Positions 1 to 64,000 of a stretch of 64,000 nucleotides of DNA are shown one piece after another. Every line of letters begins with the position of its first letter. Position 1 is the stretch's first letter. A program made the translations under genes and the position numbers. The notes under the pieces were generated by a model, which worked only from the letters and a program-made list of their open reading frames with translations, was not told where the DNA came from and ran no database searches. The stretch is from the NCBI GenBank assembly GCA_011033025.1, contig WFMF01000023.1, positions 124,001-188,000 on the forward strand, given 5' to 3'. The DNA is from Beroe forskalii. Lineage: Eukaryota; Ctenophora; Nuda; Beroida; Beroidae.

Positions 1-655
1 AAAAGTAAAGAAAAAAGAATCAATAGAAGTAAGTGTAGGTAAAGGAAAAGGTAGAAATAGCGATCATGGGATGCTACTAATTGGAATAATATGTGAATTT
101 TATGGAAAATAAAACATTGCATAGGTAACAAAGGTAAAGAAGGATTGACCGATTGCCTTCCGACCGCAAAACGCATTTTTGCCCGGTCTCCCTAGCTCGC
201 TAGGTCTGTTAATGATCTTATAGTCGTGTGTTGTTTGCTACGTGAGTCTTGGATAATCAGAGCTATGCTATTTCTTTCTTTCCCCGTTTTACTCACATAT
301 TTTTTCGCAAAAATATTTCCTCGCTTGCACAGTATTACTGTAAAATCCTAGGGTTATTATCACGAAAAGCTAAAACACCTTTGTTACAGCGCACATGTTA
401 CAACTTACATACAACGCACGCCTTCAATAATTACAGCTTAACAAATTATATCTAGGTCACGATCGAAACTCAGACAGCTGTGAGTGTTGTCATTATCATG
501 GCATTAAAATGGTGAGTTGGTGATCTCTAAGCGTATGTGTGTTTCATGTCACGTGACCTAATGAAGTGATCGAGTGAGCATGTCAGATTGTCAGAAAGTC
601 TGAAGTTGACAGCCAGCAGTAATTACTATTTACTGTGCCGCTCCACTGGCGACAA

Positions 656-760
656 CTGGGATAGTAGTTTACCCTCGGTAGCGGGTTTGTCCAATCAGGG
701 CACAGGATTGCCATGATTCTGAGCGCTTATTGGTCGATCTGTGGCTTGCTGTGGGCAACA
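656..760. mobile_element. CCAAT-hairpin MITE copy
   Basis: An imperfect hairpin with the family layout: an outer gtttaccc-like end, an inner ccaatcaggg, a variable centre, then a matching gcttattggtc. It belongs to the dispersed family seen most cleanly at 5743-5850, 28130-28217 and 29273-29368. No transposase is encoded, so it would be non-autonomous. Confidence 0.5.
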
Positions 761-1506
761 ACTAAATAATAAGATATTATCTGCTGTAGGGTAAAGTCTG
801 TCAAATCAAGGCACATGATTGCCGAGATTCTGAGTGCTGATTGGTAGATTCATGGTTGAGATATTATCTGCTATAAGATCTTATAAGTGTGATCAGAAGT
901 AGAATTCAGTTCGAAGTGAAGTTCAGTCCCGCTTCGTGTCAACTCACAAGAGCTTATCTGGGCAATCTGCCAAGAGCCATGGCTCGTGTTTGCTTTCCAA
1001 TACGTGACACGTGGAACGCTACAAGGGAAAGGGTCTCCCCAACGGAGAAGTCTCTAGGGAGACCACTATTCTTGGTGGGGTGCCAACTGTAGTTCTTTTC
1101 AACTCTAATCGATATCCCGGAGTGGCAGACTAGAAAATGCGCGCACTTAAGGCTGGATGAGATCTGGCGTCGTCATCATAGCCCAAACTCTCAGAAAAGC
1201 AAGTAGATTATTTTAAGTTTGAAGCGCCATCAAAAAGGTCGCTTCGCGTGTAATTCAAGTCAGACACCCCCTTAGCCCTTTCTCACAAAACTGCTTCTCC
1301 AGCTTAGACCTTCTCTTTTCCTTAACAGATGTATGCAGACCTTTTCTTCCCCTTAACAGATGTATGCAGACCTTCTCCTCAGGACTGTATGCAGGACTGT
1401 AATTGATATACACCATTGAGTGAATGGTTTATACCTGCATTGAAACAGCGTCTCACACCCCAATACTCTTCATCCAGGGTAATGTGGCGACAACACTCCA
1501 CCTCCT

Positions 1507-1605
1507 CAACATTACACTATTAATGAAGCTTTACCCAGAGCGTCAGAGTGGTGGACCAATCAGGGATCGGTATTTATTATATACTGAGCCCTGATTGGCC
1601 GGGTG
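1507..1605. mobile_element. CCAAT-hairpin MITE copy
   Basis: Contains tttaccc, then gaccaatcaggg, a short AT-rich centre, and ccctgattggcc. This is the same inverted-repeat layout as the other CCAAT-hairpin copies. A TGACGTCA site follows within about 15 bases. Confidence 0.5.
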
Positions 1606-1686
1606 CTGATGATGACGTCATTATAGTAGCACAAAGTTCCAAGTTTATGACTCTCCGCCTCCTAATTTTAAGTTAAATGGTAGCAG

Positions 1687-2067
1687 CTATCCGCTATTGT
1701 TCTCCATTGAGTGGCAGGGTGTTCTTGCATATTGTGCAATTTGCAATACCTGCTGGATGACTGGCTCCTGCTCGATAGGGATAGGTCGAAGACGGGATGA
1801 TGCTGCGTTGTAGACGTATTTATCCCTGCCAAAGAGTAGGATCCTTGATGAAGTGCTGCCTTGAGAGATGAAACTGTACTTGCCGCTCCCCAGAAGTTTC
1901 CAGGTTGATGTCTTCAAAGGATCAGGCAGAATATCCTCAGAGTAGGAAAGTCCATCCAAAAGCGAAAATAAAGATCCCTTGATGTGATTCTTCTGCCAGA
2001 AGTAAATTATGGAATCCTTTATGATCTTCCTCATTAGTTCTAGTCCTTCAAAGTTCGAACTGTAGTT
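1687..2067 (-). CDS. Candidate terminal exon of an unrecognised gene
   Basis: An open frame on the minus strand runs from an acceptor-like actacag (just inside a MITE end) to a stop at 1687, about 127 residues. It reads SNFEGLELMRKIIKDS at its start and ends in HSMENNSG. The composition is protein-like, with amphipathic segments followed by a Gly/Ser stretch (LGSGKYSFISQGSTSSR), and it is much longer than expected by chance in this AT-rich DNA. I do not recognise a family. The frame continues upstream through a cgcgcacac hairpin MITE (2060-2138), so the true exon probably begins at the MITE edge. The candidate exon at 2310-2470 may belong to the same gene. It could also be a spurious open frame or a transposon remnant. 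Confidence 0.4.
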   Translation of the reverse strand, partial: NYSSNFEGLELMRKIIKDSIIYFWQKNHIKGSLFSLLDGLSYSEDILPDPLKTSTWKLLGSGKYSFISQGSTSSRILLFGRDKYVYNAASSRLRPIPIEQEPVIQQVLQIAQYARTPCHSMENNSG

Positions 2068-2140
2068 TTGTGTGCGCGGCGTAAAGACATATATGTTAAT
2101 TAATAACATGTCTATGCGCCGCGCACACAAAACTGCACTC
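2057..2140. mobile_element. cgcggcg-hairpin MITE copy
   Basis: A near-perfect inverted repeat with arms reading tagttttgtgtgcgcggcg and its complement around a short AT-rich loop. Related copies lie at 51343-51412 (partial) and 62164-62275. On the minus strand its end provides an actacag acceptor-like sequence right where the candidate exon 1687-2067 begins. Confidence 0.7.
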
Positions 2141-2309
2141 TTATTCCTCTTTTTCATATGAAAGAAACTACCTAGATACCTCCTAATAGGCAATCGAAAA
2201 AATCGTGACGTCAAAAGTGTCTTTTGGCCAAGCTGCCCGTGAATTTCACTGGTTTATATCCTTGCTCGTGACGTCATGATATCATTTACATAATGATTTT
2301 CTCATTTTC

Positions 2310-2470
2310 TCATGTTTTGGTTCTTTTCCAAGCTATAGGTTTCCAAAATCCGACACGTTTTTCTCCACTTTCTGAGTGCTTCCCAGTTCCCATGTCTCAT
2401 CCTCTCCAACACTCCTGTCTGCTGTACTTCACACAAGAGTGGAGGAGACCAGAGAGTCTTTTCTGCTTTG
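2310..2470 (-). CDS. Candidate internal exon, unrecognised gene
   Basis: On the minus strand, an acceptor-like ttcaaagcag is followed by an open frame reading KTLWSPPLLCEVQQTG and then RMRHGNWEALRKWRKTCRIL. The peptide is rich in Trp, Arg and Glu and looks protein-like rather than random. The donor is not clear. Upstream in transcription order (2470-2560), the segment gaaaagtct plus gcaaagttactcgtt is repeated two to three times, like the exon-edge echoes elsewhere in the window. It could join the exon at 1687-2067, but I could not confirm a compatible junction. Confidence 0.3.
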
Positions 2471-3299
2471 AATATTATAACGAGTAACTTTGCAGACTTT
2501 TCAGCTTTTATTAACGAGTAACTTTGCAGAGACTTTTCACTAGTAACTTTGCAGTAAACCTGCACCATTATTCTGCTGTGATATGCAGTATATGACACTG
2601 GTTTATGCAGCAGTATATGCGTCTCGGGATTGCCCATTGGATTTGAATGTCATTAATCTGTAATATGTTCCATGCTATTCAGGTTCAGCCTTCGTAAAAA
2701 TACTCGCAGTTTAATGTCACCAATTTACAATGCTAAACTATCAGAGTGATTCCCCTCCTTCTATTAGTGTAGTATGAGTAAACCAATCATGAACAATCTC
2801 CCAGCAACGCAGTAACCACCCGATTTCTTAGCTTTTATAAGCCACAAAATCTTAAGGGAGTTTAACGACGCATATTTGTCATAAATTTGTCGTATATTTG
2901 TGGTTCTGTTCCCAACTGATTCTGTGAAAGCTAAACCAATCATAATTCGAGATTTTATTTCACAAAACAGTTCCTGATTAAATCACTTAACCCGATAGCT
3001 CGTAAAATGCAACAAATATTTTACATCATTTCCCCGATTCTTATTTTTTATTTATTTGCAAAGTACGATTTACCCGTTAAGCGCGGTCCACGACTCCACG
3101 ACAAAATTCAGTTCCTATTCAACTTTCAAGTTCACGACTACATGATATTGCTATACCCATGAAATGAAAACAAGATAACTATATTACTATTGTCAGTTAG
3201 ACCAAAACATTTCCTGTGCAATGAGTAATCTCACGTGATAGGCAAACAGGCAGCATTTAATATTATTGCTGATGATTAGAGTGCGCGCGGTTATTTCAC

Positions 3300-3365
3300 A
3301 TGAAATGCGTGATATAGTGCGTGATGTAGTGCGTGATGTAGTGCGTGATGTAGTGCGTGAGGTGT
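3300..3365. repeat. 14-bp tandem repeat
   Basis: About four to five copies of gcgtgatgtagt-like units follow each other. Related gtgcgtgac words are scattered through 3540-3720. No gene is visible in or next to it. Confidence 0.7.
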
Positions 3366-4679
3366 CACGCACATATTAAAGCCGCGCGCGCACACATTCA
3401 TCACATCACAGTCCCAGAAGCTGGACCTGTTTACGAGCCTCATTTCAAGCCTCATAAGGGGGAACACTATTTCAGGCTATTGTTCAGGGGAAGTGTGAGA
3501 GCTGGACCCGTATTAAGCTGAGAACAATGGTGCAGTGGGTTCATGAAACACGTTCATGAAATTTTCGCTGCATGGTGCATACCATGCAGTGCGTGACATG
3601 AAATGTGACATGGTGCGTGATTGCGTGACATGAACTGAGAAGCCGTGACACAGTGCGTGACCTCCATTGCATGACGGTACTCACACTTCTTACAATGCGA
3701 GACACACACCTTTCACTTACAGGGGCTGTAATGCGATCATTAATTTCCAATCGTATTACGCAAATTATCTCCTCCGAACCTTGCCTAAAAGTGGCTCTTC
3801 TGCGTCATCACAGCGCTGTTTTTAACATGATAATGACCTCGTATTAAAGTGTCATTTGTCGGGTTTTTGTGTACACATTTGGTACTGTGACTTGGACAGA
3901 ACACCCACCTTTTCTGTCACAGTTCCTTTCATTGCGTGTAATGTTCGTTGTCATTCAAACCAGTATTTTTCTGTGTATACTTGTCACACAAAAATTAATA
4001 AAAACATATTTGGAAAAAACGGGCGTTCCATTTTAAACCCCAATAATCGCGTCATCGCCCACCTATTGTTCTTCATAACTCTTCATATTATTAAAACCCT
4101 CGCTTATTATTGCGGTACAACCGTCGCCGTCACATGCCATGGAGCCCAACAGTGGAAATATGAGCAGTCATCAACACACCACTTTGTTCTATGATAATGA
4201 CGTCATCTTACTCCCGCCTACATAGCAACCTTGAATATTAATTAGAGCCAATCTGCCACTAAACTTTCACTTCCCCTTGCCACACTGACACCTGGTCCGA
4301 GTGCTACATTAAGTGCTGCTGATCATCACAAAGAGGAGAGAGAGCTTTTAAACTTTTAAATATTTCTATTTTTATAAATGTTTTTACCTTTTCTCTTTTA
4401 GTGTATGAGGAATATGTTTTTGTGTAAAAGTAGGCGTTTTGCAAGCTCCGAACAACCGTTTGAGTCTTTGGTAAGGACGTCAGCGTCCCCTGCGTATTGT
4501 CCATTCAATGACCCTTGACATAACCATGTAAAAAGTATAAATTAGCCGGCGTGTTACACTAGCCAATGATCTTTCGTCGAGTTTCCCTTCTTTGTTTGGT
4601 TTCCCTCCAAAGAGATCTCCGGTAGCAACCCAATATAATTCCATATAGCTCAGTACAAAAGACGCTCACTAAACCATAG

Positions 4680-4745
4680 TTAGACCTTGAAAAACGTCAT
4701 CAACACACTACTCTAACCCCTGATAATGACGTCACTGAAACCGCC
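4680..4745. repeat. TGACGTCA dispersed element copy
   Basis: Reads catcaacacactactctaac, then ccctgataatgacgtcactg. It is the reverse complement of the unit forming the array at 30318-30655. The centre is the palindrome TGACGTCA, which is the consensus cAMP-response element (established for CREB/ATF factors); function here is not shown. Confidence 0.7.
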
Positions 4746-5484
4746 TAAACTGCGTATCTGCTCCTGTATATATAAGCTGCTGTGAAGCCGTAGCGTCAAT
4801 CTTAATATCTTTAAAATCCTGTGTGTTTTGCTCTCTTCTGGCGAGAGGGTTAATTGTCTCCTCTCTATTGACAGGTAGACACAGTGACGTAGTTAAAGTA
4901 CTGTGTTAACCCCTGATAATGACGTCATAGGAACTGGGAACTGCAGCGGATAGGTATATATCAGGGTAATGTTGTGAGGAGGATTTGCCGTATCAGATGT
5001 ACGTTCACATTGTTTGCTTTGCACATTACCTGTATCCCGTAGGTATAGCGAACAAGCCGTCTATAGCTTGTATTTTATATGAATTGTAAGGGAAGGAGGG
5101 GGCGATGAAGCAAGACAGCCTAGCGGCGAGGCAAACTCCTAAGAATTGCAAATTTAGCGGCTATTCGAACTCTGAAGAATCAGAATTGAGGGCGGGACTT
5201 GCTTTAGGGGCTGTACCCCTTTTTGTACAAAACTTATACATGCATAGTTCAAATGTATAGTTCGCATGTACTATGAACTATCAATTTTATACAAATCGTC
5301 ACCTCTGAGTCCCTTGAATCCCCACAAGAGGGAACAAGAGGGAACAAGAGGGAACATCTCACATGCACACGTGGATTTCACCTCCATTATATCGCATAAT
5401 TTAACATATTTAATTCTTGTGTTGTTTGTTGCGCCTACTCCGTCGCAATACAAGTAACTAAGTAAGTCGCAACTTAACGTTTTC

Positions 5485-5535
5485 TGGTTGAGAGTGACGT
5501 CATTATCAGGGTTTAGAATGGCGAATTGATGACGA
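5485..5535. repeat. TGACGTCA dispersed element copy
   Basis: Carries gtgacgtcattatcagggtt, then tagaatggcgaattgatgac, which matches the array unit at 30318-30655 in forward orientation. Confidence 0.7.
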
Positions 5536-5742
5536 ATTCTCATCTACATACCACAATAGAGACCTGCAATATAAAATATAACCTAGGTTAGTTATAGTTC
5601 GTTTTATAGCATGATATTTTCATGCAAATCACCATCTGCCAGCATCTACACCGCATATATATTGCAGTCGGGATTCCAACGCAGCGCTAATCGGATCCTG
5701 TCGTCAAACTAATCCCCCTCTATCTTACCCCTTATCGAGGGT

Positions 5743-5850
5743 GTTTACCCACGGCGTGCGGCATAACCGACCAATCAGGGCGCGAGTTGGCTGTCAACTC
5801 GCGCGCTGATTGGTCGATGGCATGAAGATTTGCGGATCATGTATGGGTTA
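5743..5850. mobile_element. CCAAT-hairpin MITE copy
   Basis: The arms gaccaatcagggcgcgag and ctcgcgcgctgattggtc pair almost perfectly around a 12-base centre. The outer gtttaccc is matched by a degraded gggttataac. This is a typical short non-autonomous hairpin element. Confidence 0.7.
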
Positions 5851-6034
5851 TAACGCCGCTTACAGTAAACAACCTTATATATTTCCTGCTAAAAATGTGC
5901 CGCAAGTATTTTAGTACTTGTTGGAGTTACTGCACTAGGATTCGGACGGCTGAGAGACTCCGCTTCATGATTTAGGGAATTCTATTTCGGGAATAGCGTG
6001 AATTTACCTTAGTACGACCCACCTTTTGTAAGTT

Positions 6035-6300
6035 ATTGTAACTTCTATTGTTTCAATAAATTGTTACCGATTGAGATTCTATAGTTTCAATATATTGCTT
6101 CTTATTAAGATACGATAGTTTCCATAGGTTGTTACCGATTGAGATTCTATAGTTTCAATAAATTGCTACCGATTGAGATTTTATAGTTTCAATAGATTGC
6201 TTCTTATTAAGATTCGATGGTTTCAATAGGTTGTTACTTATTATGATTCAATTGTTTCAAATTAGGGTTGTTACTTATTTGTTTCAAATTAATAGGGTTG
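6035..6300. repeat. Degenerate ~30-35 bp tandem repeat
   Basis: Repeats of attgagattctatagtttca plus ataaattgttaccg, alternating with a variant carrying gcttcttattaagat. The alternation suggests a higher-order unit of about 70 bases. Confidence 0.75.
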
Positions 6301-6589
6301 CTTCAGAACCTCCTTCCAAGGGTTACTTGATAATTAATCGAAGGTTTCCCTATAATTTTCATCTGCAGTACCTTTAATTTCCTGTTATCTCCGCACCGAT
6401 AACATACAATCCCATCAACTTCTGAGATTAGTGAGATCAATTTCTGATATTATAGTTGAGATATCAGCTGATATTAGTTGAGAGATATTCCCGAGAGATT
6501 ATCTGGAGATTATCAACTCTTCAATCAAGCTGATTAATGAACCTGGAGTCAGGGTGGTTCAGAGGTCAGGAACTGATAACAAGCGGATT

Positions 6590-6645
6590 GAAATGACGTC
6601 ATTATCAGGGTTTAGAATGGGGAACGATGCCGTCACACCGCATGC
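6590..6645. repeat. TGACGTCA dispersed element copy
   Basis: Carries aatgacgtcattatcagggt, then ttagaatggggaacgatgcc, a forward copy of the element. Confidence 0.65.
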
Positions 6646-7659
6646 TACTTGCTAAGTAGCATTTCCACGAAACTATAACACCGTTAATCAAAGAGTTCAT
6701 CAGAAACTCCTCTTAAGAACTTGGTAATGACGCTCCTTTCCACATACTACCTCAACTCTCAATACAGAAATAAGGATTCACCCGCTCATAAACACTTAGT
6801 ATTAGCTTTCTCACAACACTTAGTATTAGCTTTCTCACAACTCCATTTGAGATTAACCATTCAGTGCGAATTGATCGTAAACTCGGAAACTGATTGGTCA
6901 ATGCCATGACGAGTTCGGTATCCAACGGGTAACTTATAAATACGGGTATATTAATCCAGTGCTCCAGACAAAAGGGAAAATGATTGGAATTGCAGTAATA
7001 ATTGTATTAAAAGTCTTGCAGGGGAATGGAATGTGGCTTCATTATCATAGACTAAAATGGTGAATTGTTGACGTTCAAATGCTTATTTTTCGGAAGTAAC
7101 CATTGGATTTCATACTACCGGCGGCTTGCTGTAATCTGTGGACAAAAGGCTCATTTAAATCCAGACAAACTTCCATTTATTGCGGGTTTATCGTAGCTGT
7201 TCGTATTTCATATTTTCATGATCTTAAGAGCTGTTGCTTAACCCCGTGCTGACATATAGTGGTCAGCATTTGGTCACATGATAATGATGTCACATATTTA
7301 TAGGTTCCTTTCTCAGGAGCCTATAATTGGGTGCAGGTGAAAGGGAGACGTTACCTCAGCCAGTGTTCAGTGTTTCATGATAATAAAGAGTGTTTTGTAG
7401 ATATTAGCCCACTTTGAGGGTACTTGTAGGCGTGCAATATAAGTTGTAATAATGCATGACGTATTTCATTGCTTTTTTAATAATGCAGGATTCATTTGAT
7501 TGCAGTTCAACGTGGCGGAATAATTTAGGTTTCTCCCGAATTTGGCCAAATCGATATAATATGATGACATGATCCCAACAGAAATAGCAAGGCTTTGACA
7601 ATCTTAGGTACCTGACTTTTAATATTCATACCAGACCGACTGTAGCTTAATCCATCTAA

Positions 7660-7775
7660 TATATATCTCACCCAATCAGGGTGTCGTACCATGACGTCTC
7701 AAGCTCTGATTGGATAATACCATGACGTCTCCTGCTCTGATTGGATAGACCCTAACGTACAATGGGTAAACTAAT
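7660..7775. mobile_element. CCAAT-hairpin MITE, partly duplicated
   Basis: ccaatcagggtgtcgtacca is followed by tgacgtctcaagctctgatt and then a second accatgacgtctc/ctgattggata unit. The right half has been duplicated. It ends with gggtaaac, the outer end of the CCAAT family. Confidence 0.6.
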
Positions 7776-9794
7776 ATACTCTGAGATTTACACGTGCCGT
7801 GGCAGAGGCTGAATAACTTGGCTGATGCTGAAAATCAATAAAATATCCCTGGCATTAATAATATATGTGTTGTTTCCTGTCACTCTATGTTTAGTACGTT
7901 AATATTTATAGTGCTAGTCCTCCAAAACATTCTTTTTTCCTAGAATAGTAAAATTATCTATCTTGCAAAGTCGCTGGAGTAGTATGAACAACTTACAACT
8001 TATTCAACATTTTTTCAACATGAATATTTAAACATAGCTAACTCTTATTAAAAGTTTTCTCATTAGATATATCTCTATTGTCGTGAGTCTCCGGGTCGTC
8101 GTGTAGGTGTTTTAAACTCCTGCCCACACACTGTATCACGTCTTCAATGGAAACACTTCCACTCTCTTTTCAATGGAAACACTTTCACTTGTTCACTGTT
8201 CTCAAATATTGCTGCGGTATGTATGTTTTGTTGCCAATGCCAACTTACACAATAATATAGGTAGAAGTTACAGGAAATCTTCCTGTTTATTAGCTGATTG
8301 AAACCACTGCACATGCGCACCCTGTAGGGTGCTTCAGTTGACTGGTTATTGACCTACAGAAGCACTGCAGTCTTGCCTTATTGGTACGATAATCAGCTAT
8401 TTCACAGATCCACTAATTTGAAAGATTGCACAAGAAGTTGACTTAAATATCATATATAAACCCCCTCACACCATTTCACCCTTGGCTGAAGACGATTAGC
8501 ATCTATGCTATTGCAAAGCTTCCGTCCAAACAACCTCACTCAATTAAAACCGACCATCACTGTCATTATCAAGGCTTAATATCAGTGAATTTATGCCGTC
8601 ATTATCATAGCTTATAGTTACCATAGTTTATTATCATATTTTGTGACATAGACCTGCATAAAACCATTCACTTGATAGGCATTAGGCACTCCTTAGGGCA
8701 GCATTGCACAACCTAAACCTTTAAATTTCGTATTAGTATTGGGTATTATCAGTTTTGGTCCTAAATAAAACTTTTTGTGTCATCGCCTCTCCAACCAAAA
8801 CTAAATTAATTTTGGTTTATGCCAACCTTACCGAGGTGCTTCCTATCCTAAGAGCCCCTTAACTTAACAAGAGAATTGTGTAATCACTTTAAGTTTGTTT
8901 GAACATGATATTATTACGAGCCATTGAACAAGCACTGGAAGAAGCTTTATATTTATCATAAACATTTAACAAGTTTTAATAATCATTTCTATATCTTCTC
9001 ATATTTTTGTAGTATCTGGGCAGCCCTGACTTCAGAAAATAATATATTTTTAAGCATTTATCTTGCTTCACGCTTCCAGTGATCTATAAATCACTTTATT
9101 CACTTCTTTTTGCTAAATATTCTCCCATATACACAACTTCATATTCTCGGTTTGAGCATTATGTAAGGTAAAGGCCATTATCACTGCTTTAAGTGAATAA
9201 TCGATGACGTTTACCAAATCTCTCAGGAGAAATCTCTCATTTATCTTTATCCAATAGTCTCCTGAAGTCCACAGACTCGCATGGTCTAATCTTTTTACTC
9301 AAAGTAAAGGTTTACAGCTTCCATCGTCTATTTCTGTAGCTATTATACAGCTTCGAGCAATTGACACTTTGATCGTTTGATAGGGATCTAAAATAGCTTC
9401 ATATTTGCTCTTAAACATCTTGCGTGCAAATCCAAACAGCAGATTCATTGAAAGGTCTATAATTGATTGCTATTTTTGTTTCTTCCAGTTTGTTTCGTTT
9501 AAGACCCTAGGCACATAAGGGTTTTGAAAATATTTAACATTGAAAATTAAAAATCAGACCATCCGAAGACTGCCAATACTGATAACACCACCATAAAGCG
9601 ACAATATATTCGAATATTACGTGATAATCTCCAGACTTGCTCAGTCTCCCCTCCATTCTCACTGGGCCAGTCTCCGCTCCATTCTCAAGGTCAGTCTAGC
9701 CATGGTTAAAAGCTTAAATAGCTCACATATTCACAACTTTAAGTGCGCAACAAAATGCCATTATTTGTTGCGAGTAGGGGAGACTATCATTGAG

Positions 9795-9850
9795 ATAATG
9801 ACGTCATTATCAGGGTTTAGAATAGTGGATTGATGACGTCACATCGCCTA
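9795..9850. repeat. TGACGTCA dispersed element copy
   Basis: Two palindromic TGACGTCA sites lie 35 bases apart, separated by ttatcagggtttagaat. This is the full element bounded by a site at each end. Confidence 0.7.
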
Positions 9851-10193
9851 GACTTTCAAGTCCAGGTTTAAGATTAATAATCCTTTAACATATTATTCCT
9901 AAGGCACGTAAGTCTCGGTACGTAGGTAAGTCTTGGTATAAAAAGGCAATGTTTTCTGTCTCATTGCATATTGTGAGATCCATAGGATCCCGGGTTTCAG
10001 TGGGGTTTAATGTGCAGTGAAATATTTTCCTTGACTTCCATCGTAACTTTAACTTCCATCGTATTATCCTAACTTTAACTTCCATCGTATTATCCTGATT
10101 TTAACATCCAAACTTTAATAACTCCCATCCTAAATGTAACTCCCGTTTAAATCAGCAGCACAGCTTTAACTTCCACCCTTATTTAATTTCATT

Positions 10194-10340
10194 ATCGTCA
10201 CCAAAACCGTTGGACGGTTGGTCAAGTAACCCCCCGCTGGTTTGGATGTGATCAGCCCATTTTGTCTCTTTTCAGGTTCCGTTGTCACATCCAAACCCGC
10301 GGGGTTACTTGACCAACCGTCCAACGGTTTTGGTGACGAT
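10194..10340. repeat. Long inverted repeat (foldback)
   Basis: Arms at 10194-10251 and 10285-10340 are almost exact reverse complements (atcgtcaccaaaaccgttgg against ccaacggttttggtgacgat) around a 33-base spacer. It could be a foldback MITE. No coding capacity. Confidence 0.85.
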
Positions 10341-10867
10341 ATCTTGACAGATGTATGTAGTTTGAACCCATGTTGCCCAAAGGCAGTTTGGACCAACGTA
10401 ACTTGCCCTCACGTAGTCCGAACCCACGTTACTAGCCCACACGCAAGTCTAACCCACATAACTCACCCTGACGAAGTCCAAAACTACGTTATTCTAACTT
10501 GGAATTACTAGAATTGATATATTTCTTAATTTCTACAAATCGTCCACGTGAACTCACGTGCTGGCATATAGCAACTAGATCTAGTTTCACGTGCATTAGT
10601 CGTATTTGAACTCATTTCAACGTAACCAAGTCGAAAATCCCGTGTAAATATCAATTTCTTCAAATGCCCTAATTGCTACAAAACGTCTGTGTGTAATCAC
10701 GTGCATAAATATGGCAACCAGATCTGATTTCATGTGCATTAGTCGTATTTAAACTCATTTCAACATAATCAAGTCGAAAATCCTGCGTAAATATCAATTT
10801 CTTCAAATCCCCTAATTTCTACAAAACGTCCGCGTGAACTCACGTGCTTCACTAGTCCATCGTATAT

Positions 10868-11095
10868 TTCCCCGTTATTCGGACCCCGTTATTTGGACCC
10901 CGTTATTCGGACCCCGGTTATTTGGAACCCCGTTATTCGGATCCCCATTATTTGGACCCCGTTATTCGGACCCCATTATTCGGACCCCCGTTATTCGGAC
11001 CCCCGTTTTCGGACCCCCGTTATTCGGACCCCGATATTCGGACCCCCGTTATTCGGAACCCCGTTATTCGGACCCCCGTTATTCGGACCCACATA
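10868..11095. repeat. Tandem repeat, unit ccccgttattcgga
   Basis: About fourteen head-to-tail copies of a 14-17 base unit (gttattcggacccc and variants). Unit length varies by runs of C. All three forward frames stay open through it, which explains long but meaningless open frames here. Confidence 0.9.
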
Positions 11096-11099
11096 ATCC

Positions 11100-12640
11100 G
11101 ATGAAAACTCTATGAGTTGAGATGTAAAAGTAGCGCAAAATAGCGTTCTATTACAAAATACGCTATTTTAGTGGTTTTACGCGATTTTGATGACGTCATC
11201 ACAGCACACAAATAAGCTCAAACCAACTTCCCATATAGCCTATAAGACAATTCCGCCTTAGTACAACATACTTTGACCGGTCTCATCTCAAGATATGCTG
11301 CAGTTCGTGACATATCACTCGTTTAAGTTTTTCTCCTAAAATTTTGAAATTGATTTTTCACCGTACCTTAGAAAATCGCGTATATCTCGATGAAAAATCG
11401 AGATAGCCCAATGATCCATATGATTTTCTGAAAGCTCTTTAAATTTCCAACTAACGATTTTTCAAAATTTTTGAGCTATCGCCTTTCCTTCTTGGTGAAA
11501 AATGCGCTCAAAATGGCCTATTTTCGCTAAAAAGCAATAAAATTTCGCTAAGTTGATGACGTCATAATGACGTGAAAATGACGTCACCAGAACTTCTCTT
11601 ATAGCCTATAACACTTTCCTATCTTAGATCAACAAAACCTGACCTCGATCATGGCTCTACCATTTCCCGTTCTTGAGATCTCGGCTTTATAAATTGGGTC
11701 CCGAATTATCAGCTCTTATTATTATTATTATTATTATTATTATTTTCCCAAAACCAAAAAGGATTTGGTTGTGATGGTCCGCGGCGGTTTTAAGGCGTTC
11801 TTTACTGTAAAACCCATGATATGAGAAAGAACGCGACGGTTAAAACTGCTGCAACGTCACTTATAAAATATACAGCATTCACGTAACTTCAATGCGTCAA
11901 AAAAGTGCCGTTGCGGCAGTTTTAACCGTCGCGTTCTTTCTCATATCATGGGTTTTACAGTAAAGAACGCCTTAAAACCGCCGCGGACCATCACAACCAA
12001 ATCCTTTTTGGTTTTGGGAAAAATATCACCCTTTTTCTGTGCCGAGATATTGAAATTTGGCGTAAAATCGCGCGAAAAAATTCGCGTTACCTAGCATTAC
12101 TGATGACGTCATAATTACGTCATAAAATTAGATGAACTATCTGAGACCCATTCATTAACACAATTGGGACTATGACCGACAACATATCCAAAGATGAAGT
12201 TCTGGGGTGGTCCCGTTCTCTCTCCACTAGCTTCACAAGTTTTGCAATTTTTTGGTATTTTTTTCGTGTCAAAGTGTTTCAAACAATCGCATATATCTCA
12301 ATGATGCCGGGGAGCCCAGAATTTTTCGACCACATTTTTGAAAAGTACATTAAATTTCCTTTCTACGCTAGGAGGAGCATTTTTCCTATCTCGAAAGCTT
12401 CATACCGAAAATTGCGTTGAAAAACGCCTATTTTGGGAAAATCGACATTTGAAATTCTTAGTTTTGTGACGTCATTATGACGTCATTATCATGACGTTAA
12501 ATAGTTTTTAAGGTCACTAACTGCAAGTTCTATCTTTCTACTTTCCAACGCTGGGTCGATGAGCTCTGTATCTTTTATGGTTCCCGAGATATCGCCGTTT
12601 AAATAGGGTACACTTCTTGCACTAAAGCGTCATCTCTATA
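11100..12640. other. Degenerate TE-like block around a palindrome
   Basis: Diverged repeats of a motif set (tgacgtca, then 'tatagcctata', then a 'ctcgatcatggctct'-like end) occur near 11190-11310, 11565-11700 and 12465-12620. An (att)n tract and the perfect foldback at 11743-12022 sit in the middle. No transposase frame is visible. Confidence 0.5.
11743..12022. mobile_element. 114-bp-arm foldback element
   Basis: Two 114-base arms (11743-11856 and 11909-12022) are reverse complements with only about one mismatch seen by eye, around a 52-base spacer. The ends read ttttcccaaaacc and ggttttgggaaaa, and it sits against an (att)n run. The near-identity of the arms implies a recent origin or ongoing gene conversion. 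Confidence 0.9.
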
Positions 12641-12960
12641 TGTATATACCTCTATATATCTGTATATACATATATGTGTATATATATGGTCGTAACCCTA
12701 TTTAACAAGAACACCCTCGATTTTGGCAATATTCAAGTTGTAATATCTCGGCCATTTTAATCCAATCAATCTGAAATTTTGACAGTTGCACCTTTGACCT
12801 CTAAACATGCGATGATCAAATTTTGGTGCAATTTCGGCGACGGGAACTTACTCAAATTTTTACGTGAAATATGGCCAATCCATGAAAACATATAGTTGGG
12901 GGCTGGCAAGAAAAGTTAACAAAACTCACTTCCGATGTCCGGAAGCTCGTGTACTGTAAG
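12641..12960. other. Short AT-rich non-coding stretch
   Basis: Contains a (tata)-type microsatellite near 12640-12690. Nothing else is recognised. Confidence 0.5.
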
Positions 12961-12965
12961 GATTG

Positions 12966-13170
12966 CCGTTCAATGCTCGCCCTCGGACCCTTCGGGTCTC
13001 GGGCTCGCGCTCGGGCCTTCGGCCCTCGCACTGTTAGGTCTGCCGTCCAATGCTCGCCCTCGGACCCTTCGGGTCCTCAGGCTCACAGCTCGGGCCTTCG
13101 GCCCTCGCACTGTTAGGACCGCCGTCCAATGCTCGCCCTCGGGCCCTTCGGGCCCTCGGGCTCGCAAACC
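12966..13170. repeat. GC-rich hairpin tandem array
   Basis: Three copies of a roughly 80-base unit (starts near 12970, 13048 and 13126). Each has two tight hairpins, ggacccttcgggtcc-like and gggccttcggccc-like, joined by caatgctcgccctc. Related cgaaggggc hairpins occur at 61830-61918. Confidence 0.8.
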
Positions 13171-13225
13171 GCCGCGGGGGGCTTGCCAGCCCCCTGATTA
13201 TTATTATTATATATTATTAATATTA

Positions 13226-13272
13226 TACACCCTGTGACACTGAAATGTCTAACTTATACCCCTGGCCAGTTT
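13226..13272. repeat. Dispersed 44-bp motif (copy 1)
   Basis: caccctgtgacactgaaatg plus tctaacttatacccctggcc is repeated in reverse complement at 48967-49010. It is probably the conserved edge of a transposon, since both copies border other repeats. Confidence 0.65.
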
Positions 13273-13319
13273 TTTTTATTCCGCGGGGGGTTACCTCCCT
13301 GGCCAGGGAGGGAATCATC

Positions 13320-16300
13320 TAAAAGAAGGATTATTTTCATTAAACCAGGCTTCAAGATTCTGAATCATAATAATCATAGACCCTGACCTTGTTTATATCA
13401 TTATCATGATTGGAGTGCCCTTAATAAGTTGAGATAAATCCCTTCTATAACAGTAGCATAATCATAATAAACAACCTCAAACTTGTCAACATCATGATTA
13501 GAGTGTCCTCTAGTAGTTGGCATCAATCCCTAAATTACAGTAGATGGAAAGGTTTCATACAAGATACGATTACAGGTAGTAGTGCTACCTATCATAATAT
13601 CTTGTGCGCCATGAAATATGCTATGTTTTAAAGTTACTCTCCATAAGATATATTATTACAGAGGGTCGCCTGTGCCATGGCCGCCGAACAATTAACATAA
13701 TGATATGAATATATTAATTACCCAGAAGCCTTGCAAAGATTTCCTCAACTTTGTGCATCGTAAAGTGATCACCATGCGTCAATGAGATTTGCCGTAATTT
13801 CAGGATAACGTACGATGTCAAGAAGTCATCCCGTTTTGCTTTCTCGCAGTTCTTTTACTTATTATCTGTTTTTTCGAGATTTTTTATGTACTTATGAAAC
13901 ACATTTTCTGATAAACAGGCATGAAATAATCAGATGGGCATGGAGAACTTGCCACACAATACCAAGTCTGCCAAATAAATTAGTCTGAAACGTAAAGTTA
14001 AATAATCTGAAGGTTTACATACAAGCACAAAGCTGGTTAGTGCGGTGATCAAAGAAGTTCCCTTCAATTGTTTACCCCCACATTGAAATTAAGTATAATA
14101 GAAGACCGCCCCTATTGCCTTGCCGCGTCAACTAATTGACACTGCTTGAAACAACAATCAAACTAGTATGTTAATGAGTAATTATTTTCACCCTCCGTGG
14201 ATACAATGCGAGTGTGAAATTAATTATAACACACTCCCGTCTCAAATTCGTTTACTATTCTTTATTGATTCATAATTTGTTTGCCTTTTGTAACAAGAAG
14301 ATATATGGACGGATCGGACTACAGAACTTCTGTACTGTAGTCTGTAGATTAAAATAACCCTAATAAATCCCTGTTGGGCACTACACCAGTGCGTCAGCTG
14401 TAAGGCTGTATTCTGAAAGAGGCCATGAAAAATAACATTAAAACTACCTTCAAACATCCTTGCTTTATTAATTCTGAAACATTGCGCCGCTTCAATTCTG
14501 AATTTCTACAATTTTATTTCTCGCCTGATGTATTTTCTGAGGAAACCCGAGACACCGCCAGCTTCTTCAGACTTTGCTTAATGCATACTTTGGAAATAGC
14601 AGAGCCGGCATTCCTTTAGAGGGAAGGTCGGAGGACTCGTGGAAGCAGTGGATAAACTCAGAGTTCTGCTCATAGTCTCGAAGGTTTCATATTGCAATTC
14701 ACATCCAAAGAAGGGCATGCAAGAAGGGGTTGAAGGCTCAGAAATTAGGCTGGAAGTCATCAAAATCAACCTATCTTTGAGGATTGTATTATGTAGTGAA
14801 CGAACATGCGGGCGCTTGCAAGGTAAATCAGTATCATGGTTCAGAATGTTGAATTAGTGCAATCAAACCATCTATTTTTATGTGCACAGCATATGATAAT
14901 AATATGCTATCTTTGACATTTAATTAGTTATAAGATCTTTGACATTTAATTAGATACATTTGACACCAAACAGCAATATTTCACGAGAAAATAACTATCA
15001 CGAGAGCGGGCATCATATTAGCATAATATCATATAGGGGGTAATTGGGAGCTATAACTGCTAAGATGACGTCATTATCATAGAATAACTTGGTGAATTGA
15101 TGACGCAGGACCACATAGCTTGCTGCGCGGCTTTGTTGCATGTCTACTGGTTTTTGTTTAGAAATATTAATAAAACCGGGGCTAATTTGTCAAAAAGCGA
15201 CAAATACACATTATTAAGGAGCAATGATTGCTTCACCGCGCGACTTAGGTTACCAATCACCTCTGGCATATGGTCAAACCGTATGATCATGCTATTTCAC
15301 GCTTTGAAGAATGCACGTACGTTACGCTATATGCTTCGCTGACAAACATATTCCAATATTTCGTGCGAATTCGAAGTCCCGAATTTCATGTGAATTCTAT
15401 TTCTGAAACTGAATATTATTAGTTAAGTATGCAGTCAACGTATGCCGACGTGTGCATTGCGTGCGAACTCATAACTTCAATATTTGGTGTGTCTTTATCT
15501 CAGAATTTAGTCTTTATCTCAGAATTTAGCTGATTTCGCAGGTATTCGCATAATATGAAGTCTGTTCATGCCCATGAAGCGATCGTGACTTGACATAATT
15601 AATACAAACAAGTTTAACCATCCCGTATATTACTTATAGCAATGCTGAGAATTTGGGGGCTGCGAGCTTAAAGTGTTAAACTACGGCCGCATCTACAGTG
15701 TGTTTAACTGGGGGTCGGACTCAGTCGCAGCGGTATTTTACTCGGTATTACACCCTAAACTACCCTCACTAAACTCTGACAATGCCGTGACAAGACCTAG
15801 TGCGTGACATAGACACAGGAGAAACTTATATTGTATCGGTTTATCCTGAAACGACGCTTCTAATCACACACCTCATCAATCAAAGTTAAACACACTCCGC
15901 GGTGCTATATTACGCTGGCTTTGTCTGCTTTATGGTATTTGTACCTCCCCTTCCTGTTAAAGCTCCCCTGTTGTGTAAATAATAGGTCGGCTTTGGGTCG
16001 TGTCTCTTTTAGAAAGGAGTTTGAATTGTGCTCGAATGTTCTAAGGTTTGTTTGACATTTTTCTGCAAATGTTAGATTTTGAATCTTGTCATTTTGAATC
16101 TTGTCATTTTGAATCTTGTCATTCATTTTCAACGCATTTTAACGTGTAGTTCGAAAATGATGGAATTTTCATTTTCATGTTTCATTGAAGCAGCTAAAAT
16201 GCCGGGCTATTTTCACACACGCGCGCGTCTTCACGGTACCATGGTAACCATGGTAACCTGAGTAGGAGTAGTAATAAATGTTTCTATATTTACATATCTC

Positions 16301-19300
16301 ACTCCCTCACATAATACAATTACAATACCTCCCCAACAGGCGGTCTGACATCAACAACACACTACGTTATCCTATGATAATGACGTCATCACAACCCACC
16401 AATCAAAACATCAAACCTGGCACCTTCACAAAGCCTTGCCCCTGAACAGGATGTACCAGTAATTACATGATTACATAATGATATTGATATAATGTGTCCC
16501 CCTCAGAGATACAATAACAGGGCGGGGATGACGCCATTTTCAGGGGTTAGCGTGGGGCGTTGATGACGTCCTTGTCAGCTCCCCTTTCTCACGCGCTATT
16601 AGAGTGCGCCGTCACACTACTTATCACCGCGCGCGGGTGTTGTGTACTCTCTCTGTATTTGTTGTTATCAGCATGCTCCCAGGGCTATTATTCCCAGGGA
16701 GTAATAAGTAATACTACCCATGCTCCCAGGAATAATACTACCCAAGGCTCCTTAACAACTTTTGTTTTTTCTATGTAATTGATGGTGATTTTGCTTTTTG
16801 TCTTTTGTGCTATGTGATATGTGACTGTTTTCCGCATCCAATTTGTAAATAGAAAGATCGGTTGAACAGGAACAAAAACCATTTTTAACAAGAATTTTTC
16901 ACATCCTAGTGTTTACATTATATGTCCACGCTTGAACAATTTTTCCTGCTTTTCAGTTGAACATGACACCGTTCCGGCAATTTAAACGCTAAAACCCCCT
17001 TCACTTTAATTGTAGTCGAACAGCATGCTAATTTACATAATTAATCTAAACTTGAGGCCAAGTAGTTTTACTGTCCATTAAACGACTGGTGCCCAGCTTT
17101 AGCTTTTACTGCTCAGATACCGACAATTGCTGTAAGGTTTATAGTAGGTTTATAGACTTTATTTGTTTCATTAGCATACCATGGTAAGTCATGATCATGA
17201 TCTAACTTCAGTCCGCCTTTTAGTTACGTGGGACTTGAAACTCGCATTCATATACCGGGATCGCGAGATCTACATTCTACTTCTTTTCTAGCAGGTTCTT
17301 TCTTAGTATTTCAAACTTGGAATACAATTGAATTTCACGGAAAATGGAGAACAAATATTAAATAGCTTCTTTTTTAAACAATGTTAAGTATTGTAATATT
17401 AAAAAAGGGGTTACTTAAGCATGATACAAATAAAGTCTAGTGAGACGGCCAGACGTTTTAAAAAGGGGATCATATTTCTAGAAACTTTTCGCAGTTCATG
17501 CCATTGAGACCCAAAAGTGGTAACTTGCGACGATCGTAGTATCTTGATTCCATAGATTGGACATTTCAAATAAGTGATGCTACTTTTTAAAAGTATAAAA
17601 CATTAAAAGGCTTAGCTATCTAGCGCAGTCAGTTATTAAAGTTTTCAAAACGTAAAAAATTATCTCATAATCTTCTATTCGTTCAATGTTCTATTATATT
17701 TGTTTGATGTTCCTTGGATGATTGCTTCGCTTTTTTGTTCAACACATCATAAAATTACCGGGACATCTGTTTCACATTTGCTGACGAATGAAGGTCCGGC
17801 AACACTTAGTCATTATCATGGTCTATTATGGTGAATCATGGACATGGTACCGCTTAACTTTCATCCGCAGCAAATTCAGATCGATAACTTCATATTATGT
17901 TCTAGCACGATTTACATCTGTCTGTATATCTGTTGATATAATTATGATATTGTTTTATTGCAACGTTTGAAGTAAACGTTTACTTCTTAATAACTCGATC
18001 AGTGTGATATATTTGCCAGCAAGGTGTCAGTAATTTGTCGCGTGCAGCTATCATTATGACTTCATTGCATGAGGCTCGCAATTACTGTAGTAGTTCTATG
18101 AGTCAGAAGGTGCAGTATATGTGACCAAGGTCCAGTATGTGTAATTGTTAGGAAGGGGTGCCATCATCTTGATAATATTTCATTTAATATGTCTGCCACT
18201 GATTAAAACTCTGATAATGATATCTTAACCACCAATTGACCAATAATTCGAGTTTTAAATGTCGAAATAAATAGTCGTTGTTTGAATTAAATAGTCGCTA
18301 CTCGCTGTTTGAGGTTAGTTAATCGTGGGAGGCGACCAGATTAGCTTGTTATAAAGTACTTAGAAAATCATGTTATATTAATACTTGACAATATTTTATT
18401 AAATTCATAATTTCATAGTAACATTACATATTACGATAATATTAAACTATGCGTCAACTGATTCTTCGTGTAGTGATTCTTGTTTATTGAGGTTTCACAC
18501 TAGATAAGCGACCTGTTTGCTTACACACTGCTTTGACTATGTAAGTTGTTCTTTAAGTTTTTCCTTTTTCTTTAAGTTTTTCGTTTTGTTTTGTTATTCC
18601 GTAGATGAGTCGCCGTGGATATTTTGATTTGCTCATGCTGCTTTTTAATAACATTATAAATAAAAACTTGCCGGATTAGATGCTTAAAATTCATATTTTT
18701 CCTACGATTTTGATTCCTTTGACAAATAAAGTTTGTTTGTATTTATTACTTATCGATTGATTTCTTTATGAAAAGGGGTTGCGCCCAAATAAGGGGGTTC
18801 CACCCCTTATCATGGTTTGAAATGGCAACTAACCACCTAACATTCTCAGGATGGCAATGGATTCTAACAAGAGTCAGATGATCATAGAGGGGTGTGCCCC
18901 GGTAAGTCAATGTCGTCAAAATGTTGTGTTTCTGTTATTTCCTCAAGGCACGGCATGAAAATGCCTGTCATTAGTTCACGTCCAACAGGATAAAAGAGTC
19001 CTGATGATGTAGAAATGGGACTCGTGAAGGACCATCGTAGGCCGGCAGTCATTTTCCTCCATTGTACACGCGATCATTAATTTAATTTAATTAAAGTTGA
19101 TAGGAACCTATTATTGTTCTGAGAAACAGCTATTAATGCGGATTAATTAACGTCTATTTGCTCTTCAATAATAATATGGAATGAATTTATGTCCCAAACT
19201 TCATCTAAAAGTCCAACAATACAAGTCTAGAATAACCACCAGTTTATTTCACAGACTTCCCACAGAAGAACATCAGATTTTACACCTCTTAAAAACATGT

Positions 19301-20160
19301 ATTCAAATCATGACAATGACATTCTCCCACCCGCCTGTATTTTGACGCATCCTCTCTGGGACCACAATAACCCTTGACGTATGGCACTAATATTTATTAC
19401 TTTTACTTGTAGGATGTCGCAAGGAATCCTGTCAAGGAAAAACAGGATGGGAAGGAAATGATTTAATTTCCCGAAAACGAGGCCCAGCGGCTAACTTAAA
19501 TAACTCCAGTGTAATTCTAAATAACCCTTAGAACTGATAAACAGGCCATGGGCTTCCCAATATATAAAACTGATGATTTTTGAAGGAGTACAAGTGTAGT
19601 AAAAGAAATATAGGCCATATTGCGAGGGTTATTAGAATCCGAATCAGTGATGCATGGAGAGAAATTAGGTTATATTAAACCGCAGATTCTTTAGTTCCAG
19701 CCACAAAGTCAAGGCTACTACCTAGCAATGTTATGTCATGAAATGCTATGAAATGCCGTCTATATTGCTGTTTAATTGCTCGAAACCTTTTCTGTATAAT
19801 ATATTTACGTCAAGTTATATTATGTAGTAAAGTCAAAGTTGTCACGTACTTTATTCAACATGGTCAAAAGTCATATTCCTGAATTCTGTCCAGGAATTGC
19901 AGAGTAACTTTAAACAAAACTTTGAGTCGGTTGCCAGATGATGTTTCTGTCAGTAGTGCTATAATAGCAATGTAACATTGTAACAACAGATTCTCTGTTT
20001 TACGCAAAATCAGTAACTTCAGTTCAAGTTTACTCTGGCCACTACACATATTTCAGTAAACAAGCCTAACTCTCGGCCGTGATAATTAACTGTGATTGTT
20101 ACCCGAGTTTAACTTCATGTTAAGTCTCAGGGAAGCAGTACATTCTACTGAATCTTATAA
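13320..20160. other. Long non-coding stretch
   Basis: No supported gene. I see TGACGTCA elements (15060-15105, 16345-16395, 16525-16580), a short (ttgaatcttgtca)x3 repeat near 16075-16122, a caccatggtaaccatggtaa tandem near 16235, and one weak exon candidate at 14573-14674. The rest is AT-rich unique sequence. Undetected upstream exons of the receptor gene could lie at its right end. Confidence 0.45.
14573..14674 (+). CDS. Very weak candidate terminal exon
   Basis: A pyrimidine-rich acceptor (cagcttcttcag) is followed by an open frame reading TLLNAYFGNSRAGIPLEG and ending in NSEFCS, then a TAG stop. The peptide looks protein-like and the acceptor is good, but there is no partner exon and no recognisable family. 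I include it only as a lead. Confidence 0.15.
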
Positions 20161-20465
20161 TGTGTTTCAGGTCGAATGGGCTAGGAATGTAAACTAGACT
20201 AACTCAGGTTCTAATGTGCTTCAGATCAAATGTTGCAGGAATGTCAGCAGGATTTACCCAGACAATATCCAGACAACTGTGCTACTGTCTCCTGTAGATC
20301 TATAGCTCCTGTCTCTGCAAGGGTCGGAAGACACGATCCAACCAGATATGATATTTTCAGATCGAATGAGATCGGAAATGGGTGTATCGTGCTATGCTGT
20401 TTCTCTCTCCTCCTTCCCTTTTCTCTACGATTAGCACTCCCTTGCACGGCACAGGCGTTATTCCA
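20160..20465 (+). repeat. Diverged edge copies of the 64-bp array and exon
   Basis: Upstream of the regular array lie older copies of the unit: ttcaggtcgaatgggctagg near 20167, cttcagatcaaatgttgcag near 20222, and ttcagatcgaatgagatcgg near 20355. The last is followed by ctctctcctccttccctttt, matching the start of the TM1-coding part of the real exon (tctcctcctttccctcctgg). The whole acceptor plus early exon was therefore copied, and copies decay with distance from the gene. Confidence 0.7.
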
Positions 20466-23400
20466 ATGTGTTTCAGATCGAATGGGATAGGAAGATGGAT
20501 ATCGCACTGGGCAGTGTTTGGTTATCCTAACATGTTTCAGATCGAATGGGATAGGAAGAAGGATATCGCGCTGGGCAGTGTTTGGTTATTCTAACATGTT
20601 TCAGATCGAATGGGATAGGAAGATGGATATCGCACTGGGCAGTGTTTGGTTATCCTAACATGTTTCAGATCGAATGGGATAGGAAGATGGATATCGCACT
20701 GGGCAGTGTTTGGTTATCCTAACATGTTTCAGATCGAATGGGATAGGAAGAAGGATATCGCGCTGGGCAGTGTTTGGTTATCCTAACATGTTTCAGATCG
20801 AATGGGATAGGAAGATGGATATCGCACTGGGCAGTGTTTGGTTATCCTAACATGTTTCAGATCGAATGGGATAGGAAGATGGATATCGCACTGGGCAGTG
20901 TTTGGTTATTCCTAACATGTTTCAGATCGAATGGGATAGGAATATGGATATCGCACTGGGCAGTGTTTGGTTATCCTAACATGTTTCAGATCGAATGGGA
21001 TAGGAAGATGGATATCGCGCTGGGCAGTGTTTGGTTATCCTAACATGTTTCAGATCGAATGGGATAGGAAGATGGATATCGCGCTGGGCTGTGTTTGGTT
21101 ATCCTAACATGTTTCAGATCGAATGGGATAGGAAGATGGATATCGCGCTGGGCAGTGTTTGGTTATTTTAACACGTTTCAGATCGAATGGGATAGGAAGA
21201 TGGATATCGCACTGGGCAGTGTTTGGTTATCCTAACATGTTTCAGATCGAATGGGATAGGAAGATGGATATCGCACTGGGCAGTGTTTGGTTATTCCAAT
21301 GTGTTTCAGATCGAATGGGATAGGAAGATGGATATAGCGTGCATGGCTGTGTTTGGTTATTCTAACATGTTTCAGATCGAATGGGATAGGAAGATGGATA
21401 TCGCGTGCTTGGCTGTGTTTGGTTATTTTAACGTGTTTCAGATCGAATGGGATAGGAAAATGGATATCGCACTTGGCAGTGTTTGCTTCATTCTAACATG
21501 TTTCAGATCGAATGGGATAGGAAGATGGATATCGCACTGGGCAGTGTTTGGTTATCCTAACATGTTTCAGATCGAATGGGACAGGAAGATGGATATCGCA
21601 CTGGGCAGTGTTTGGTTATTCCAATGTGTTTCAGATCGAATGGGATAGGAAGATGGATATAGCGTGCATGGCTGTGTTTGGTTATTCTAACATGTTTCAG
21701 ATCGAATGGGATAGGAAGATGGATATCGCACTGGGCAGTGTTGGGTTATCCTAACATGTTTCAGATCGAATGGGATAGGAAGATGGATATCGCACTTGGC
21801 AGTGTTTGGTTATCCTAACATGTTTCAGATCGAATGGGATAGGAAGATGGATATCGCACTGGGCAGTGTTTGGTTATCCTAACATGTTTCAGATCGAATG
21901 GGATAGGAAGATGGATATCGCACTGGGCAGTGTTTGGTTATCCTAACATGTTTCAGATCGAATGGGATAGGAAGATGGATATCGCGCTGGGCAGTGTTTG
22001 GTTATCCTAACATGTTTCAGATCGAATGGGATAGGAAGATGGATATCGCACTGGGCAGTGTTTGGTTATCCTAACATGTTTCAGATCGAATGGGATAGGA
22101 AGATGGATATCGCACTGGGCAGTGTTTGGTTATCCTAACATGTTTCAGATCGAATGGGATAGGAAGATGGATATCGCACTGGGCAGTGTTTGGTTATTTT
22201 AACGTGTTTCAGATCGAATGGGATAGGAAGATGGATATCGCACTGGGCAGTGTTTGGTTATCCTAACATGTTTCAGATCGAATGGGATAGGAAGATGGAT
22301 ATCGCACTGGGCAGTGTTTGTCTCCTCCTTTCCCTCCTGGCTACGGTTGGAAACCTCGCCTCCCTCATCTACGTTAAGATAAACTGGAATGTTGGAAACA
22401 AGGTAGGATCTATATGTTTTAAGTTACTACTCCCTAAATATATTTAGCAGAATACTTATCTGAAATATGCTGAGTCCAGACGGTAGCATTTTGTTGTACA
22501 TTTAATGCCAATCCTACTTCTACAGGAGTGCTATAACAAATCCTGCGATATATAGATATATACCTACTTACAGTGTTCTCAGGACTTCCTAATGAGAGCT
22601 ATTCTTCCTTTCTCTGGCTTCTTCGAGCTGTCAAACCAGCTAAATATATAACATACTTTGTAACGAAACATTACAATATAATAGCGCTCCTCAGAACTCC
22701 GGTATTATACATAAAAACCGGGCAACTTCCCTAAGATTCGCTCTAATTTTACCCGTGAGTTATGCGGCCTGTCCAACCCGGTGTGAAGTGCTATTCGGCC
22801 TGTAGGTTCCTCAGAGTCCTGGGAAATAAGTCTCATAAACCAGACAAGTCTCTGTGTGTGATCATCTCAAGAAGCTCAGACGGCTTCAAATCGGGGATTT
22901 AATGATTGGAGTTACTGACAATGCTCCATTGTTTGATAGGGCATCTCATCATTACTAATAGCAGGATTATTATCGGAAACGAATAAAGTATATTCTCCGC
23001 TACGGATTTTATTTTATTCCATCGAAATTCGAATGTTCTGGAAGGTAAAGGATCGTGGGATTAAATTATTTAAGAACTTTAGTTGCATGGTTGTCATTTA
23101 GATCTTATGGAGGCTGGTCGAGACATGAAATGTGAGAAAGTGTGGAGTGACTGTGTGAAAATATGCTAGTCACATATATACATTCATACACCGCTGTAAG
23201 TAACGACAACCTTCAAATAACACTATAAATTCATTAGTGACTTTGTTCACTTATTCACATAATATATTCAACGAACTCTCAACGGAAAGCTACCCCTGTA
23301 AAATCCCAAAATGATACCTTAGAAGTTATGGCCTATGCTGGTGTTTCTAATTGACATTCAACAATTCACACTTTCCAAAGAGACCGATTTAATCGAATAT

Positions 23401-26400
23401 TCTGGAAGGGAAGGATTCACTTATTTCTTTATTTCACATTCACTTAGTCGCACAATATGATACTTACTCAACAAACTCTCAACGGAAAGCTTCTCTTGGA
23501 AAACCTTCGGTAAAATAATGAAACTTTAGAAGTGATGGCCTATGCTGATGTTTCCAATTGACATTCGCTAATTCACACTTTCCAAAGAGACTGATTTAAT
23601 CGAATATTCTGGAAGAAGAAGGATCATTACTTCATTAGTGACAAAGTTCACTTATTTCACATTCAATTATTCACTTGGAGAGTGTTTTGAATATATGTAT
23701 GTTATAGGAGTGAGAATCCTTGGTGGTGTTTCCAATTGACATTCACGCTTTCCAAGTGGCACTATGATCGTTCACAAGCTTGAAAGACGCAGTCAAAATC
23801 ATATGCTGTTCAAACTCCCCTTATTTCTGAGAAAACATATCATTCCATATCTCATTTCAGAGGAAGACTAACCACACGCACCAAATGACTATGATCATGG
23901 TGATGAACATAGCCCTCACAGACCTTCTCAACGGTCTGTTCAGTGCTAGTTTCAATGCAGTCAACCTCTTCAGAGAGGACTACCCTGATCCAGAAACCAA
24001 GGTGAGGACTGACAATATAAATACAATTCCAAGGGTACCCTTTCAAGTAAATTTGAGGAGTTTACCTCCCAGTGTTGCCATGTCATCTATAAGTATTTCT
24101 TTGGCCATTTCTTATTTTTAACTTTTGATTTCTAACTTTTATATAGGGTCTGTCTTTACAAATGTAATTTGACCATATGAATTCTAATTCTAATTCTACT
24201 GTTCTAAAACACAATAAATTATGTACAACACCAAGGTATGTATGTGTGTTCTGAAAGCCACGAATTTCAGGGGCGAAACCGTAGGAAACAGAAGAAAACC
24301 TTTTTATACTTGTTGGAATTTATTCGAGCAAATTTCCAAAATCTGTCACAAAATGACTAGACACAACTTGCTGACTTGGGTCTAGCTCTCAAGGCAAAAG
24401 TCAACAAATTATGTCTTAGAAAGTGGAGTTGGATGGAAACGGTGGATTTACCATTTTGTAACTTCATTCATTTAAAATCAAACTCCGATTATTTCAGAAA
24501 CAACCATAGCTCCCTCATTTCAGATGATGTCGGTTTTGTGTAACTTCTGTGGACTATTAATCCACTTCATTTCAGATGATGTCGTTTTTGTGTAACTTCT
24601 GTGGACTAATCCACATCATTTCAGATGATGGCGTTTTTGTGTGACTTCTGTGAACTCATCCACTTCATTTCAGATGATGGCGTTTTTGTGTAACTTCTGT
24701 GGGCTCATCCACTTCCTAACGACCCGATCCAGCATCTTGTTAATGATGGCTCTAAGTGTGTTCCGGTACATTGCTGTCAAGAAGCCAACTCTCTGCTGCC
24801 ACAAGAGCTGCATCAAGGTATTTACTATTTTAATGGATTTAAATATACTCAAATAGTTCAGCTTTATAATGATTCAAATAGTTCTTTATTCTCAGAGGGG
24901 GATGGGCCGAAGCCCAGCGGATGGGAACAAGTCCCGTTCTTTTCCCAGGTCATCTGGCATTTTGATTGTCCAGTTTTATTGTCCAGAGTAGTTCGTAACA
25001 GTCCGTACCATGACAGAAACTCTTATTGACGCAGCAAGGGCACACCTTTAACATAGCTTTATTCAATGTCAAATTATAAAACTACCCAATCATCTTCTGT
25101 TGTAGAACAGAGGCTTAAACTGGTGTCAAGGTAGTGTCAACTTAGTGTCAATAGTGGTTTCAAGTAGTTTAACTGAGTCAATTTGATGTCATGAACTGAT
25201 CTTTTGATCACTTCGAACTATTTTACGGTTAAACTGTCGCTGTGCCGTCACTTTGAAATCTCTATGAAGTTACAACAGCTTATTATCATACACGTGGAAA
25301 GGGTTTATAATGTCACAAAGATATAAAGTGTTCTTTTATATGAAGGGGTACTTAAAGCTTCATTAAATGACATCCACTCCCAGTTAAATAAACTCGTCAA
25401 CTATATGTCAAATAAAGCTTTAGTTGCGTCGGTCATGGACTAATCATTGAAGTTGATCAGGTGCGGAACCTATACCAGCCAAAGCCGCTCATCTCAATTA
25501 AAACTTTAATCAAAGTTTCGCTCAGATCAAAGCCACTGCATTAGAAAGTTTAACATATTAATGTTTCAAGATCATCTGGTGGACTGTGGGCTTCTGTTGG
25601 ACCATCTCCCTGGTCCTCACCTTCATGCCCTACTACTTCAACACTCACTACATCTACTGGAGCGAGGTCTCGCATTGCACGTGAGTAATGAGCCGCGCAG
25701 TGCACGTGCGTAGTGCGCTGCGCATTGCACGTGAGTAGTGCGCCGCGCAGTGCTCGTGCGCATTGCGCATGAGTAGTGAGCCGCACGCGAACAGTAGGCG
25801 AGAGGAAGGATTAAAAGATCATAGCTCAGAGTAGAGAGTTGATCCGTCTATTGATTGAGCGCGACTTTAAAACATTAATCTATTTCTAACCTACTCAATC
25901 TCACCTACTTATTAAAACTCATTTCTCCAGAAATATTTAAATATTTCTCAAGACATTAATGAACAACCCTGCCCCCGTTTATATTTCTCAACAGTGCTGA
26001 AAGTAATGCTTTGAATATTTTACTTTAAATATTTTACTAAAAGGCCGATGCAATCAAATCATTAAACACAATCTAACCCCTGACAATACCTCGACACGTT
26101 CCACTACTCTAACCCCTGACATCTGAATCAGTTCACCATTCTAAACCCTGATAATGACGACAACCCCTGACAATACCTTGACACGTTCCACTACTTTTCT
26201 AACTTCAAACTCCATTTATAAGTTAATACTCGAACCCCAGCCCTACTTTTCCATTAATGCCTAACCACTCCCACTTATATACCAGGTTCCATTCTAAACC
26301 CCTGAAGACGACAACCCCCTGACAATGACGGACACGTTCCACTACTTTTCTAACTTCAAACTCCATTTATAAGTTAATACTCGAACCCCTGCCACAGGTT

Positions 26401-29400
26401 CCACTACTCTAACCCCCTGACATCTGAATCAGTTCACCATTCTAAACCCTGATAATGACGACAACCCCTGACAATACCTTGACAATACGTTCCAGTTTTT
26501 GATCCAAACCCGTTTTATAATCTAACCCCTAGGTTCCACTATTCTTTTATACCAGGTTCTTACCTATTAAAGGACGGCATACGGACATGTGAGTTTCATT
26601 GAGGCTACGAGGCCCAGCTGGCTAAATCCGTCTTCTTCTGCAAATTCATGGGCCAGGTATATGGATAATTGTAAAATTATAATATAAACTTTTAACTCTA
26701 AACTTTTAACTCCCATCGGCCATCATAGATGTATATTTGGATTCGTTTTGGATGATCAAGACGTTTAAGTTAATTTCAAATTCAATGTTTCACTCTAAAT
26801 TTCAATTTTCCCTTTTTTACATTCTACACATACACTGGCCAGGTACTACTGTTTTTGATTGTAAACTACAATCTAAAGTAGAAATATTGTTACTTCTTGC
26901 CTATACAAGCATACACGGGCCATTGGGCTACTGAGCCAGGTACCTTTCTTAAAAGTGTTAAGATTGCAAGACTAAGATAGAAAAACTTTTAATTCTCTCC
27001 ATAAACTTATTAAAATAATTTAAATTTTTCCAATATTATAGATGGGTTCGTGACAAATTAATTTTTTTAAATAAAAAGACTTTTAAAAAGCTTCGATAGC
27101 AAAAATTTACATTCTATTTCTAAAATAAAGAAGCATTAATAAACTTTTTACATCTAAATTTTAACCTTACCGCCAAAGTAACTGACAAATAGCATATTAC
27201 TAGAGCCTCCATTTTTATCCGAGGCCAGAAAACGCACCTATCATTAGGCTAGGAGGGTCCTGCCATCCTCCCGCAACTTTAAATTATAGTGGCTCTGTTA
27301 CATGGTAATACTCAAATTTAATTGCACAAAGTTGCACTGTGAATTTCAAATTTTAAACAATGATTAATTTTTCTGGACTTGTGCCAAACCACCACAAGAT
27401 CTCACAACAAAACATCCTCAGGTTTCACGATGATATTCTTCACGCTGCTCATCCTGGCTCGCTTAGGGAACCTACATCTCAAGATACAGCGAGGAAAGGG
27501 CCTGGTAAGCACCACACGTTGCATGATTCTTATTATACCCCAGGACTATAATTTACATACTCTGGTCAAATACCCCACGTTCACAAACATTTACATATTC
27601 TGGACTGAAATATTCTGGTAAAATACTGACAAACTCAGGACTCACTCATTCCGGTCAAGCATTTACATATTCTGGTTAAAAACTCACAGTAATATTACCC
27701 TTTTTACACAATTGGATGGGCTACTCTTATTGGATAGGCTACTTTAATTTGATGAACTACTTTAATAGGATAGATCGTAGCACATTGTCCTATACTATTT
27801 TTGATGTTAGCACGAGTAGTCACTAAGACATTGACCCATTTGTAACAATAGTGACGGCAGTCAGTGCCCTGTGCTAAAGTCATTTACATAATTGGGTAGA
27901 AATAAGAATAGTCACAATGGTGTTACCTTTCTTAATTGCCAATTATCTTAGTTACAATATTCCCCGCTGGCCAGTTCTCTGTCCGGAATAGCAATCCACG
28001 TTGTAAGACATGGAGTTAAAGATGGTAACAGAGTTAAATGTTTAGATGGTAAATATTAAGATGGTACTACTTAGATGGTATCATGGTTCAATGCTTCATA
28101 CTCGCCACCTATAAATATACGGCGTACCTGTTTACCCATAGTACAGTTTCAGCCTATCAGCGCGCGAGATTCGTACGATACCGCGTGCTGATTGGCTGCT
28201 CTCTGGCGTGGGTAAACTACCTTATCATAATATGCTTATGTTATGGAGCAATGACTCTGCGGATAGAAATTATGAGGGTTTGAAAGAATGTTTCAAAATA
28301 TGTTTCAACATGATAATATGATGATGACACCATACTCAAATTTTATGGCGTGCAAAAATGAAGGGATTTTTTGCAGAATCCCTAAATTTGTGCCGCAGAA
28401 ACATGTCTCGTAGGTAGGTGTATCGTAAACCAGCATGTCGTCAGGTTGTGCCAATTTAGTAATATATTCTATCTCTAAGTGACAAAATATTCTTAAGAAT
28501 TAGTGACAACCATGTGAATAATGTTCGGCTTAATTGTGCTGAAAATATGTGCACTATACGTGTTTCTGAATATTACATTAATATGAGAATACGGCTATTT
28601 TTGACCCAATATATTAAATATACTGTGCTAAATATAAACGGAAGATATAATAGAATGTAGAAAAGACGTTTACTGATGGTATGGATCTTTCCAAAACCAG
28701 GAAACTGATGTCTTTTATTGACCTTTCCAACAAAAAATATGTCATAATATCAATACTATGTCACGATAATACAAAGTCTATCCAGAATTTATCTGATAAC
28801 ATTTTCACATTCGCCATATCCAAAGCCTGTCATAATATCATGTCAATAATCCGTGACCCCTCATGCAGAAAACAAAGATTAAGTGGATACAATTTTTAGT
28901 GAGTTAGTTTCTGTCTGTGTTTTTGCGGATGGATAATATGTCTGGCACGACCGATAGAGCATGTATTACCAGCACGAATTCTCAATCATAAAACTATCTC
29001 CCTGATTCAGTTACATATATAAATTCAGAGGTATAAAGAATGATCCTCTGACTTTCTAAAGATCAGATCTTCTGAAAAATCTTCTGAACAATCAATGACT
29101 CTTTCATAAAAAAGGACGAAAGGAGCAATCAATCATATGGTCATGCAGGCCGTTGTTTTTTCTGTGAAATCCCATAATTTCGTCTCTACGCTGTTGTAAA
29201 GGTTGCTAAAAAGCACCCTATGTATGTAAGCTATCGTGTTTTGTAAGATTCTATATGCGCTAGGGCATGTCAGTTTACCCATATACTACACAGTAACTAC
29301 TGACCAATCAGCGTGAAGCATGATAAAAATACCGTGTGCTGATTGGTCAACAGGCTGTGTGGGTAAACTCATGTGCCGATAATAAAACGTATCTAATCCA

Positions 29401-32400
29401 AGATTTTAATGTAAAATGTAATCCACCATGTCTGTCCGTAATTATCGTACGAATCAATGTTTTCTTGTTTTTTTTTGTCCAAGTCGTTGAATACTGCTAA
29501 CGACATTATTTGTTTACTGGAATACTGGAATCATAGTTCCAGTTAAAATATTGCTGTTTGATCACTATACGTTTTTTGTCTATGGTAACCGGTAAGTAAT
29601 CATCCCAACCAATATCGAGTTTGTTTTCATCCAAGATAGTAATTTGTTTCCGTTTAGTGTTTACACCCCAGTTCATGGAAATTTCAGTGTTTGCATGCAT
29701 CTCGCTAATGATTTTTCTTGCAACATTTCTTAATTGCGTAATTACTTAACAACTTAATTGCCTAATTACGACAACAGGAAAAACAGAAACAATGTTTGAA
29801 TCTGGGCACAAGATTACCTTGGGAAATCTTCTGAGCTTTCACGAAATAGACATAAATTCTCTCTTTTATCTACCGAATTTCATCTTTCCCTGACTTTAAC
29901 AAAAATGATTACCACTCTGCAACCTCAATATTATGGTTACAATAAATTTAGATAATATCTACCTAAGTCCTTAATAATATCAGTCTTTATTTTATGCTAA
30001 CAATTGCAATCTTTACCTCCCTTCTCTGGGCACTAACAATCTCTGCCAATTGGTGAAATGTGTCACGGTCGAGCAGTGTGAGGGCGTAACCTCTCTGACC
30101 CCTTTTAATGCTAATATGCTATGATCTGACCACCTTTTGTGCTAAAATCTGGCCCCCTTTTAATGCTAATATCTCTGTGCTATAAACTTAGAAGTCTCTT
30201 CTAGCACTAACACCCTCCCTCCTTCTAGAAGAGTAACAGAGAGGACAGCCTACACGCCAAGGCAGCTGTCTCGACCCTCCAGATCCTCCTGTTCTTCGTA
30301 TTCACTTACGGGCCTTGGTAAGTGTGATGTCATTATCAAGGGTTAAAGTGGGGTATTGATGACGTCATTATCTGGGGTTAGAGTGGGGAGTTGGTGACGT
30401 CATCATCAAGGGTTAGAGTGGGGTGTTGATGACGTCATTATCAGGGGTTAGAGTGGGGCGTTGATGACGTCATCATCAGGGGATAAGAGTGGGGAGTTGA
30501 TGACGTCATTATCTGGGGTTAGAGTGGTGAGTTGATGACGTCATTATCAGGGGTTAGAGTGGTGAGTTGATGACGTCATTATCAAGGGTTAGAGTGGTGT
30601 ATTGATGATGTCATTAACAGGGGTTAGAGTGGTGTATTGATGACGTCCAATTACTCTGAATTACCTTGGTTTTGCGTGATAGAGCATGGGTCTGGACAAT
30701 GGTAGAGGATTATAATCGCTATAATTACAGTTAATAGAACCACTGGTAGATCCTCCTCCTAGGTTCCTTCCCAGCTAATCAGCATATTCAGGAACATTCT
30801 AATTCTCCGTGAGAATAGTCCATAGCTCGCACATAATTTATATGCATATATAGAAGGGTCTTGATTAATCAAAAGAGGAGGGCCTAGCCGAATATTTTAA
30901 ATGTTATGAAGGCACATATATTGTTCATGGGAAATATAACAGCTTGGTGACGTCACCAATTCCCCATTATTTCACATGATAATGACGTCACTCTCAACCA
31001 CCTACTTTCCGTGCTGGGTAGTGAGTAGTGTGGGTAACCTATTGCGGGTGACGTTGGTAATAGCCAATTACTGGAGGGAGTGCTAATATTAGCTGCTATT
31101 AGGGGAGACACAGGGAACTGTAATATAAGCACTGGGTCGACTAGTAACTACTCACCTTGGGAGAAAAGGCTGATAAGATTTGGACTTGAGAAGGGTGAAA
31201 GGATATAAAAGGTTGTCTCTCACAAGATTACCTAATGCAATATGCACAGGGTCGAAAATTGACTGCTTGCCTGTGCTTGAGGAAATTTCAGACATGGTCG
31301 ACCATGATCACGAACTGCTTATGTCAGGCAGATGGTAAAATGGGTGATAGTACTTGGGTTAAGGCAGATGGTGATAAGAATACTGAATGGATATAGTTTG
31401 TCTCTCTCACAGGAGTAGCTATTGTCCTATTGTGAAGTTCATAGTAGGTGCTAAGTAGTAACAGTGTTATGATATAGGTTGTGAGTCACAACTTGTGACA
31501 ATGCATTATGCAAGGCATTGATAGTCAATGTGGGGCACAATTAAAGGAGATGTACAGGGTCGACAATTAACTGCTCGCCTGGGATTGAGGCAAAACCTGG
31601 GTGATAAGGATGGAGATAATGGAAATTTAAGACATTAGTGGTCTACCATGATCACGAACTATTTATCTAAGGCAGATGGTGAAATGATAATTTTAAATTT
31701 TCAGCTCTTCACTTCTCCTACGTGGGCAGATGTTGACCCTAAACGATGCTGAATGGATATAGTAGGTTTGTCTCTCACAGGAGTAGCTATTGTTCTATTG
31801 TGAAGTTCTAGTAGGTGCTAAGTAGTTACAATGTTAGGTCGTGACTATCTGACAATATGCATTATGCAAGGCTAGTGTTAGTCAATGTGGGGCACAATTA
31901 AAGGAGATGTAGGTAAGATACATAAACCAATGATAAACAATGCCAGATGATGTAAAATGGGGTGTACTAATTGGTACCAGGTGCCCATGAGGTGAGATAT
32001 GGCCCCAATTTAACTCCTCTGATTTACCCCTCTAAGTCTTATGACATGTGGATAGTATCTCTGATACTTTGACTTCTGAGATTGGAGTAACGCCCTGCCG
32101 AGTAGAGTGTTACATCTCTTAATATTTGAAGACTGAAGTAATTAAAATTTAAACCATACCTGCATGTAGGGGTCCAATCTCCCCTGAATTTTCAGCCTTT
32201 AACAAAAATTGAATCCCCTAATTCTTAGTTGGATAACATTTGAATTTGAACCACTTCTTATTTCCAGGTGGATAACGTCTCTGATCCACTATTTCGACAT
32301 GAACGGCTACGTGGCCTCTGAGAGTTGCGCTCAAGGACAGTTCCTGAGATGCACCTTGGGATGTGAGTGCGATTTACTATGTCAAGTATTTACGTTCTAG

Positions 32401-33570
32401 GAACCCTTCATTATTGTAACGCTTCATAGATTTTTGTCCTGAAAAACTATGTCCAACTTCTTAAATTTGCAATCAACTTGTCCAAAAAGCTTGCCCAAAT
32501 TTTCCAGATGATTATTACTCCCTCTATTCTGAATCCCCCTTCAATATTTCAGCTCTTCACTTCTCCTACGTGCTGTTTGTGTGCATGTACCTGATGGTGT
32601 ACCTAAACGCTGCCGTCAACCCTCTCATCTACTACTACAGGTATGTGATGACGTCATTATCAGGGGTTAAAGTGGGGCGTTGATGACGTCTTTATCATAG
32701 CTTTTACTGGTCGATTGATGACAACACATTGTTAAGTTTTTGCGCCTGTGATAATTCTAGTTGAATCCCACAATATGACCCCAGTTCACACGATTCACTG
32801 TAACTGGATAGTGCCGCTATAGATGTCAAAGTCAAAGACCTGATGATTTTGTTAAAAAGAGCGTAATCAGTGTTTAATACTGGGATATTCGGTTAAAGAT
32901 GCATATTTATCACGCTTTATTATGCGGATCAATCGGAAGCACCGACCCTTCACTTTTATAGGCCGATAGATGGTACTAATTTCATGGGTTCATGGCACCC
33001 AATAACAGTCAAAGAATCCGACATCCTGATTCCTGATGATCCCAGGTTTTCATGGGTTCATCCCAGGTTTTCATCAAATAACAAACTTAATATCTAAGAC
33101 TCTAATATTTCGATCATTTCAGGTTATTCAAGCGCTCCGCCCGGCTCAAGAAATCCAACATGAACCGAAACCTCCCCTCCGTCAACGGTCACAACCAGCG
33201 CCCCTCCCTAGTGAGCAACGCTTACAGGTCACGAGACACCCTCTCCACCTTAGAACCCACTCCAGTACCAGACCCTTCAAACAAACACAGGAAACAAAGC
33301 GATGTGTCCAGCACACGCTACAGCACGCCAGAGAGTGTGCCCCTAGTCCCTCCCACTCAGAAGAACGGGACACTCCAAGTACCGAGCAACAACCACCACC
33401 ATGTCCCCAGGAAGATGGTGGGGAACCACAGGGCGCAGTCCCCGCCAACACTCACGGAGGGCGCGGTGGTGGAGGGGAATGGGGCGGCACCCCAGAGGAG
33501 GACTTCTTATGGGGTGTGCAGGGCCGTCGTGACTGATAATAGAAAACTGGCGAAATATACTTCTTGTTAG
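20160..33570 (+). CDS. Class A (rhodopsin-like) GPCR gene, overall span
   Basis: Ten exons encode a seven-transmembrane receptor that would act at the cell surface and signal through G proteins. TM hallmarks seen: GN in TM1 (TVGNLASLIYV), NIALTDLL in TM2, the TM3 cysteine and an FRYIAV end (the usual Asp of DRY is replaced by Phe), Trp in TM4, VFTYGPWW in TM6, NPLIYYY in TM7, then a basic helix 8 (RLFKRSARLKK) and a Ser/Pro/His-rich tail. Intron phases agree at most junctions. The exact exon between TM4 and TM5 is unresolved. The N-terminus is also unresolved: no upstream exon was found, and the first Met in the TM1 exon is at 22295. The ligand is unknown. Several exons carry splice-site echoes in the flanking intron. 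Neuropeptide or amine receptor subfamilies are possible. Confidence 0.88.
20466..22276 (+). repeat. 64-bp array of acceptor-plus-exon copies
   Basis: I count 28 copies (most exactly 64 bases apart, a few 65-66) before the real exon. Each unit holds a branch-point-like cctaac, the acceptor tgtttcag, and about 44 bases identical to the start of the receptor TM1 exon (atcgaatgggataggaagat onward to gggcagtgtttg). Because 64 is not a multiple of three, successive copies cycle through all frames. Variants (for example a copy with gcgtgcatggctg near 21325 and 21660) recur, which points to block duplication inside the array. Confidence 0.95.
22277..22402 (+). CDS. GPCR exon: N-terminus and TM1
   Basis: Acceptor tgtttcag (the last unit of the 64-bp array), then 42 codons, then donor gtaggat. 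It encodes MDIALGSVCLLLSLL and TVGNLASLIYV, the first membrane helix, followed by KINWNVGNK. It starts and ends in phase 0. If Met 22295 is the initiator, the extracellular N-terminus would be only a few residues, which is unusually short. An upstream exon is more likely. Confidence 0.85.
22403..23860 (+). other. GPCR intron with ~210-bp tandem duplications
   Basis: Contains two good copies and one partial copy of a block of roughly 210 bases (starts near 23225, 23430 and 23630). Shared words are caacgaactctcaacggaaag / caaactctcaacggaaagc, gttatggcctatgctg and tcgaatattctggaag. No coding is seen. Confidence 0.6.
23861..24001 (+). CDS. GPCR exon: TM2
   Basis: Acceptor catttcag and donor gtgagg bound 47 codons in phase 0. 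It encodes RKTNHTHQ (first intracellular loop), then MIMVMNIALTDLLNGLFSA, in which ALTDLL holds the conserved TM2 Asp (position 2.50, family knowledge), and the first extracellular loop. Confidence 0.9.
24515..24673 (+). repeat. Three echoes of the TM3-exon acceptor
   Basis: Three extra copies of catttcagatgatg(t/g) plus cgtttttgtgtaacttctgt start at 24524, 24576 and 24625, before the real exon start at 24674. Spacings are 52, 49 and 49 bases. Each copy has a usable polypyrimidine-AG. None of the spacings is a multiple of three. Confidence 0.95.
24674..24817 (+). CDS. GPCR exon: TM3 and second intracellular loop
   Basis: Forty-eight codons, phase 0, donor gtattt. It encodes MMAFLCNFCGLIHFLTTR (containing the TM3 cysteine that pairs with the second extracellular loop in this family), then LLMMALSVFRYIAVKKP. 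The DRY motif is FRY here, so the conserved acidic residue is absent. That is known to occur in some receptors and can alter basal activity. Confidence 0.9.
24818..25570 (+). other. GPCR intron 3
   Basis: No coding is visible. Short gtgtcaa-type repeats occur near 25120-25200. Confidence 0.5.
25571..25680 (+). CDS. GPCR exon: TM4 and start of extracellular loop 2
   Basis: Acceptor atgtttcaag, donor gtgagt. Starts in phase 0 and leaves two bases. It encodes IIWWTVGFCWTISLVLTF (TM4 with Trp) and PYYFNTHYIYWSEVSHC, whose Cys is the expected partner of the TM3 cysteine. Confidence 0.88.
25681..25785 (+). repeat. Donor-site echoes, ~25-bp period
   Basis: The exon end plus donor (cgcattgcac|gtgagtaatg) is repeated as gcagtgcac|gtgcgtagtg, gcattgcac|gtgagtagtg, and degraded copies, with donors at 25681, 25706, 25731 and 25756. 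The segment is much more GC-rich than the surrounding intron, in keeping with an origin from exon sequence. Confidence 0.92.
25900..26570 (+). repeat. Complex direct repeats in GPCR intron
   Basis: Segments such as ctaacccctgacatctgaat, acaacccctgacaatacc, cacgttccactactttt and ctccatttataagttaatac recur two to three times between 26080 and 26540. They include degraded TGACGTCA-element words (accattctaaaccctgataa). Confidence 0.75.
26573..26656 (+). CDS. GPCR exon between TM4 and TM5 (boundaries uncertain)
   Basis: A coding-like segment ends at a donor after gggccag (gtatat). Reading A (26573-26656) is phase-compatible with both neighbours but gives a hydrophilic loop (SFIEATRPSWLN). Reading B, in another frame, gives YEAQLAKSVFFCKFMGQ, which looks much more like the start of TM5 but needs different junctions. 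I cannot decide between them by eye. Similar ggccaggta words recur at 26834 and 26936. Confidence 0.45.
27399..27504 (+). CDS. GPCR exon: TM5
   Basis: It encodes FTMIFFTLLILARLGNLHL followed by KIQRGKGL (third intracellular loop), donor gtaagc, ending in phase 0. The start is either 27399 (acceptor accacaag, adding SHNKTSSG) or 27422 (acceptor atcctcag), depending on which reading of the previous exon is right. Confidence 0.72.
28130..28217. mobile_element. CCAAT-hairpin MITE copy (clean)
   Basis: The ends gtttaccc and gggtaaac are exact inverted repeats. Inside, cctatcagcgcgcgag pairs imperfectly with cgcgtgctgattggc. It is 88 bases long and non-coding. Confidence 0.8.
29273..29368. mobile_element. 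CCAAT-hairpin MITE copy (clean)
   Basis: Bounded by gtttaccc and gggtaaac. The inner arms are tgaccaatcagcgtg and gtgctgattggtca. With the 28130 copy it defines the family ends. Confidence 0.82.
30229..30317 (+). CDS. GPCR exon: third intracellular loop and TM6
   Basis: Acceptor ccttctag, donor gtaagt, phase 0 in and two bases left. It encodes KSNREDSLHAKAAVS, then TLQILLFFVFTYGPW. TYGPW occupies the place of the usual CWxP in TM6, with the Pro kept. Confidence 0.88.
30318..30655 (+). repeat. Array of ~9 TGACGTCA elements at a donor site
   Basis: It begins within the donor (gtaagtgtgatgtcattatc) and repeats a unit of about 36 bases: gatgacgtcattatcagggg plus ttagagtggggcgtt. Most units contain the full palindrome TGACGTCA. 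Dispersed single copies occur across the window and another abuts the donor at 32641. Confidence 0.92.
31200..31930 (+). repeat. ~310-bp tandem duplication in GPCR intron
   Basis: Two diverged copies (about 31235-31555 and 31556-31910) share acagggtcgaaaattgactg / acagggtcgacaattaactg, accatgatcacgaactgctt / accatgatcacgaactattt, acaggagtagctattgtcct and tcaatgtggggcacaattaa. Confidence 0.8.
31698..31755 (+). repeat. Remote echo of the TM7-exon acceptor
   Basis: tttcag followed by ctcttcacttctcctacgtg is an exact copy of the acceptor and first 20 bases of the TM7 exon (32553-32572). It is followed by a diverged ccctaaacgatgctgaatgg resembling tacctaaacgctgccgtcaa of the same exon. It lies one exon upstream of its source. 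Confidence 0.88.
32268..32362 (+). CDS. GPCR exon: end of TM6 and extracellular loop 3
   Basis: Acceptor tatttccag, donor gtgagt. The junction with the previous exon completes Trp. It encodes WITSLIHYFDMNGYVASES and CAQGQFLRCTLG. An echo of the acceptor (cttagttggataac, AG ending at 32228) lies 39 bases upstream. Confidence 0.85.
32553..32640 (+). CDS. GPCR exon: TM7
   Basis: Acceptor aatatttcag, donor gtatgt. Takes one base from the previous exon and leaves two. It encodes SLHFSYVLFVCMYLMVYL and NAAVNPLIYYY. NPLIY is the NPxxY motif that defines TM7 of class A receptors. Confidence 0.92.
32641..32695 (+). repeat. TGACGTCA element fused to a donor site
   Basis: The donor gtatgtgatgacgtcattat runs straight into the element (caggggttaaagtggggcg), ending with a second gatgacgtc. 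The offset from the splice site is nearly the same as in the intron starting at 30318. Confidence 0.85.
33123..33570 (+). CDS. GPCR terminal exon: helix 8 and cytoplasmic tail
   Basis: Acceptor atcatttcag. It completes the codon after TM7 and reads LFKRSARLKKSNMNRN, the basic helix 8, then a Ser/Thr/Pro/Asn-rich tail with NNHHHV and ending RKLAKYTSC, stop TAG. The tail is about 149 residues. A CKYTSC-like cysteine end could be lipidated, but this is inference. It is more GC-rich than the introns. A ccaggttttcat(gggttcat) duplication lies about 60 bases upstream of the acceptor. Confidence 0.9.
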
Positions 33571-35077
33571 AGCCACCGGGTGGCTGCTAAGGTTTGAGAT
33601 ATGATTCTCTCATCCTTACAGTGCTTTGGGATTTGGGATGGCATGGGCATCGAACCGGGATCTTCCGATCAAGCCAGATTTGTTACCATTACACCAATCA
33701 GCCCCCTATGTACATTGGAACAGAGGCATCGGGTGAGACTCCAATAGTTATGATTGGGGTTTGTGGTGTTTCAAACTTCATTCAGCTATTCCTACGACAA
33801 TATAACCCTGCGACAAGGTTTTGCCAGCCTTTTCGATGGCTCAGAGAGACTTGAACTTATGGTCTTATTCATGAACTTCATCTTGAATAATTCCTTGCAA
33901 AAAATGTTCATTAAATTACTCATTGGCCCAGTGATCTCGGTGAAATGTTTGCGATTGTTCGATGTAAATATTCTCCATACCCGATGACACGCCTAATCAA
34001 CGTCACCTCAGGCTGCTAACATTCTAACATTCCTGAATTTATAATTTTATGTGATTCATCGCGATCGTAATTCCCGTAATATTTTCTCGCCGGATTCTGA
34101 ATTCTTCAACTAAAACTCCTTTGAGAGAATATAACAAAAGATACATTTACCTTATTGTTCATTGGTCTTTGGCCGTGGAAATGGATGTGAAAACGTCTCT
34201 TTATTCACAAAATGTGGCAAGAAAACTCCCCTACAATGGAGCAGGTGTCTATGACAATGTACCTGGTTTATTGTTACTTCCTCCCAGAGCAAGTCGTGAG
34301 GTATTGTTTGGATGGTTTCCCACACAAAAGAAGTTAGGCTACTTTAAAAGGAGAAGTGAAGAAACTCCTTAGTTACTTGTAACTGTGTCTAGCTTCAAAA
34401 ATAACCAGAAAAGGATCTAAAAAGCAAAAAAGATGCAGCATCGACCATTTTAAATTCATTTAAAAATGACATGATATTATGAAGAATCTATTTCAGAAGA
34501 AACGGATTCTTTTAGGTGCAGATAGGAAAAATGACTCATCTCAAGAGAAAGAAATTCATCAGAAAAGCTTCCAGTAAATGCCGAATATTCATTGAGAGGG
34601 CCTTTCAATTTTCATCACGTTTCTGTTGCCAATTTGATGCATCAAGAACTTCGTAACATGGGTTTCTTTGGACTTGCAATTGACCATTTGATCAGAATGG
34701 AATTTAACCATTATTTAATCTAATCAATGATATTTTATTATTATTTGTACACTGGTGTCTATAATAATATGTAATTAATTCGGCGGTGGGCAACCAAATC
34801 AAAAGTATGGATTATAAGAGACTCCTAGCATAATATTATTACGTCAATTACTTACTTGAATATTTGCGTAACAATTATTTATGATAATGATTCTGGCAAA
34901 ACCCGGGCGAACGCATCAAAATAGGAACAATTTTCAAAAATCTTGAAACAGAGTTATAGATCAGGGCCATTTCATCATTTTAAAGATTAGAGCCTTTTTT
35001 CAAATGAGGGACTTCTTTTTAGATTAAAAAGTAAACATAGGACTATTGAATTCACATTTTCTATCAATATTTCCCTA
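33571..35077. other. Convergent intergenic region
   Basis: Lies between the 3' ends of the receptor gene (+) and the CNBD gene (-). It contains a tRNA-like SINE at about 33630-33710. I see no further exon and no unambiguous poly(A) signal for either gene. Confidence 0.5.
33628..33710 (-). mobile_element. tRNA-like SINE head
   Basis: The minus strand reads ctgattggtgtaatggtaac (A-box-like) and, about 35 bases later, cccggttcgatgcccatg (a good B box, GGTTCGATnCC). The stems do not pair as a real tRNA, so a tRNA-derived SINE is the better call than a tRNA gene. Confidence 0.55.
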
Positions 35078-35120
35078 TTATCCAGGCTGATGCACTTGTT
35101 TCCGCTGAAGCTCCAATTCC
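35078..35120 (-). CDS. CNBD gene, tentative last exon
   Basis: Acceptor cgttttccag, then 14 codons including stop: W, then ELELQRKQVHQPG, then TAA. It fits the phase left by the preceding exon. It is short, so a longer alternative 3' end remains possible. Confidence 0.45.
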
Positions 35121-38100
35121 CTGGAAAACGTCTAAACGGACAGTCTAGTACATTTGTTATAATCCTATATTTAACAAATTCTGAAATAACTTGAAGATAT
35201 TTAAACATCAGCTATAAATAGAGTTTAATTATCTAACATTCCTATTGAATATGTTGTATAGTTATTAACATGATAGTTATTGCTTTATAGTTGCTGATTT
35301 CAACGACCTAAAGGCGTGTTAATGTGTGTCCAACTCTTCCGATATCTTGTGCCCTTAGGATAGACCCCTTCCATATTTATACCCCGGGCCCTAGTCTCAC
35401 AGCCTGCATTTAATGAGTCCTCAAACTTAAGAAAGAATTTAAGTTGTCGGATATAAGTCCTCAATATTAGAGTCGAGGCCGACAAGCCCATCGGCTGGTA
35501 ATGGTCAAATAAAGGTCTTGACTTCAGTCTAATGTGAGTCTTGCTCAATTTGCAGTGTCGCGAAAGTCTCCAATCTCAATTGGTCAAAAATTGTTGAAAT
35601 TCGAAATTGGAAAACAATAATTTTTTTAGAATCTCGTTGGAGAGTACCCTACCCCGCGCGCGCAACGCTCCACATTTGGACGGTCACTTGCTCTCTAAGG
35701 TCACATTTGATAGCCATCCATTCAGAAGAAATAAACGGGCAACGTCCGTCGAGATAGAATCAATAAGCACATACCACGAGGTTTGCGGTCTGCTGGCGCC
35801 TGGTTCCATTCGTTGGTGTTCTGTTGGAAGGAGTTCTGTTCCCCGTTCTGTTCGAGGACTTCCGCAAGGTTTCAGGTCCGCCACTGTTGGTTCGGCTCTG
35901 GAAAAAGAAATAATTAATTTTAGGATGACCTCAGTTATTTGCATACAACTTGTTTCTTTCGACAAAATATTTAAATTCTCAAGTGCCCTAACTGCGAGTG
36001 AGTCCCCTCTAAATTTGACTTGCGTCAGTGTCAACTGTCAAGCCAGATCTGTCAATTTTAATTGAGTTCTTAAAATTACAAATCGTCATGACACTGCCAA
36101 ATCAGCGAGCGAGTTGATTGGTCCTTATACTTACAGGGTAGCTTCTGACAGAGGCCCCTGACCGAGCGCTTTGGGAGGAGTGAGCGTGAGTTCGGGAGCT
36201 TGTCCCTATGGAGGAAATAATGATGTGTCAGCATGATTATGATTCATTAATTGAGACTTAAATTTAATTCAAAGTGTCGGTATAATGATTTAAATACTTA
36301 AATCGAGTCCTGGACTCCGGGAGTCCTGGGACATGTCGCTGCAGCGTATGATTGAATATAATTGAGTCCTGTGTTAACTGTCGGCGTACACCATTAAAAA
36401 GGTATGGAGGATAGTTAATTGAATTCAACAGAGGCGCCATTAATTTTGACAGTAGTAAAATTCGAAAGTTCCGAATCGGTATTCTGTGATCGTGACGAAA
36501 TAGTAATTTCATCTTACTTGAACGAACACGGCAACCGGCTGATAGCTTTCTCCTGATCTTTGTGACTTTCGTCAAAACTTTGACGTGTCCCTGAGATTAA
36601 TAATGATCGGTCTTATTCAATGAACATCATGATCAAAACGTTAATTAATGATGGAAGGAATCTTCATAGGCGTGTGCTCGCGCGCGCTTCTTTGAGAAAG
36701 CGCGCCGCGCAACGCAAAAAGGGATAGCAAGAAGGTGTTTAGCAAGAAGGAATCCATCTGCAGATTGAAAAACTTTTAACATTCTAGAGGAAACGTAAGA
36801 AAAGCTGACATAGTCATTGGCATTAGAACTTGACAAAACCTCGGTCTCTTACTCACGGACTTTACGATATAGATGAAGGGGGTGCTGTGGTTGGACTTGG
36901 ACAAAACATCGGTCTCTCACTCACGGACTTTAGGATATATATGAAGGGGGTGGTGTGGTTGAACTTGGACAAAACCTCGGTCTCTAACTCACAGACTTGA
37001 CGATATAGATGAAGGGGGTGGTGTGATTGGACTTGGACAAAACATCGGTCTCTTACTCACGGACTTTACGATATAGATGAAGGGGGTGGTGTGGTTGAAC
37101 TTGACAAAACATCGGTCTCTTACTCACGGACTTTACGATATAGATGAAGGGGGTGGTGTGGTTGGACTTGGCCATCACAGTGCCCTTTTTAAAGAAGTGG
37201 AAGTTGCAGACCCCGTTCACTTCACTCAGCAAGTTGACGGGCCAGCCGCTCAGAATGTTCAGAGTTCGGCAGTATCTGGTGAGGCAATGTTGGTTAGTGG
37301 TGGAGCGGGGAATCTGGAAGTTTAGATTTATGAACGTTCAACTATGCATGTAAAGCTGGCACTTGACTAACCTAATTCTACAATGTGAGGTATTTATAGT
37401 CTCCTCAGAGCCTAAAAGAGCGTTGCCCCCCTATATATCAAATTAGGATATTACCTGACATGTTCCCTCTCCTCGTTATATATCAAACTAGTACATAACC
37501 TGGCATGTTCCCTCTCTTCGCTCAGTTCGAGCGTTATATATCAAACTAGTATAATATTACCTGACATGTTCCCTCTCCTCGTCACTATATATTACCTGAC
37601 ATGTTCCCTCTCCTCGTCACTATCCAGCTGATTCATCTGCACAAAGTCCTCCTTATCCACCGCTATAAGCTCCACCCCATCCTTACAGGACACTGTGGCA
37701 GTGCGCCGCGTCCCGTGCAACAACGCCAATTCCTGAGATAGTAGGAAATAGATCAGGGATTCCAGCAGCAGCGTCAACTTCTGGAATAGAACTGTTCAGA
37801 GAGAGAGAGCCAGCTCTCGAGAGAGAAATGTGGATAAAGTGCTGTATCGCCAACTTCTGAAATAGGGAAATATAAAGCAGCACCAGTTCCTGATAGAGAG
37901 AGCCAACTCCTGGAAAAGGGCGCCGTGATAACGTGGCCTGGCACGGTTCAGGCGTTGTCAAATTACAATATTTAATACACGGCACTCCTTGCACGACACT
38001 ACGGCAGTGCGCCGCTGCGTGCCGTGCTGCAGCGGCCAGCTCTAGCTCCAGAGATAGTAAGAAATAAGGGATCGGGATTCGCGTGGAGGGGAGTTGATCG

Positions 38101-41100
38101 ATTAATCAGCAAATGTGGGGGTGGTGCTTGCGCGCGTACGATAGAGTTTTAGTTCTTGAAGTTGAGGGTTGGAAGAATACAAGTGCTTGAATTTCAGTTG
38201 CATAAAACAAAAGTCCGATGATGCCGCATTACACTTACTGTTTTGATGTTTTGAAATCCTTTACTTTTAGGACGTTTGGCGGACTTTTTATCCATCAATG
38301 ACGCCATTCTTTCAATTTCTCGGCTTAAAAATGATATTCACTTTTTAGTTTCCTTAAAATTTGTAGGCAAACGATAAAAATTACGCAAAAGAACGATAGA
38401 TCAATGATTAGCAATGGTTGGTCTCCGATCTTTCGATCATGTTGAATGATTCGATCTTAACTCAAAGGCAAGACTAAAAGAGGAACAAGGTTCAGAATGT
38501 AGCCAGGTATGTTACCGAAAGCACACAAAAATAACCAATTTGACGTCACGAATAACCATCCGGCTACACAGAAAGCAAGGGAAGCGCTCATGAATCGCAA
38601 GCTGGCCTCTACAAACTAATAAAACATATCCGCCACGCTTTAGACCACTCATATATTTTCAACATTTCAAAGATCTCAGCATGCGGTATGAATGCCTAAA
38701 AACACAGGTGGTTAATAAGGGTGATTTACTGATGTTACCATCAGGAGTCAAAGTAGAGCACAGATGACGGAGAGGATATGTGTTTTTGTGCGACAAATCA
38801 AACAGCTTGTCATAAAATAAAGCGTTTCTGAGAAAACTTGGCAGATATGCGGTTCATTAATTAATTGGGTGATTGGTTGAGTAAGTGGTCTGTTAGTTGA
38901 TTTATTGAGTGAACGGCTGGTTAATCGATTAACTATCGGGTTGATTGTTAGTTCACGCATTTATTGACCAATTAACAGAATGATTGGTTGACTTATAGGT
39001 TGCATGGTTTGCTAATTTATCGTTTAATTGACCCTTTCTCCAAATGCTGTTCATTAACACCGATTTGATGTATCACTGACACCAGTCTGGCATATCACTG
39101 ACACCAGTCTGATGTCAGATGTGTCACTGACACCAGTCGTCCAGTCTGATGTATCACTGACACCAGTCTGGCATATCACTGACACCAGTATGATGAATAA
39201 CTGACACCAGTCTTGCGTATCACTGACATCACCCTGACGCTTCATTGACACCAGTCGGACTTATCTCTGACACCAGTCTGACGCTTCATTGACACCGGTC
39301 TGACATTTCACTGACAGCAGTGTGACGTATCACTGACATCAACTTCTAAAGTATCATTGTACCACTGACACCGACTAATTGGTTGACTTATTGCTTGACT
39401 AATTAGTTGAATTATTGGTTTACTGATTGACTAATTGGTTTCCTGATTGATTAATTGTTCGACTAATTGGTTATAATTACCCCGAAAGCGGTCCCCCTAG
39501 TGAGGTACCCCACGTTCCTCAGGTTCACTGATCCAGTGCTCTTATTTTCTTCCAGAATACTCACAGCAGCTGAAAAGGTTGATTGTTATATCTTTATATG
39601 AAACTGGATGAAACTAATTAGAAGTAGATGAAAATCGATTTGTGGAATTATTGAATCCAATTCCCCGACTTCAAGCTTTTAACTTTGTAAGAGAAAAATG
39701 TGGAGGGTTGACAGTGAAAACGTATTTCCTGAATGAGATTTTTCAAAAATCACACTACTTCTTTTGTACATTTCCTGTAAAAATCACACTACTTCTTTAG
39801 TACATTTTCTGTAAAAATGCCACACATTACTTGTTCCGGAGAGAACGTAGTAGAACCACTCAGCCCTGTCCCCTTGACGCAGGATGATCCTGTTCGGACC
39901 AAAGTGGAGGTAGTGCGCCTTCCTGCACATGCGTTCCTGGGGGGGGGGGGGGTGATTAGAAGTTTCTGGGGGGGGGGGGGGGAATTAGAAGTTCCTGGGG
40001 GGGGGGTGAAATTAGAAGTTCCTGGGGTGCAGTTCCTGGGGGGGGGGGTGAAATTAGAAGTTCCTGGGGGGGGGAATTAGAAGTTCCTGGGGGGGGGGGA
40101 ATTAGAAGTTCCTGGGGGAGGATTAGAAGTTCCTGGGGGAATTAGAAGTTCCTGGGGGATTAGAAGTTCCTGGGGGGGTTGGAAGTTCCTGGGGGGGGGG
40201 GGGTGAAATTAGAAGTTCCTGGGGGAATTAGAAGTTCCTGGGGGAATTAGAAGTTCCTGGGGGATTATAAGTTCCTGGGGGTGAATTAGAAGTTCCTGGG
40301 GGTGAAATTAGAAGTTCCTGGGGGGGGGGATTAGAAGTTCCTGGGGGGGGGGGGTGATTAGAAGTTTCTGGGGGATTAGAAGTTCCTGGGGAGGTGTAAT
40401 TAGAAGTTCCTGGGGGGGGGAGGTGAAATTAGAAGTTCCTGGGGAGGTGAAATTAGAAGTTCCTGTGGGGTGCAGTTCCTGGGGGGATTAGAAGTTCCTG
40501 GGGGAGGTGTAATTAGAAGTCTCTGGGGGGGGGGGAATTAGAAGTTCCTGGGGGGGGGGAATTAGAAGTTCCTGGGGGATTAGAAGTTCCTGGGGGGGGG
40601 GGGGTGAAATTAGAAGTTCCTGGGGTGGGGCGGGGCCAAGTCCAATTTATCTAATTATGTCCAATTTTGTTCAATGGTTTTTGTCCAATTCTCAAAATGA
40701 GGTTAACTTTGACCAAAATTGGACAAAATTGGACATTTTTTTTGCTTCCAACTTTAGGCTGTATAGCTTTGGATGAGTTCATCAATTATAATACCATAGT
40801 TAAATATACAATCCAACCCTCCTCTAATGAGTGTCAGTATCATATATGACTATAGCTATGGTATCTTACTGTAGCCTATTTTTCCTCGGAAATTAACCCT
40901 CATGATATAGTCTATATAGTGAAGAACATCGACAGGCAAAAAGTGGAAATGGAAATAAAAAAATGAAAGTGGAAACAACATAATGCTTGATTCTGTGATT
41001 GCTTGGTTACTGCCCGTTAGTACAGAGCTGATTACTCCGTTGGATGGACTATATTATAAGTCATTGCCACGGCATTCTGAACTAATACTCTTCTTTCACA

Positions 41101-44100
41101 GAGACCATGACCTCTCTAGGACCTCTACACAGAATCATCGTCGATACTACAAGTAGGAACTAGCCAAATCATCTGAAACACCCCGAACCAATCCAAAAAA
41201 CCTCCCCGAAACAAGCCAAAACGAACTGAAACAAGCCGAAACAAGAAAATGAACCCGAAACAAACGAAAAAATCCGAAACTGTGAGCGAATCAACGCAAA
41301 TCAACCCGAATCAACCCGGGTTATGGTTAAGGTTGGAAGGACCCGGGTTATGAATTTTTCCCAGGCATGTTGGACTATTTCCCTACTATGTCGGTGATAC
41401 GGTTAACTTCAGACTGGTATCATTGATACGTCTAACTTTAAATTGGCGGCAGTGACACGCGTCTAACATCAGACTGGCGTCAGAATACGTCTTACTTAAG
41501 ACTGGTGTCACTGGATACGTCTTTACCTAGACTTGTGTCGGTGATACGTCTGACTGGAATCACCGACATGTCAGACTGGTGTCAATGATGCGTTAGACTG
41601 CCGCTAGTGATAAATCGTGACTGGTGTCAGTGATGTCAGACTGGTGTCAGTGATATTCTGGACTGGTGTCAGTGATACTCCGGACTGGTGTCAGCGATAC
41701 ATCAGACCGATGTCGATGATATATGTCAGACTCGCGTCAGTGATACGTCAATTGCGTCGGTGATACGCCAGACTGGTATCAGTGATACGTCAAATTGGTG
41801 TCGGTGATACGTCCAACTTCAAACTGGTGGCAGTGATGCGTCTAACATCTGACTGGTGTCAGCGATACGTCTTACTTCAGACTGGTGACGATGATACGTC
41901 TGACTGGAATCAGTAGTGGCGTCAGGGACTGGTGTCAATGATCTGTTAGACTGGTGTAAGTGATAAATCAGACTGGTTTCAGCAACCTCGTCAGACTGGT
42001 GTCAAGGTACATCAGACTGGTGTCAGTGATACCCAGATTGGTTTCAATAATACGTCAGCCTGGAGTGAGTGATATGGTAGACGGGTGTCAATTATAGTGA
42101 TACGTCAGACAGGTGCGTCAGTGATGTGCCAGACTGGTGTCAGTGATATTCCGGACTGGTGTCAGTGATACCCGACTGGTGTCAGCGATACATCAGACCG
42201 GTGTCGATGATATACTATGTCAGACTCGCGTCAGATACGCCACTGGTGTCAGTGATACGCCAGACTGGTATCAGTGATACGTCAAATTGGTGTCGGTGAT
42301 ACGTCTTACTTCAGACTGGTGTCGATGATACGTCTGACTGGAATCAGTAGTATGTCAGACTGGTGTCAATGATCTGTTAGACTGGTGTTAGTGATAAATC
42401 AACCTGGTGTCAGTGATACGCCAGACTGGTGTCAGCAATTCATCAGACTGGTTTCAAGGTACATCAGACTGGTGTCAGTGATACTCCAGATTGGTTTCAA
42501 ATAATACGTCAGCCTGGAAGTCAGTGATATGTAGGACGGTGTCAATGATAGTGATACGTCAGACAGGTGTCAGTGGTGTGTCTAACGTCACACTAGTGTC
42601 ATTGATGCATCTAACGTCAAACTGGTTTCAGTGGATACGCCTAAAATCAGACTGGTGTCTGTGCTCCATGTAACGTCAGACTGGTGTCTGTAATTCATCT
42701 AACGTCATACTGAGAGACTTATGTCAGCGATACGTCAGACAGACTGGAAGCCATTGGTCAGACTGGTGTCAGTGATACGTCTTACTGGTGTTAGCGATAC
42801 GCCAGAATGGTGTCATTGATATTTCACTCGCCATACTGCAATTTAATGTTATCAGTAGGGCGTTTATAATTTCCCAACTAGAGAATGTATATATTGTTCG
42901 AGTCAAAAGCTATCCTTTAGGACATGAAAATTGGCAGAAAAAAAAAGTTTCAGACATAAAAAATAATTTCAAGCACGTACAGAGGCCACAGCCATTTTTG
43001 CCTGTAAAAATTATGATTTTCTGCTTGAGTGAAATATTTCTAAGCCTTCTCATCGTGTACGTACGACCTTCAGAAGCTGAGTTATCACAGATTTTCATAT
43101 GCCCATATATGGGCATGCGCCTGTTTTTGCTCGTGTATGCCCATATACGGGCATATGGAAATCGGTGATAACTCAGCTTCTGAAATCTGAAGGTCGTAGG
43201 TCAAAAATTTTTGGACCTATACCCCCATTTTCTGGGCTGAGGAACACGATGAGAAGGCTTAGAAATATGTCACTCAAGCGGAAAGAGATGGGTAACTTTA
43301 CCGAAAATCATGATTTTTTACAGGTAAAAATGGCTGTGGCCTGTACACGTGCTTAAAATAATTTTTTTCGTCTGAAACTTTTTTCTGCCAGTTTTTTATG
43401 TCCTAAAGGATATAGCTTTTGACCCCGAACAATATACAATTCTCTTGTTGGCAAATTATGAAACGCCCTAGTAATCCAGCAATCATTTCCACTTCCATCT
43501 TTCCATTATTCTAGTTTTTGCCAGCTGGCGTTCTTCCAGTGTGCCCAAATACGTACGTTTCCGTTCACGTTTTGCCCCTAAAATCTGACAAGACCACCCT
43601 TTATTGTGATATAGAGCTAGAGTAAAATTTCATTTGTGGACTTTGTGAAATTCAAAACACCACAAGTGAGTGAAATTTAGTTTCCGGAATTTTTAAAGTG
43701 AATATGTCCAATTTTGTCTAATTTTGTCCAATTTTGTCCAATGATTTTTTGTCCAATTCCTAAAAATCAGGTTAACCTTGGACATAATTGGACAAATTAG
43801 ACTTGGGCCCCGCCCCTGGGGTGCAGTTCCTGGGGGGGGGGGTGAAATTAGAAGTTCCTGGGGGATTAGAAGTTCCTGGGGGGGGAATTAGAAGTTCCTG
43901 GGGGATTAGAAGTTCCTGGGGGTGGGGGTGAAATTAGAAGTTCCTGGGAGTGCAGTTCCTTTGGGGGGGGAGGTGAAATTAGAAGTTCCTGGGGGTGGGG
44001 GTGAAATTAGAAGTTCCTGGGATTTAGAAGTTCCTGGGGGTGAAATTAGAAGTTCCTGGGGGATTAGAAGTTCCTGGGGGTGAAATTAGAAGTTCCTGGG

Positions 44101-47100
44101 GGATTTAGAAGTTCCTGGGGGGGGGGGGGTGAAATTAGAAGTTCCTGGGGGGGGGGGAATTGGAAGTTCCTGGGGGGGGGGGGAATTAGAAGTTCCTGGG
44201 GGATTAGAAGTTCCTGGGGGGTGAAATTAGAAGTTCCTGGGAATTAGAAGTTCCTGGGGGATTAGAAGTTCCTGGGGGTGAAATTAGAAGTTCCTGGGGG
44301 ATTAGAAGTTCCTGGGGTGAAATTAGAAGTTCCTGGGGGGGGGGGGGATTTAGAAGTTCCTGGGGGGGGGGGGGGGTGAAATTAGAAGTTCCTGGGGGAA
44401 TTGGAAGTTCCTGGGGGGAATTAGAAGTTCTGGGGGATTAGAAGTTCCTGGGGGGGGTGAAATTAGAAGTTCCTGGGGGATTAGAAGTTCCTGGGGGGGT
44501 TAGAAGTCCCTGGGGGGATTAGAAGTTCCTGGGGGTGATTAGAAGTTTCTGGGGGGAATTAGAAGTTCCTGGGGGGGGGGTGAAATTAGAAGTTCCTGGG
44601 GGAATTAGAAGTTCCTGGGGGAATTAGAAGTTCCTGGGGGATTAGAAGTTCCTGGGGGTGAAATTAGAAGTTCCTGGGGGAATTAGAAGTTCCTGGGGGG
44701 AATTAGAAGTTCCTGGGGGGGAATTAGAAGTTCCTGGGGGGGGGGGGGTAAATTAGAAGTTCCTGGGGGGGGGTGAAATTAGAAGTTCCTGGGGGGAATT
44801 AGAAGTTCCTGGGGGGATTAGAAGTTCCTGGGGGTGAAATTAGAAGTTCCTGGGGTGCAGTTCCTGGGGGGGGGGGGTGAAATTAGAAGTTCCTGGGGGG
44901 AATTAGGGGGGAATTAGAAGTTCCTGGGGGAATTAGAAGTTCCTGGGGGTGAAATTAGAAGTTCCTGGGGTGCAGTTCCTTTGGGGGGAGGTGAAATTAG
45001 AAGTTCCTGGAGGGGGAATTAGAAGTTCCTGGGGGATTAGAAGTTCCTGGGGGGTGGGGGTGAAATTAGAAGTTCCTGGGGGGGGGGTAAATTAGAAGTT
45101 CCTGGGGGTGGGATTAGAAGTTCCTGGGGGGGGATTAGAAGTTCCTGGGAGGGGGGTGAAATTAGAAGTTCCTGGGGATTAGAAGTTCCTGGGGGTGAAA
45201 TTAGAAGTTCCTGGGGGGGGATTTAGAAGTTCCTGGGGGGTGAAATTAGAAGTTCCTGGGGGGGGGGGGAATTGGAAGTTCCTGGGGGGGGTGAAATTAG
45301 AAGTTCCTGGGGGGAATTAGAAGTTCCTGGGGGGGGGGAACGAAGTTCCTGGGGGGTGAAATTAGTAGTTCCTGGGGGGGGGGGTGAAATTAGTAGTTCC
45401 TGGGGATTAGAAGTTCCTGGGGGTGGGGGTGAAATTAGAAGTTCCTGGGGGGGGGGAATTGGAAGTTCCTGGGGGGGGGGGGAATTAGAAGTTCCTGGGG
45501 GGAATTGGAAGTTCCTGGGGGGGGGGAATTAGAAGTTCCTGGGGGAATTAGTTCCTGGGGGTGCAGTTCCTTTGGGGGGAGGTGAAATTAGAAGTTCCTG
45601 GGGGGATTTAGAAGTTCCTGGGGGGGGGGTAATTAGAAGTTCCTGGGGGGGAATTGGAAGTTCTGGGGGTGCAGTTCCTTTGGGGGGGGGAGGTGAAATT
45701 AGAAGTTCCTGGGGGGGGGGGGTGATTCGTTCTTTTGTAGTTTCCACTATGTGTCCAAAACGGAAATCGCACTTCGCTTGTTTTTGATTTATGGCACATG
45801 TTTTGATACATTTGCGTAGGGCGCGCGACAAAATCGTAGATAGAATATTGCTATTTCGCGCGGCGTGGGAGCTGGGCGTGTTGCTGCTCACTGGACAAGG
45901 CTACGCCTTGTTGGCAGAGGAAGGCCCGGAGAAGAGAGGTTAATTCGGGGCAGCTCAAAATGAGGAGCTGAGGGGAACATCCAACATAGATGCAGGGGAA
46001 ACCAGGGTTTCAAAGTCATATAATGTCTACAAGATTCGAGTTACTATATCCTCTTTCAATCCTGGGGTGCAGTGAAGTGGGCAGTGAAGTGGGCAGTGAA
46101 GTGGGCAGTGAAATGGAAATTGAAGTGGAAAGTGAAGTGGAAAGTGAAGTGGAAAGTGAAGTGGAAAGTGAAGTGGAAAGTGAAGTGGAAAGTGAAGTGG
46201 AAAGTGAAGTGGAAAGTGAAGTGGAAAGTGAAGTGAAAAATGAAGTGGAAAGTCTAAAAGTCGAGATTTACTTCAGTTACCCTGTAAAAAAGTAAAGCGA
46301 TCGCGACTACAATATCAAAAAAAACCCTGTGATAAGTAGCAAAAAGTGATCTTTCATCCCTCTATTACTCTATTATCTTCGATGGCTTACCCACAGATGC
46401 ATTCCACACTCACCAATCCACACTGACCATTAACTCGCACGCTGATTGGCCAATGTCATGATGATTCCAGAACCTTTCAGAACCACCGATATCAGGCACT
46501 TTATCATCACTATTAACTATTACTCGATTTCTATCGATGACGAAACAGAACTTACGATCAGGAGTCATGAAATCCAACATCAGATGTTTTAGAACATACT
46601 AATGGAGGCCGTTAAATGCACAACAGCATGCTAAAACACGGTGCTCTCCCCATTAGCGAAACCACTCGTAGCCCAGAGTTACATTTCATTGTCCCTATCG
46701 TTGTTTTGACTGTATTTGAGATTGTTGAAGATGAGACTCTGGATACACATCCTGGTTTACTTCACGGTGCTTTTTGTTCTTACAGGTGAGTAGTAGGGTC
46801 AAAATGTTATTCACCGATGCAATCATTGAGTTGAAAATTTTCTCTGGTTTTCAGAATAATAAAATGTCAACTTTCCCTATTCGGATACTCATGATATGTC
46901 CCTTGGACACTGACCAATCAGCAGGCAAGTTGATCGTCAACCCGTGCGGTGATTGGTAACTGTCAAAACGACAGTGACCATTTACGTCGCAGAAAAAAGC
47001 AGTTCCAAATTCCCTAATTTTCAGATTGTGGAAAGAAGAAGAAAGACAAGGAAGGAGAGGAAGAGGGTGCGGTGGATGAGGCTGTAGTCGAGGGGGAAGA

Positions 47101-50100
47101 GGTAGTGGAGGAGGAGACTGGCAAGAAGAGCAAAGGAAAAGGCAAAGACAAGGATACCGAATCCAAGAAAGAAAAGAACAAAGGGAAGGGTAAAGACAAG
47201 GAAGAAGAAGTTGGAGTTGAAGAGGTCGCAGAAGAAGACACGGGCAAGAAGAAGGGCAAAAAGGATAAGAACAAGGATAAAGGAAAGGACAAAGGCAAGG
47301 GCAAAGGAGACAAAAACAAGGGGAAAGGAGATAAAGACAAAGGAAAAGACAAAGGCAAAGGAAAGGGAGATAAGGGCAAAGGAGATGAGTCGGTAGTTGA
47401 GAATGTGATGTCTAAAAATGAAAAGAAAACGTGTGAGAAAGAGGAGAAGAATATCATCAAATGCGTGAGTGACGGAACCTACCTTCTCGAAATGGACAAG
47501 TACCCTTTCAAGGAGGAATTGATATCAGACTTGGTCAGTTCCAAAGACTACAAGAAAATGATCAACGCTGAAGTGGAAAAAATCGCCGATAACATCATCG
47601 ATGATTTCATGGACTCCAAAGAGTTCGAGCTGCACATGAAGGATATTATCGGGGAGTTTAACAGCACGACTGAAGCCCAGCAGATGGTCGAGGTCGCCGT
47701 GGCGGACGCACTTGAGAACGAGGTACAGGTTATTGAGGAGAATCTGGCACTGAACCTGGACTCCATCGCGAACACAGTCCAAAGCACCCTCACTGCAATG
47801 CAGGAGTTCGTTAAGAAGCTCCTGGCTCGGTCCACCGAAGTGAAGGGTCTCTACAGGACAGCAAGGAGCAGTGTGGAGGAGGCGCTAGCCACCACCGACC
47901 CTCCAACCACCCTCCCTCCCACCCCTCCAGTGAACACTTACACCGCCTTCCCGCCCCCCAACCCTCCGGAAGGGGGCCTGGCTACGAGCTACTGGCTCGG
48001 AAAGGACGGGGTTGACGACTTCGATAATATAATCTACGGTGGTAACACCTTCCCAGGGTATTACGAGAACGGGGGCTATTACAACGCGCAATTAGGACCC
48101 CAAATCCACAATTCACCCTACTACTACAGAGGAGGGGGCTATGGTGGTTATGGCGGAGGAGGTTATGGTGGCGGAGGTTATGGTGGCGGGGGTTATGGTG
48201 GCGGAGGCCTCAGAGGAAATAAATATTATGATAGCTTTGGAGGACTTGGAGGCTATGGAGGCTTTGGAGGCTATGGTGGCTTTGGAGGCTATGGAAATTA
48301 TGGCGGCAGTAACTTCGACAACAAACGAGGCGGCGGCGGCGGCGGCAGCGGCGGCGGCCACATCCAGCAGAGTCCCTACTACAGCAATAACAACTACTAC
48401 CACTACTACGCAGACGAACAGTTCGACTGGACCTCATACTACAGTAACAACGACTACTACGTGCAGACTGGGGACAGTCTGGAGGCCAACATGAACACCT
48501 ACTACAACCCTAAAAACTACTACGGAGACAGGTAATAGAGTCTACAAGGAGTGGTATAACTGGTAGACTAAAGTCTACAAGGGGTGGTAGAACTGGTAGA
48601 CTAAAGTCTACAAGGGGGTGTTTAACTGGTAGACTGAAGTCTACAAGGGGTAGTATAACTGGTAGACTAAAGTCTACAAGGGCTGGTATAACTGGTAGAC
48701 TAAAGTCTACAAGGGGTGGTATAACTGGTAGACTAAAGTCTACAAGGAGTGGTATAACTGGTAGAATAAAGTCTACAAGGGGTGGTAATTGGTATAGCTG
48801 GTAGACTAAAGTCTACAAGGGGTGTATAACTGGTAGACTAAAGTCTACAAGGCGTGTATAACTGGTACACTGAAGTCTACAAGGGGTGTATAACTGGTGG
48901 ACTGAAGTGGCAATAAACAAAATAAAGAGTCGTTCATCTTAAATCGCACGTTGAGAGACGTTTCTGGCCAGGGGTATAAGTTAGAGATTTTAGTGTCACA
49001 GGGTGATACAACTACCAGGGAAAAGATACTGCAAGAGGTGGTGCTTAGTAAGGGAATTGTGGCCTGAGAAACATGACTTACAAAGGTTTTAGTGGTTCAA
49101 TCGACTTAAATAATGAATCTTTTTTGATCGTAAGGAAAAATTGCTAAAAACTTATTCAGAAGCGAATAGGCCATGATTAAAGTCTAATCCAATGTTTTCC
49201 AGGTATTACAAAGGGTGGTATAACGAACTCTAACCCAATGTTTTCCAGGTACTACAAAGGGTGGTATAATGAGGACGGGTCTTTCGAGGGGGAGCTGAGA
49301 GACCCGCGCTTCCACGATGATTTGGAGTGGAATTCGGCTATCGCTGAAGAGTATTTCGACTACGGTTCGGACTACTGGCAGGGACCGAAGATAAAGAAGC
49401 AGGACATTCGGCAGTACGGAGCGGCGGCCCCCGCTCAAATGGGGCATAGAGAGCAGTACGGGGCGGCGGCCCCCGTGCAAATGGGGCATGAACAGCAGTA
49501 TGGTGCGCCGTACGACCGACCCCAGGGCGGCCCAGTGCAAAGTGCGGAGAGTAACAGGTACGGAGCGAAGCCACATGATAGATTCGCCAAAGGCAAGTCT
49601 CCTGGCCCACCAATTCAAATGGGTGAGGCGCCAAAGTATGGCGCACCAAATCCAAATGTGCAATATGGCGAACCAATTCGAATGGCTGATGCACCAAAAT
49701 ATGGCGCACCAAATCCAAATGTGCAATATGGCGAACCAATTCGAATGGCTGATGCACCAAAATATGGCGCACCAAATCCAAATGTGCAATATGGTGAACC
49801 AATTCGAATGGCTGATGCACCAAAATATGGCGCACCAAATCCAAATGTGCAATATGGCGAACCAATTCGAATGGATGATGCACCAAAATATGGCGCACCA
49901 AATCCAAATGTGCAATATGGCGAACCAATTCGAATGGATGATGCACCAAAATATGGCGCACCAAATCCAAATGTGCAATATGGCGAACCAATTCAATGGA
50001 TGATGCACCAAAATATGGCGCACCAAATCCAAATGTGCAATATGGCGAACCAATTCGAATGGCTGATGCACCAAAATATGGCGCACCAAATCCAAATGTG

Positions 50101-53100
50101 CAACATGGTGCTCCAATTCGAATGGCTGATGCACCAAAATATGGCGCACCAAATCCAAATGTGCAACATGGTGCTCCAATTCGAATGGATGATGCACCAA
50201 AATATGGCGCACCAAATCCAAATGTGCAACATGGTGCTCCAATTCGAAGGGATGATGCACCAAAATATGGAGCACCAATTCAAAAGCCCGATGCATCTCA
50301 GAATGGCCGACCAATTCAAAAGGCTGATGCATCTCAATATGGTGCACCAATTCGAAAGGTCAATGAACCTCAACATGGCGCACAAAGTCAAAAAGATCTG
50401 GGTGATGAGAAGAAAACAATAGAAATTGAAAAGTTCATGAAAGAAAAAAGCGAGAAGTATCTTAAAGATAAGGAAGTGGAAGCAACATCGGAAGATGACG
50501 AATCCGACTTCTTCAAGCGACTGAAGGATGACGTGGATGAGCAGGAAAGAGATCAGGACACCGCCCCGAGACAGATAGATCCCAAGCTTTTCCTTGGGTG
50601 AAAAATAGAAGTCGACGAGAGAACTACCTTGATGTGATTATTCCTCCATCTTGGTTTTGGAACATTAGAATTAGAATTAGAATGCATGTTGGGATTTGGT
50701 TAATAGACACTCTTCCATAGTGATCTGAATTCACGCCATAATTTCAAGGAATGGACCAACAGATTTTCTATAATGCTGTTTGATGGTAGCTTACTGTGGT
50801 CTTCAAGTGCATCTCAAATGAAAGATCTCGATGCTTCATCCAAATCTACCCCTTTTAGTAAAATATAAACTACTTTCGAGTGAAAATGTGTTTTATTGAA
50901 ATTAAAATGCCTTGGAACACTTTTGAATTTACTAAAATTTATGACGACAATTTTATTACCATCGCTTGGAATTTACTATTTTGCCAAATTACTAAAAATG
51001 CATTCAATCTACGGGGAGCAGAGTCTAATTTTCTCTATTTAGAAAATTTAAAAATTTAACTAAACATTTTTCAAAGTTGGGAAAATAAGATTTTGCCCCG
51101 CTCTAGAAGTCTAGATTTAATGGAAATTTTTGATAGATTATTTCACCTGCATTCCCAAGGGGTACTCCGCAAAAGTTTCGTAGGTTCTCAGAGCGAAGAG
51201 GACCTGTTGGATTTCCTCTTCTGTGCGATCTGCTGGTCTTTTACCCAGGATATCTTGAATATCTGAACCAACCACCAGTTCCTGAAAATATGTGCGGTGG
51301 TTCAGTCGATCGATTTTAGCGATAAAATTTCCAGCCCTTTCCTGAATTTGACAGTGACAGTTGGAACTGCAGTTTTGTGTGCGCTGCGTAAGTTTGCGCG
51401 GCGTAAAGACATTCAGGAATGTCATTCCCCACATGAATCAGTTCCTTGATTTTCTGTGCTTTGTACAGGGAAGGGTCGAATTCAGGCAGAAACCGCATCC
51501 TCTCAGGTTTATCAAAGAAGGACTGCTTTTCCTCCTGTTCTTGACCACTCGTCTCTACCACTCTACGTCTGAAATGAGTGGGTAAATAGTGATGACACTG
51601 GCCAATCAACGGGCGAAGTTACCGTGTACTCGGCGCTGATTGGTCAATGTCTGTTTCCCCAGAGGTTTGTTTTCGTTTTGACGTTTAGTTTTAAAATAGA
51701 GATATACTGGCACCAAACCAATTTGGCACCAAACCAAGTTGATTTTCAATTCCAGACAATTCATTCCATTTGGTTGTACGAGGTCAACCAATGACCCCGG
51801 TTGATACCTTTTAGACCTACCTAAATCTCATTCCCTACCATATCTGTCATACATGATCTTGTAGCATGATCTTCTCTCCTACTTTTCCCTAACTTAACCG
51901 ACATGAATTGATCAAGGTACAGCAATTCTGTACTGTGGTCAGTAGATAAAATACATCAAGATATCATTAAAGATATCATACATCATTAGATTTAGAAGTT
52001 TGACACTTTGACCTACGTTTTTCCTTCTCCAGAATAGAACATGAGGGCCAGCTGGATCAGTCGAGCCACTTTCTTAAACCGGTTCAACGGGGTAACCTGA
52101 AGTGTGACATGTCAGGCAAGTGTAGTGTCAATAAAGTGTGGTGTCAATAAAGTGTGGTGTCAATGTAAACTGGTGTCAATACTTAATGATGTGTGGTGTC
52201 AAGGTGAAATGGTGTCAAGGTAACCCGGTGTTTGGGTAAACTGATGTCAGAGAAGCGTGACGTCAAAGTATTACGCTGTCAAAGTAAAGTGGTGTCAAGG
52301 TTAACTGATGTCAAGGAAGCGCGATGAAAAGAAGAATGATGTCAAGGTAAAATGATGCAAAATAATTGTAAAAGATCGAGATGAAATCGCATCTAGTGTA
52401 CAAGAGTAGCGTGTCAGAATTATTAGTTCTCAGACTAACCACAGTTATCTTGGAAATTAAGGAAGACTTCAACTTCTTTCTCCATATTTGAACGATCGTT
52501 CGGCGTAAAATAACATCGACACTTCGCTTGGGAACAACTTTGAAAGCAGCGGAAGGCATGGTCGAACACAACTGAGAGTCCCTGAAATCTACTGAAATCC
52601 ACACACTATGAGGCAACTGAATGCCCCTGAAGTCTACTGAAATCCACACACAAAGAGGCAACTAAGAGCCCCTGAACTCTACTGAAATCCACACAAGCAA
52701 TGGTAACGAATCTCATCGCGTGCAGAATTTCAAGCTGGACACTGGACGGTGGATTGCTTGTTACGACTAATTAAAGTTGTCATTGTAGTAGTCAACTGTG
52801 TAGTACACGCGACAAAACGAGCCAATAATTCGGACACACGACAGCAAAATATGATGTCCAGGAGAATGTTATCAAGGACACTTGGTGTCAAGGTAAAATA
52901 ATATGATATCAAGGGAGGGAACTTGGTGTCAAGTAAACCTGGTGTCAAGGCAAAATGATGTCAAGAAAGTGTGATGGCAAGGTAGAAAGTATGGTGTCAA
53001 TGAATTGTGGTTTCAAGGAAGTGTGGTGTCAAGGAAGTGTGATGTAACGGTTAGAATGGCACGTCAAGGTAATATAATGTAAAGGGTGTGTGGCGTCGAA

Positions 53101-56100
53101 TTGAAATCTCATCTAGCAGTTGCTCTTGTTCATGGCAATGGAACTTTGCACTTTCCCTACAGTTCAAGGCAACAACTCACCGAATCCTCATTCTCTAGTT
53201 CTCCTTTGTTGGTTCGCCCCTTGAAACCTCCCTTCCTCCTACTGTCAGCGGACTTAGAACTCTCTCGAAACAACCTGAAACAAATATGAATCAACTAAAG
53301 TGAAATAGCCTGAAACTTATCAACACAGAATGCCATCTACAAAGACACAATTGAGACTGAAGATAAAAAGACACACCTACGAACAATTGAACAAACTGTT
53401 TGTACTAAAAACGGTCACTTTAATCTTCCAATCATAGGATTGGCGTGTTTCACATTCTGAAACACGCCACGTTGCTTGGCAACAGACCTATTCCTGGCAA
53501 CTATCCAATAGCTAATCTGTCTGGAAGTGGAGTCCACACTGGCAGTCCGGATCCTCATCCTAATTCTGCTGTTTCCTGGTTCTCCACTGCTCACTTCCTC
53601 ATACTTCTGTTTCCTTACTCCGGAGAGATCTTTGTCGGAAGAAGTGGTGATCTTTCTTGAGACCTCTTTTTCAGAAGTAGTGGTGATCTTTCTAGAGCTG
53701 ATCTTGTCTTGGACGTTCTTGTTTTCATTGAAAACAACTCCTAGCCCCAGCTGATTTTCTGAAGCCTTGCTTACACTTCCCCTGCTTTCCTCGGCTTTTG
53801 ATCCAGTACGACTGCTGTCTGTCAACTTTGAAGTTTGGGTTCCCGTGGAACCTTCGAGAAGATTTGAACTCTGTTTCCTCAGTAAAGTTGTTCTCTGATC
53901 CCTCAGTCTTAAACTCATTTTTCATCAGGTTTTCATAACGCATCAATTTCTGGCACCAATTTCTCTGTCAGTCTCAACGATCAACAGAAGTCAGCTTTTC
54001 TTGGAGACAAAATACAACAAAAGATACGAGCAGTATGCTACTTTTTGTTCCTCTGTAATCTTAACTCAGTGTTACAAATGAATAATTAATTAAAGGAATA
54101 GTAAAATTCAATCTGTAATTCTTAATTTTGAATCACAAAATTAACTACCTTCAACCTACCATGTGACAAAGATAATGTAACTAAATTTTGTGTTCAAGAC
54201 ATCAGAGGTGACCTTTGGATTCGATTTCACTAGATTAATGGAAGGTACTTCTTCATTCGAGCAGGGATGTCTGATGTCATTGTGACTTAGTGAGTTTTAT
54301 GCCTATCTAGTTTTTCCAATGACAATTAATAAAGAAGAAAGACATATTATCAACCCTTTTTTAAGTTTGTTCAAATTCATTTTTAGTTTCCATCTAACTT
54401 TTCATTCACCTGTCTTGGTTGGTAGCAGCTTGATCCACCCCTTCTGCCACAAACTCTTCCCAGCCACCGGAGCACTCTTTGATCTCTCCCAATCACACGC
54501 CATGATTTCAGGGATGCCTTCTTCCTTGAAGTTACCGTCTCCTTTCCTTGCAGATAACTTGTTAAACTCAGCTATGTAGGTCCTGAAGAAGGCTTGCTTC
54601 TGGTTCTTTTCATTAGACTCCTCAAGCAAATCCTCTGAATCCTTGTTATCAAGTGACTCCTTGTGTTCAAGTGAATCCCAGTCTTGTTCCTCAAAACTCA
54701 GTCTGTTGCTGAATCTGTAGTCTGCCGTGTTGAACAGGGAAGGGATGTCTCGAATGTTGTAGGGGGTCCCAGAATTGTTGTTGTCTTTGTTGCTGTTGTT
54801 GTTAAGGTTACTGCTGTTGCTTACATCTTCCCAGGCTGTTCCTGATATCTGACAATTATCCTGCTCCTTCATCATGCAGCTGAACTTGTGAAAGGAGGAT
54901 GGAAGGAGGTTCCGACAGGTCATGTTTTCCAAAGTAGTGCATGTGGTTTGGGATTCCATGGCACTGGTTTCTCTAGCGTGAAACAAAATCAGCAGATTTT
55001 GAAACTTTCCTCTAGCAGATTTAGAGATTCTTATATTCTGCTACACAGGGGCTTGCTTTTCTTCCCTCTTTTAGGATGCGGTGAGAAGAGATCTGTATGC
55101 TATCTGCTATGGTAACAAGTGGGAGTGTGTATTAGGCATCGGCTGCTTTAACCTGCCGTTCCGAAACAGATTCTGCCCTTTTTTAGAAGAGATTCCGCTA
55201 TTCTTTGATATCAAGATCTAGACTAGATGCAGTAACCTAGGACAGACAATAAAATGAAAATAGCAACAGACTGAGGAGGGATGTGTTACTCTATGTAGCC
55301 GATCAAACGAGCACTACCGGGCTGCTTCACTAAAAAAGAACACCTAACAAACGCTTACTGTTTTTATATATATGACAGGACAAAAATATGCTGTGCGAGA
55401 CCAATACGAAGCTGAAAATGACGTCATTATCAAGGATTAGAATGGTGAGTTGATGACACCACGCAAGATATTTCTAGTCCACACTAAATGATAGTGTGGG
55501 ATGAGAAAAGACCTCCCCTGCCCTCCACTTAACTGATTAAACCATTCTTCAACAACACAATATGATCTAACATATATCAGTCAAATTGCCGCAAACTTAA
55601 ATAGTCGCGTTCTAAGACTTCTAAAATATTCTGTCAACAAGACAACAGAAGACAGGGTGAACAGGACAGAGAATAAACACTGTTTACTAAACAGTACAAT
55701 ATCATAACAATGGAAATGCTGAATGAAAGGAAAACAACAACAAGGATGTCAGCATAATATTTTCACATATCGCAGTGTAGATTGTAGAATGCAGATAGAC
55801 ATTGGACCAGTCTAATGAACCTGATAGTACCAACTGTGAATAGGATAAGCTTCTAAAATTAACCTTCAATAATAGTAAGAAGTCAGAAGAAGAAGTGATA
55901 CGGGAAACAATGGAAAGCTAACCCACAGTGCGCAATGGCTTAGCCAATCAGCGAGCTGGATAAGTATAATTCTGTGTGTTGATTGGTCAATCAAAGTACT
56001 GCTACATCAAACCATGGGTAAAATGCTTGGTCTTCTTTATAAAGGAGGCTATAGCTTGCTTTAAAAGTGAGTCAAAGGGTATAATCAGCGGCACATAGCT

Positions 56101-57398
56101 TACCCGAGGGACATGACATTGACCAATCAGCGAGCGAGATTAAGTAAAGTCGCACGCTGATTTGACAATGTCAAACGCACCTGTGGGTAAGCTACTACTA
56201 TGATACGCCGTGAATATTCATTCTGAAATTCGTTCCGTACCTGCTCATGGTTTAGAATGTCCCATGTCGAACTGGTAGAACTGGTAGAACTAGAAGTATA
56301 GTCGACTCTAGTAGTCGCTATCCCAAGTCCCAACAAAGACGCTGCACTACATGACAAATTACGAATTGAGCAATACCTTCACCACACGTACATATATCAA
56401 TGCGACAATTCGATAATTATGTCAAACAAGCCATCGGCGATTAATCGTTAGTAACACACCACGTTACGGTGTGATAATGACGTCATTATCATCCGCCAAT
56501 CAGAATCAAGAGGGCAGACGCGTGAGGGTATTGTGTATAATTAATTTAGTGAACTGAGATAGTACACTGAGATAGTACACTGGGATTAACTAGTTTACTC
56601 AAGTTGGGATTAACTTTTTGATTTGAAGTGCAATGGCATATAATGTTCAAATTATACTGCCAGAGTGTCAGAAGTTTAAAAATAGATTTATCGGTTGAAA
56701 TTGGCAGATAAAGCGATGTTTAAGAAAGAGTTTAAGTTATAAGAGTTTAAGTATGAGTTTGATACCAACAATTACTTACTTTTATGAGAAGCAAAATGAG
56801 CGAACAAATGGTGGTAAGTAATTACTCGTTAGTAATCGATCACCCATTTAAACACTTTACAATTTCAGGTGCTATGGCACCTGTTGATAGAGGCTGTAGG
56901 CGTTAAATCCGGTAACTTATCAAAAGTTCATAGAAAAATTGTTTATACACCAATCAAGAATATTTCTACGCTCATGTAAAAAGCATAGACCGAATAATTT
57001 CCAAAAACGTATTTAGTAACCTAACTAAAACCTACATCTAATGGCCTGTATTGAACGGACAGACTATGACAACCGCTATTAAATACAGTCAAACATCTAT
57101 ACGGTGGGTAAACATGTAATAGCATAACCATTACCATTACAATCAGCAAAATGTAGAGGGTCGTATTCAAATGCATCTGATGCACTCCCGAAGTCGGAAA
57201 GGAGAAGATGAAAATATACACTTACAGTTGTTTTTCTCTCTCCTCAAGAGAACTGACTTCTGACTCTTCTTCTTCTTCTGATTCTTGGAGTTTGGAATGG
57301 GTGAAGTATCCGGCGTGTGAGTCGAGAAAGTATTCTTCATTTGACTGGATTGAGTTTAGGAGAGCTGGGTCAAAGATTTCCCCGTGATAAAAAGACAT
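35078..57398 (-). CDS. Cyclic nucleotide-binding domain protein (CNBD2-like), overall span
   Basis: A 16-exon model gives 848 codons plus stop, with every intron phase compatible. Order: acidic N-terminus, Ser/Asn-rich and Ser/Lys-rich linkers (residues about 60-460), a basic helix region (RFKKVARLIQLALMFYSGE), a linker FDPSLYKAQKIKE, then a cyclic nucleotide-binding domain (about 600-715) with RIILRQGDRAEWFYYVLSG and a phosphate-binding cassette FG-ELALLHGTRRTATV. In that cassette the Glu and Arg that contact the nucleotide in this family are kept. A second, diverged fold follows (FFKKGTVMAK, FIYIVKS). No kinase or channel domain is present. In other animals CNBD2 is linked to sperm and cilia. 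Function here is inferred from family only. An unrelated gene lies inside its largest intron. Confidence 0.82.
35300..35560 (-). other. Open frame in CNBD 3' intron, probably not coding
   Basis: A minus-strand frame of about 80 codons (KTHIRLKSRPLFDHYQ at one end, THINTPLGR at the other) lies between the last two modelled exons. No acceptor puts it in phase with the preceding exon, so I leave it out of the model, but it could be an alternative last exon. Confidence 0.3.
35775..35895 (-). CDS. CNBD gene exon 15
   Basis: Acceptor ctttttccagag, donor gtatgtg. It encodes EPTVADLKPCGSPRTERG and TELLPTEHQRMEPGASRP, a polar linker after the second nucleotide-binding fold. The frame stays open past the donor (WYVLIDSIS), so read-through retention would also be in frame for a while. 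Confidence 0.6.
36135..36198 (-). CDS. CNBD gene exon 14
   Basis: Acceptor gggacaag, donor gtaagt. Twenty-one codons reading LPNSRSLLPKRSVRGLCQKL, highly basic. It follows directly from IYIVKS in the previous exon. Confidence 0.65.
36839..37127 (-). repeat. Donor-site echo array, 68-bp period
   Basis: Four extra copies of the end of CNBD exon 13 plus its donor. On the minus strand each unit reads cccccttcatctatatcgta, then aagtcc|gtgagtaagagacc. Donors (plus-strand actcac) are at 37122 (real), 37055, 36987, 36919 and 36851, i.e. spacings of 67, 68, 68 and 68. Units differ by a few substitutions. Confidence 0.95.
37128..37275 (-). CDS. CNBD gene exon 13 (second nucleotide-binding fold)
   Basis: Acceptor gcctcaccag, donor gtgagtaag. 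It encodes YCRTLNILSGWPVNLLSE, then VCNFHFFKKGTVMAKSN and TTPFIYIVKS. The beta-strand pattern (hxxGxhh...hYhVKSG) is that of a second, diverged CNB fold. Confidence 0.85.
37450..37595 (-). repeat. Donor-site echoes of CNBD exon 12
   Basis: On the minus strand the segment acgaggagagggaacatgtc plus ag|gtaata recurs. Donors sit at plus positions 37591 (real), 37556, 37495 (mutated to gttatg) and 37450. Spacings are irregular (35, 61 and 45). Confidence 0.92.
37596..37732 (-). CDS. CNBD gene exon 12 (phosphate-binding cassette)
   Basis: Acceptor ctactatctcag, donor gtaata. It encodes ELALLHGTRRTATVSCKDG, VELIAVDKEDFVQMNQ and DSDEEREHV. The first string, joined to FG of the previous exon, is the diagnostic cassette of cAMP/cGMP-binding domains (G-E-L-A-L-L...R-T-A-T-V). 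This is the strongest family evidence in the gene. Confidence 0.92.
37733..38075 (-). repeat. Acceptor and exon echoes upstream of CNBD exon 12
   Basis: About six degenerate copies of the acceptor/exon junction (plus-strand words such as gccaattcctgagatag, gccaacttctgaaatag, gccaactcctggaaaag, gccagctctagctccagagatag) fill this stretch. The farthest (37990-38075) is longer and includes a diverged copy of the exon itself (plus: cggcagtgcgccgctgcgtg against ggcagtgcgccgcgtcccgt in the real exon). Confidence 0.85.
38076..39480. other. CNBD intron with degenerate repeats
   Basis: No coding. It contains ggttgactaattagttgatt-type degenerate repeats (38860-39030, 39365-39475) and the satellite array at 39059-39370. 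Confidence 0.6.
39059..39370. repeat. caccagtctgacgtatcactga satellite
   Basis: About thirteen degenerate 22-26 base units. It is the reverse complement of the satellite that fills 41375-42850 inside the transposon. Confidence 0.88.
39481..39548 (-). CDS. CNBD gene exon 11
   Basis: Acceptor attctggaag, donor gtaatt. It encodes KNKSTGSVNLRNVGYLTRG and TAFG, the turn leading into the phosphate-binding cassette. The phase matches both neighbours. Confidence 0.8.
39831..39936 (-). CDS. CNBD gene exon 10 (start of nucleotide-binding domain)
   Basis: The acceptor is a C-tract followed by cag at the very edge of the G/C-rich array. The exon opens GAACGCATG and encodes ERMCRKAHYLHFGPN, then RIILRQGDRAEWFYYVLSG, the helix A and first beta strands of a CNB domain. 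Donor gtaatg. Using the first CAG rather than AGs further in keeps phase 0 and gives the family's usual spacing. Confidence 0.85.
39937..40626 (-). repeat. C-tract/CAG/GAAC array, proximal part
   Basis: On the plus strand, units of attagaagttcctgg plus a variable G run (4-13). On the transcribed strand of the CNBD gene each unit is a polypyrimidine tract, cag, then gaacttctaat, the same junction (C-run, CAG, GAAC) as the real exon 10 acceptor directly adjacent. Roughly 27 units. Confidence 0.9.
41375..42850. repeat. gactggtgtcagtgatacgtca satellite
   Basis: About 60 degenerate 20-24 base units inside the transposon. A near-exact longer duplication is visible (for example 41640-41900 resembles 42130-42330), so the array grew by block duplication. 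Confidence 0.9.
42858..43468. mobile_element. Nested palindromic MITE, TA target site
   Basis: Flanked by TA on both sides. Arms of about 270-300 bases start gggcgtttataattt / gggcgtttcataattt and run inward (gttcgagtcaaaagctatcc against gttcggggtcaaaagctata). The centre has small palindromes (catatgcccatatatgggca). TA flanks and long TIRs suggest a Tc1/mariner-type foldback. Confidence 0.85.
43817..45728 (-). repeat. C-tract/CAG/GAAC array, distal part
   Basis: Continuation of the array at 39937-40626 beyond the inserted transposon. About 75 units of attagaagttcctggggg, with variants ggggtgcagttcc(tttgg). Higher-order blocks recur. The long G runs are prone to assembly and length error. Confidence 0.9.
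46065..46245. repeat. 12-bp tandem repeat, agtgaagtggaa
   Basis: About fourteen copies, the first few reading agtgaagtgggc. One frame would read (ESEV)n, but there is no supporting gene context, so I treat it as a minisatellite. Confidence 0.88.
46385..46460. mobile_element. CCAAT-hairpin MITE copy
   Basis: gcttacccacag at the left, ccaatccacactgaccatt and cgcacgctgattggccaatg inside. A degraded copy. Confidence 0.5.
46731..46785 (+). CDS. Nested gene exon 1: signal peptide
   Basis: ATG followed by MRLWIHILVYFTVLFVLT, a hydrophobic signal sequence, with donor gtgagt. Leaves one base. The ATG has a purine at -3 (aag atg). This start is preferred because it supplies the only hydrophobic leader and fits the phase of exon 2. 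Confidence 0.82.
46731..50601 (+). CDS. Secreted low-complexity matrix-like protein, nested gene (overall)
   Basis: Three exons. With one base restored in the repeat the model is 971 codons plus stop. A signal peptide is followed by a Lys/Glu/Asp/Gly-rich region (about residues 19-143), a helical region with two Cys (KKTCEKEEKNIIKCV), a Pro/Thr linker, a Gly/Tyr-rich region (GGYGGGGYGGG), a Tyr/Asn-rich stretch, ten 21-residue repeats (core DAPKYGAPNPNVQYGEPI) and an acidic/basic C-terminus ending IDPKLFLG. The design (signal, charged, GY-rich, tandem repeats) resembles structural secretions such as cuticle, tube, shell-matrix or adhesive proteins. That role is inferred, and I do not recognise a named family. 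The gene lies wholly inside an 11.2 kb CNBD intron on the opposite strand. As sequenced, the frame breaks near 49995. Confidence 0.8.
46894..46985. mobile_element. CCAAT-hairpin MITE copy in nested-gene intron 1
   Basis: cactgaccaatcagcaggca against gcggtgattggtaactgtc, inside the 239-base first intron, which it makes up in large part. Confidence 0.6.
47025..48531 (+). CDS. Nested gene exon 2: charged, helical and Gly/Tyr-rich regions
   Basis: Acceptor cctaattttcag, donor gtaata. It begins DCGKKKKDKEGEEEG, then Lys/Asp/Gly repeats (KGKDKGKGKGDK). Residues from 47410 form an amphipathic, likely helical region (ISDLVSSKDYKKMINAEVEK, EVQVIEENLALNLDSIANTV). Next is DPPTTLPPTPPVNTYTAFPP, then GGYGGYGGGGYGGGG and GLGGYGGFGGYGGFGGYG, then a Tyr/Asn tail (NNNYYHYYADEQFDW). 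The frame happens to stay open to a TAA just past the donor, so intron retention would give a 520-residue secreted product. Confidence 0.85.
48536..48912 (+). repeat. 33-bp minisatellite derived from exon 3 edge
   Basis: About eleven units of ctacaaggggtggtataact plus ggtagactaaagt. The core tacaaggggtggtataac matches the first bases of exon 3 (tacaaagggtggtataat, encoding YKGWYN). It starts within five bases of the exon 2 donor. Confidence 0.92.
48967..49010. repeat. Dispersed 44-bp motif (copy 2)
   Basis: ctggccaggggtataagtta plus gagattttagtgtcacaggg is the reverse complement of 13226-13272. Confidence 0.65.
49190..49248 (+). repeat. Duplicated acceptor before nested-gene exon 3
   Basis: caatgttttccag plus gta(t/c)tacaaagggtggta occurs twice, with AGs ending at 49202 and 49248 (46 bases apart). 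Splicing to the upstream copy would read YYKGWYNEL and then hit a stop. Confidence 0.95.
49249..50601 (+). CDS. Nested gene exon 3: 21-residue repeats, with a frame break
   Basis: Starts YYKGWYNEDGSFEGELRD, passes through QYGAAAPAQMGH-type imperfect repeats, then ten repeats of 21 codons (63 bases, core APKYGAPNPNVQYGEPI) and shorter degenerate units (KADASQYGAPIR), ending in a charged tail (FMKEKSEKYLKDKEVEATSE) and stop TGA. At 49991-49998 one base is missing relative to every other unit (attcaatgg for attcgaatgg). Six repeats lie before it in one frame and four after it in the +1-restored frame. Both sides keep identical coding character, so a sequencing error or a very recent mutation is likely. 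Confidence 0.8.
49600..50270 (+). repeat. 63-bp coding minisatellite
   Basis: Ten copies with very few differences (GCT/GAT codon swaps; tatggcgaa against catggtgct in the last three). Because the unit is a multiple of three and lacks stops in several frames, at least four of the six frames stay open here, which produces large spurious frames on both strands. Confidence 0.95.
50602..51146. other. Spacer between nested gene and CNBD exon 9
   Basis: AT-rich, presumably 3' UTR and flank of the nested gene. A clear AATAAA signal is not visible. Nothing else is seen. Confidence 0.5.
51147..51281 (-). CDS. CNBD gene exon 9
   Basis: Acceptor atattttcag, donor gtgaaa. Forty-five codons reading ELVVGSDIQDILGKRPADRT, EEEIQQVLFALRTYETFAEY and PLGMQ. 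RTEEEIQQVLFALRTYETF is the helical lead-in typical of CNB-domain proteins (helices before 'F..LP'). Confidence 0.88.
51343..51412. mobile_element. cgcggcg MITE remnant forming most of a short CNBD intron
   Basis: The 151-base intron between CNBD exons 8 and 9 contains the element words tgacagttggaactgcagtt, ttgtgtgcgctgcgtaagtt and tgcgcggcgtaaagac, shared with the copies at 2057-2140 and 62164-62275. Confidence 0.75.
51433..51568 (-). CDS. CNBD gene exon 8
   Basis: Acceptor tcatttcag, donor gtgggg (weak). It encodes RRVVETSGQEQEEKQSFFDK, PERMRFLPEFDPSLYKAQKI and KELIH. FDPSLYKA-like segments precede CNB domains in this family. Confidence 0.82.
51592..51655. mobile_element. CCAAT-hairpin MITE copy
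   Basis: gccaatcaacgggcgaagtt and ctcggcgctgattggtcaat pair around a short centre. Confidence 0.55.
52017..52096 (-). CDS. CNBD gene exon 7
   Basis: Acceptor cacttcag, donor gtaggt. It encodes VTPLNRFKKVARLIQLALMF and YSGEGKT, a basic amphipathic helix found N-terminal to CNB domains in CNBD2-type proteins. Confidence 0.82.
52110..52345. repeat. gtgtcaaggtaaa degenerate repeat (first block)
   Basis: Many 13-18 base units built on (g/a)tgtcaa(g/t)(g/a)(t/a)a. A second block of the same family lies at 52850-53095. Both are intronic in the CNBD gene. Confidence 0.75.
52440..52571 (-). CDS. CNBD gene exon 6
   Basis: Acceptor gggactctcag, donor gttagt. Forty-four codons reading LCSTMPSAAFKVVPKRSVDV, ILRRTIVQIWRKKLKSSLIS and KITV. 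Very basic, with an IQ-like RRTIVQIWRKK helix that could bind calmodulin (inference only). Confidence 0.75.
52572..52695 (-). repeat. Acceptor echoes upstream of CNBD exon 6
   Basis: On the minus strand, tgtgtggatttcagtaga(t/c/g)ttcagggg plus c(t/a)ct(c/t)ag|ttg is repeated, with junctions at about 52571 (real), 52616 and 52661. The period is about 45 bases. Confidence 0.85.
52850..53095. repeat. gtgtcaaggtaaa degenerate repeat (second block)
   Basis: Words such as acttggtgtcaaggtaaaat, gatgtcaagaaagtgtgatg and tggtgtcaaggaagtgt. Same family as 52110-52345. Confidence 0.75.
53181..53252 (-). CDS. CNBD gene exon 5
   Basis: Acceptor gagttctaag, donor gtgagt. Exactly 24 codons reading SADSRRKGGFKGRTNKGELE plus NEDS. 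A short, highly charged linker exon. Confidence 0.65.
53454..53851 (-). CDS. CNBD gene exon 4 (Ser/Lys-rich linker)
   Basis: Acceptor cttctcgaag; the donor is either 53453 (gtgaaa) or 53465 (gtgttt), both phase 0. It encodes TQTSKLTDSSRTGSKAEES, KISSRKITTTSEKEV and SRKITTSSDKDLSGV (an internal tandem repeat of SRKITTxSxK) and RIRMRIRTASVDSTS. Rich in likely phosphorylation sites and predicted disordered. Confidence 0.7.
54410..55037 (-). CDS. CNBD gene exon 3 (Ser/Asn-rich linker)
   Basis: Acceptor cctgtgtagcag, donor gtgaat. Starts NIRISKSARGKFQNLLILFH, includes NSSNLNNNSNKDNNNSG, then a more ordered EKNQKQAFFRTYIAEFNKLS and ending CDWERSKSAPVAGKSLWQKG, WIKLLPTKTG. At 209 codons it is the longest exon of the gene. 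The three-base Asn run (gttgttgtt on plus) is a trinucleotide repeat. Confidence 0.8.
55415..55465. repeat. TGACGTCA dispersed element copy
   Basis: aatgacgtcattatcaagga plus ttagaatggtgagttgatga, forward copy. Confidence 0.7.
55919..56025. mobile_element. CCAAT-hairpin MITE copy
   Basis: ctaacccac at the left, tagccaatcagcgagctgg against gtgtgttgattggtcaatc inside, atgggtaaaat at the right. Confidence 0.6.
56088..56195. mobile_element. CCAAT-hairpin MITE copy
   Basis: agcttacccg and gggtaagct at the ends; inner arms attgaccaatcagcgagcga and tcgcacgctgatttgacaat. It is only about 60 bases away from the previous copy. Confidence 0.7.
56241..56346 (-). CDS. CNBD gene exon 2
   Basis: Acceptor tgtcatgtag, donor gtacgg. 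It encodes AASLLGLGIATTRVDYTSSS, TSSTSSTWDILNHEQ. A Ser/Thr run is coded by a short tctaccagt tandem. The phase fits both neighbours. Confidence 0.65.
57226..57398 (-). CDS. CNBD gene exon 1 with start codon
   Basis: ATG at 57398, with an in-frame TGA 15 bases upstream and no AG between them, so this is a start rather than an internal exon. It reads MSFYHGEIFDPALLNSIQS, NEEYFLDSHAGYFTHSKLQE, then an acidic run SEEEEESEVSSLEEREKQL. Donor gtaagt. Confidence 0.78.
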
Positions 57399-58024
57399 GG
57401 TGCAGAGATATCAAGTTAGTTAGAGTGTCAGATTCACCAGGGACAGGATGTCACCAGACAAAAGTAGAAAGCGTCAGCAGTCAGTGTTCTGGGTCAGCTC
57501 GATTAGTGTGGGAATGGCTCTTGTATCATTAACGCACTTCTAAAAGCCCTCATGATGACGTCACTCTCATTTACTCATCAAATAAACCACATCATTACAA
57601 CCTCAAATCAGTTGCTCATTGTACACCATGAGGATACACCTAATTCTCTAATTAGCAATCATACTTTCATCTGGCTACAACAGATCTCTGCAGATTTAGC
57701 AATCTGTAACATGATCGGATTTGAAGATGGCCCGATAAATGTATACTTTTAGGCCCTTCAATGGTTCATAAACCCGCTAAAATTTGATGACGCATTGTAT
57801 AAACCCTCGAGCTTATATAAACGATAATCTCTCAGTCTACGCTCTCGGGTTTTTCAGTTGTGGCATTAACTTAGAGAGGATAGAGCAGTTACTGTTACCG
57901 CTGACTATCAAACACTCAAACACACAACAACACGTTGCTCAACATTTTGAACCTTATTTCAAATAAAATTGATGGCCAGAATGCGCGGAAGAACTAGATA
58001 AGTCGCCTAAAAAGCCTTACTCAC

Positions 58025-58076
58025 CTTCTCGGCTCCAAGACGAGATCTACTTCGTTTCTTCTTCGAGTCGTTATCA
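58025..58076 (-). CDS. Upstream gene exon 3
   Basis: Acceptor accctttcag, donor gtgagtaagg. Completes a Ser codon and encodes DNDSKKKRSRSRLGAEK-like basic sequence (17 codons). Confidence 0.6.
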
Positions 58077-59134
58077 CTGAAAGGGTGCGGGTTTTCAAAA
58101 CCAGGCAGCAAATCAACAAATAAATTATCTAATTATCTAATTATCTATTCAAATTATAACCAATCAGAGAAGGCATTGAGCTAGGTTGGTTCTAGAAGGT
58201 GGAAGGATGGAAATGGAAATAACCATGCGACTCCGTTTTGGCAATGATCCCACCGCATGCTTCAAACTCCTGAGTACCACTTGGCGAAATGCCAATTCCT
58301 GTCAAATGAATACCCTCTCCTGTCGCCTCACCTGCTAGTAGCCTGTTCATTCCTCTGGTTCACTGCAAGGTACTGTGACAAGGGATCGGCATACTCTGAC
58401 ACAACTACAGCAGGAGGTTTGGAGCACGATGTCTTCCTATCTGCAAACAGGGTGTCATAGTGGGGCATAATAGGAGGGCACCCGGGGCACAAACTGGGAA
58501 AATGGGGCAAATAGGGGACAAACAGGAGCCAAATAGGAGACAAATAAGTGGCAAATAGGGGGCTGAAAGGTGGCAAATAGGGGACAAAAAGGAGCCAAAT
58601 AGAAGACAAAAAGGAGGCAAAAAGGGGCAAATAGGAGGCCGAAAGGGGGAAAAAAGAGCCAAATAAGGGGCAAATAGGAGGCTTAAAGGAGGCAAATAGG
58701 GACAAAAAGGAGCCGAATAGGTGACAAAAGGAGCCCAATAGGGGACAATAAGGAGGCTGAAAGGGGTTAAGAAGGAGGTTGAAAGGGGGCAAGACGGAGG
58801 GGTCGACGGAGCAGTAACCTGGAGCTCTGGTGGAGGATACCCTCCTGTCGCACAGCCTGGTGTCTCCGGCACTTGAGTGCCTCCTGAAGGCAGTCCCCAG
58901 CTCTTTAGGTACGTTAGAAGAGGTGGTGGGAGGGAGGACATTCCCTGCACTTTGGAGACGCCGCAGAGTCTTATTAACGTCTTTCAGATCACGAATTGCG
59001 GGATTCTTAGCTTCCTTGGGGTCTTTTGGGGACTTCAGTTCTTTGGAAGATATCTTCAATTCATCGCTCAGTAAGTCTTTAGTCGAGGTGTCCCTTCTGA
59101 CGGTCGTGGAGATGTCTGTGTGTCGAGTTGGCAT
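58025..59134 (-). CDS. Ser/Lys-rich protein, three exons (separate gene or alternative 5' part of CNBD gene)
   Basis: Exons 59134-58819, 58440-58332 and 58076-58025 total exactly 159 codons with matching phases. The start is MPTRHTDISTTVRRDTST, then KISSKELKSPKDPKEAKNPA and RRLQSAGNVLPPTTSSN; exon 2 has KPPAVVVSEYADPLSQYLAV; exon 3 is DNDSKKKRSRLGAEK with donor gtgagt. The product is basic, Ser/Pro-rich and probably disordered. I found no stop-bearing last exon. The final phase (0) would fit CNBD exon 3 (55037), skipping CNBD exons 1-2, so it may be an alternative promoter and N-terminus. It is otherwise an unrecognised gene whose 3' end I missed. Confidence 0.6.
58332..58440 (-). CDS. Upstream gene exon 2
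   Basis: Acceptor accctgtttgcag, donor gtgagg. Encodes DRKTSCSKPPAVVVSEYADP and LSQYLAVNQRNEQATS. Confidence 0.68.
58485..58800 (-). repeat. ggggcaaataggagacaaa minisatellite
   Basis: About twelve degenerate 22-28 base units. On the transcribed (minus) strand they are pyrimidine-rich (tcctttttgtcccctatttg) and resemble the tract before the exon 2 acceptor (ccctgtttgcag|atagg). It may therefore be another expanded acceptor echo, though the match is weak. Confidence 0.85.
58819..59134 (-). CDS. Upstream gene exon 1 with start codon
   Basis: ATG at 59134, 105 codons plus one base, donor gttact (weak). Encodes a Lys/Ser/Pro-rich N-terminus with DLKDVNKTLRRLQSAGN and ends CDRRVSSTRAP. Confidence 0.65.
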
Positions 59135-62100
59135 TCTGACAACGAATCACTGAATGACACGAAACAAGAACTGTAGAAAACAAGGAGCGAGAGCATGGGT
59201 CCATGGTGACAGGGGGCAAATGTAACCGCTTTTAATCCGATACTCAAAAACATATGGCGCTATTATGCGAGCGAGACGGCAAAGTGTAATCGAATCTTGT
59301 TAGAATCGATGTATCAGTTATTATCATCCGTGACTTAGTTCGTGATAAAATGAATCTGAGCAGAATTGAGCAGCTGTTTAAGGTCGATCTTAGAAAAAAT
59401 AAATATTTTAATTAGTAAGAAAAACAGGTGTTACAGATTGAAAATAACTTATCTTCATGGTTAGGAATTCTAAAGACATGAATAAAACTTCGAAGATTTC
59501 AAATTTCTGTTGTGTCATTGCCTCTTCAACCAAAACTCAAGTAAATTAATAATAACGGCGATGACCTAACGATTACCAGTGAACAGTTATAGACTAGCAC
59601 AGTTTTATGCCAAACTGAACAGCCTGCCGAACCATATTAGCTCCGAACGACCGAACCATTAGATTAATATCAAGTATAATCTAGACTAGCTAGAGTGGTG
59701 GGGAGGGTGGTATAAAAATATAAATCAATCGGGAAATCTGAAATTCGATAAGAAAATACACAGTGCTTAATTTACTACGAAATACTCAGTGGGTATATAT
59801 TTCAAATGGAAGTCTCATGTTGCCAAGGACAGCATATTTATCACTTTATTAATAATAATAATAACATTTTATTGAAGGCATAATAGATTGATATATTCAG
59901 GTAATCAGTGATAAAGCAAAGTGTACCCCAGTAAAAGATATATTCAGGTAATCAGTGATAAAGCTAAGTGTACCCCAGTAAAAGGTAAAGAGCTCCGTGA
60001 TAGTGATGGCCCATCATGCAAGGATCTTTACTTATTTCATATTAAAGTATATACCCATGATAAAACATTCGGACAACGCTCTTCAATCATCATCATTCCA
60101 AAGCTATTCCAGTCCAGATAGTTAGAATTTACCGTAGCTAAAATTAGGGAACTAATGATTTTTCCACGTTTAGACGCGAATGGTTCCCAGTCCCTGTTTG
60201 GTTAATGATATATTTGTTAGGTATCAAATTAACTTGATATTTAAGTTAATAGTGGTTATTTCGAGTAATGTACCGTGATATATTATACATAAACACGCGC
60301 CTATCGGGTCCATTATGGATACTTTCCGAGGATGTAAGCCCAAGGGATGTATCCGGTTTTGGCCCGAGCCCGTAGGGCGAGGGTCTAAACCAATATGAAC
60401 CAATATGAAAACGTCAGAGGGTTCTATAAAAAAAACATACCTACGTCATCCAATGTAATTGGAAATAATAGAAAACATCAGTGATTCTCAGAAAAAGGGA
60501 AATCAAATCTGGGTATTATTCTTGTCTATTTTAATCTACAAACTACAGTAGAGAATTGCTGTAGTTTGGACCGTGCTTATCTCAGGGTCAGACAGTCAAC
60601 ATAAGCACATAATATGAACCATTAAACGTGGTCACATATTTCTATATTTCTTAGTCAATGTTAATGCAATGTCCGTCATTCATCAAATCAGAGAATATGT
60701 ATGAAGAAATCTTATTGAAAAATGAATTTACTATGATTTAGAAGTAATCTTTATGGAATATGCAGCATTTTGTTATGTTTGTAGTATACCCATACAACTT
60801 TATAGATACATAGATAGATTGGATTGGACAAAAATTCTCTTTTTTACTTTTTTTCTCAAGAGCTGTTAAATATCCATCAATTCCTTGATGCTCTGACTCT
60901 CTTTGCTTTGACCCTTGACACGTGTTGCCTTGCCGGTCAAATTAAAGGCCAAGTAAATTTAGGTCAAATAAAACTTTTATGACTTGCCTTATGCAGTGTT
61001 AAATTTTCTTGAAAGTCATTATATAACACAATAATGACCTAAATAATGATATCAGATCGGGATTTGGGTCTTTTCATGTAATTTATTAAGTATAAATGGG
61101 CTTAATGGCCATTTTAGAGCATAAAATCCTTGATCTGGCGACCACCAGAAAAATTGTTTGCCCATTGTCCAAGAGGCCGGCTTAAACGGTTCAAAAATGA
61201 TTCGATTTTTGTCCATGTGGCTGGTTAAAAAAGGCCGGCTAATCAAAGGCCAATAAGGTAGTTAGAACATGTTCTGCGGTACGTACCGTGGTACGTACCG
61301 CTGTATCTGCCGACTAATTGGGGTCTTAGTTCAGTTTTGGTCGCCAACCTTCAAGACCCTGTTGACCACGCCCGTTTTTCCCGTTTTGAGCTATTTTTGG
61401 AATTTCTGATGATAGATCGATGTGCGATGTCAAATGACTTTTTATTCCTTAGACAGTTTCAGACGCTTCGAACTTGAAATTTATTCGAAACATAATATCT
61501 GAAGCAGATCAAATAATTAGAAAAATTGATCAAGGCCCACCTACCTCAGAATCTCCAGTGCATTATCCACTTCGGCATTTCATGATTGCTTCTTTACTAT
61601 CTCAATCTGTTATTGGCAACATACCAGTAATAACTTTCCATGACCTGAAATTGGCGTAAATTATGAAATAAAATAAAACAGTAAAGCAGTAAGTAAGGAA
61701 AATAAAAGCCCTCACAAAGTCCGCACGATTCAAAAGATGGATTACTTCACACGATATTTACGTAGTTAGTACGTAACTTACGTATTGCAAAGCTTATTTT
61801 GATACGTATTCTAATGGGTGCCGTCCTACCCACAAGGTTCTGTAGTAATACGGTGAGTAATAATGTCGAGCCCCGAAGGGGCGACTGGGCGAGCCATTAT
61901 TACGAACCGTATTACGTTCTAATACTGCAACCACTAGGTTTCGGACATATTCTAATTAGATTTGCTTCGAAACTTATCCAAATATATAGCAGTTGCACTT
62001 TCTATCGATATACGTATTACGGTACGTGAAACGCATAAAGTGGCATGTACGGTAACCCCTATAGGAGCACAGAGATTGATCGATAATTCTGTTAAATGTA

Positions 62101-62160
62101 GGTATGTCATAATCTATCCCTTCATAGATACCATAAAAAAGGGAGTATGTATACTTTCGG
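59135..62160. other. Intergenic, AT-rich
   Basis: No exon is supported. I see a 50-base direct repeat near 59890-59985 (gatatattcaggtaatcagt, twice), a cagtagagaattgctgtag hairpin near 60545, a ggtacgtaccgtggtacgta repeat near 61277, and the hairpin at 61828-61918. Confidence 0.55.
61828..61918. repeat. gtaatacggt / accgtattac palindromic repeat
   Basis: Outer arms gtaatacggt and accgtattac, inner taataatg / cattatta, and a central gccccgaaggggc hairpin. A MITE-like foldback whose core resembles the GC hairpins at 12966-13170. Confidence 0.65.
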
Positions 62161-62163
62161 TGA

Positions 62164-62275
62164 CAGTTCGAACTTGAGTTTTGTGTGTGCGGCGTAAGTT
62201 TGCGCGGCGTAAAAATAATATATAAATAGCATGTTTGTACGCCGCGCAAACTTACGCGGCGCCCACGAAACTGCT
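62164..62275. mobile_element. cgcggcg-hairpin MITE copy (full length)
   Basis: gtgacagttcgaacttgagt, then tttgtgtgtgcggcgtaagt and ttgcgcggcgta, mirrored by tacgccgcgcaaacttacgc and ggcgcccacgaaact. It lies about 70 bases upstream of the SRCR gene start codon, so it could form part of its promoter or 5' UTR. Confidence 0.8.
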
Positions 62276-62342
62276 ACTTTTTACCTATTTAACGCCCTTT
62301 TCGATACAATCAAAGCAGAGCAATGCTGGTGAATTGAGAGCC

Positions 62343-62409
62343 ATGATTTTAGTTGGATGGGCCTTCCTGCTCCTTGTGGCAGATGCACACGCAGATTACA
62401 TAACCGACT
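62343..62409 (+). CDS. SRCR gene exon 1: signal peptide
   Basis: MILVGWAFLLLVADAHADYI followed by TD, donor gtgagt. The hydrophobic core and the Ala-His-Ala cleavage-like end make a good signal peptide. The frame is open further upstream through the MITE, but this Met is the first that gives a clean leader. Confidence 0.82.
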
Positions 62410-64000
62410 GTGAGTTAAATCAATTAGTTTCTCCTCCTTTTAGCCAGTAGGGCTTGCTAATCAGAACAGTCAAATTCATTGATATTTTGTTGTATTATGT
62501 TATGTTCTAATGTATTAGACAAAAAATGATGTAATTTCAAACAACTCCAATCTCAGTCTCACATCCTCGCAGTCACGGCGTTTGAAATTGTGAATGGCTT
62601 TTGGGGTCAGGTTCCCGAAAACGAACCTGGACTGCTATTTTACAAGAGTGGCACAGTAAGTTACGACAGTAATTGGGGAATGTCCACAATAGCCAGGTCT
62701 ATTTGTCAAAGCGTGTACGGGAAATCTGGCCCCTTCGCTCCAACATGGTACCTACATGGTGAAGACGCCTCAGCCTGGACTATGCTACAAGGAGCGTCCC
62801 AGGAAAATTGGCAAGACGCGTATTGCCAGGGTCACAGTACAATTTCTTGCTACATAACGCCACAAGACCCTGCAGAGCCAGTTGCTCACTCGGAGGACAT
62901 TTTCTTGAAATGCAATGGTAAGTTTCCTGACACGTTTTCCACAGCAAATCCCATATATTTACATGAAATCAGTAGATTCCATGTCCTCTGGATTTCTCTT
63001 GAATGTAGCCGTTTTGGGCTTGTGCCAAAAAGCCTGAAGGGGTAGTTCCTCAAAGTTTTCGGAAGCCCCATTGAGTATGATCAGGGAATCGAACCCAGGA
63101 TCTACGATCACGAGCAAGACTTCATACCATCTATTGGCTGTATTCACCAGGTAGTGTAATGTCTTCGTTTCAGATGAAAACCTATTCACACGAGTAGGCA
63201 GAAATAGTGAACAAGTAACAGCTAAAAACGAAGAAGGGGCACTGCTATTCAAGGAGAACAACATAGTGTGCACTAAAGACTTTGGCTATAATGAGGCGTA
63301 CATGGCCTGTACTGAGTTGGGATTCACAGATCTTGACAACATGGCCTGGCACTGCGGTGAAAAATACAGGACTAACGAACTTTATACACTGTATGGTCTA
63401 GATTGTCCGACTTATGCCACCGCCATTGGTGACTGTGATTACTCGTTATACTTTGAAGCTTTAGAGACAACGAAAGACGTTCTGTATCTTATCTGTGATG
63501 GTGAGCACTTTTCTTATCTGTGATGGTGATATGATTGCGTAGATAATCAATTCACTTGTAACGTCTTCAATAGTCTCAATCATCAAGAAGTGAGCCCAAG
63601 ACCTCACTAAAATGGTATTCAGTAATTTGACCTAACTGGACTATTGGCCTAAAGGCCTAACACTGGTTGGGGTCAGGGGATAGATAATTTCAAAATTGTA
63701 TGCATTTTAGGAGTTAGGCCAAATGACCAAGAACCCTCTGAAATGAGTGCCCTGCTGACCCACCCCACAGTTACAGGTGCTCCTGTCCCTGCATTCACCT
63801 TGGAAAAAGAGGACAAGTCTGCAGGCTCGGAGACAGAGGAAGGCCTGCTCCTTTTCAGGGGAGGCGCAGTCTGTCAGTCTGATTTTGATAACAATGATGC
63901 GCAAGTTATATGTGCCACCTTGGGTTTTCCGGAGCCCCACACCAACTCAGCCTGGCACCACGGGTATAAGTGGCCCCAGCAGGTGGAATACGGGAAAAAC
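62343..64000 (+). CDS. Secreted SRCR-domain protein, 5' part (overall)
   Basis: Four exons are visible and the gene runs off the right edge. A signal peptide is followed by at least three cysteine-rich SRCR-like segments, one per exon: FYKSGTVSYDSNWGMS with AYCQGHSTISCYI and EDIFLKCN; GALLFKENNIVCTKDFGYNE with ACTELGF and LDCPTYATAIGDCDY; and GLLLFRGGAVCQSDFDNND with AQVICATLGF. The last two match the SRCR pattern (G.VC...F....A.V.C..LGF), and all junctions are phase 1. One-exon-per-domain with phase-1 borders is typical of extracellular mosaic genes. SRCR proteins act in recognition, adhesion or scavenging at surfaces. The specific role here is unknown. Confidence 0.85.
62573..62917 (+). CDS. 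SRCR gene exon 2
   Basis: Acceptor acatcctcgcag, donor gtaagt. 114 codons reading TAFEIVNGFWGQVPENEPG, LLFYKSGTVSYDSNWG and ARSICQSVYGKSG, ending HSEDIFLKCN. A diverged SRCR-like domain. Confidence 0.82.
63040..63165 (-). mobile_element. tRNA-like SINE in SRCR intron 2
   Basis: The minus strand reads ccaatagatggtatgaagtc and then gatcctgggttcgattccct (perfect B box GGTTCGATTCC). Compare the 33628-33710 copy. It is not a foldable tRNA. Confidence 0.55.
63174..63500 (+). CDS. SRCR gene exon 3
   Basis: Acceptor gtcttcgtttcag, donor gtgagc. 108 codons reading DENLFTRVGRNSEQV, NNIVCTKDFGYNEAYMACTE, LGFTDLDNMAWHCGE and ending DVLYLICD. The exon end plus donor is repeated 25 bases downstream. Confidence 0.85.
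63501..63535 (+). repeat. Donor-site echo after SRCR exon 3
   Basis: tcttatctgtgatg|gtgagc is repeated as tcttatctgtgatg|gtgata, with donors at 63501 and 63526. Confidence 0.85.
63771..64000 (+). CDS. SRCR gene exon 4 (partial)
   Basis: Acceptor cccaccccacag, phase 1. It encodes VTGAPVPAFTLEKEDKSAG, GLLLFRGGAVCQSDFDNND, AQVICATLGFPEPHTNSAWH and continues past the window edge. A second AG six bases in (ttacag) is possible. Confidence 0.85.

Follow-up and report, generated by a model that had tools for sequence, protein, structure and literature searches.

Segments that span splice junctions are copied in tandem into the adjoining introns of several genes in the window (the whole 64,000-nucleotide stretch analyzed here, C281:124001-188000 of assembly G000, which comprises 216 Mb in 1134 contigs). 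Judged by its sequence, the pattern appears to be of a kind that has already been described and named, the "mirages" of amphioxus. We consider it probable that these echoes are minisatellites that happen to span junctions, products of random tandem duplication that have been tolerated in a repeat-rich genome. Our counts do not demonstrate a process directed at junctions, although they are compatible with an enrichment there of several fold.

Junction-spanning copies in the window

The window holds a rhodopsin-type receptor gene (joined exons, Pfam 7tm_1, E = 2.5e-14), a minus-strand gene with a cyclic-nucleotide-binding domain (CNBD; joined exons, Pfam cNMP_binding, E = 1.1e-15), a plus-strand repeat-rich (matrix-like) gene nested inside the latter, and an SRCR-like gene (Pfam SRCR, E = 3.3e-5, 24.6 bits, below the curated cut-off of 26.1). 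The long open frame of the nested gene (47018-48532) gave zero Pfam family matches, and an Rfam search of 114 kb (the window plus loci L037-L041) gave no matches. Exons were called with a gene finder whose first training set was 28 kinase coding segments and whose later training used its own output; these models are predictions and differed from one training to the next. Two sites missing from the gene-finder output, acceptor 52571 and the SRCR donor, were placed by reading the sequence. Receptor exons joined at their exon-proximal sites form one open frame across the first four and likewise across the last four; an exon linking these two sets was looked for and not found.

For each of 12 boundaries at which an earlier note on this DNA had claimed echoes, a copy was sought in as much as 1.5 kb on the intron side, with 200 dinucleotide-preserving shuffles of the searched sequence as the control. 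The local copy beat 200 of 200 shuffles at 10 of the 12, comprising seven acceptors, one of them with a remote copy (22277, 24674, 32553, 37732, 39936, 49249 and 52571), and three donors (25680, 37128 and 37596). Acceptor 32268 was a borderline case, its 21-base copy being 81% identical and equalled by 5 of 200 shuffles. For donor 63500, 25 of 200 shuffles were equally good because the query gave the copy no room within the first 20 intron bases; by direct reading, CTTATCTGTGATGGTGA at 63488 is repeated exactly at 63513 (17 bases). The central claim, echoes at splice junctions in several genes, is therefore confirmed, with 32268 as its marginal case (Table 1).

Table 1. Copies of splice junctions and associated arrays in the window
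Feature	Junction	Exon bases in copy	Position	Strand	Basis
64-bp unit, 28.8 copies	acceptor 22277	44	20469..22320	+	TRF, shuffle test
49-bp unit, 4.0 copies	acceptor 24674	42	24515..24715	+	TRF, shuffle test
25/50-bp unit	donor 25680	10	25671..25768	+	TRF, shuffle test
Remote non-tandem copy	acceptor 32553	20	31693..31724	+	shuffle test, reading
68-bp unit, 5.1 copies	CNBD donor 37128	43	36828..37171	-	TRF, shuffle test
35-45 bp units	donor 37596	22	37432..37623	-	TRF, shuffle test
Six degenerate matches to acceptor core	acceptor 37732	44 (gapped, 74% identity)	37724..37916	-	unit matching vs C1116
CCCCAGGAACTTCTAATT-type array adjoining acceptor	acceptor 39936	4 (common)	39933..40625	-	TRF, shuffle test
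Remainder of CCCCAGGAACTTCTAATT array, ~3.2 kb away	acceptor 39936		43838..45669	-	TRF; continuous in C1116
33-bp unit, 11.1 copies, adjoining donor	donor 48531 (nested gene)		48539..48908	+	TRF
46-bp tandem duplication	acceptor 49249	24	49183..49269	+	self-match, shuffle test
45-bp unit, 2.8 copies	acceptor 52571	3	52569..52695	-	TRF, shuffle test
Exact 17-base repeat, 2 copies at 25-base spacing	SRCR-like donor near 63500		63488..63529	+	direct reading

Some particulars of that claim needed amendment. The copied exon part, put at 10-45 bases, agrees with this at eight of the ten junctions and falls short of it at 39936 and 52571, so that the range is 3-44. Tandem copies in the adjoining intron are found among the ten except at 32553, whose copy is remote and sits in the intron before, on the far side of exon 32268-32362. 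The echo at 37732 beats all shuffles, but its copies within the window are few and degenerate. The CCCCAGGAACTTCTAATT (poly-C) array at 39936 is the largest, and its large size is borne out by 106 matched copies in the window; it is not one block, being divided into two parts about 3.2 kb apart. At the receptor acceptor the last copy of the 64-bp array extends into exon 22277-22402, and the 35-bp unit of the 37596 array can be read as starting with GT and ending with AG. In six tandem cases for which the exon part was compared with the unit it was the shorter (44/64, 42/49, 10/25, 43/68, 22/35 and 24/46), which fits the requirement that one copy be tolerated.

Echoes of this kind are also present at other loci of the genome, as the note had expected. 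At about 2430-2760 of L004 (on contig C791) lies a donor array in which CAG-GTAAGC is repeated about every 41 bases; in L042 a donor is copied twice more and an acceptor once, and in L039 a donor is copied once (all by eye). The L004 copies join GT to an exon-like AAGC, giving GTAAGC, which is nearer the donor consensus than the last donor, GTATAG.

Comparison with a second contig

Contig C1116 is 19,764 bp long, and its positions 1-18000 (pieces L052, L053 and L054) were compared with the window. It is collinear with the window from 54.0 to 37.9 kb, with aligned blocks 75-94% identical (lowest in the poly-C array), and it contains four of the six exon seeds searched for, at 92-100% identity. 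The seeds for 37596 and 37128 were not found in C1116 1-18000; both lie outside the collinear part. From this similarity C1116 is probably a second, highly diverged haplotype of the window locus, though it may be a recent paralogue and not the other haplotype.

The two contigs differ in both the presence and the number of copies. Acceptor 49249 has two copies in the window and a single copy in C1116, and next to donor 48531 the 33-bp unit is present in 24.7 copies in C1116 vs 11.1 in the window. The repeat at 52571 is a 35-bp unit in 2.7 copies in C1116 vs a 45-bp unit in 2.8 copies in the window, and the poly-C array is continuous in C1116 vs two parts in the window. For acceptor 37732, 42 matched copies of a 41-bp unit were counted in C1116 vs six degenerate cores in the window; all but one of the 42 lie in an array of at least 41 homogeneous copies that is still running where the compared piece ends, and the 37732 exon is not intact beside this array. 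These differences suggest that junction-spanning duplications vary as other minisatellites do.

Junctions against the local-repeat background

Local repeats, defined as ungapped self-matches with a score of ≥14 and a shift of 10-1500 after removal of low complexity, account for 22% of the window; in five 10-kb stretches the share ranges from 1% to 39%. Block shuffles of those six sequences yielded 0 or 1 match each. The junction sample came from 336 kb (0.16% of the genome), made up of the window, three stretches of 50 kb each and 33 small loci. Spanned junctions in a first count numbered 6/59 in the window (intron interior 0.20), 1/91 in C1 (0.042), 5/35 in C358 (0.132) and 4/38 in C691 (0.071). 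Three loci representing duplicate or overlapping places (L002, L005 and L006) and the C1116 pieces were dropped before counting, as were exons of >60 bp with more than half repeat, exons below the score limit, and junctions without a usable intron flank.

In a point-coverage test, a point had to be spanned with ≥8 bases on each side; control points lay in the introns of the tested junctions, 30-400 bp from the exon. With an exon score of ≥10, 12 of 219 junctions were spanned vs 16.3 expected (ratio 0.74, 95% bootstrap 0.41-1.14), and five other settings over all sequence gave 9-13/219 vs 12.4-18.0. Outside the window the counts were 9/207 vs 10.5 (score 8) and 6/178 vs 8.4 (score 10); five of those nine spanned junctions came from L004, a single array in which some predicted exons are probably false, and without it the count was 4/202 vs 6.45. 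Six spanned junctions of the first count were later missing, four of them (C358 3203, 12145 and 12469, and C691 1471) because retraining no longer predicts them and two (C691 33670 and 33733) because the repeat filter removed their still-predicted exon. Of the four no longer predicted, C358 12145 and 12469 appear to be true exon edges. Because of these missing junctions both this test and the one that follows were rerun with earlier gene models for the three stretches, which outside the window gave 12/226 vs 11.9 and 10/209 vs 8.4 for point coverage.

Coverage was 1-2% in exons, about 5% (4-5%) at junctions and 5-10% in introns, a step from exon to intron with no peak at the junction. The comparison with exon interiors that the earlier note had suggested does place junctions (about 5%) above exon interiors (1.1% of points spanned by a local repeat), but it is badly posed and cannot show a special process, because duplicating an exon interior in tandem puts the extra copy into the exon itself and should be selected against; junctions are therefore expected to exceed exon interiors even with no special process at work. 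The point-coverage control alone is too lenient, as an exon can hold just one unit of a tolerated array.

For that reason a geometry-matched control counted the terminal repeat unit only. Over all sequence, 8/219 junctions were spanned vs 2.92 expected (ratio 2.74, CI 0.95-5.92), or 9/254 vs 3.06 at score 8 (CI 1.15-6.39). The window itself gave 5/41 vs 1.06 (CI 1.21-15.4), and 5-8/47 vs 0.8-1.8 at other settings; having been preselected for showing echoes, it supplies five of the eight spanned junctions, so that only figures from outside it are unbiased. Those were 3/178 vs 1.86 and 4/207 vs 1.95 (4/207 vs 1.3-3.1 at other settings), 3/202 vs 1.95 and 2/175 vs 1.86 for the later models without L004, and 5/226 vs 2.13 (CI 0.53-6.0) and 5/209 vs 1.50 (CI 0.86-8.2) for the earlier models. 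The outside-window counts lean towards a modest junction excess, every bootstrap interval containing 1 and the upper limits lying at 3.8-8.6 fold by setting. These results weaken the claim of no excess that point coverage would suggest.

Origin of the copies

If the echoes are minisatellites that span junctions by happenstance, duplications would arise more or less at random, local repeats being observed to be frequent in introns. A duplication that includes a junction would leave an intact exon and splice site at the exon end, namely the last copy at an acceptor and the first copy at a donor. With the exon-proximal site in use, the mRNA would be unchanged and the array tolerated like other intronic repeats, and duplications internal to exons would be removed. 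The arrays would then lengthen or shorten by unequal exchange or slippage. Constraint on the exon, by slowing the divergence of one copy, may contribute part of any junction excess.

The chief competing idea is that junctions are real hot spots, where short tandem duplications are formed or retained at several times the rate of comparable intronic points. We regard this as unlikely, and quite unlikely in the specific form, raised by the earlier note, of duplication seeded at splice junctions; co-transcriptional breaks or R-loops would be examples of a cause. Seeding would account for the excess in the geometry-matched counts, which is about 2.7-3 fold when all sequence is taken and 4-5 fold for the window, and the 5/209 vs 1.50 obtained outside the window with earlier models also speaks for it. 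Nevertheless, the window was chosen for its echoes, the unbiased outside-window intervals (as for 3/178 and 4/207) include 1, the count without L004 falls to 2/175 vs 1.86, and the coverage profile lacks a junction peak. Slower decay of an exon-constrained pair would itself raise the ratio, perhaps up to two-fold. The note's other proposal, that the copies are decoy splice sites selected to tune the splicing of these genes, fares worse and is barely credible. Although the splice AG is intact in 26/26 matched copies of the 64-bp array and in 42/42 of the 41-bp unit in C1116, most other columns of both units are equally intact. In the poly-C array AG falls below the median column in the window (98.1%, 106 copies) and is among the worst columns in C1116 (82% and 81%, 94 copies). 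Splice dinucleotides are thus no better kept than other columns, and the three arrays gave no consistent signal of selection on them. The 49249 copy, moreover, is missing from C1116, and of nine unit lengths only 45 is divisible by three (the others being 64, 49, 46, 41, 25, 68 and 35, and the 25-base spacing at 63500), so that a switch to another copy would cause a frameshift.

Some echoes could be remnants of intron gain under the Rogers model, in which a coding segment bearing AGGT is duplicated in tandem. In its favour, the array at the start of intron 48532-49248 (the 33-bp array of Table 1) contains a copy, 18/19 identical, of the first bases of the exon that follows at 49249; 0 of 2000 shuffles did as well. 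That copy, however, does not directly follow the donor GT, the 3' end of the intron is by eye unlike the end of the upstream exon, and the other junctions repeat their own exon edge, an outcome the model does not predict; we think this origin very improbable. Arrays of near-identical units are also prone to mis-assembly, yet an assembly artefact is scarcely plausible here, since the array copies differ from one another, the same arrays occur on two contigs at different lengths, and several cases are simple two-copy duplications. Introner elements (dispersed copies with splice sites) were rejected from searches of two units: all 29 of 29 genomic matches of the 64-bp unit are on C281, and the poly-C unit has 155 genomic matches which, among the matches listed, are all on C281 and C1116.

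Relation to known systems

According to two reports (PMC3087553 and PMC3902484), mirages are minisatellite-like tandem duplications of 5' and 3' exon-intron boundaries in amphioxus, found in genes for globins (BflGb6 and BflGb9), Adh3, troponin C and PGBD5. AG/GT is retained in many copies, and the BflGb6 mirage has six vs three units in two haplotypes; regular splicing is reportedly left undisturbed (PMC3087553). The window resembles amphioxus in having tandem repeats that span both 5' and 3' boundaries, in keeping AG/GT (AG 26/26 and 42/42; CAG-GTAAGC in L004) and, if C1116 is the other haplotype, in haplotype length differences. Units are of about 19-68 bp here vs 150-160 bp in the amphioxus globins and 10-72 bp in Adh3. 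A limited literature search found no further reports of "mirage" minisatellites beyond these two.

Among related cases, human segmentally duplicated genes carry minisatellites with units of about 30 bp at exon-intron boundaries (PMC2812944), and such internal tandem repeats are reported to form novel introns and alternative transcripts, whereas the present copies are known from sequence alone. A tandem duplication across an intron-exon boundary formed a new intron in another case (PMC4974935), where, as here, a boundary was duplicated, unlike the copies described here, which lie within an existing intron. Junction arrays may be regarded as a plausible route to new introns. The window and its counterpart would add a mirage-dense region and a contig pair differing by one junction duplication, together with a simple account of why junctions, and not exon interiors, carry mirages. 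Applied genome-wide, a geometry-matched control could decide the junction hot-spot question, and complete splice-site arrays beside an intact reading frame would serve as natural tests of exon-proximal site choice. Turri et al. are said to have reported in 1995 that a minisatellite gives multiple splice donors in the interferon-induced gene 6-16, its repeat unit reportedly holding a donor site, as here, with alternative donors used there.

Other repeats at the locus

A 35-bp minisatellite unit containing TGACGTCATTATCAGGGGTTA occupies 30325-30647 and runs from 32640 onward, directly downstream of donors 30317 and 32640, and is dispersed genome-wide (745 + 788 matches with ≤1 mismatch; control 0). 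As a source of the junction echoes it was set aside: where seen, it lies beside donors and does not span them. A TGACGTCATTAT stretch related to this unit follows the CNBD exon in C1116. The segment of about 3.2 kb that splits the CCCCAGGAACTTCTAATT array (40627-43836) includes a 22-29 bp repeat array at 41389-42815. A 12-bp repeat in 15.2 copies (46071-46253) lies within a predicted coding start, and for the stretch of about 46018-46304 C1116 has almost no counterpart. Within the nested gene, a 63-bp repeat at 49609-50285 has 10.8 copies vs 11.7 in C1116.
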